In this document: piece by piece, positions 1 through 64,000 of the stretch | Position numbering within the stretch: position 1 is the first letter of the stretch | How the letters are laid out: the number at the start of each line of letters is the position of its first letter | Assembly (NCBI GenBank): GCA_964019415.1 | Contig: OZ025888.1 | Coordinates: forward strand, 4,531,036-4,595,035 | Origin: Ianthella basta | Lineage: Eukaryota; Porifera; Demospongiae; Verongiida; Ianthellidae | Direction: 5' to 3' | DNA length: 64,000 nt | Program-made: the position numbers and the translations under genes | Notes under the pieces: model-generated | The model's database searches: none | What the model was told of the DNA's origin: nothing | What the model saw: only the letters and a program-made list of their open reading frames with translations

Positions 1-23
1 CGTCACTTCATCAATTCACTCAC

Positions 24-780
24 CACAAGTCCATCCTTCCCCAGATACAACTGAAGTGGCAGACATTCCAGGCTCAGGTACTATACCTGTGCTGTAATCT
101 CCTGATGTGAGAGCCACAGACTGATCCATATAGAAGTGTACATTAAAATAGGATGACCGGTAGATGGATCGTGTTGGGCCTTGAACCACGACATTTTCCC
201 TGTCATAAGCAGTGTTGTAGACAGGGCTTGCTTCCACTTCAACACTGAAGCTAGTAGAAGATGTGAACACTGTCACATGGTTGTTTGTTGGTTGAGACCT
301 CTCAAACCAAGCATCTGGGAGGGATAAGAACGAGGCAACACAGCTGCCTGTAGCACTGTCAGTTGTGCACGAGGCCATGATTCGAGTTTGTCCTGGGTCA
401 AGTTCCATAGATGGTTGAAGAGTGATATTGAGTGTTGTTGGCTTCACAAATGGTAAGTCTCTGCTGTCAAATGCCTTGAGCAATACGTAAAGTGCCCTCC
501 AGTCATGGTACACTTTCTGCTGCAGTGGAGAGGCTTGGACAGAACTGGCAGTGTCACCAATTGTAGGGATGTTCAAGAATGGACGAAGAGGAGGCTCTTC
601 AATCATGACAGATGGCTCAACCACGTGAACTTGGCTTGAAAGAGTAAGATCACTACCAATTGGTGCTAAGAAGGGGAATCCAAAGTCATGGCTATATGAC
701 AGTTGTCCAATTCGTTGCGGGCTGCCCAGCAGCAAGGCACCTCTGTCAGAAAAGAACCTCACAAACTTCTTCTCCACAAA
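24..780 (-). other. TMEM132-like module 4 (first part only)
   Basis: The opening of a fourth module: a beta-rich domain with CVASFLSLPDAWFERSQ (compare CEVLLRLPDEWFEAD in module 1 and CWTNVELPETWFQAG in module 3), then IYRSSYFNVHFYMDQ, the start of its cohesin-like part. It stops at GEGWTC where the giant exon ends; module 3 has GEWMC at the same point. The remainder must lie in the next exon, left of the window. Confidence 0.72.
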
Positions 781-3700
781 AAGGACATTAATGGTTGCAG
801 TCTGGCTGTTTGGAGTCTGTCCCTGATCCGCTGCGAGGTAGATCAGGCTTAGAGTGTCGCCTGCCCTGCCCAATACACTCTCTGTCAAAGTAAGCTCCCC
901 ACTCATAAGATCGATGGTAAAGGGACCTTCCACCTGTCCTCTAGGTTGGCCTGCAAAGGAGTAGGTGACAACACCATTGGACCCTTCATCCTTGTCTGAT
1001 GCAGAGATAGTGGCAATCAGTGTACCAGTTGGAAGATCCTCCTCAACATACAAGTCTAGTTCAAGATTCACAAAGTTGGGTGAGTTGTCATTCGCGTCTT
1101 CCACGTACACCACCACTAGAGCAGTGTCACTCTGTGGATTAGTGCTCTGGTCCTCCACTTTGACTTGCAGTGTGTGCATAGATTGTACCTCACGATCAAT
1201 GTCTGCTATGGCAAAGAGATTGCCATCGTCGTCAAGCTCAAAGAAGGTGGTATTGCTAACGATGCTGTACAGCAACATCCCTGCTAGTCCAGCGTCTGGG
1301 TCGGTTGCATTGAGAGTGAGCACCAGGGTTCTATTGCTGCTGTAATCTGCTTCCTTGATGGTTACATTGAAAATGTCCTCCACAAAAACGGGTGGTGCTT
1401 CATTAGAGTCCAAAACAGTGATTCTAATAGTGGTAGTCGATGATTGTGGAGGAATTCCCAAGTCAGTTGCTTGGACAATGAGTTCATACACCTCAGTAGT
1501 CTCAAAATCAAGACCTGTCATGATGTAAATGGCACCAGTTGTGCTGTTGATGCCAAAGGAGTTGCCTACATTGCCACCTGCGAAGGAGAACACTGCTTCT
1601 GCATTGATCCCCACATCCTCATCTGTAGTGTTGAGACCACTTATAATGGTAGATCCCGGAGCCAAGACCTCACTGACATTAGAGATAAGTTGTGGAGGGT
1701 CTACAAACATTGGCCTGTTGTCATTTACATCACCAACTTCAACATTCACCATCTTTGTGCCAATCTCTGTTCCATCTTGGAGGGCAGTAACACCCACCAC
1801 AAACTGAGGGTTTGCTTCACGATTCAGACGCTGAGCAGAAAGAGTTCTGGTTGTTCCTGTCCCTGTGAGATAAAACAGAGGTTGGTCTTCTGTGAACGTA
1901 ATAGTCCCCGTCAGTGCTGGAAACGAAGGGTCACCAAGGGAGATAACTGCTACAGGCTGTGGACGTTGTTCCTCCAGTACACTGGCATTCACTGGAACAG
2001 CCACATAGGTGCACACGTCAGAGCGGTGAGTGTTGTCGAAAGCAGTCAGAGGGGAAATAGTGATTGCATAGTTGTCCACCACAAGTGCTTGGCTGCGATA
2101 AGAGGTAAAAGAGCCAAATGCAGTCACAGCCGGTGGAAGTGCCCTGGTGAAGAGTGCATAACGACTGTAGTGGCTTGTTCCATCTGCTCCAGTTGTAACT
2201 GCAATGATGGCCTCCAGCTGTATATCGGTAGTCTGAATTGGTGTGTAAATGGATACCTCATACATAGAGTCTGAGACAGGGACAGCCTCAAAGATGAATG
2301 TGGAGTCTCCTAACATCTCCACCAAGCGTCCTTTAGCAAATTGAGACAGCTGAAGCAGGTCTGCTATGGATGAATGAGAGATGATTACAAACACATAGGT
2401 TAGGTCCCTCAGGACAACCCCACTTTGGGTGCCGCTTTCCAGTGCCACTGAGATGGTGAGGTCACAGTTGCTATCCACTCCAACCGGGTCAATGGTGTAG
2501 CCGCCAAGGAGGGGAACCAGTCCACTACGAGCTCTGAGAGCAAACTGGACATCAATGGCATCCAGGACACCATCCCTGTTAGGGTCATTTGCACCTGAGG
2601 TAGGATCAAATATATTCAACCATAGCTGAAGTGGGTCAAGTACATTAAACAACCCATCTCCATTGTAGTCTCCAGAGGAGCTAGCCTGCCGAGCCTGCCT
2701 TGACGGTGCACTTTCGGGTCTGACATCACGTCTCCCTTGACCAGTGATGTAAACATAGTTGACTTGTGTAGATTCATCGGTGGTGAGGGACACCAAACCA
2801 TTGTCCAACAGAGCTGGGAGTTCAGCTTGAATGGAAGCTGTGCCACTAGCAATTGCAGTCAGGGAGATGGTTGCAAAGGTTAGAATACCACTGGAAGAAA
2901 CCTGTCTCCCAAGCCCTGAAATGGCCAGTTCCCCAGGTGGTGAGTTTGTGCGAACAGGAAACACACCTGGAAGTGGTACGGTGACATCGCTGACTTCAAG
3001 AAGACTTGAATTATATGAAATCAGTGCTTCAAAAGCAAGAACCACATTGCTGCCAATGTTCACTCTCAGGTCAACAGTGAAGGTTGATCCTACGCTAACG
3101 CTTGCAATGGCAAGGCCAGTGGGCTGTCCCATATCCACACCACCCACAGTGGCATCGGTTGGAAGGTTGGCTGCAAACGCAACTGTAGTGTAGACAGCAG
3201 AAGAGTGCTTAGCAGTAGCTTGCAGGTTCAGAAGTTCAGGGTAGTTCCTCAGCACTGTCATCACATTACCGGTAATGGAGACAACACCTGTTGGCATCAC
3301 GGAGAAGTCTAGAGCCTTAGCAAGACCAGAGGCGTTGGCAAACCCTACAGTTTGAGCATACTTAGTTCCATCAACAAGATTGAGATTGCCAATGATAGCA
3401 AACTGGGTGGCAGGAGAATTGAGTGAAACAAGCTCTAAGTCAATAGAAGCAATGTCAACTGTACTGTTAAAGTAGTTGAGGACTGTTAACTGAACCGAAG
3501 AATACAACCCTCCACCAAGCTGCACATCAACCTTGGTGACACCCTCCAGTCTCGGTCTGAGGAGGATCATATCAGGAAGGTCAATCATAATGACTGTATC
3601 AGTGTTGTCTGAAAGGGTCACATTTGTGTTTGCATCAGGGAAGGCACGAACGATATCTCCACCTGATAGTTCAATAGCCATTATAACAACAACTTCCTGA

Positions 3701-6700
3701 TAGAGATCTGTAGTCCCAGAAATGGGTCTGATGGTTGTCAAATTGTGGTCCTCCCCTCCTTCATAGAATGGGTACGGTCTCAGTTGGACTTGCATGGCTA
3801 TGGGAGCAGCAACCCTCAGTGACACACGGGCTGCATAGGTCACTTTGTCATATTCGTACAGTGCAGACACTTCATCCACGCCAATCCTGTCACTGCTGGA
3901 AGGTGAAGCAGATGATCCACTGAACTGGATAAGTCCAGCAGCACTATGGAACATGGCGCTGCTTGTGACATCCAACCTAGAGCCATCCTCAAGTGTCAGC
4001 CACACTTGCATGACAACAGAAGTGGGAACAGCAGACTGTGGAATACCATGACTAGGATGTGCAACAATTGTGGAGGTGAGCATGAGGACAAGGCCAGTGG
4101 CTGCTGGGTAGTTGGAAGTGACAAAGGCAAGTGCTGAAGCTGGAGAGGATGTGACACAGGCAGGTGAATACATGGTGTTGACAAGGTGCCCCATAACATT
4201 GGAGAGAAGGCTAACACCACCAGAAGTACTCACACTTGGGTCCATAGTTGACACCATGAGGCCTGAGCTGTCAGAGACCCGCATTCCTTCGCCATCACTG
4301 TAATAGATTGTGGCAATTGCATTTCCAACACTGGCTGAATCTGAGAACTCTTGTACCAAACCAAGATTGACTGACAGGCCAACAGATGTAGTGGAAACAG
4401 TGGTGGGGTAACCTTGCAGGTCAATGTCTGTAACAATTCGGGATGAAGTTGCACTCACATCAACCGGCACTGTGTCTGTTACAAACACATTGATGGTTTG
4501 TGCTCTTTCAAAGAGGTTTACAGCAACACTGCTTGAGCTACCTGGTGTCCTTCCACGCACATACACTCCATCCAGAGTGACAGCTGAGGGGTTGCTAAGC
4601 TCAAACATGGGCCTCAAAAAGTCAGTAAGATCAAGAGTTGGACTTTCCAAGGTTGTACCAGCGTTAAACCTTCCTGTAGCATACAGCCTTGCAGATTGAT
4701 AGTAGCGGGAAGTACAGCCAGAGTCACTGAACCAGCCAACAACAGACTGGAGGCTGTCATCACTGGCAGACATTCTGAAGGAGTCAGTAATTGGCTGCCA
4801 AACTCTGAACGGCAAAGAGAATGATCTGCCTTGATAGGTGATCTGAAGAGGTGTGCTTTCAGCACTGGACAAGTGCAGGTGAGTCAGAAGAACAGATGAG
4901 CAGTCCACGGAGATGGATAGAACTGAACCAGGATTGGTGCAGGCCAGAGATGTGGTGAGTGGACTTATTCTATCATCTGTGTTCTGTGACTGGTATATCC
5001 CATACACAGCTACACCAGCTGACACATTGACCCAATTCATCCTTGCAGTGTTGACCAATTCACTAGCATTGGTGTAGGCAAGGATTCCCTGCAAAGCATT
5101 CTCTGTGATGGTGACTGAACCCTCGCCTCCACTCTGAAGGCCATTCCTGTCTTTGAACAGTGCTGGGATAGAGCGACCCGCCACAAGAGAACCACGTGTG
5201 GATGACAGCATGGTGACCGAAGCTGAGACTTGGTAGACACCACTAGCAGGGGCAACTGCCCTGGCACTCAATGTGAACAGGTCCTGAGGGAACATGTACA
5301 CCTTTGGTGTATACCTTGATTGAAGTAGGCAAGCTAGCTTCAAGGTGGTAACTCCTGCTGCATCCTGCAACTCATGTCGGCACATCCACTCACCAGTATC
5401 AACAGGGGGTTGCAGCTGAATTTCATTGGACGAAGAACTCAAAGTGATCTGGAAGGTGTCCACAACAAAAGGAGCGATTGCCTGCAAGTTGATTGGAAAT
5501 TCGTCATTTTGTACAACCACAGAGCTTGGTAGAGAAACAACGATGTTGCGATCCTCGCTGTCAAAAGTCACTGGGACATCTGCGTTCAAGGTGATCTCAC
5601 GTAGCAACACTCTACTAATCTGTCTACTGATGGCATACACTCTTACTTGAGAATATCCACCTGCTTGGAACCATGTCTCTGGTAGTTCCACATTTGTCCA
5701 GCAAATTCCAGAGAATGACTGTGGAGTACACTCACTACCCTGGGTGGCTGCAGCTGCCTCCTCGCGTCCTCCTACATTCAGAGGAACAAGCTGCAGGGAC
5801 ACTTCTGAGCCACTCACTGCTACTGTGCTAAGAGAGGCATCTCGGACCTGCAATGCAGCAATTACCGTTCTCTGATCCACCCAATAGCTCTCTCTCTGTA
5901 CAATGCCAACGATGGAAGCTGCAGGTTGAAGAGGCTTTGCAAATGTGGCAGTTTGTGTCAGTCCATTGATGTTGGTAGTGATTTGTACTGGTTGGCTGAC
6001 ATCTCCGAAGAAGAGCACATCCTGTGATGCCCCGGCAAAGGTGGCATTCGCCAACAAACGTTCCTGTCCAGACAAGAGGAAACCAGGGCCAGAGATGTGG
6101 AGGTCAAAAGGAATTGTGTCCACAAACTGAACATCCACAGTCACTACACACGATTGGTCACTATTCCATGTGCTTTGTGCTCTAACACGAACAGTAGCTG
6201 AGGTCACACTGTATGAAGTAGTTGAAGTGACAAGGGAGAAGACATTTGGTCCTTCCTTCACAAGGTCAAACAAGTCTGAATCAGCCACAAATGTCATGTT
6301 CCTGTGTTGCAGAGTGGAGTCTCCATCATAAATGGCAATAGTGATTATTTTGTCTCCTAGCAGCACAGGTCGCTGCACCACAGCGGAATATCTTGCTGGA
6401 TCACATTCAGGCGGGTGCTCGTTGACAGGAAGAACACTGACTGATACCTGTGCAGAGCTGCTCATTGGTGGCACTCCTTGATCGCGAGCAATCACTGTGA
6501 AGTCTAGCTGTTTAATGATCTCATAGTCCAGTGGCTTTGAGAGGTACACGATGCCAGATGTCACATTGAAATAGTCAGTGATGAAGGGATTTCCAAACAG
6601 TTCATAAGTCACAGTGCCATTTTCTCCTGCATCAGGGTCAAACACAAGCATATTCACCACCTGTGTGCCAACATCTCCACCCTCTTCCCTCTCAACCTCA

Positions 6701-9700
6701 TAGGCAGACTGTGCAAAACGTGGAGCATTATCGTTGATATCCAAAATGGACACTCTGACCGTTATGGTGGCTGAATTGGTGGAAAACTGTCCCATGTCTG
6801 TAGCAACTATGCCTAGGTCAAGTAGGTCACCTAGAGGGCCTTCTCTGTCAAGTGCTTGCAGGGCTGTAACTTCTCCTGATGTTTCATTGATACTGAACAA
6901 GCTGTAGGCAGCTTGAGACTCAAAGGAATAGCGTATTTGTCCACCTGAACCTGGGTCACTGTCATTTGCAAACACCCTAACAAGGAAGGACTCGCCTTCC
7001 ATCTCTTCGGTCACAGACATTTCCAGCATGGGAGGATAAAATACTGGAGCGACATTGTTCACACACTCATCACTGGTAAGCACAGCAGTGAACGTAGTCA
7101 AAGGACTGAACCCCACTGGGAAGGTGCGTGCTAGAGGAGGTAGTGGAGAGGACATGATTGTTAGCTCAGCTGCCTCTGGATAGCTTGGTGGAACATCACT
7201 GCCAAAGAGCCATTGACGCCCATCGTTAGCAAGTACAATGAGTGAAACACCTACATCTGGCAGGACCAGGGCAGAACGCAGTTGCACTGCATAGACACCT
7301 GCACCAGCGTGGCTACCAAGAAGAGCCCCCATGCTCACACTTGGTGGAATCATGCCGGAGACTGGCACTTTCATTCCAAGAGTGTTTCGCACAGTAGATT
7401 GATCAAAATGCTCAGTGAAGTTAGAGCTTCCATGCATAAGGAGGAACAAGGCAGTTGTTACTGAAGTGCTGTCTGCAACTCTATTGCCTCTGAGCCACAA
7501 TTGTACACCAAGGTCAAGATAGCAACTGTCCGGAGTGACAGAAGAAACGGACACACCTGACACAAAAGGAGCTTGGTAGAAGGCTGCTTCCAGAAGGTAA
7601 TCAAAGTCTTGCTGGTCACATTTTCCATCCAAGTTGAAATCTACATTAGCACTCTCACAAGACTCAGCTGCATCCAAGATATTGAACACACAGTCACCAT
7701 TGACATCCCCCATCTCAACAGAATCTCCACAAGAACAGAGAGGGCTGTTGCATGGGCTCCGTGAAGGAGAAAACACCTGCAGGTTGGCAGTAGGGAGGAT
7801 GGTGATCTCGGCTGAAGTAGATCCTGAAGTCCCAATGATAACTCCCACTTCTGCACTACGGCTTTCAGAGACATAAGACAAGCGAACTCCTTCTCCATCA
7901 CTCAGGGCTGAGATCTCTGCTTTCATACCAGCTGGGAATGCACTGGTTGGTGATGTAGCTTTAAGCTCAACAACAGCAATTTCAGTCGCACCTGATACAA
8001 TAAGGGAGCTGCTGCTGATGCCTCCTATCAGCACTGCTCCATCAAAAGCTGTCCCTGTATGGCGGAATGTGGAACCCCGCCATCCAGATCCTGCAGTAAC
8101 AGACATCAATTCCAGTAGGTTGCTGTCATAAGCAAATGTTACTTCCCATGCACCAAAAGACTGATTTCCAGCATTGAGTCTGACTGGGAGTCGAAATGTA
8201 TCGCCAACATTTACACTGGAAATGGGAACACCAGGTACTGCACCCAGGTCCAATTCGATCACACGTGGCTCCAGGTTGACAGTAAATGGTTGAGACTGTA
8301 CCGAAGTTGGGACTCCATCATTGAAGACAGCACTGATGGTGGCAGTATCAGCCAAATTTCTCCAAATTGTTATTTCACCAGTCACGTGATTGAGTTGAAC
8401 TGCACTTTGAGCTGAAGATGACAGTATAACAAATCCAGGATAGAGGGAGCTACCACCGCCATAATAGTCACTCACCATAACACCATTACTGAGTGTAAAG
8501 TCCAAGATGGTTCGAGCCGCAACGCTTCCATACGTTCCAGCCAAGGAAGCAGTACTGATTCGAATGTTTGCTGATGTTGCTGACACACTAGTGTTTGAAA
8601 CAGTCAAGGATGCACTACCATTCAGAGGGCCCAAAGTTGCTGTGAACACAACATCACCTGCATTGTAAGCAGAAACAAAAGCGTTAACAGTGTCATTGCC
8701 AACATTTTCACTGCCCGCTTCAGCAATAGTGGGATTGGAGCTCTGGAACAGGATGGAGCTGCTATCAGTGACAGTCACAGAAGAGGTGCTTCCATCAGCA
8801 TAAACAAACACCCATTCAGCCTGCAGCTGTGCAAGCTGGTGTACTCCGGTTGAACCCACATACTGCAGTGTGGTCAAGTCAGAGGCTGATGGATAGGATG
8901 GGTATGGCTTAACTGACAGTAGGAGCATGTCAGAGCTTGTGATCACTTGAATAACAGCACTGGCAGTGGAATCTTGAAATGAGGCTGTCACGGTTACTTC
9001 AGTTGGTGGAGCAGAAGAGACTGCCTCCACACGATAGTAGTCCAATTCTCGTACAAGCCTGACTACATTTGGAGGACTGACTGCAAGGTTGGTGTTCAAA
9101 TTGGTTGTTACATCATAATCATCACCGTCAGACCCCAAACTAAGGAAGATTCGTACAGAAGCAGAAGATGAAATGTCAATGTCATAAGGAATTGAGACAT
9201 CTGACGGAGGAACAATACTAAGACTGCTCAATTCAACTCTCAGTGAAGGTGACATGAAAGTTGCTTCCATTTTCACTGGATCTTGGTATACACTTCCCCC
9301 ACAAGCTGACCACCACTGTGCAGTGAGAGGGTAGCCTTCAAACTCTCCCCAAACTGTGGCCTGTGTGCCTGACACTGCCAAGGATGCAGTATTGCTTGCA
9401 TACACTAGTCCAGTGCCGTCTGTCAATTGAGCTATGCGTCCATCTGTAAACACCACAAATGTGATCAACTCTGCTACTTGCCCAATGTAGGAGAGCGAGG
9501 CATCCAGTTGAGCTGTGAAGTCAGAACCTGGGCTCACTGCCATGTCAGTAGGACTTAGCAGGAGGTCAGAGGCCACGTAGGTCAGAAGGCCGCGAGGCAT
9601 CACAGTTGCAGAATTCACAGACACCGCTGCTGTTCCAATGATGTTCTTCGTAGGTGATCTGATGGACAGCGTTACAGATGGAGAAAGTGACAGACCCCTG

Positions 9701-12700
9701 AAGTTTAGACCTGACACCTGAACAGCATTCTCATTGCTACTCTCTAGCAGCAAGTCTACAAGAGAATCAACCACAACTGCAATTCTTGTGCTAGTTGGAG
9801 AAGTTGCATAGTTTGCAGTCACAGTGAGCCTGTTCCACTGGTATCCCTGCTGGCATGCTGCTGTACCATTCACTGTGAACCCTAAGATTGCATTGAGCTC
9901 GCTGTCTCCAGGAGACACTGTCAGTGGAAGATCAGGGTACCACACGGCAAATGGGATGGTGAAGGTTCCTTGGTCCATTACTGTCACATTCAGGAGAGCA
10001 CTGGCTGCACCACTATCCTCATCACCAGTGAGATAGACCTCCTCACAGGAGTCACTCACCTTAAACACTGTCACATCTGCACTTGCACATGACAGGCTGC
10101 TCTCTGGTATACCTGCAATGGAAGGTGTGGCATCCAGCCACACGCCTCTGGGTACGATGGACTTGGTGACCCGTTGTCCATTTAGCACAGCTGTGTTGAG
10201 AAGACTCCTGAAGTCTGTTCTGAGGAATACATCCCTTAGTTCCCTCTGGGAGAAGTAGGTTGTACCATTCCTTAGTTGGGTTACACCTCGTGAAGCTACT
10301 GGCACAGTGAAAAGTTCTTCAGAGATTGAGTAGGGTGATGAGCGAATAAGGAGAGTACCCCAGCAACTTACAGCTGTCGAGCCTGGCATCACATTCTGTG
10401 CAACTGTGAATGGAACTAGAACCTGGGCTACATTGGTGGGTGTTCCAGGGGTCTTGCTGGCTGTTACCTGCACTGCACTTCCATCACCACTAGTAACAGA
10501 TGTCCAACCATCATTGCTTGCTTCTGTACCAGACGAAAAGACAACACCAGGACTGCTGGACTCACAGGCCACAGCAAACGTCGTGACTGGGTTTGATTCC
10601 ACTTTTGCGTAGATTGTCAGGTATGCACTCTCTCCAGGGAAGAGATTCTTCTTTGGTGAGCTGACAAAAATAGTTGAGTTGGCAAATTCTGGGGCTGTAA
10701 AGAGGGCATCAGCAGAAGGAGAAGTATACAGAACAACTGAATACCTTGTACTCCAGGATGCAGCCTGAACGTCTACAGTAATGAGTTGTGTTTCCATTCC
10801 AATAGTGCTTGTTTCCCTCCAAGAAGTTGGAATAGGAATAGAAAGTATGGCCATGGGCATGTCAGATGAGATGGTAACGGAAGCAGATGATGTTGCACTA
10901 TTCAGTGATGCTGTACCATTAACTTCAGTAGCTGAAATCAAAGTGCCCTGCCACATGTTCAATCCCATTACAGCCACATACACATACTCAGTGTCTGCAA
11001 ACATTTCAGGAGAGAGCAGTGTTGCTTGTACATCCACCAATGGTTGGGGTGAAGCACTGAAAGAACTGGTCACAGACAGACCTCCGAATGTGGCAGTGAG
11101 AGAGGGTGGTGGAGGAGAAGAGGCATACTGGAACATACCATGCCGTTGTGTGAATGTGTCTCCTAATGCAGATGAGACTGTTTGACCCAGAGGAAGACCA
11201 AGGGTGCTAACAAACTCCACTGCAGGCACAGAGCCAGTCATGACATAAAGTGTAGCTGTACTCGTTCGCATCACTGTTGATCCACGGTCAGAGATTCTAA
11301 CAGTGACAGTGAACAAGTCACCCATTGTACCAGGTGGTGACCAAGAGGATGAAGTCTGGACAGAACCACTGTCAGCATCAACGGTAAAGTCACTGCTACC
11401 GATAATTTCAAAAGTGAAAGGTTGTATGTTGGAACAAGTGTCTTGGTCCATTCCATCTAAGACAATGATCTCAGTGTTTGGTGGTGTGTCAGGTGGAATC
11501 ACAGTGATAAACGGATCACGGATGAACTGAGGGGCATACATATTCTCATCCACTACTGTTACGCTAACCTCCACAGTGTTACTCATTGAGTCAGCACTTC
11601 CAGGCCTGTCATCAACCTGTACGACTAGCCTGTGGATTGTTTCAGCGTTGGATAGACACAGGGCTTGTGACACAGTAATACTCCCACTAACAGGGTCAAT
11701 ACTGAACCGTCCTGATGCGTTGTCTAGCAAAGAGTAGCGCAGTGTTGCATTGTCTCCATTATCTGCATCAAATGCTGTGACAGTTAACACAGGAGTGCCA
11801 AGTGCAGCGTTCTCTGTCATGTTGGTTGCATAAGGTATCCCAACGAATGCAGGAGGGTTGTCATTCACATCTAATACATTCACGACAAGTACAGCGGTTG
11901 AAGACAGTTGAGGTGACCCCCTGTCAGTGGCAGTAATGTTGAGTCGATACTGGCGAACACTCTCCCAGTCAAGTTCACCCAAAAGAGAGATAGACACAAC
12001 ATTGTTGACTGTCTGTGAATCAAACCTGCCAGCTTCATTTCCTCCACTGATGGTCACATCAAGTGTACCTCCACTTCCAGGGTCATTGTCAGTGATGGTG
12101 AGCATTGTAACTAGAGTATTGCCCATCTGAAAGGCATCTTCACTAATATTCACTGTCAGAGCAGCTTGATCAAACTCAGGCTCCATGTCGTTTATGTTGG
12201 TAATGGTTACTGTAACAAAAGTAAATGTACTTTGTGCAGGGATTCCCCTGTCCTTGGCCAGAACTGTCAGGTTGTATGATCGTCTGGTTTCATAGTCCAA
12301 AGGTCCATTAGTCCAAATCTCTCCACTAGTAGCATTGATCACAAATGGACCGCTGTCAGCATGATACATTTCAAATTGTACAACATTATTGGAGCTTTCA
12401 TCCTCACTGTCATTTCGGCAGAATGGGCCCAAATCGTTATCTATTGCAGAGACTGTTGTCACCAATGTACGTGCTCCTACTGCTTCACTAAGAACACTTG
12501 AATAAGGTTCACCAAAGAATACAGGAGCGTTGTCATTCTCTTCACAAACCTGGATAAGTGCTACTTGAAAGGCAGGTGGTAGTGGTGGTTGCCGAGCAAT
12601 GAATTGCGTCAGCAGAGTGGTCACGGTGCCTTCACGGTCAAACTGCCTCAAGAGAGTCAGTGCACCAGTATTGCTGTCAATTGACAGGTACTGATCCTTC

Positions 12701-15700
12701 ACATTGTTATTGTCCAGAGCTGTTCCCTCCTGGTTAGCCATCCAAGCATAATCAATTTCATATGTAATAGCTGCAGCCTCTCCAACATCTTGATCAGTGG
12801 CAGCTACATAGTGAAAGAGGCTGCCCACTAATACATCCTCAGACACTGGGATGTAAGCTTCAGAAGGAAACATTGGTGGATTGTCATTGATGCCCATTAC
12901 TTTGACAATGATAGAAAACACAGTGGCTTGAGGACCAGCTTCATCTGTCACCACTGTGTTGTTGGCTGAGGCAGTGAGGTTAAACTCTGATACACGTTCT
13001 CGGTCGACGGCTTTTACAACGTGCAGGCGTGCTGTAGAGTGATTCAACAGCAACAATCTAAAGTGATTATCAGGATCACCACTAAGAATGTTGAAGCTGG
13101 TATTTTGAAAATCTGCAGTACCGATGTCGTCATCTTCAACCCTAATGATAAGGTCTGTAGGGCCCACATACGTCTCATTCACTGTCACATTGTATTCAAG
13201 TTGTTCAGGAACTGGGGGGTTGTCATTCCGGTCCAGAAGCACAACATAATACAAAACTGAAGAAGTTCTTCGGCTAAAAATGTGTGGGCCTTGGTCAATG
13301 GCCAAGAGGGTAAGGTTGACAGAGGTGAAGGACTCATAATCAAGGGGCTGTTCAAGAATGACGTGTCCATTTGTCTCGTTGATGCTAAACTGGCCAGGTC
13401 TTGTGGTGTTGTAGATAAAGAAATTGACGATTCCAGCAGGCCCCACATCATCGTCAGTAGCATTAACAGCTAGAAGAATGTCGTCACCCAGTTGATCGGT
13501 TTCTCCAATAAGCTGGGTGTAAGGTCCATTGATGACCCATACTGGGGGATACAGATTGACACACTCTGTACTGGGATATGGGATGTCAAACTGGTACCAT
13601 GGGTTGAAGCCAGTTGTGTGGTTCACTTGCACAGAGTTAGCAAAGTTAGCAGACATGGGACCAAATTCAGGTGTGACAGAGAAGGAACCAGTAAGGAATG
13701 CAGTACTGTCTGGGACAATTCCAATGCCAGTTTCAGACACTTGAAGTACAGCTAAACCAATGTCAAATGCCCTGTCCAGTGACGGATCTGTCATAACTGT
13801 ATATACTCCATTGCCCACATACTCAGCCTCCCACCATCCCCCAAATGATGCTTCGGGAAGACCCACACTACCTGGGAGTACTGTACCAGTGTCAAGGACA
13901 ATCCGGTTAAATACGTCCTGGAAGGTGGCCTCTACATTGAAAATTCCGAAGTAGATTGTAGTAGCATTGTGAGTGAGGCACCGTGAAGAGGAGCCAAGTG
14001 TGATAGTGATGGTTGTGCGACATTCAGGTGAATTGGCAGACACAGGAGTGAGGGAAAAGTCCGAGATGAGGTGGACTAAATCAAAACTAGCTCTTTCCAG
14101 CAGTGCAACATCCCTGAGGTCCCTGTAGCCATTGCGGTCAGCATCCAAAGCAAGCAACTGGTTAGCAGTGAGATTCTGGAGCACAGATGGAGAAATTTCA
14201 CTGGCTGTGAGCACAAGTCTAGCATAGAGGGCATCAGCAGTGTCAAAGATGCAGTCTCCAGTAGCATCACCCAAAACCGGCTGAGAGCAGTTGATTGGCT
14301 GAGGTGATGGCACAAAAGGTTCATACAGTACACCTGTGCTGCTGTCCACCACAACAATCTCAGAAGCCACTCCTAGCCGTGGTGTTGGAAGGCCAACTGT
14401 CTGTGGTGGTGGAAGGCTCATGCCTGGTTGTGGTGAGTTGTAGCTCACCAAAGTCTCGGCAACTGCAGAAAGCTTGTATGAAGCACCAGGTTTCAACACC
14501 AGCAAGGTCACAGTCCCTAAATGGAAGCGAGCAATCCCCTCATATCCCTGACTTGCAACTCCTCCTAGTTTCACTGCACCTACTTCAGGCCAGACAGAGG
14601 CATAGAATTCCCCTTGTACCATTTCTTCACTTTCAGTCACTGACAGAAGCTGCAGGGCTTGTGGATTGTAGTACAGGGTGACAGCACTTGCACCATCTAC
14701 TACTCCTGCCACATTCAGGTAAATTGGTATTTCCAAGGTTGTTGAGCCATTCAAGGGCAAAAACGGTGGTCCAGTTTCATTACCCAAGTCGATGTCTCCT
14801 AACACTGGATCCAAGTTGCAGTAGAACTGATAAGTGGCTACCACTGGGTCTCTTTGTAGCACTTCAGTACGCAATTCTGTGACTTCGATTATCTCAATAA
14901 TCAATTCACTTGTGTTGAAGGAGGTAAGAGCATCTGGGACAGTGTTGTTGTCAGTAGTGTTGAAAGAGGCAAGAGGATCTGTCATGTTGTTGTCTGTTAC
15001 GTTGTCGGCATCCACATAAACAGTGCTGTTTACTCTTCTCATGACAGTCACATTTCTCGTCACGTTGACTTCATTGATGACAGGTGGGTAAGTGAGTGTG
15101 AGGGAGAGGGTGACATAGTCAGGAGCATTGCCTAGCAAGGTGAGCTGTCTGGTGTCCTTGTCAACAGCTGCAGCATTCTCATCAGTCAAGTTGAAGATCA
15201 AGAGGTCTTTGAAATTCTCATAGTAGTAGAATAGGTTCATTAGAATGTGGCCATTGGAAAACTCAGCTGCAACAGAAGTGATGGGTGCTTCTGTGCCACG
15301 TACACCATTGAGGGTGTCTGCCTCCAGCTCAAACAGGGTAACAATGTAGAGCTCTTCATCAGAAACTGTCACATTCACGTATGTAGACAGTCCATTGAGC
15401 CCTACCATAATCACTGCTATCCCAGAAGAAGTCGGAGTAAACACAATTAGGTTCTCTGATGTCCTCCAGATGTTCAAAGACGTTTCCTTTGTAGTTGCAT
15501 TCAAAGCTTGGTAATTTGAGACATCCACTGTCTCTCCACTGGACAAACTGACTTCAGCATGCAGAGAAGCAGATTGGAAAATTGGAGGAACAGTATTGGC
15601 AAAGTGGTGCAGTGTGACATTTTCACCATCAACATACTGTGGATACAGGTCCAAAGTGGCTGTAAAATCTACAACACCAACCAACTGTATGTTGATAGTA

Positions 15701-18700
15701 GCAGAGAATTCTGTCCCCATGTAGTTGAACAGCACAGTGAGGTTAGCATAACCAGGCTCAGCAGTGGAGCTCACAGACACCATGCTCCCACTTGGATCCA
15801 CTGTCAACCAGTCATTACCAGCCTGAATTGTAGTTCTCATGTCATCTGTGATGTCCAGTGATCGTCCTTCTTCATCAGTCAGCTGAACTGAGAAACTGAG
15901 TGAAGTAGGCAAACCAGTGAGGTCTGCAGTGAGCTGATTGGCTGCCAGTGTTAGGTTGCTGGTGGTTTGAAATTGAATGCCAGAAGGTGGAGAAACAGTG
16001 GTAGCAAAAATATGCCAGTTCTTCACAATGGTACAAGCACTTGGCTGCAATATGTGTCTCTCAACATGCAAGATCCGGCCTTGACCACTCTGAAAGACGG
16101 TGAGAGCAGTGTCAGAAACATCGAGGGTGCGAGCATCCAAAGAACTCAGTACCAGGTTGCTTCTATTTGCTGGCAGCGTACTACCATCTGTCATGAGTAC
16201 TTCTACATACACAAGGCCCTCCTGATTGATGTAAAAGAAGTCACTGGATATGTTTGCAACCAAGTTAGCACTGTACGAAGTGCCAGCAATACTAGGAGGG
16301 TTGGGCATGGAAGCATCCTTGTTACTAATGACTGTAACAACCAAATCAGAGACATATACTTCTTCATCAGTGACACCAAGGTTAGGTGAGACCACAGTAT
16401 CGCCAACAATGTCCAACTTGACAGTGACCTGACCAATGCTGACACCCCTGGCAGAAGGTAGATAGCCTGATTGCTCAAGTATCACAATGCTCTCTTCATC
16501 AGAGTACAGTTTTTGTCTTAGAAGTTGAGTCACATCCGCAGCTTCTTGCAGAGCACCAGAAACAAAGACAGTTTCGATGTAAACAGCAGTTTGCTGGTAT
16601 ATCAAAGTGCTACAATTCTGAATCTTGTTGAGGGTTGCATCCTCAAATCTTATTGCAGTCATCATTGGAAACCACACCTGGATGTACGCATCATGTGATC
16701 TCACTGAACCTGGCAGTGTAGCGAAGAATAGGGCTGATTCAGCACCTTCAGTCTCATTACCACTCAGGTATGCTTCAGAGCAGTCGGGTTCAATCTTCAG
16801 TATGTTGCTGTTGGCACTTGCACAAGAAACGCTTGTGAAGTTGTAATCCACCCTCCCACTGGTGAACACTGCAATGGTCCTCAGGTTTGATGAAGATGTG
16901 GCATCTCTTGACCCAGTCAGTTTAGGTGTGTTGACCAATGTGCCCTTCTCTGCAAAGAGGAGCACTTCATTGGCTCTGTCTTCAGCCACAGCGATCCAGC
17001 TCGTTCCATTGTCAAAGACTTCCCTACCTACATGCACTGCAGAGCTGTTGACCAGGAGGGCAGAGGAGAAAGAGTCGGTCACATATTCACCAAAGCACTC
17101 AATGCTCAACCTATCAACTCCACCTTGTGAGACTACGCTGCTCAGTTCCATGGTAGCAGTGAGGAAGGCATCATTGTAGAGTGGTGTGCTAATGAAAGGT
17201 GTATAATCAGAGAAGCTGATAGTGAACTGATCAGTACCAGATTCTGTGTAGACAGCACTAGTTAGGCTGGGGGCAGCCGCATTTACAAATCTCATTCTTG
17301 AATCATGACTGCAGTGGAAAACAGCAAATCCCATTGGATAAGGCCATGATACAGAAAAATTGATAGAGAACTCTTCACCAGTATACACCGTGTCTGTTGG
17401 TAAGGTAACTATGACTGTTCCCATTTCAAAATCCGTGCTGGGCTTTGGCCAGAGGGTGAAGGTGGGGAGAAGTTTCACAGTTGCATCTGCTCTGCCATCA
17501 TCAAAGCCATACTGCCCTTGAACGATTCGTTTCCCAGTGATGTCAGCTTCAAACCATTCATCAGGAAGCCGAAGTAACACTTCACAGGTGGAGTAGGGAG
17601 GAACTGTTGAGCATGTTCCACGGACAGGCAGGGAGGTAGAATTGACCAGGCCACCATCTGGCTCCACTACAACATACAGCCTGGTCTGTACAACATTGGA
17701 CACTTCATGTCCAGCGCTATAAGCCTGCAGCACCACTCTCACGTAGGGGTCATCATGGTAAATGTAGTCAGATGCCACTGCAGCCTTCAGATATGTTGCT
17801 GGTGGTTGTATGACGTCAATGGTTTGCTGCATGAGCAGGTCCCCACCAAGAGTGAAATTGACTGTGACAGGAGTATCAACTCTTCCTCCACAGGGCAGCC
17901 ACACCTCCTGCTGGTATGCACTCTGGTTCACTCTCATTAGAGGCGGAACTGCAAAGCCTTCTGATGGTGACACCAAAATGGGTAGAAGAGCATCAATTGT
18001 GATGTACACATTTACTTCACTGTACCGTGTCTGCACAAGGAAGTGACCTGAATCACTCACTCTGACTCTCAGCACAAAATCAAAGTCATCATTACGTATA
18101 TTTCGGTTGATAGTAATCCTCCCAGTACTGTCATCCAAAGTGAAGGTTCCATCTTCATTGCCATACTGAATGGTATAGATAAGCCTTTCTGTGCAGAAAT
18201 CTCTGTCAACCACACTCAGAGATGGTACTATGACAGTGTTAGCCACCGTGTCACGGCTCAGTCGAATGACATAGGAAGGCTGGATGAACATTGGTGTATA
18301 CATATTGACATCGTGGACCACAATAGTCACGTTGGTTGTGCTTGAGAGAGAAGTGTCATTGCCATTGATGGCCAGAACTTCTACAAAGTGAAAATAGTTG
18401 TCCAGGTCATTGAAACAGAGAGGTTCCTTCACTCTAATCTCACCTGTCACCTCATCAACCTCAAAAGAACTGCTACCAGAGATTTGACGATAGGTAAAAT
18501 AAGCATTGGTGCCAATGTCTGCATCCTCAGCCACAACTGTCAGTACTATAGACCCAGGTGTAAGGTTTTCTGTAATGTTCTTAAAGTACTGGGCCTGGAC
18601 AAAAATTGGTGGAGAATCATTCTCATCCAATATAGTGACAACCAAGATAGCCGTGTCTGAAAGACCAGAAGAATCGGTGGCTTCCAGTGCTACCGAAAGT

Positions 18701-21700
18701 GTAGGTGTCTTTTCGCGATCAATGTACTGGGTAGGTGATGTTCGGACTTCCCCAGTGGTACTGTTGATGACAAAACTACCAGTGACATCCAGTAGAGTGT
18801 ATGTGATGTTATCATCATCTGGATCCAATGCCACAACAGTAATGATGAATTCATCTAGTCTGTTCTCCAAAACACTGGCAGTGTAGAAGCTGCCTGATGG
18901 AATATCAAACCTTGGAGGACTGTCCACTGCATCTAGGACAGCAATTGTGAAGATGTCCTGATCAATTCTGCGAGGCTCCCCTGCATCTCTAACAGTGATG
19001 TTGAGTGTGTATGTATCCCTCACTTCACGGTCCAGTGGTGGAATACTGGTAATCTCTCCGGTGGCTGAGTCAATAGTGAACCTCCCATCACTCCCATTGA
19101 CAATCTCATATGTCAGGAGACTGTTGTTACCCGAGTCAAGGTCAATTGCTGACACCTGGCCAACAAAGACAGCTGTCTCATCATTCTCCTCTACCTCAAA
19201 CATAAATGAGGGTGGTGAGACAAACATTGGGTCATTGTCATTTACATCTGTCAAGTCCACTGTCAGAGTACTTGTACATTCCATTCGAAAAGGGTCAATA
19301 GGCATTCCTGAACCTGTGACAACGCCAAATCGGTCAGACACTGTCACCATCAATGTGAACAGTCTCAGCCCCTCCTCATAGTCAAATCCTGCCACTCTGA
19401 CGCTGATCACACCTGTTGTTATATTGATCTGAAACATTCCATATGGATCAGAAAGTTGGTACTCCAAGCGGGCATTGGTACCGTGGTCTGCATCAACTGC
19501 ATCAACATCATAAACAAGGTCTCCAACCTCAGCATCCTCAGGCAAGCCAATTCTGACAGGAAGATTCAGAATTGATGGTTTATTGTCATTGACATCAATT
19601 ACATTCACCACTACCGTAGCATTGACTTCAAATACACCATCGGTGACGGCCACCCTCAAATCATACCTCCTTGGCCCACTGTCAAAGTCCAGTTCGCGAA
19701 GAAGAGTCACACGACCGTCGGGCCAAATTCGAAATGTGTCATAGTTCGTGTTGCCTGATGGATTGGGTATGAATCTGAAGCTCAGAATGTTGTTAGGGTA
19801 GATATCTCTGTCTGTTACAGTCAGAGTGAAGATTGGCATTGTGATGTTCCACGACTCAAAGATACTTCTTTCAAACGGATCTTCAGCAAAAACTGGAGGT
19901 TCATCATTAACATCCTCAATGTTCACTATGACAGATGTTACAGATGAAAGTGGTGAAAAGCCATCATCTGTAGCACTGACATTGAAAGAATATCTACTTT
20001 GTACTTCTCGATCAATTGGACCACTGACAATCAGAGCACCAGTGGTGCTGTTGATTGTGAAGGGAAATTCATCAATTCCACTTATGACAGAGTATGTCAC
20101 TGTTTCCCCTGGATCACCAAATGCTTGAATGTTGAGCACAAACGTCCCCAGTGGTGAATTCTCTACCACAGAACAGGTATAGCCAAATGCAGAGGAGAAG
20201 GAAGGGCCATTCACATTTAGTGGCATGATGTCAAGATTGAAACTGGCTTCATTACTTCTTGTGGGAGAGCCTGTGTCACTCACTCGAACAATGAGAAAGC
20301 ACCTTGCAATTCCAGTGTCACCAATGAGTAGAGAAGAAATGACCTTGAAAATACCTGTCTCATCTTCAAATGAGAAGAGCTCAGAACATTGGGCTGGATA
20401 GGTGTAGTTAAGGCTGTAAACAACAGTGCCATTCTCGGCATCATCAGGGTCAGAGGCTGTAATCTGAAAGCCAGTTTCATTCACTGCAGCACCTTCTGAA
20501 ATTCGGATATCCTGAGGTGTAACAAACATGGGTGTGTTGTCATTCTCATCGGTCACCGTAACAACCAAAGTGGTATTTGCTGTCATTGGCTCAATAGCGC
20601 TGTCAGCAGCCACAACAGTCACAGTTATTGTTGGAGTTGCCTCCCGATCAACACGCTCCCTCAGATACACAACACCAGTGAACTCGTTGATACTGAAAGG
20701 TTGTATCCCTCCAACATTAAGAGGTTCCAGGCTAAACTTGACTGTGCCATTTGCAGCATAATCTGCATCAGTGGCAGTGACAGTGGTGACATAGTGGTTG
20801 GGTGATGCACCTTCATACACTGTGGCCCTGTATTCAGTTGCATTGGGAGGAACAAACTGGAAAATGGGCTTGTTGTCGTTGATGTCGATGACATCCACCT
20901 GTAGGCGGGCAGTGGTGGATGCATTGGTGCTGCCCACAGCTATGAGGGTCAGGTTGTAAACTGGCACCATTTCTCTGTCTAGACTACCAGACAAGACCAC
21001 CACTCCTGTAGTACTGTTAATAGCAAAAGGCAGCATTTCCTCATCCATCAACAAGTAAGTCACTTCCTCACTGTCAATAAATTCACTAGAACCATTCAGG
21101 GAATCATAGTCCATTGCATGCACAGTAATGATGAATGTCCCATTTTCTGCATCCTCTGGCACAGTTGCAAAGTAGACGGTCTGGTTGAATTCAGGACCAT
21201 CATTGACGTTGACAACATCAATGGTCAAAGAAGATTCATCAGTGAACCTGCCATCATTCACTTCAACTGTGATGGTAACTAGAGGGAACGTTTCAAAATC
21301 AAGCCTTTTCACAATGCGTACCTCACCACTGGCACGATCAACAGCAACGAAACCAGATGGAGATGCATCTATGATAGTGAACTCAAAATTTCCTTCACTC
21401 ACAGCATCAAGATCCTCCACCCTGCTGCCAAAATCAAATAGAATACTTCCCAAAGCCCTATCTTCCTCTTCTGTGATGTTGTAGTCAGACTCTTGGAAGT
21501 GTGGTGGGTTGTCGTTAATGTCTTCGATGTACAAAACCACCTCAGCAGTGGAGTATATAGATGGGTTACTAGCATCTTCAGCCACAATAGTAAAATTAAA
21601 CATCTCTTCTCCATTTTCAAAGTCAAACCTATTAATGATGGAAATTACACCAGTGGAGGCATTGATGGCAACAAAGTCCTCAAGAGCTAGTGACACATCC

Positions 21701-24700
21701 ATGGTATCATTTTGGGTCACGTTGGCATCTGGAAAAATGAGTCTGAACACAGTGTTTCTATTTCCAACAATGTCATTGCCATGTGTTATAATGGGCTGGA
21801 AAAAGTTGGCTTCTGTAGTGTTTTCCTCCACTGTCAAATAGTAGATGGGGTCACTGAAAACCGGAGGATCATTGACATCCACAGTGCGTATGAATAGGCG
21901 TGTTGTAGTGCTGAAGTATGGTACTGCACTATCCACCGCTTGCACTACAAATTCGTAAGTGTCAATCTCAAGCCTAGGGGCTAGCTCCTTCACCGTGACA
22001 ACACCAGTAGCATTGTTAATTTCAAAGTAACTGTCATTTGAAGGTTGAACAGGTGTCATTGCATATGTGACTGTTCCATTCAGCCCTGCATCTGGGTCTA
22101 CTGCGACCATGGTAACAACAACATGCCCTGACATTGCATACTCAGGGACAGTCACGTTGTACTCTGTCTGGTTAAAACGAGGTGCATTGTCATTAATGTC
22201 CAGAACGTCAATGATGACTGTTACTGAGGAACTCTGTACAAGTGTGCCTTGTGAATCGGAGGCAACAATTGTTAGGTTATAGAGAGAGGACACTTCGTGA
22301 TCAATCACCTTCTTGTTGTAGATGACACCTGTGTTTCCTTGAGCAGCGAGATCAAATACACCATCAGAGTCGCCTGCAGTTATTTGGTAGCGGATAAAGT
22401 AGGCACCGTCAGGATCAGTGGCATAAACATGGCCAATGTAGAGTCTAGTACGATTAGTCTCTGTGATGTTGAAGAAGTAATTCACTTGGTCAAACAGAGG
22501 AGGGTGGTCATTGATATCCTGGACAATCACACTGACTGACACATTTGAGAAGGTCAGAAATCCATCCATACTAGCCTGAATGACAAAGGTGTACAGGCCA
22601 ATTGTTTCTTCGTCCAATACCTCTGTATTTACAATTACACCCGTTGAGCTGTTCACTACAAAAGGCACGTTGTCAGTAGCTCTCAACCTGTAGGCCACCA
22701 CTGACCCAGAATCGGCACTTGCTTTCACTTGGCCCACGTCCGTACCAATGTCTTCTCCCTCATCTACAGTGAAGGTGTACGGATCCTGCTCGAAAATGGG
22801 TGTGGTGTCAATTCTATTGCGAACAGTGACAACAACCTCGGCTGGACTAGAAGGCAGCCCTCTCCCATCCATGGCATACACAACCACCACATACGACGTC
22901 TCCATTTCGAAATTCAGCATTTCAGTTGTTGTCAAGGTGCCAGTGTTTGGGTCAATCATAAATGGAATGTTGGTACTAAACACTTTGTACTCCACTTCAG
23001 CATTCACTCCAAAATCACTATCATTGGCAAAAACCCTAAGAGTTTCGTTGGTTCCGTCAGCCAGAACTTCAGTGCCGGCAGGGCCATTTTCAAACACATA
23101 ACCATAGTAAAAGTCCTCAGCAAACATGGGAGCATTGTCATTAATATCACCAACATTAACAGTCACAGTTGCAGTACCCATACGAGTATCACTGCCCTGA
23201 TCTGTGGCCAGAATGAACAAGGTGAACACTGGGGTTTCTTCCCGATCAATGGGGCCATTAACTGTTATTACACCTGTGTTGGAGTCGATGCTGAAGGCAT
23301 TTCCAACATTCCCCACACTGTCAATGCTGTATTGCACCTGGCCTTCCTCACCAGCATCAGGGTCTGTCGCAGTCACTCTGCCTAAAACGAAGCCTTGTGG
23401 AGTGCCCTCTGTGACATTGAAGTTCACCTGGTCAGGCACAAAGGCAGGAGTGTTGTCGTTCACGTCAAGAACAGAGATATTGATGAGTGTGGTGTTACTG
23501 GCACCAGCAGAGTCAACAACAGTAACTGTCAGGAGGTAACTGCTAGTGTTTTCATAGTTGAGGCTGACCTTTGTCTGAAACACACCACTTACAGGCAAAA
23601 TCTCAAAATCATCGCTTGGAGGTACAGCGTTTGTGATGCTGTACATGAGAATGATGTTACAGTCAGGGTCTTCTGCTGTGATCTGCATTAGTGGAGTTCC
23701 AACGCTCACATTCTCAGCAACAGAGATGTGATAGATGTCCTGCCGAAAGAATGGTGGCTCATCATCAATGTCCCCAACTGTCAGTACACCCTGCTGCGAT
23801 ACAAACATTGTGCTACCAGCATGGCTGTCAGTAGCTATCACAATAAAGCTTATGGTTGAATTGCGACTGTCATCAACTGGGCACTGGAGGGTTTCCCGAT
23901 CAAGTGCATTTTGAAGATAAATCGACCCATTGTTGTAGATCCCAAGAAAGCTGCCACTGATAATCAGAGAGTAGTCAATCATGTTGTTATCTGGGTCTCC
24001 ATCTTCATCTTCTGCTATCCAGCGACCAAGTATTGTGCCAACCATTTCACCTTCCATCACAAACAGATCATTAGTCTGTACAAACCTTGGCTGGAATTCA
24101 TTTACATCAGTGACATATACACGAACTTCTGCCATATCAGTGACATTGTATATATCTGGCTCTTCAAACACCACAACAAAGAAAGTGTAAAGCTGGGAAT
24201 CCTCATGATCGAAGGAGCCATTGGTGACAGAGATATTCCCAGATGTACGATCAATGGAGAACGTTATGTTCCTTACAACCACTTCTGTCATTCGTGCATC
24301 AACACAACTTGCACTAGCACACAGGCCAAATCCAAGCATGCGAGCAAATGGGTCGAGATCCAAGGCTGTCACAGCTGGTCCTAGGACGCTGCCCACAGGC
24401 AAATTCTCAGGAACTCTATATGTGAATCGGTCACTAACAAACTCAGGAAAATGATCGTTGAGGTTAACTACCGCAATTACGATGGTCACATTGCTGGACT
24501 CAGGGGGCGTTCCCAAGTCACTAGCAATGACAGTCACAACGTGTTCCGTTTCATTTTCGTAGTTAAGCAAGGTGTTGTCTGCAAGAAATATGACACCTGA
24601 CACGGAGTCTATATCAAAGATGCCATACTGGTCAGATGCACTGTAGCGTACCACCCCATTGAGGCCTTCATCTGGATCATTAGCAATAATCGGGGAGCTG

Positions 24701-27700
24701 GAAAATGCATACCCTACTGTCTCGTTCTCAAGAATCCTGAGCTGCGGAATGGAACCTGCCACAAACATAGGTGCGTTGTCATTGAGATCCGACACTACAA
24801 CTGTGACTGTCGCAGTAGTGCTGAGCTCATCTTCCCCAGCTTCCACTTGGTCATTGATCGCCGTAACAAGAAGGGTATAGCGTGGAGTGGCTTCTCTGTC
24901 AAGGCTGGAGTTGGTGTAAAGCTCACCTGTTGAACTGTCAAGGTAGAATATGTCGGTGGAGTTGTCCAAGTAGAAACTCACCTGAAGGATTCAATTTACA
25001 GAATAGCAATTGAATAGCAATTGAATACGTATATTCACAAAACTACTTACGTACAGTTAAAGACTGCAGTCTATGGTGTACCTCACTAATGGAGAATTGT
25101 AAATCATAGATGTAGTAACATTTTGGAATGACCCACCATAAAGTGGAGCCCAGCCCCGGCCATATTCCACAATGTATTCCTATACATTTCTGTACTACAG
25201 TATGTCAGAACACATAGTATTAAGCAAAAGGTTATCTGCATGCAGTATGCGCCTCTACACAAGGTGTATGCCCAATGGAAAGGTGTAGGCATCCATTAGT
25301 CATTACATAGTAAGTACAGTGCAAACGTATGTACAGTAAGATGACTGTGACATACACTGTACGTACTACGTATAAGAACAGCAGTATGCAAAAACAGCAA
25401 CAGCCTTTCACGGTTCACGGGTATATGCTTGTTAGAAGGGGTAGTCACCTGCTTGGACATGACTCAGTAGCAAATATACCATATAATGAACTTTGAGTTT
25501 CGTTGCAACATTAATTTCACAAATTGTATGTACATGTGGCACACTACCACTTACGTACCTGGTTGTTTGGAAACTGATCACCATCAGTCGCATTCAGCTT
25601 GGCCACCAGCTGAGGTGGGCCATTCTCCTCAACAGTGAAAGTGTTTACACCCTCAAAGACAGGAAACAGGTCATTGTTGTCAGTCACAGTGATTTCGACA
25701 TATGCAGTATCACTGGCACTCCCATCAGAAACAGAGACTGTCAAGTTAAACATGGATCTGAAATGGTACAATGGTGAAAAGAACATTGAATTGTGGCACA
25801 TAATGATCCTACCAATACTGCACCATGCTAATGCTTGTAGCCAACAATGCAGCAGAGTCTCTCACTCTCACACACACACCACACACACACCAGACACACA
25901 CGGACACGCTCAAGCATTCACACATGGATATACACACAAACTCTCACCTGTCCACACTTTCAAAGTCCAGGTTGCCCTGCACTGAGATCTGCCCTGTAGA
26001 AAGGTTGATGCTGAAGGGGGCGGCTGGTGGGCTCACAATGGAGAAGGTCAGGGTACTGCCGTCCTCATCACTTGCTGACACAGTGGCAACAGGAGTGCCA
26101 TTAGAGGCGAGTTCAGGCACACTTTCAACTATTTGAGATACACAAAGAAAGGTGAATAAGTTACAAGTATAACATACATAGATGTAACTACTAGTAGTGA
26201 AGGCATTTTGAACATAAAACTAAAACATCTTGAAATAAAAACTTTAGTAGCCAGAATTCTCCTGAAATGTGAGTACTTTCAGAGTGAACATAATTAACCA
26301 CACTTTATTTACTTTTACCGACAACCGTTAGTTGTCAATCGTCTAAGTGAAGTCAGAACCTGTTTTGTGTCAGGTAGCATTTATGAGTGGAATCCAAACA
26401 AAAATATATTAAAATATGTTTTAAAATACTGCCTGACTGACACACATTCTCTTACCCCAAATGCGTTGTTCGAAGACGGGAGAGTTGTCATTGAGGTTTT
26501 CAATACGGACCACTATGTCGGAGGGTTCACTATTCAGGGAGGAGCCTGTTCCATCATCTGTTGCATACACATACAGGCTTGTGTACTGCTGTTGCTCCTC
26601 ATAGTTGAACATAACACTGAGAAAAATATAGATTATGATAAACATTAAAAACAAGCAAAAATAATGACCATCCCTACATATATAAGTACATAAATTGTGC
26701 ACTACACTTTATAATAGGAACACTAACCTGGTTGTGATGTTTGCTTCCACCATGTTGTTGCCTACGACAACAGGAGCAGAGATGTCGAACAAGTGTGAAT
26801 CGGAGCCTCCCAGCGTCACATTTCTAATGGTGCCTGACGGACCAGGGCCATCATCGTCAGTAATGGTCACAGTAACAACTAGAGTACCCACGGGACTGTT
26901 CTCAGGTACAGAGACGTTATACAAATCTTTATCAAATTCTGGCTCAAACTCATTTTCTGGAGAAAAGACAGCTATCAGGACCACAGCGGTGCCAACACGT
27001 GGGCTGGGACTTCCACTGTCAGTGGCAGTAACATTGAAGGGGTACCGTGTAACTGAGCCATTCACCTCAGGGAGAAGCTCACTTGTACGTATCAAACCAG
27101 TCTGTGGGTTAATGTCTACAAACGATGGAGCGTCATCGCCCAGCCCATATGTGATGGTTGTGTCCCTTCCATCCCTATCAGTCGCCACAACTCTGACCAG
27201 TTCTGAACCAATGGCTGTTGTAAATACTGTCTCTCTTGTGTATGTTTCCCTACTAAACACAGGAGCGAACTCATTCACGTCATCAACCAAAATGGTAATG
27301 TTAGCAACCGAGCTGAGAGGGGGAACTCCCCTATCTGTGACAGTGATGGACAGCTGATGCATCGAAGCAACCTCGTAGTTCAGAGGACTAGTCAGTGTCA
27401 GAGTGTCATTAATTATCTCAAACAGAGCTCCATCTTGCCGCAGTGATAGGTCAAAGAGTGCACTGCTTCCTGTGTCTGTGTCCCTCACTGAGATATTGAC
27501 AAGCTGGTTGGGAACAGGGCTGTCTTCCTTTACCAGAATTGAAAGAGGTAGTGGTGGGACAAACATTGGCGGATTGTCATTCACTTCTGCAACGATGATA
27601 GTGATGTTGGTCGAAACGTTTAGGCTACCAGAATCACTCACAGTCACCACAAGAGTATAATTCTCTTGCCTTGATCTTGTTAAGGTAGTGGCCACAGTAA

Positions 27701-30700
27701 GATTGCCTGACTCCATACCCAGCATAAAGTCTGAGCTTCCTTCAAACGTGAAGAACAGCTTTGCATTAGCCCCAGTGTCATCGTCCATTGCAGCAAAAAG
27801 AAACACTGTTTGCCCAATTGATGCATTCTCTGATACCTGCACCACAGCATTCAACTCACTGGTGAAATATGGGGTGTTATCATTCACATCATCTACTGTG
27901 ACTGTAACGTTAGCCGATGATGTCAGTTGGAACTGTTCAACACCATTGTCCCTCGCAACAAGAGTGACGAAGAGCATATCCTGATCTTCACGATCCAATG
28001 TTCGGTTAAGAAACAATGCTCCTACACTCTCCGATGACATATCAGTCACACTAAGGTAAAAGGAGTCGGCATCAGGTCCTTCCAGGTCCAGGACCTCAAC
28101 CACACCCTCATCCCCAGAAGACGAGTCAGAAACAGTGAAGATGAGCACGGGCTCAACAGGGAAAGATTCCTCCTCAACATTCACTGCATATGGTGCACCG
28201 ACAAACTGTGGAGCGTTCTCGTTCGCTGGAGCAACCTCAATCAGGACATAGCCCATGCCCATAAGGGTAGGGCTGCCAAGGTCACTCACAGTGACAGTGA
28301 CATTGTACACAATTGGCGAGAGTGTCCCATCGACAGTTATGTTGCCGGAAACTGCACCAATACCGAATGGTACATCATCAGGGAGAGCGAATCGGACTTC
28401 AGAATTAACAGTGCCCATTTGATCATCGTCCATGGCCTCAACCGTCAGGACAAACGTGCCTATGGTATCAGATTGGCTGATCAAGGCTGTCGCTCTGCAT
28501 AGCAGAAAGGTATAGTGAATCGGAGCAATTAGCACAGCACAATAAGTGACTGTCACAATAAATGTACAGTTTCATAATGATACTACCTTCTAACACTCCA
28601 ACACCAATATATGGTAACACACCACATATGCACACAGGTGCACACACACATGCACATGCACACACATATACAATGTACAATAAAGACCAGAATTCTCACA
28701 GACAATGTGAGCTACTGATGGTTTCTGTTACAGTACCACAGTGAAGCAGTGCACAGTGAAGCAGTTGCTTCATAAGTAAGCGCTCCAAGCAAGTTGCTGT
28801 ACTTACCCTGAGTTTGTAATGTATGGATCATTGTCATTGGCATCAGTCAGGTAGAGGACAACCTCAGCAATGTCGCTACCGTCTGCATTACTGACGGTGA
28901 CATTGAAGCGGTATTGGTCTCTTTCCTCTCTGTCCAGCTGATTCCGGTCAGCAACAATCAAGCTGGGAGTGTTAGTGGTGAAAGAGAAGATGGTTGCAAG
29001 CCGTACGCCGTCCTCCCTTGTGGCCATCTGGTCTACAGAGTAGTCTGCTATACTGGCTGTTTGGTGAGAAGAGAGAGGAGCAGTAGGGTTGAGAGCTCCA
29101 ACTCACTACATTACAGTATGCTACATGGTGTACATGCTATGGCAATGGGCTGTAAAGCGCTAATTAGGGAGGCTGCAAATAACTACAGTACATTCATGCA
29201 TTGCATTGTACACAACCCTAGTCTTGTGAAGAACTTCTGAGTGGCTAGGTTCTTGCATATCACAACAATTGGGAAGCCACACTAGCCAACAAGATAAAAC
29301 AGATTCCAAACATTTCAGTCCAATACAGGACCTTCATCAGTATAAACTTTCAGTGATAAATGTCCTGGATTGGACCAAATGTTTGGAATCTGTTTTAACT
29401 TATTGGCTAGTGTGGTTTCCCGATTGTTGTAAGAACCCCAGTCTTCAGAATGCACGTAAATATCACTTGCTCTACAGAATGCTGCAAAAATGAACCCCTG
29501 AGACATAGCTTTATGCACATACACGGTGTCAATATGGATCATGGTTGGATGATTGGAATGGACATAGGCAGCATATCTATGACCCTTGAAAGCAGCACAC
29601 ATATCAGACCCATACACACAGTACCCAAGTAGGTAGTGCCATGCATTCTAATACCATAACTCAAATCCAAAGCACTATTTGAATAGCATGAAGTGCCAAT
29701 GAAGGCAGCAGTATAATAGTTGTTATCATGAAGACCCCCACCAAAGCCCACCAGCACCTCCTTGGGAGGGGGCGGATATGTGCAGTCTAAAATTAGTAAC
29801 AACCAAATTCTCCATATAAGGTGTAAACAAACCACTATTATACTCATATTCATGGCCAGGGATCATCTTATGTAAACAGGTCTTCAATTATCTCAGTAAG
29901 GTCACATTCTGTTTGTTCAGGTCCAGCCAGTTACCCTTTTTCCCAAGAATCTGTTTGCCTACCAGATTTGAACAATTTTGAAGATCAGAAATACAGGTTC
30001 CTGTGTTCTTTCAATCATGATACTTAATGAAAGGCTTGTGGTCAACTTACCAGTGATGCAGATAAGTTCAAAACCAGCTACATATTAATATTTAGTAACC
30101 ACAAAGGCTCTAAGCACAGACTACTGACAGCTAGTAGCACCATAATTATCAAAACATGCTTGCAAATGGAATATTACATGTATGTGTCACTGATGTTACC
30201 CAGAGGAAGTCAAAACCTGAAGCACTGAGGTTCCACTCCATTTAGTATATCCCTTAGCTGTACTGACACATGTACAGGTAGCACGTACATAAAGCTCTAA
30301 ACTTTTGAAAATGCTGTAAACTATATCAATGGCAATTAAATCATCCTTGAAGATGAATAACGGTTACTAGAACTTACATGTGCTGAGGGTGACACCCAGG
30401 CGTCCAATGAGGTAGGCATCTTGAGCATCCTCAGGTACAGTGAAGTTGTAGAGATCCAGGTCAAAAGTTGGTGGTTGCAACATTGGAGGCACTCTTATTG
30501 TGACAGCTGCACTTTCAAAAGTGTCAGTTGAGTTCCCCAAGTTGATCTGCAAAATGAAGATACGATGCCAGCAAGCACAGTCAAACAGACTGTCACACCT
30601 AATCACACAGTGCACAGCATAACCCATCACTCTTAGTAGTGCATAGGTCCATACGAATTCTAAAGAATTCCACCTATGTAATAAATGCTTATGGTCCCAG

Positions 30701-31971
30701 CCGAAACAAAATGAAGAGGATTCAAAATTCCAATGCATCTAGGATGCTGTGCACTTCTGGATGCCAGAGCACAAGGCAATGCCCATGACATGAACAACTC
30801 ACGGTAATGAACATGTTAAAATCCGGTTGATAATCGACAACCACAGGAGCAACAGTCAGCTCGCCATTCAGAGTGAGAGTGATAAACCGTTCTGGGTTAG
30901 GCTCATCCACAACAGTGGCAACGATAACTGTAAAATTGTGCACATGAGGCAGAGAACAACACAACCTCTTGGACTTGTGCTATGTACCATAGCAGAGCTG
31001 ATGTAACTTACGACTGCACCATTATAGCCTTCCATTCATTCACAACCTTACCAGCTAGCCCAGTTGGCTGTGCTACCAGCCTAAACATCTAGTGTGCTGT
31101 GAGACATGCATGCAGTACTCACCAGTTGCAACTCTGAATTCCACCGGTGTTCCAGCCAAGTCCCCAGTGACCTACAAGAAAGTAGACAAGCATCTAATGT
31201 CCTGCTGCATCTACGTAGCACCCATGCAGCATGCATCAGACACAGGTGTGGTGTTGCATGCCACAAAGAACACCAGCCCATGAACAAAGTGAGACAAGTA
31301 GAGTAAGAGGCAACCATGAACACAGTGTCAGATGGGCAATTTGACAGGACAATCAGTCAGAACACGCGAATAACAAGAACCTGTCTTACCATTTATACAA
31401 AGATTACAGTTATAACTGCTGTAACTGGATTGACCGGTTCTAACAGTGGCATAAGCTGTCAAAACGACACACAGTGCTGCATGCAATACACAGTACATGG
31501 CAAAACACTACACAGACACAGCCAGCTAATAAAACAATCCATAATTCACTACCAGGTGGAGCAGCAACTACCCACAGCATACACTTCAGCTTGTACAGCC
31601 CTGGCAAGTAGCAAATACGTATGGTGTAGCCTAACTACTCAGTGGCCGAATGCAAATGTACATGTACAGTACATCTCCTTCACAGGGGGATATACAGGTA
31701 GTTATTATTCATCAATGAGTGATACTCACCGTGAGCTGTCTGGTAACGGTCACGTCTCTGCTAGCATCGATCTGGAAGGGTGTTATACCTGGGTGGAGGA
31801 CAAGGTGGAATGGTAGACAGGCTACTCAACGGTATGCATGGCATAGGGTGTGCTTTAATCTGTGAAGGATGATTGGATAGGCGGGGCCGACTTACCTCCG
31901 CGCGAGACGCCGAGTAGGGTGAGCAAGAAAAGCAGCGCAAATAAGGCTGTTTTCCGCCTAGGCACCTTCAT
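24..31971 (-). CDS. Giant coherin-like cadherin with TMEM132-like, cohesin and dockerin modules (N-terminal 9331 aa, 3' end beyond window)
   Basis: Eleven exons: 31971-31896, 31788-31730, 31171-31123, 30927-30803, 30546-30378, 29056-28807, 28494-26728, 26616-26456, 26128-25948, 25757-25559, 24981-24. All introns are GT-AG and every junction keeps frame (27,994 nt in total). The ATG begins a signal peptide (MKVPRRKTALFALLFLLTLL). About 46 cadherin repeats can be counted from DxNDNxP-type linkers: about 10 in exons 4-10, then blocks of about 22, 7, 3 and 4 in the last exon. Between the blocks lie four TMEM132-like modules, three of them followed by cohesin, dockerin and an extra domain. The TGA just after position 24 is intronic: the exon ends TTGTG/gtgagt inside the fourth module, so the tail, membrane anchor and cytoplasmic part are missing here. 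Role inferred: calcium-dependent cell adhesion or matrix scaffolding. The coherin assignment rests on EC plus cohesin co-occurrence. Confidence 0.92.
780..2010 (-). other. Cadherin EC-repeat block 4 (about 4 repeats)
   Basis: Four cadherin repeats with linkers VGDVNDNRPMF, VLDSNEAPPVF and VEDANDNSPNF. The last repeat runs into VLFVEKKFVRFFSDRGALL, the start of module 4. Confidence 0.88.
2010..2514 (-). other. Post-dockerin domain, copy 3 (uncharacterised)
   Basis: From TIDPVGVDSNCDLTISVALES to RSDVCTYVAVPV. It keeps the opening DxxxC, a central SMYEVSIYT (compare GVYTVMT and GVYAVQL), the ISPLTAF stretch and the final cysteine just before the next cadherin repeat. Confidence 0.58.
2515..2685 (-). 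other. Dockerin domain 3
   Basis: Two intact calcium loops, DYNGDGLFNVLD and DPNRDGVLDAID, separated by LQLWLNIFDPTSGAN and followed by VQFALRARSGLVPLLGG. All coordinating positions are filled, and the loops read like textbook bacterial dockerin loops. Confidence 0.88.
2745..3155 (-). other. Cohesin domain 3
   Basis: About 135 residues with ASVSVGSTFTVDLRVNIG, then AFEALISYNSSLLEVSDV, ELAISGLGRQVSSSGI and LTFATISLTAIASG. It has the same strand order as cohesins 1 and 2. A basic linker (PSRQARQASSSGD) joins it to the third dockerin and contains a minimal R-x-x-R site. Confidence 0.74.
3160..6120 (-). other. TMEM132-like module 3 within the giant cadherin
   Basis: Third copy of the module. 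It has a beta-rich opening ending in CWTNVELPETWFQAGG (about 5700), a cohesin-like strand VQNDEFPINLQAIAPF, the NTARMNW segment (about 5040), VLSISVDCSSVLL, and then Ig-like sandwiches. It is more diverged than module 2: the LLNTAVLxG signature is reduced to LVNTARMNW. Confidence 0.7.
6125..7060 (-). other. Cadherin EC-repeat block 3 (about 3 repeats)
   Basis: Three cadherin repeats with linkers ILDINDNAPRF and VLPVNEHPPEC. The third repeat lacks a normal calcium linker and leads directly into TMEM132-like module 3 (VDTIPFDLHISGPGF). Confidence 0.88.
7060..7574 (-). other. Post-dockerin domain, copy 2 (uncharacterised)
   Basis: About 170 residues from SVSSVTPDSCYLDLGVQLWL to TSDECVNNVAPVF. 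It matches copy 1 in length, in the opening TPxSC/SPEC segment, in a central GAGVYAVQL (GNGVYTVMT in copy 1), in an FxPxxxF stretch and in the closing ECVN before the next cadherin repeat. Confidence 0.6.
7575..7735 (-). other. Dockerin domain 2
   Basis: Two intact calcium loops, DVNGDCVFNILD and DFNLDGKCDQQD, only about 20 residues apart, the second followed by FDYLLEAAFYQAPFV. Preceded by a short Cys-rich linker (SPCNSPLCSCGDS). This is the most compact and canonical of the three dockerins. Confidence 0.88.
7840..8265 (-). other. Cohesin domain 2
   Basis: About 140 residues; the best cohesin match in the window. It has SSVNVGDTFRLPVRLNAG, then GAWEVTFAYDSNLLELMSV, a loop with GSGW, then VLIGGISSSSLIVSGATE and IAVVELKATSP. 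Order and spacing follow the nine-strand jelly roll of bacterial cohesins (VKVPV strand, F.YDP..LE, FLF..T.....I..DG..A.I.FKV). Confidence 0.78.
8290..11240 (-). other. TMEM132-like module 2 within the giant cadherin
   Basis: Same order as module 1. The clearest TMEM132 landmark of the window is here: SLLNTAVLNGQRV (about 10,200), then FKVSDSCEEVYLTGDEDSGA, then AVWYPDLPLTVSPGDSELN and a cysteine about 20 residues further on. This is the same succession as the conserved central region of vertebrate TMEM132 proteins. The preceding cohesin-like part starts at NLFPGESAYLTIYAKVES (about 10,640). Ig-like sandwiches follow up to the second cohesin at about 8265. Confidence 0.78.
11245..13570 (-). 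other. Cadherin EC-repeat block 2 (about 7 repeats)
   Basis: Seven cadherin repeats with linkers DRNDNPPVP, GINDNPPMF, EENDNAPVF, NINDMEPEF, DVNDNPPAF and DENMYAPQF. The last two repeats share features (ENMYAP linker, a CSN/CLSN insertion) with the last repeats of EC block 1 (HDVNMYTPMF, CFND). This suggests that the whole unit of terminal ECs plus TMEM132-like module was duplicated together. Confidence 0.9.
13570..14078 (-). other. Post-dockerin domain, copy 1 (uncharacterised)
   Basis: About 170 residues between dockerin 1 and the next cadherin block, opening with PxSANSPECRTTITITLGS and ending at the cysteine in PYPSTECVNLYPPVW. Comparable segments of the same length, position and bounding cysteines follow dockerins 2 and 3, so this is a real repeated unit. 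Predicted all-beta from the alternation of hydrophobic residues. I recognise no known family. Confidence 0.6.
14079..14280 (-). other. Dockerin domain 1
   Basis: Two 12-residue EF-hand-like calcium loops, DATGDCIFDTAD and DADRNGYRDLRD, lie about 45 residues apart, each followed by a short helix (ALYARLVL; VALLERASFDL). Positions 1, 3, 5 and 12 carry oxygen-bearing residues in both loops, as type I dockerins require. The longer than usual gap between the loops holds SPSVLQNLTANQLLAL. Confidence 0.85.
14430..14845 (-). other. Cohesin domain 1 (C-terminal to TMEM132-like module 1)
   Basis: About 140 residues with the cohesin pattern: a hydrophobic opening strand, EIPIYLNVAGV, then VTLYYNPQALQLLSV, a variable loop, GGVASQGYEGIARF, then LGTVTLLVLKPG. 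In bacterial cohesins the equivalent elements are a VxVPV-type strand, the F-x-YDPxxLEV strand and an IAxIxFKV strand. It lies immediately N-terminal of a dockerin on the same chain. Confidence 0.7.
14845..17990 (-). other. TMEM132-like module 1 within the giant cadherin
   Basis: This follows EC block 1 and contains the landmarks of a TMEM132 ectodomain in order. They are a beta-rich N-terminal domain with a cysteine pair ending in VLLRLPDEWF (about 17,590-17,550), a cohesin-like strand pattern after YTGEEFSINFSVSW (about 17,390), and the LVNTPKLTG segment (about 16,940). Next comes a Cys-rich stretch with ILKIEPDCSEAYLSGNE and then WFPMMTAIRF. Vertebrate TMEM132 has the corresponding LLNTAVLTGR, VIKVSD.CDYVFVNGKE and VWVPRLPLQIE elements. 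Ig/BIG-like beta sandwiches follow to about 14,850. The similarity is recognised from memory of the family and needs a profile search. Confidence 0.75.
18000..24981 (-). other. Cadherin EC-repeat block 1 of the giant exon (about 22 repeats)
   Basis: About 2330 residues of tandem cadherin repeats of roughly 105 residues each. Most carry DRE in the middle and end in a linker such as DLNDNAPMF, DINDNAPRF or DVNDNPPAF, which are the calcium-binding LDRE and DxNDNAP motifs. Several linkers are degraded (RNRIDTTPIF, PLNVNGPSF, DAVDSPPRF), which suggests flexible calcium-free joints, as seen in other long cadherins. The block continues the repeats of exons 4-10. Confidence 0.93.
26729..28493 (-). 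other. Exon 7 of the giant cadherin: six EC repeats in a single 1767-nt exon
   Basis: The second largest exon of the gene (28494-26728). It reads through cadherin linkers APANENAPQF, DDVNDNTPYF, AEVNDNPPMF, DDVNEFAPVF and SPENEFEPEF. Other N-terminal exons are 49-250 nt. It is bounded by tatgcag/AGCG and CCAG/gttagt, phase 2 at both ends. Confidence 0.85.
29057..30377. other. Cadherin intron 5, 1.3 kb
   Basis: Non-coding. It contains a 190-bp foldback element (29248-29437, listed separately). The rest, 29,440-30,377, is AT-rich unique-looking sequence in which I see no exon or conserved element. Confidence 0.6.
29248..29437. mobile_element. Foldback (MITE-like) element in cadherin intron 5
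   Basis: Two arms of about 80 bp are near-perfect inverted repeats: 29248-29332 begins GGTTCTTGCATATCACAACA and 29356-29437 ends TTGTTGTAAGAACC, with an inner core of AACAGATTCCAAACATTT. The central loop holds a TTTCAG...CTTCATCAG segment. It has no coding capacity and fits a non-autonomous DNA element. Confidence 0.75.
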
Positions 31972-32197
31972 GGTGCTTCGCGCTACCTCTCACTTCAGGA
32001 TACCAAAGCAGCGAGAAGAAAGTGGTAGACGGCAGAGGAGTAGCAACGTGCTCGTTCCCTCCCTTGACAACTATGCGGTCACGCCCCAGTTTCATAGCGC
32101 GGGAACACACGTGCCTGGGCGCTTAAGCAATTTAACGCCCCACTGTGTATTATACATTTTGTAAATGCAAAATTATTGACTAACACAACAGCTAGAA
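31972..32197 (-). promoter_or_regulatory. Short intergenic region: upstream region of the giant cadherin and 3' end of the GH5-like gene
   Basis: Only 226 bp separate the GH5-like stop codon from the cadherin ATG. The region holds a TATA-like ATGTATAATAC (32147-32157, minus strand) and a CACGTG E-box (32108-32113). No AATAAA polyadenylation signal for the upstream gene is visible on the minus strand. It must contain both a terminator/polyA site and a promoter, unless the genes share a transcript. Confidence 0.4.
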
Positions 32198-34009
32198 CTA
32201 TCTAGCTTGAAAAAGAGCACGCAGCAACGGTGACCGGTGCCTGAAAAGAAAGTTGCTCGGCTCTGTCCCAAGTTCATAGTCCATCGAGTGCCACTCAGGG
32301 TCTCGAAACGAGAATAGCAGCCAGCTCCAACCAAATTCATTAAACATTGCCACCAAGTCGGTTAGAAAAAGGCTGCACCCTGGCACCAGTCGTCCACAGC
32401 CAAACTCAGTGCAGACAATCTTCTTGGCATCAATGTCATGCTCTCTCTGCCACTTGTGCACAATACTAAGAACTTTGAGAATCATCTCCTTGTTAAAGTG
32501 ATGCCCTTCAACAATACTGGGATAGCCTCTTTCAGGTGCCATCTCAGTGGTCTGTGTGATGGATGTTGGCCCATACATGTGAAACCCATATGCAATGTGG
32601 AGGTCTTCTGGGATGGGTTTGAGCGTTGAGATAGCCTTAGCGTTACCCCAGTTCAGAGGCTTGAGAATGATGACTGTATCCGAGTCACTCTTTCGAATAA
32701 GTTTCACTGTCTCATTGTAGAAGGCATTCACAATGTCCACCCCATCTGAAGGCATTTCATCAAAAAATCCTGCATGCGTGTCTGCTTCAGAGTACGGTTC
32801 ATTAATGAGATCATAAGCTGCGATGCAGTGCTTAAGATCTGCCACACATGACACCAAATGCCCCCAAAATTGAGTAATGCGATTTCTCACAGTTGGAGAC
32901 AAGAAGAAATCAAATTCACTGCCACTCCTCGAATAAAAAGCACATCCGGGTAGGTCAGAGAATGTCAGAATGGCTTTTAAGCCGAAGCTGTTAATTCTCT
33001 GTAGCACCTCCCGTAGCCGGGGAATACCCTTATCCAGGTGAGCTTGATCTTCTGCCACTGACGATGCTGTTGAGCTGATGAGGTACTGCAGGTCCTTAGC
33101 GTCCCCCACTGCTCCGCAGCGAATGACCTTAGCCCCGTAGAACACAGCATCGGCCAGGTCCAACTCACTGGCAGGTTCTGAGAGCATGTTAAAGCCCTTG
33201 AATCCATCTACCCATAGAGTGGCTGGAGTTGCTTTGGGTAGTGCAAGGGGCAAGACACGCTTGCCTCCAGAGAAAGGATCACTAACACCCAATGGCCAAT
33301 TCGATTCATACAGGAAGTGGTAAAACTTCTCAGAAATCTCACTCCCTGACCAAGCAGGGTGCTGGAATGCAGGAGGAGTCTTTAAGGATTGGAGCCTAAC
33401 CTTCCAAACGTTGTTACCAGTGCATTCGCTGATGACGTAAGATGCCCACCAATGTCCCAGAGATGAGAACTCAAGGCAAGTAGAGCAGAACTCATGTTGG
33501 AGAGCTGCACTCATCGGAATGACAACTATAGAATTGGCTGCGAATACATGAAGGGGGCGATCGTCTGAGAGCTCGTCATAGAAGGCGATGTACTTTTCCT
33601 GGTAGGCTGCCGACCCAGCACCGGCCTCATCCTTGGGATGGGGGAAAACCCTGTATCCGCTGGTACAGAGAACCGAGCCGCTATATTCCGTGATCTTGCT
33701 GCACAGCTCGGATACAAAGCCCTCTTCGACCTGTGTGAATGATGGAAGGAGTACAAGGGTGCCCAGTTCGCCATGTGCACCTTTCCCCTCAACCCAATCA
33801 CAACACGAGTCTTTGAGACAATTGAAGAGGGTGAGGTGCACTCCAGTTCGGGGAGACAGGGATAGGTCGGGCTGCGTCTCGCGCGTTGGCCATGTATTGA
33901 CTGCGTACAAACGCTCAAGAGACTTGCACTGCCGCTCAATGGTCTCTTTCAGCTGAGACGCGGATGTTTCAGAGGACAGTTCGTCCTCGACGATCACAAA
34001 CGCAAGCAT
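32198..34009 (-). CDS. Glycoside hydrolase family 5-like enzyme, intronless (603 aa)
   Basis: A single uninterrupted frame from the first in-frame ATG (34009, MLAFVIVEDEL) to TAG at 32198; the open frame extends upstream to 34060 but only from a TTG. Residues from about 260 onward have the GH5 (beta/alpha)8 pattern: GFNML, a VFYGAKVIRCG strand, FGLKAILTFSDLPG, then IAAYDLINEP with the presumed acid/base Glu404, and IVCTEFGCGR with the presumed nucleophile Glu535, followed by GWSWLLFSFRDPEW. Known members hydrolyse beta-glucans, mannans or glycosphingolipids; the substrate here is unknown. The first 260 residues have conserved-looking cysteines but match nothing I recognise. No signal peptide is visible, so a cytosolic site is likely. 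The lack of introns contrasts with both neighbours. Confidence 0.85.
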   Translation of the reverse strand: MLAFVIVEDELSSETSASQLKETIERQCKSLERLYAVNTWPTRETQPDLSLSPRTGVHLTLFNCLKDSCCDWVEGKGAHGELGTLVLLPSFTQVEEGFVSELCSKITEYSGSVLCTSGYRVFPHPKDEAGAGSAAYQEKYIAFYDELSDDRPLHVFAANSIVVIPMSAALQHEFCSTCLEFSSLGHWWASYVISECTGNNVWKVRLQSLKTPPAFQHPAWSGSEISEKFYHFLYESNWPLGVSDPFSGGKRVLPLALPKATPATLWVDGFKGFNMLSEPASELDLADAVFYGAKVIRCGAVGDAKDLQYLISSTASSVAEDQAHLDKGIPRLREVLQRINSFGLKAILTFSDLPGCAFYSRSGSEFDFFLSPTVRNRITQFWGHLVSCVADLKHCIAAYDLINEPYSEADTHAGFFDEMPSDGVDIVNAFYNETVKLIRKSDSDTVIILKPLNWGNAKAISTLKPIPEDLHIAYGFHMYGPTSITQTTEMAPERGYPSIVEGHHFNKEMILKVLSIVHKWQREHDIDAKKIVCTEFGCGRLVPGCSLFLTDLVAMFNEFGWSWLLFSFRDPEWHSMDYELGTEPSNFLFRHRSPLLRALFQAR

Positions 34010-34137
34010 AATATAAGGCACGCGCGCGTGACGTTGACACGTGCATGATGACGTTACCAAAACACCTGATCACAAACACCAGTCCGAAATAAATTAAACA
34101 GAATGCTGTGACAAGATTGAATTGTGTCCACAGTAGA
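34010..34137 (-). promoter_or_regulatory. 128-bp gap between CDK8 stop and GH5-like start: CRE/E-box cluster
   Basis: Within 26 bp lie two TGACGT CRE half-sites (34029-34034 and 34049-34054) with a CACGTG E-box between them (34038-34043), inside a CG-rich patch just upstream of the GH5-like ATG. This is the likely promoter of the GH5-like gene. No AATAAA is seen for CDK8 on the minus strand. Confidence 0.45.
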
Positions 34138-39872
<5,735 letters not shown>

Positions 39873-40091
39873 CAGCCTGTGGGTTAGGTGGGGATGCGTT
39901 TATGATGTGCGTTGCTCTCGATGCGCATGCGTTTTACTGTTGTCACTCGTCACAAGGAAGCTGATCAATGGAATCACGGCGTCCTTAGCAACCAAATGGC
40001 TGTCTAAGAGAATGCCCTTCGTAGCGTCCTCTCTTACTGTGAACTGAAGTCTAGGTTATTAACTGATTGCTCCTACTGTTCCACCTTCGCC
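39873..40091. promoter_or_regulatory. Divergent promoter between CDK8 and CCDC81 (219 bp)
   Basis: The two start codons face away from each other across 219 bp, which must contain both promoters. Visible motifs are an NRF1-like TGCGCATGCG (39922-39931) and a partial X-box, GTCCTTAGCAAC (39981-39992). There is no TATA box. The X-box would suit CCDC81, a centrosome/cilium gene. Confidence 0.6.
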
Positions 40092-45137
<5,046 letters not shown>

Positions 45138-45898
45138 CACAACTATACATCACTCACTATAGCTGTGATCAATGCAATATATTTACATTATGGACAGTTT
45201 TATTATGTATGTGATTGTATTATTATAATTATGTTGCTTATGAACGTATAATTGGATAATGACATGAATTAGATTATGATGCAACGTTACAAGTTGCTGT
45301 CGTCTGATTGCATGGTCAGTGGAGCTTACTTAATCGCGCACACCACCTCTAATTCAACTTAGAGAACATGGCTCCTACAGTGCATGAGTTAGGCAAAGTT
45401 TTGGCACTATAAAATTATGCTGGAACAGTCTCGTTCCCAGACCCTTTCGAAGCATGCGCAAGTGAGTGAGGGGATCGAGGAAGGGTCTGGGGACGAGACT
45501 ATACAGCTGAAATAAGCTTGAAGTGATTCAATTTACCTTGCACACCATATTGTGCAGCTGTGCAGCTAAGCCTTGACAGCCCCTGAAATCGTATATTAGA
45601 GGGCTATGTACAGTTAGCTCTGCACACATATGCATGCAATTGCCGTATACATGGACATACTGTACATATTAACCTCATTGAGCAGGTGTAATATAGTTAC
45701 AATGCATTCAATTGAACTGCACGGTACCATAGACATTCATAGGCACAAATTTCATGTGATCTACCTACTGTACATACATGCATGCAATGTCATGCATACC
45801 TCTGTACATATACAGTAATACAGCAGGATTGAATACTTCATAGACATAATGCATACAGTACATGCATTATAATAAACAACTTTGTATAGAGTTCCATA
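45138..45898. other. Convergent intergenic region between CCDC81 and the Ig receptor
   Basis: 761 bp between the two stop codons. It holds a 74-bp hairpin element (45427-45500), an AATAAA on the plus strand at 45871-45876 only 23 bp before the receptor stop codon, and an AATAAA on the minus strand at about 45204-45199. If used, the two 3' UTRs overlap by more than 600 bp. Confidence 0.4.
45427..45500. mobile_element. Short TIR hairpin element
   Basis: AGTCTCGTTCCCAGACCCTT at the left and AAGGGTCTGGGGACGAGACT at the right are inverted repeats of 20 bp with one mismatch, around a 34-bp CG-rich centre (GCATGCGC...). This is the layout of a very short MITE. Confidence 0.7.
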
Positions 45899-56228
<10,330 letters not shown>

Positions 56229-57700
56229 CGATCGAAAACACTTAGAAAATGGGTGACTGACCGACACTCCTACGCGGATTGCTGTGCCAGCCCGAGTCGT
56301 CGTCCAAGTGTTAAGCGCGGAAGTGCTAATAAACGCCCGGTCGGCTTACTCCTTCCACGCCCAGGCGTTTGTTAGTGTGCGCTATAATTATATTACTCCT
56401 TCTCCTCATCCTGTTTACACGTGCCAGTCTGCATGCTCCAGCTCCTAGAGCTATAGTTATATTGGTCCTGCCATAGCTGCTTATTCTACCGTCTATGATT
56501 GACCTAACTAGTGTCCTGGTGCGGTGTTCTTGCCAGGCTGTTTTTAAGGGTATAGTTAGCCACAGAACCCTTCTTGCTCCCTGTGCTCTCCTTGAAAGGC
56601 ACAGTGTCACTAGTCATGTGGTGCGGGCAATAGTGTTTGCATGCATACACACTGTGTCACAAGGCTCTCCCTGTATTCAGCTAATGCACTTTGCACGCGA
56701 AAGTGACACCCTCTCCCACACCCAAGCATTCACTACAGTCTAGCCATTTCTCACATGACTGTTGGTCAAGTGTACCCGTCTTATATCATTTTCTAGGGAG
56801 AACACTGTCCTGATGTTTGTTTGAGTGCACTGTTTCAATGTCTCCCACCTCTTGCCATCCTGCTACTCTTCTCAGCAACTCTCCATCCTGTTTGTATGTG
56901 TCAGACCCTGCAAGCTCAAGCTCCTACTTGCCTAGAGCTATTGGTCCCACTATAGCTGCTTTATTCTTAATTCTAACCTCTACTGTTGCTGTACGTAGCT
57001 GCTAGGTAGCTAGCTATGTGTCTAATATCCCATGTTAGGGAGGAAACTGACTTGCATGTGCAGCCAGAACCCATGCAGGCTGGTCTTATGGAGCTCTGGC
57101 CTGCTTGGCTACTGAATGATCTGTGAACTCTGACCCATGACAACCAGTAACACATGCACACATTGGAGCTGTGCACTGGCTGCCATGTGATGGCACAAGA
57201 AAGCCCACCACTTGCAAGTTGCAATTGCTTGCATGCATGCATGGCCCATGCCATACACCACTACTTCTGCATACGTATGTATGCATAGCAGCATAATATA
57301 ATTATTATAATTATATATATATGCATAATTCCTCAGTGACATGGTGTACTCTGTATATAGTTGATCATGATATACATACATGCACCAGCTGATCGAATTG
57401 CTTACATGCATACATGCATATGCCCGTTATTAAGCATGCATATGAAGTGCTAGCAGCTGCCATAAGCTTATTATATAGTAATGCAGGAACAGGTTGCACT
57501 GAATATGAGGTGGCCAATTATTAATAATATTATGCATAATTAATGTTTAGCAATCTAGCGCAGTATACACTGCTGCTTTAGTAAAAAGAAAAGGGAACAC
57601 ACTGCAACTGTACATGTGTATAACATATACATCTAAAACCTTAGGCTTGTATGCACGCTGCTACGTAATTTCAATTGGGTGTGTGTTGCATGTGGATTTG
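56229..57700. other. Intergenic region between Ig receptor and TMC gene
   Basis: 1.47 kb holding the receptor's upstream region at its left end and the TMC gene's 3' flank at its right. It includes a diverged direct repeat of about 105 bp (56,405-56,510 and 56,882-56,990, sharing CATCCTGTTT, AGCTCCTA, TTGGTCC and ATAGCTGC) and an AT-rich, TGCATA-rich stretch (57,230-57,560). No gene seen. Confidence 0.5.
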
Positions 57701-60700
57701 TTAACATGTAGTTGTCTCTTCTTTAGCATTCTCCCCCAGCCCTCCATTGGATACTGCTTCCTTCACTGGTCTTATTCCTACTGTGTCACTTAAGTCATCT
57801 CCATCTGACAAGGTTGATGACTCTACGCCAGGAGTTGATGACTTCCTATCAGGAGGTGAAGACTTCCTGTCAGGAGGTGATGACTTCCTATCAGGAGGTG
57901 AAGACTTCCTGTCAGGAGGTGATGACTTCCTGTCAGGAGCTGGCGACTTCCTGTCAGGAGCTGGCGACTTCCTGTCAGGAGCTGGTGACTTTCTGTCAGG
58001 AGCTGGCGACTTTCTGTCAGGAGCTGGTGACTTTCTGTCAGGAGCTGGCGACTTTCTGTCAGGAGCTGGTGACCTTCTGCCAGGACTGAACTCCTTAAAT
58101 TCTTGGTTGAAATCCATCCCTGCTCTCCCTAGTGCAATGTTCTCGTGTGACAGTCTCATCTGGCGTGCACGAGACATAGTGTTGCTATCATCCCCGTGCA
58201 AGCTGGATGTACTTAGAAGGGGAGAGCGGCGGACAAGGGTTCCAGACGATGGCAGTTTAGATCTGCTTGGTGACCCAGAAGGGCTGTCAGTTAGCTCAAT
58301 GGCAGGACTGCCATCTGCCTCATAGTGATCATCAGTACCTCCATCACCTTCCATGTCCTGTGCTCTCAGATCATATAGAAAGTTCTTATCCTCACTCTCC
58401 TGTAGCATTAGAGGGATTATAGTACTGCATTATACAAAATACATGATGCACATACGCACATGCTGAGTAGCCAGTATATGTGTAAGTATGCACGTTGGAG
58501 GACATAGGGCCTGGAGAACATGGCACAGCAGTATACTATGCATTACAGCACTCATCCTTGGGCGCTTCATGCCCTCAGGCCACAAGCTGTATATATGCGC
58601 TGTATCGCACACACTAAGTGATCTACCGTATGGTACCAGATTTTCGAGGAGCACAATTTTCGCGGTTTGACCTTCCACAAGTTTTCGCAGAAATAAATTT
58701 TGCAGATCTCAGCCCTAGTGACTTTTTATTAAAGCATTTGCTATCAACATTAGGTAGATAAACACTTCAATAAACGTCACTATTAGCCTTGATAATGACA
58801 TGTCCTTAACTGAAGGCTTCGAAGGAGCGAATGGTGAAGGGAATGTGTGGACATGGCAAGCTAGCCAACGTTTCAGCGTGGAAGCAATGGTGTGCGTGGC
58901 TGTCATGCATGTGCCAAGGACGTGTGGGAAGCAGCTGTCAGGGAGGAACTGCATTGTGAAAGGGATCAAACCGGAGAATCATCAGGATCCTTTTGCTGTT
59001 GCAGTCATTACATCAGCAGTTACGGTCAGTCACGTTCTGAAGAAGATATCACGTTTCTTCGATGGGGTGGTGCAATCAAGTGCGAAGTGACGGCGAATAA
59101 GCGCTATTCCAAAGATTTGTCTCACGGAGGACTGACTCTTTGACTTTGTGATATACAGCTAGGCTGCTGTTCAATCTGCTTAGGGATGTTACATGGCATA
59201 TGCAAGTTGTTGTACATTGTTTATCAAGCGATGCACATCGTGGTATCAGGACAAAGAAATTGCGAGCTATACTGTACACCCTTTGTACGTAGAGAGGCTC
59301 TTCATTCACATAGTCTGGCTGCTCTCCCAAACTTCCTGCCCCCAATAGCACTACCACTCACAATGTCCCTTACATGTACACAATAATAAGCATGAACACT
59401 ATTACTCCACACAACACTATTGATTGTTAATGCAGTCATCAAACCGGTGAGAGTGGGCCATGCTTGAGCTTACCAGCTTTAGCTGCTTCACTAGCAATGT
59501 GACTGTTGTTCCTTTGGCCCTCAGCACCATACCCAGACCAATAATGACCATCCTAAACACAAAACAGCAAATGTAATTATGGTAAATTTACCCATCAAGC
59601 TAGTACCAATATCATGTTTTCCATTCAATATGATCAAGCACATGATTACACACAGAGAAATGAATAATGCATTTATTATTCAAGATGCAAATGGTAATTT
59701 GTGTGTGGCAAAAGCTGTCCAAGGTCATTCAGGACTTAAGAAGTTGATACGCATAAATTATGGTAGCAAATGATAGATGGAGTGTTACGGCTACTCCATA
59801 GAGCTATTCCACGACACTACCAAATCTCACTTAACTGACTGCCATATGCTATGACTGCATCACTGAAGTCAGAACAAAGTGTTGGCCAGCTATGCAAGAC
59901 TAGGCACACCCATGTATGTTTTCATACAAATGTATATGCTCCAGGTGTAAGAGTACTTACTATCTAGCTAGTTGACTGCATGATAGGCTCGTTGCATGAG
60001 TGTCACTCACACTAGAAAGAGGAACAGAGGGCCCAGGAAGCCTGCTGAGAGGAAGGTAGTCACAAGCTTCTGTTCAATGCACCTCAGTTCATTGATCCTT
60101 GTATCCATGATATTGTAGAAGAAGCCCAGTCCTCTGTACACAAGTAAGGAGCAGAAGCAAAAGAGTGTAAAGCCATACAAAAGAGACAACACACAATACA
60201 ATTTACAAGCACTGTATGCTGTCTTACCTAAAAGGCCCACAGGTTGAGCTGGGGACCAGACTGAAGGGAGGAGAGGAAAAGAGGTGCGTATGTAGTGAAG
60301 TTCACATGCGCAGTGCTAGGCCACATACTTGTCAATGCAAGAGTAACGCAAGTGTTCCTGCATCACAGCATATAGATCCCATTGCCGTGGTAATGGATAT
60401 CTAATTAAATTCTGCACTTGAATCCAACAGACATACAGCAAGCATTTTGTACGGGTAGTGGCACTGACAGTCAATTCCTGGGATGCAGTAGGGTCTAGCA
60501 AGCTAGACAAGTCTATAAATCCCATAGATGCATTGCAGGCACTCGGAGGGCATACACTATCACCATACATACTGTATGTAAAAGTGTGCCAATTATATCC
60601 TGCCATATTATACGCCTTAGTCGCTCTGAAATATTCATTCAGTTCTCTGTGGATGGTCACCCTATGAAGTAGGGTTAGCGGCCAACAGTGAAGGCGTGTC

Positions 60701-63585
60701 ATGAGACGGCTGACACATGCTGGGTATAGTTCTTCTTCTGGGCTTCTCCCGTTCTCGTTGGCTGCCATTGACATGTACAACCTCCAGAGGAGAGGCCATT
60801 TGAATGGGTTAGAGAATGGTTGTGGATCTGTAATACTTACACGCTGATCAATTGACATCATGTGGAATTTAGACCACTTAGCACTTGAGTACGTTGTGCC
60901 CCAAGTTTTATGCTCTAAATCCCACAAACATGTCCGCAGTTGGCATAAAATTACAACAATTGCGTAAAAGTGGATGAGCAAATATGTAATGCATGCATGT
61001 GTGAAGTACAGTGGAACTTGTCTAAGATGGTCACTGTACTACGCAGCCACCTCTCTGGCCCCAAATAGCACTAAAACATTGCAATCTACCTCTGTAGAGC
61101 AGCCGCCTCTCTATAAAAATCAGTTAGAACTGGCCATAGATGGCTGTATTAGACAGGTTTCACTGTATACGTACACAAATACACACAAAAGAAATAACTG
61201 TGTATGTGCACTGTAGCAACAAACTTTGCAATGGTGTATCCAACTGGGAGAAGGCAGAGCAAGCCAGTGGCCAGCAAAATCAGCAAATAGGCCAAGTCCT
61301 TTTTCGCAGCAAGATACATCTCCTTGGATGGGGTTAGGTTCAGCTGCATGCTGTACTGTTAGCGGTGAGAAATAATACAGTTATATTAGTGTATGGATAT
61401 ATATAAAAGACTACATCTATGTGTATGCACATCTCCAATTTTATACATGTAATACATGAGTTATTGGCAGAATGAAAACTGCAAAGTTAGTATACAGAAT
61501 CTGTTGTTGCATGCATGATTGTACTCTTTCTGTATTGTATCAGAAGTGCTGTGGGGCCACGGCAGGGGACATGTGTTGCACCAAGGATGTCATAATAGCC
61601 CACACACGTATGTATGTTCTGATTTTATACATTCAATATGGGCATGCCATGTACGTATCACAGCACACAATGGTAGCAGGATATCATTGACATGTGCTAT
61701 TACGTGAAACATTCTAGAGTACAGAAATTAAGCTATGTCAAGCTAATCAAATGAAATGTGCTTTCACACACGCTCAACTAACCCTTTTCACATAAAAGAG
61801 CAGAAACAAGTTGATCAGAGTGATGAAGCAAATCATTGGAGCAAAGAAGAATCCAAGCCTACAGTACAGAGAAGACAGAATAAATACATGTTTCAAGGAT
61901 CTGTTGGAGAAACAGTGTCATGATACTTTATACCAATTATTGAGGTAATTGGCAAAGCTGAGTAATTACATGCGCCTACAGGAAGAGAAGTGGACCATAT
62001 CTACCTGGTAGCCTGTTGTCATGGCAACAGAGCCTGTTATGTAAACTCCAACTATTGGTTGTTAATCATACATTTATAATACAGACGTTTTCGGGTTGGT
62101 TGTCCACACCGGGCACCGGGTACTGGACGAAGTCATGGTATTATATACATAAACATGAGCAGTATTGCTGTATAAAATCTCTAGCTCGCAATCTATGTCA
62201 ACACTAGATTTTGCAATTATACTGTAAGTATGTGTATGAATCCATATAATATCGTGCAAGTGTTTCCCGGATACCGGTGCACGGTGTGGACAAGCGATTC
62301 AAAAAGGTCTGTATTTTTATTGACCATAGTCTACAGTGAGTCACGCATACCATATACCATATACGCTTAAACTTTCGCAGGGTTAAACTTTCATATGGTT
62401 TTCGCGAACCAGCAACCATCCCCGAGAACGTTTCACCCCACGAAAACTTACACAAGGTTTTATTTCTCCTGCTTGATACTTTGCAACCGCGAAAGCAAAA
62501 ACGCGAAAACTGCAAAAACTCGCGAACCACAAAAGTTTAACCCCGTGAAAGTTAAAGCGCATACGGTACACATGTACTACAGCAATGGGCATTCATATAA
62601 TATACGTACACACAAGTGTTCATATACACACACTCACACACACCAGCAGCATTCATAACGCTGTACAGGAGATGCTCACCAAAAGATGATCTGTATCTCA
62701 ATGAGATCAATGATTCCTTCAGCCACTCCAAACTCGCGGTTGACTGCGAGGATCTTGGGCAATTTACACTTGCACCGACTGACAATGCTGCATGCATGCA
62801 ACCGTGAGACAAGTGACAAGGCTGATTAAGCGAACATACATTTTGCAAGGTCTGAAGGCAGGCCACTATGTAGGCATAATGATGTACTCTAAATTCCAGT
62901 GTTATGTGTATCTCATACATTGTAAATCCACTCTTCCCCTTCCCCCCAAACAGGCCATCTGCCTTAGGTCCACTGTGGGAGTGAGTGGACTACATTCACA
63001 CCAGACGCCACTCTGTGTGGTGGCTCCTGGATGCTGTGACTGTTCACTATTGCTGTTAACCCATGAGACAGACAGACCAAAAGGGGCACCAGAATGTGAT
63101 GATAGGTTGGTGTTGCCAGTGAAAAGCCACATTGTGCAGTGTGCTAGGCATTAACAAACACTAGCTGGGAATGGCACATGTTACAGTGAGTGATATAGCA
63201 CTGACACTATTATACAGTAAGTGCTATGACACTCCAACTGCCACCTTGCAAGTCCAGCGGAACAGCCCCGGCTGCCCAGGCCATGGCCTGACCAGATTTT
63301 TAGGCCTGGCCATTCTTTTGTATAGCAAAGATACTTGCTGGCCTGTGCATGTGGCCATCTAGGTAAGATTGTCTTGATGTGGCCTGACCACCTTTAAAGT
63401 GCTTCCTCCTGGCCTGCCTTGATGACGTTACACAAATCTCACACCCACCCACCCACACCCAAACCCACGCACACACCACCCACACACTTGCTCAGAGTAT
63501 CCATTCCCACTGTCATAAGGAGTGACACTGCCATGTTAACAATTGCATTGAAGTAAAACTTCTGTCCAAGAACAGTCTCCCAGCA
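57701..63585 (-). CDS. TMC (transmembrane channel-like) protein, C-terminal 445 aa (5' end beyond window)
   Basis: Eight exons: 63585-63488, 62778-62680, 61858-61783, 61355-61225, 60260-60228, 60133-60011, 59552-59474, 58399-57701 (1338 nt, in frame). The first visible exon opens with the TMC signature CWETVLGQKFYFN. Next come NRCKCKLPKILAVNREFGV, GIIDLIEIQIIFWLGFFFAP, a pore-region helix ending FLLFYVKR, then LLILLATGLLCLLPVGYTIA, PSSTCGPFRGLGFFYNIMD and LLVKQLKLESEDKNFLYDL. All are at TMC-family positions, including the PSxxCGPFRG loop encoded by a 33-nt exon. Four of the usual ten membrane helices are present here. TMC1/2 form the hair-cell mechanotransduction channel; the paralogue group cannot be fixed from this half. 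The tail is long and carries 12 tandem SP-containing heptads. Confidence 0.88.
57837..58088 (-). repeat. Coding minisatellite: twelve 21-bp units (DRKSPAP / DRKSSPP heptads)
   Basis: Within the last TMC exon, a 21-bp unit is repeated about 12 times with few changes. It encodes seven DRKSPAP-type and then four DRKSSPP-type heptads, closing with DRKSSTPG. Each unit has a proline-directed serine next to basic residues (RKSP). Frame is kept through the array. Confidence 0.93.
58400..59473. other. TMC intron before the last exon, 1.07 kb
   Basis: Contains a plus-strand pseudogene fragment (58845-59145) flanked on the left by TTTTCGCGG/TTTTCGCAG sequence resembling the TIR element at 62355. Confidence 0.6.
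58845..59145 (+). pseudogene. Frameshifted fragment of a repetitive HIRAN-like domain gene
   Basis: Two plus-strand frames together give VWEAAVREELHCERD, then DPFAVAVITSAVTVSHVLKKIS, then LRWGGAIKCEVTANKRYSKDLSHGG. This is the order of a small domain found in many high-copy invertebrate genes and element-associated frames (E..L.C.R...N..D.YAVAV...G..VGH.P..IS). The frame changes at least twice, so the copy is dead. Family naming is from memory and tentative. Confidence 0.5.
60261..61224. other. TMC intron between the GYTIA and CGPFR exons
   Basis: 964 bp, non-coding. A long minus-strand open frame here (60316-60981) is not in splice phase with either neighbour and resembles nothing in TMC proteins. 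Confidence 0.6.
62092..62311. mobile_element. TIR element, TMC intron
   Basis: CAGACGTTTTCGGGTTGGTTGTCCACACCG... at the left and ...CGGTGTGGACAAGCGATTCAAAAAGGTCTG at the right are imperfect inverted repeats of about 45 bp around a 130-bp centre. There is no coding frame. Confidence 0.7.
62355..62568. mobile_element. TIR element rich in TTTCGCG words, TMC intron
   Basis: TACCATATACGCTTAAACTT at the left and AAGTTAAAGCGCATACGGTA (reverse orientation) at the right frame 214 bp of GTTTTCGCGAA/AAACGCGAAAAC sequence that is itself largely palindromic. It begins 43 bp after the preceding element. Confidence 0.7.
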
Positions 63586-64000
63586 CTGGAAATGGCAGCA
63601 AAAATAGAAACAAGAAAGTGGTCACATACACAATCATAATTTTGAACAAACTGCCACTTATTTCATCAAAGTTATGGGATGGCATGGTTAAGGGTAGTGA
63701 ATGTACGTGAAAATTAGGCTTGACTAACGATTGAATAAATCTGGTGCCTTAAAGCTATGGAAGTGAAACATGTTGGCTCTGATAGAGCATGTGAGGTTGG
63801 GTGGCTAGTAGCACACTAAGGCAGTCAACTGTGGATGCAGTGATGACCAAGAAGCAATGCTAGCAAGTTCATGTATGCAAAATCAAAAATGCAAATATGG
63901 GAATGCTGCAGAACTGTGTTAGAACACGTGGTGTGGTTAGAAAAATGTTCACTGTAAATGGCATTTGTCTCACAACCCAACTCTGAGTTTCACACCAATT
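63586..64000. other. Right edge of window, upstream TMC intron
   Basis: Ends in the intron preceding the CWET exon. No further TMC exon, repeat or other feature recognised. Confidence 0.5.

Follow-up and report, generated by a model that had tools for sequence, protein, structure and literature searches.

A giant cadherin gene on the minus strand

The window analysed here is a 64-kb stretch of Ianthella basta DNA, and its open reading frames include an 8,324-residue stop-free frame on the minus strand (24990..16), within which lies one giant exon. Upstream exons can be joined to this exon through GT-AG introns back to an ATG at 31971, and in the resulting exon model the reading phase is consistent from that ATG through the donor at 23. 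The exons were chosen by hand and sum to approximately 9,295 residues encoded inside the window. The original prediction had placed a continuous frame of more than 9,300 residues at 24..31971; its coordinates were close to exact, but the 5' part (31971..25559) comprises about eight smaller exons rather than one frame, among which the junction 26455/26129 is a weakly supported join. The features of the gene are collected in Table 1.

The gene also extends past the window. The left flank (L002) holds further TMEM132-like and cadherin exons, together with a hydrophobic membrane-type segment, VFPLWAIVLIVIIVIAALLACLIVLCACCWRR, that is followed by CCWRR (both read by eye), and the tail exon ends some 5,970 bases beyond the left edge of the window. 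This tail exon (L002:4029-4616, minus strand) returned no Pfam family at E 0.1. A genome-wide search for PF01049, aimed at the catenin-binding tail of classical cadherins, gave no matches, and its controls were equally silent. The tail exon features the motifs NPLY and NPVF, 14 residues apart, a spacing that we take to resemble the paired NPxY motifs of integrin beta tails; by this analogy, adaptor binding is possible.

The only giant relative found is P0004, a protein of other origin that is collinear with residues 3593-8324 and shares 72.7% identity across 4,727 residues; the matches included no named coherin. This collinearity speaks against an assembly join over this portion of the frame, for which the single gene first proposed is upheld, and on sequence comparison we regard the giant frame as real over these residues and not as an artefact.

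Several neighboring genes were also seen. Just upstream, positions 32198-34069 on the minus strand encode a glycosyl hydrolase family 5 (cellulase-type) domain (PF00150, E 3e-14), and a CCDC81-like gene with PF14908 and PF18289 occupies 40246-41631 on the plus strand. Downstream (L002/L003), genes resembling endo-alpha-mannosidase and a POLQ/HELQ-type helicase were recognized by eye.

Table 1. Features of the giant cadherin gene in window coordinates, listed in the direction of transcription
Feature	Position	Strand	Basis or remark
Exon 1: ATG and signal peptide MKVPRRKTALFALLFLLTLLGVSRG	31896..31971	-	peptide by eye; donor at 31895
5' exons, about seven in the model, N-terminal cadherin repeats	25559..30927	-	includes exon within 620-residue frame 28571-26709
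Giant exon, about 8,320 codons	24..24981	-	acceptor 24982, donor 23
Cadherin repeats ahead of block 1	17992..24981	-	PF00028
Block 1: TMEM132-like ectodomain (N region, cohesin-like, BIG1-3) and two Ig-like stretches	14851..17991	-	PF16070 63.6 bits; profile match to TMEM132C
Block 1 cohesin	14305..14829	-	alignment alone
Block 1 dockerin (putative), loops DATGDCIFDTAD and DADRNGYRDLRD	14071..14283	-	loop pattern, profile
Block 1 post-dockerin domain	13555..14070	-	alignment
Cadherin repeats between blocks 1 and 2	11236..13551	-	PF00028
Block 2: TMEM132-like ectodomain and two Ig-like stretches	8266..11235	-	PF16070 58.1 bits
Block 2 cohesin	7756..8259	-	PF00963, PDB profile, structure comparison
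Block 2 dockerin (putative), loops DVNGDCVFNILD and DFNLDGKCDQQD	7582..7722	-	loop pattern, profile, P0004 conservation
Block 2 post-dockerin domain	7063..7581	-	alignment
Cadherin repeats between blocks 2 and 3	6124..7062	-	PF00028
Block 3: TMEM132-like ectodomain and two Ig-like stretches	3181..6123	-	PF16070 39.6 bits
Block 3 cohesin	2695..3177	-	PF00963 26.0, 24.0, 22.1 bits
Block 3 dockerin (putative), loops DYNGDGLFNVLD and DPNRDGVLDAID	2512..2685	-	loop pattern, profile, P0004 conservation
Block 3 post-dockerin domain	2011..2511	-	alignment
Cadherin repeats between blocks 3 and 4	775..2007	-	PF00028
Block 4, first part: conserved N region and start of cohesin-like domain	25..774	-	PF23481 E 0.062, below cut-off

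TMEM132-like blocks are interspersed with cadherin repeats

Pfam scans of the two halves of the 8,324-residue frame detected 25 and 9 self-standing cadherin stretches (PF00028), with six in the exon frame 28571-26709 and one in each of two downstream exons. Between these repeats lie TMEM132-like blocks, the first three of which comprise about 1,480, 1,390 and 1,370 residues and share a common order: N region, cohesin-like domain, BIG1-3, two Ig-like stretches, cohesin, dockerin and a post-dockerin domain. For the inner TMEM132 domains we use the names given in PMC6030884 and in Pfam, and the two extra Ig-like stretches are a reading of the alignment. PF16070 scores over its cut-off in each of blocks 1-3; in the 8,324-residue frame, PF23481 and PF23486 appear only below their own cut-offs, and PF23039 and PF23487 gave no match by Pfam. 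The order of the TMEM132 family (N region, cohesin-like domain, BIG1-3) is present in this gene, and a profile of the TMEM132 part matched two of 8,000 scored proteins: Alosa TMEM132C (E 3.8e-26), aligned over residues 134-802, which contain its second to sixth Pfam domains, and a Cymbomonas protein (E 2.7e-20). The cohesin-like TMEM132 domain gave 19 weak matches to PDB profiles, mostly internalin- or leucine-rich-repeat-based (best E 0.026), and its profile aligned only weakly with that of the cohesins (hhalign probability 11.2, E 0.0027); its identification as a cohesin is owed to PMC6030884 and to Pfam's name for PF23039, not to the present analysis.

Block 4 is weaker. It continues left of the window, where PF23487 reaches E 0.045, below cut-off, and its assignment draws on an N region that is kept in P0004 and on domain order. 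By eye, BIG3 seems to run straight into cadherin, and this block is therefore apparently without cohesin or dockerin. The four TMEM132-like modules of the original prediction are thus borne out by PF16070 in blocks 1-3 and fall below cut-off in block 4, and its cohesin and dockerin parts, seen as PF00963 matches (blocks 2 and 3) or by alignment (block 1) and as paired loops behind the cohesins, occur in three of the four blocks only.

The post-dockerin domain had no worthwhile match among PDB sequences (one at E 0.92). The precomputed Pfam list of P0004 includes PF28399 and PF28393, neither of which was returned by our own Pfam scans; these families might cover the cassette's unnamed domains.

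Each cohesin is followed by a putative dockerin

The identity of the cellulosome-type cohesins rests on Pfam, PDB profiles and structure comparison. The block 2 cohesin scores 36.5 and 36.8 bits against the PF00963 cut-off of 24.1, which the block 3 cohesin straddles according to the piece scanned (22.1, 24.0 or 26.0 bits), and the block 1 cohesin gave no PF00963 match by Pfam at E 5. Structure prediction, which had been suggested as a check, supported the cohesin fold of block 2 when the predicted model was used for structure comparison, but the dockerin part of the cohesin-dockerin model is of low confidence (mean pLDDT 53.9 overall, with residues 158-209 under 50). Across the genome, PF00963 rises over its cut-off at two places, both within the window gene. 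This search is blunt, recovering two of at least six cohesins, and further cohesins elsewhere in the genome are therefore possible.

The dockerins were detected through their calcium loops. The loop pattern D.[DNST].[DN]...[DNST]..[DE], composed from general dockerin rules after the sequence had been seen, has seven matches in the 8,324 residues, six of which form three pairs, each directly after a cohesin. Shuffled sequences (2,000 shuffled globally and 2,000 in blocks of 100) contained a mean of 0.84 and 0.87 loops respectively, and three pairs arose in none of them. PF00404 stays below its cut-off throughout the window gene (best 14.2 bits against 22.9), such that the Pfam profiles proposed at the outset recovered the cadherin and TMEM132 (PF16070) parts and the cohesins of blocks 2 and 3 but not the dockerins. 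A profile of four dockerins, three from the window gene and one from gene C (see below), matched annotated dockerins in the PDB from E 1.2e-5; its top match was a bacterial protease chain (1.9e-6), taken as a dockerin-like repeat, and EF-hand proteins came next, from 2.7e-4. Moreover, P0004 covers five of the loops, in which ligand positions 1, 3, 5 and 12 are all kept and position 9 is kept in four, with an N to D change in the remaining one.

The genome-wide PF00404 list at E <= 10 lacks the window gene's dockerins. Its five places were considered as dockerins and rejected, as by eye their frames look like EF-hand proteins, two of them like calmodulins; the one over cut-off (23.3 bits) is a calmodulin-like EF-hand frame. 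Since PF00404 matches EF-hand proteins in this genome, the loop pattern alone cannot separate a dockerin from an EF-hand, and it is the location behind a cohesin that carries the dockerin argument. We assign these domains as putative dockerins on the paired loops that follow each cohesin and are conserved across species.

Two further genes carry the cassette

When the block 2 cassette was searched against the 209-Mb genome (E <= 10, eight candidates scored), all seven matches fell within three genes: the window gene, hereafter gene A, and two others. Gene B is a 9,027-residue frame on the same contig, approximately 1.7 Mb away (G000:C21:6248809-6275889; L016-L019). It features 24 cadherin stretches in the 3,333 residues scanned with Pfam, two TMEM132-cohesin-dockerin cassettes (the second confirmed by profile, probability 99.15), a membrane-type segment recognized by eye and a tyrosine phosphatase domain (PF00102, E 4.2e-29), a combination that makes it lefftyrin-like. 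Lefftyrins are reported from sponges and choanoflagellates. FN3-like stretches of gene B are a reading by eye, and a 499-residue exon returned no Pfam family at E 0.1. At the HCx5R motif its phosphatase domain reads HCANGMGKT, and the phosphatase may therefore be inactive. Gene C, a 3,392-residue frame on another contig (G000:C20:4775829-4786004; L020, L021), comprises a serine/threonine-rich stretch, one TMEM132-cohesin-dockerin cassette and a membrane-type segment seen by eye. In the 2,668 residues scanned with Pfam, PF16070 is present and cadherin absent. Gene C is a possible counterpart of TMEM132 in this genome.

All six complete cassettes of genes A, B and C contain both the cohesin and the dockerin. 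Cassette identity is 20.6-21.3% within gene A, 24.2% within gene B and 18.7-24.0% between genes, and the orthologous cassette pairs of gene A and P0004 share 72.3 and 75.5%. That divergence within a gene is about that between genes, with orthologs so much closer, suggests that each cassette position has long been kept distinct. A cassette tree resolved only the two orthologous pairs and did not reject a gene A clade (p-AU 0.318), and the age of the repeats therefore rests on the identities alone.

A wider search with the cohesin-dockerin-post-dockerin cassette scored 8,000 candidates, restricted to 0.55 to 1.75 times the query length, and yielded no relative at E <= 0.01. In GTDB genome contigs, one pattern matched 420 stretches, none of which was confirmed by tblastn, and no cassette was found in viral contigs. 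A bacterial source of the cassette was thus not found at that sensitivity, and such a source may still exist. A protein of the green alga Cymbomonas tetramitiformis (P0006) has TMEM132-like domains and a dockerin match below cut-off (E 0.019, 15.6 bits), of which a profile aligned the first loop alone (20 columns, probability 85); its post-dockerin domain is unsupported, and Pfam at E 1 detected no cohesin. The TMEM132-like domains and the one good dockerin loop of P0006 may hint that the cassette predates the animal-choanoflagellate lineage. P0006 falls outside the lineage to which PMC6030884 dates the TMEM132 family, and contamination of the algal assembly is possible.

A candidate calcium-dependent adhesion receptor

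We favor, with a probability of roughly 0.6 that covers the receptor reading with pairing partly counted in, a calcium-dependent giant adhesion receptor of the coherin kind whose cohesins and dockerins would pair in cis or in trans. We put the chance of cohesin-dockerin pairing of some kind close to even. The protein would be a single-pass receptor with a length near 10,000 residues (exons beyond the left window edge are only partly modeled), in which cadherin repeats, as calcium-stiffened rods, would hold apart three TMEM132-cohesin-dockerin cassettes and one shorter TMEM132 block, the fourth. The dockerins would clamp the cohesins in a calcium-dependent manner, either within a cassette, as a latch that could open under pull, or between molecules on neighboring cells, perhaps including the products of genes B or C, and the cytoplasmic tail would link the receptor to the cell interior. 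Some tens of linker residues separate cohesin from dockerin, which makes the cis latch sterically thinkable, and the three cassettes per molecule make a trans zipper equally so. We infer the adhesion role from knowledge of the family and from PMC6030884, where it is itself inferred.

The cohesins and dockerins might instead be structural relics that serve as rigid beta-sandwich and calcium-binding spacers, with adhesion, if any, mediated by the cadherin or BIG domains. We consider this possible, though somewhat doubtful. The cohesins have drifted far, to the point that Pfam misses that of block 1, and according to PMC6030884 dockerins are undetectable in vertebrates, whose TMEM132 retains only a divergent cohesin. 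The comparison of gene A with P0004 also fits relics: cohesins and dockerins are 71.6 and 81.6%, and 76.6 to 80.7%, identical, and the other domains 63.5 to 80.2%, in a comparison that leaves out the linkers (38.9 and 85.7%). However, the consistent retention of both halves in six of six complete cassettes, across three genes whose cassettes are only 18.7-24.2% identical to one another, and of calcium-ligand positions 1, 3, 5 and 12 in the five comparable loops, speaks against this reading. Within the receptor reading, a special case would have heterophilic cassettes, in which the dockerins of gene A bind the cohesins of genes B or C as one adhesion set. The confinement of the seven genome matches of the block 2 cassette to these three genes, and of PF00963 matches to the window gene, is in keeping with such a set, but the searches behind it are as blunt as noted above; and as the gene A cassettes differ from each other as much as from those of genes B and C, pairing specificity cannot be read from relatedness. 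We regard this special case as unlikely. That the frame is an artefact, either through bacterial contamination or because several genes were joined in assembly, is very improbable indeed: nothing was found in its favor, and against it stand the introns in the model, a neighbor with a eukaryotic CCDC81 domain, the placement on a 6.5-Mb contig of the 209-Mb genome and the long collinear match to P0004.

The adhesion receptor reading can be approached experimentally, as an animal-type protein with a putative partner after each cohesin, three times over, makes cohesin binding testable on single purified domains. Were such binding true, a very strong bacterial clamp would have been adopted into animal cell adhesion, and the TMEM132 family would descend from, or alongside, a clamp-bearing protein. 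The TMEM132 family is disease-linked, and the cohesin-dockerin clamp is of very high mechanical strength. A further idea, which we hold to be distinctly doubtful, is that the TMEM132 ectodomain could be the surviving half of an ancient, self-contained adhesion cassette with a calcium-dependent cohesin-dockerin clamp behind its Ig domains; sponge-grade animals would have arrayed these clamps on cadherin rods as force-bearing latches between cells, and vertebrate TMEM132 would have lost them.

Relationship to known systems

By its cadherin and cohesin content, the window gene is of the coherin type. Coherins are said to have been treated by Nichols in 2012. In PMC6030884 and PMC8164589, coherins are cadherins with a cohesin domain, known from choanoflagellates and sponges, and PMC8164589 gives the view that their cohesins derive from bacteria. 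Sanchez-Pulido and Ponting (2017; PMC6030884) describe repeats of the TMEM132 architecture in cadherins of choanoflagellates and sponges, among them coherins, and leave as a question whether TMEM132 cohesins bind strongly to anything, in part because dockerins escape detection in vertebrates. The original prediction had known of no description of such a protein; TMEM132 repeats in cadherins had thus already been reported, and its claim stands for the dockerin part, as the passages searched in the open literature describe no animal cadherin with dockerins. As far as that literature shows, a dockerin after each cohesin, repeated and also present in genes B and C, is apparently undescribed, although a prior description is possible.

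Like the coherins, the window gene combines cadherin repeats with cohesin and has TMEM132 domains in the same order; relative to coherins as described in the available parts of PMC6030884, it adds a putative dockerin and a post-dockerin domain after each canonical cohesin, three times. Its five ectodomain domains are collinear with those of fish TMEM132C in the alignment, but unlike the TMEM132 family the window gene has several copies and cadherins, its blocks 1-3 add Ig-like stretches, cohesin, dockerin and post-dockerin domain, and its tail exon has no match to TMEM132_C (Pfam, E 0.1). The resemblance to lefftyrins (cadherins, two cassettes and a tyrosine phosphatase) belongs to gene B, whereas the tail exon of the window gene lacks a phosphatase (Pfam, E 0.1). 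With bacterial cellulosome pairs such as 4dh2 it shares the cohesin fold and paired 12-residue calcium loops, and profiles match both halves of 4dh2. Unlike those pairs, the window gene comes with no enzyme or scaffoldin, and holds both halves in one animal-type polypeptide together with cadherins.
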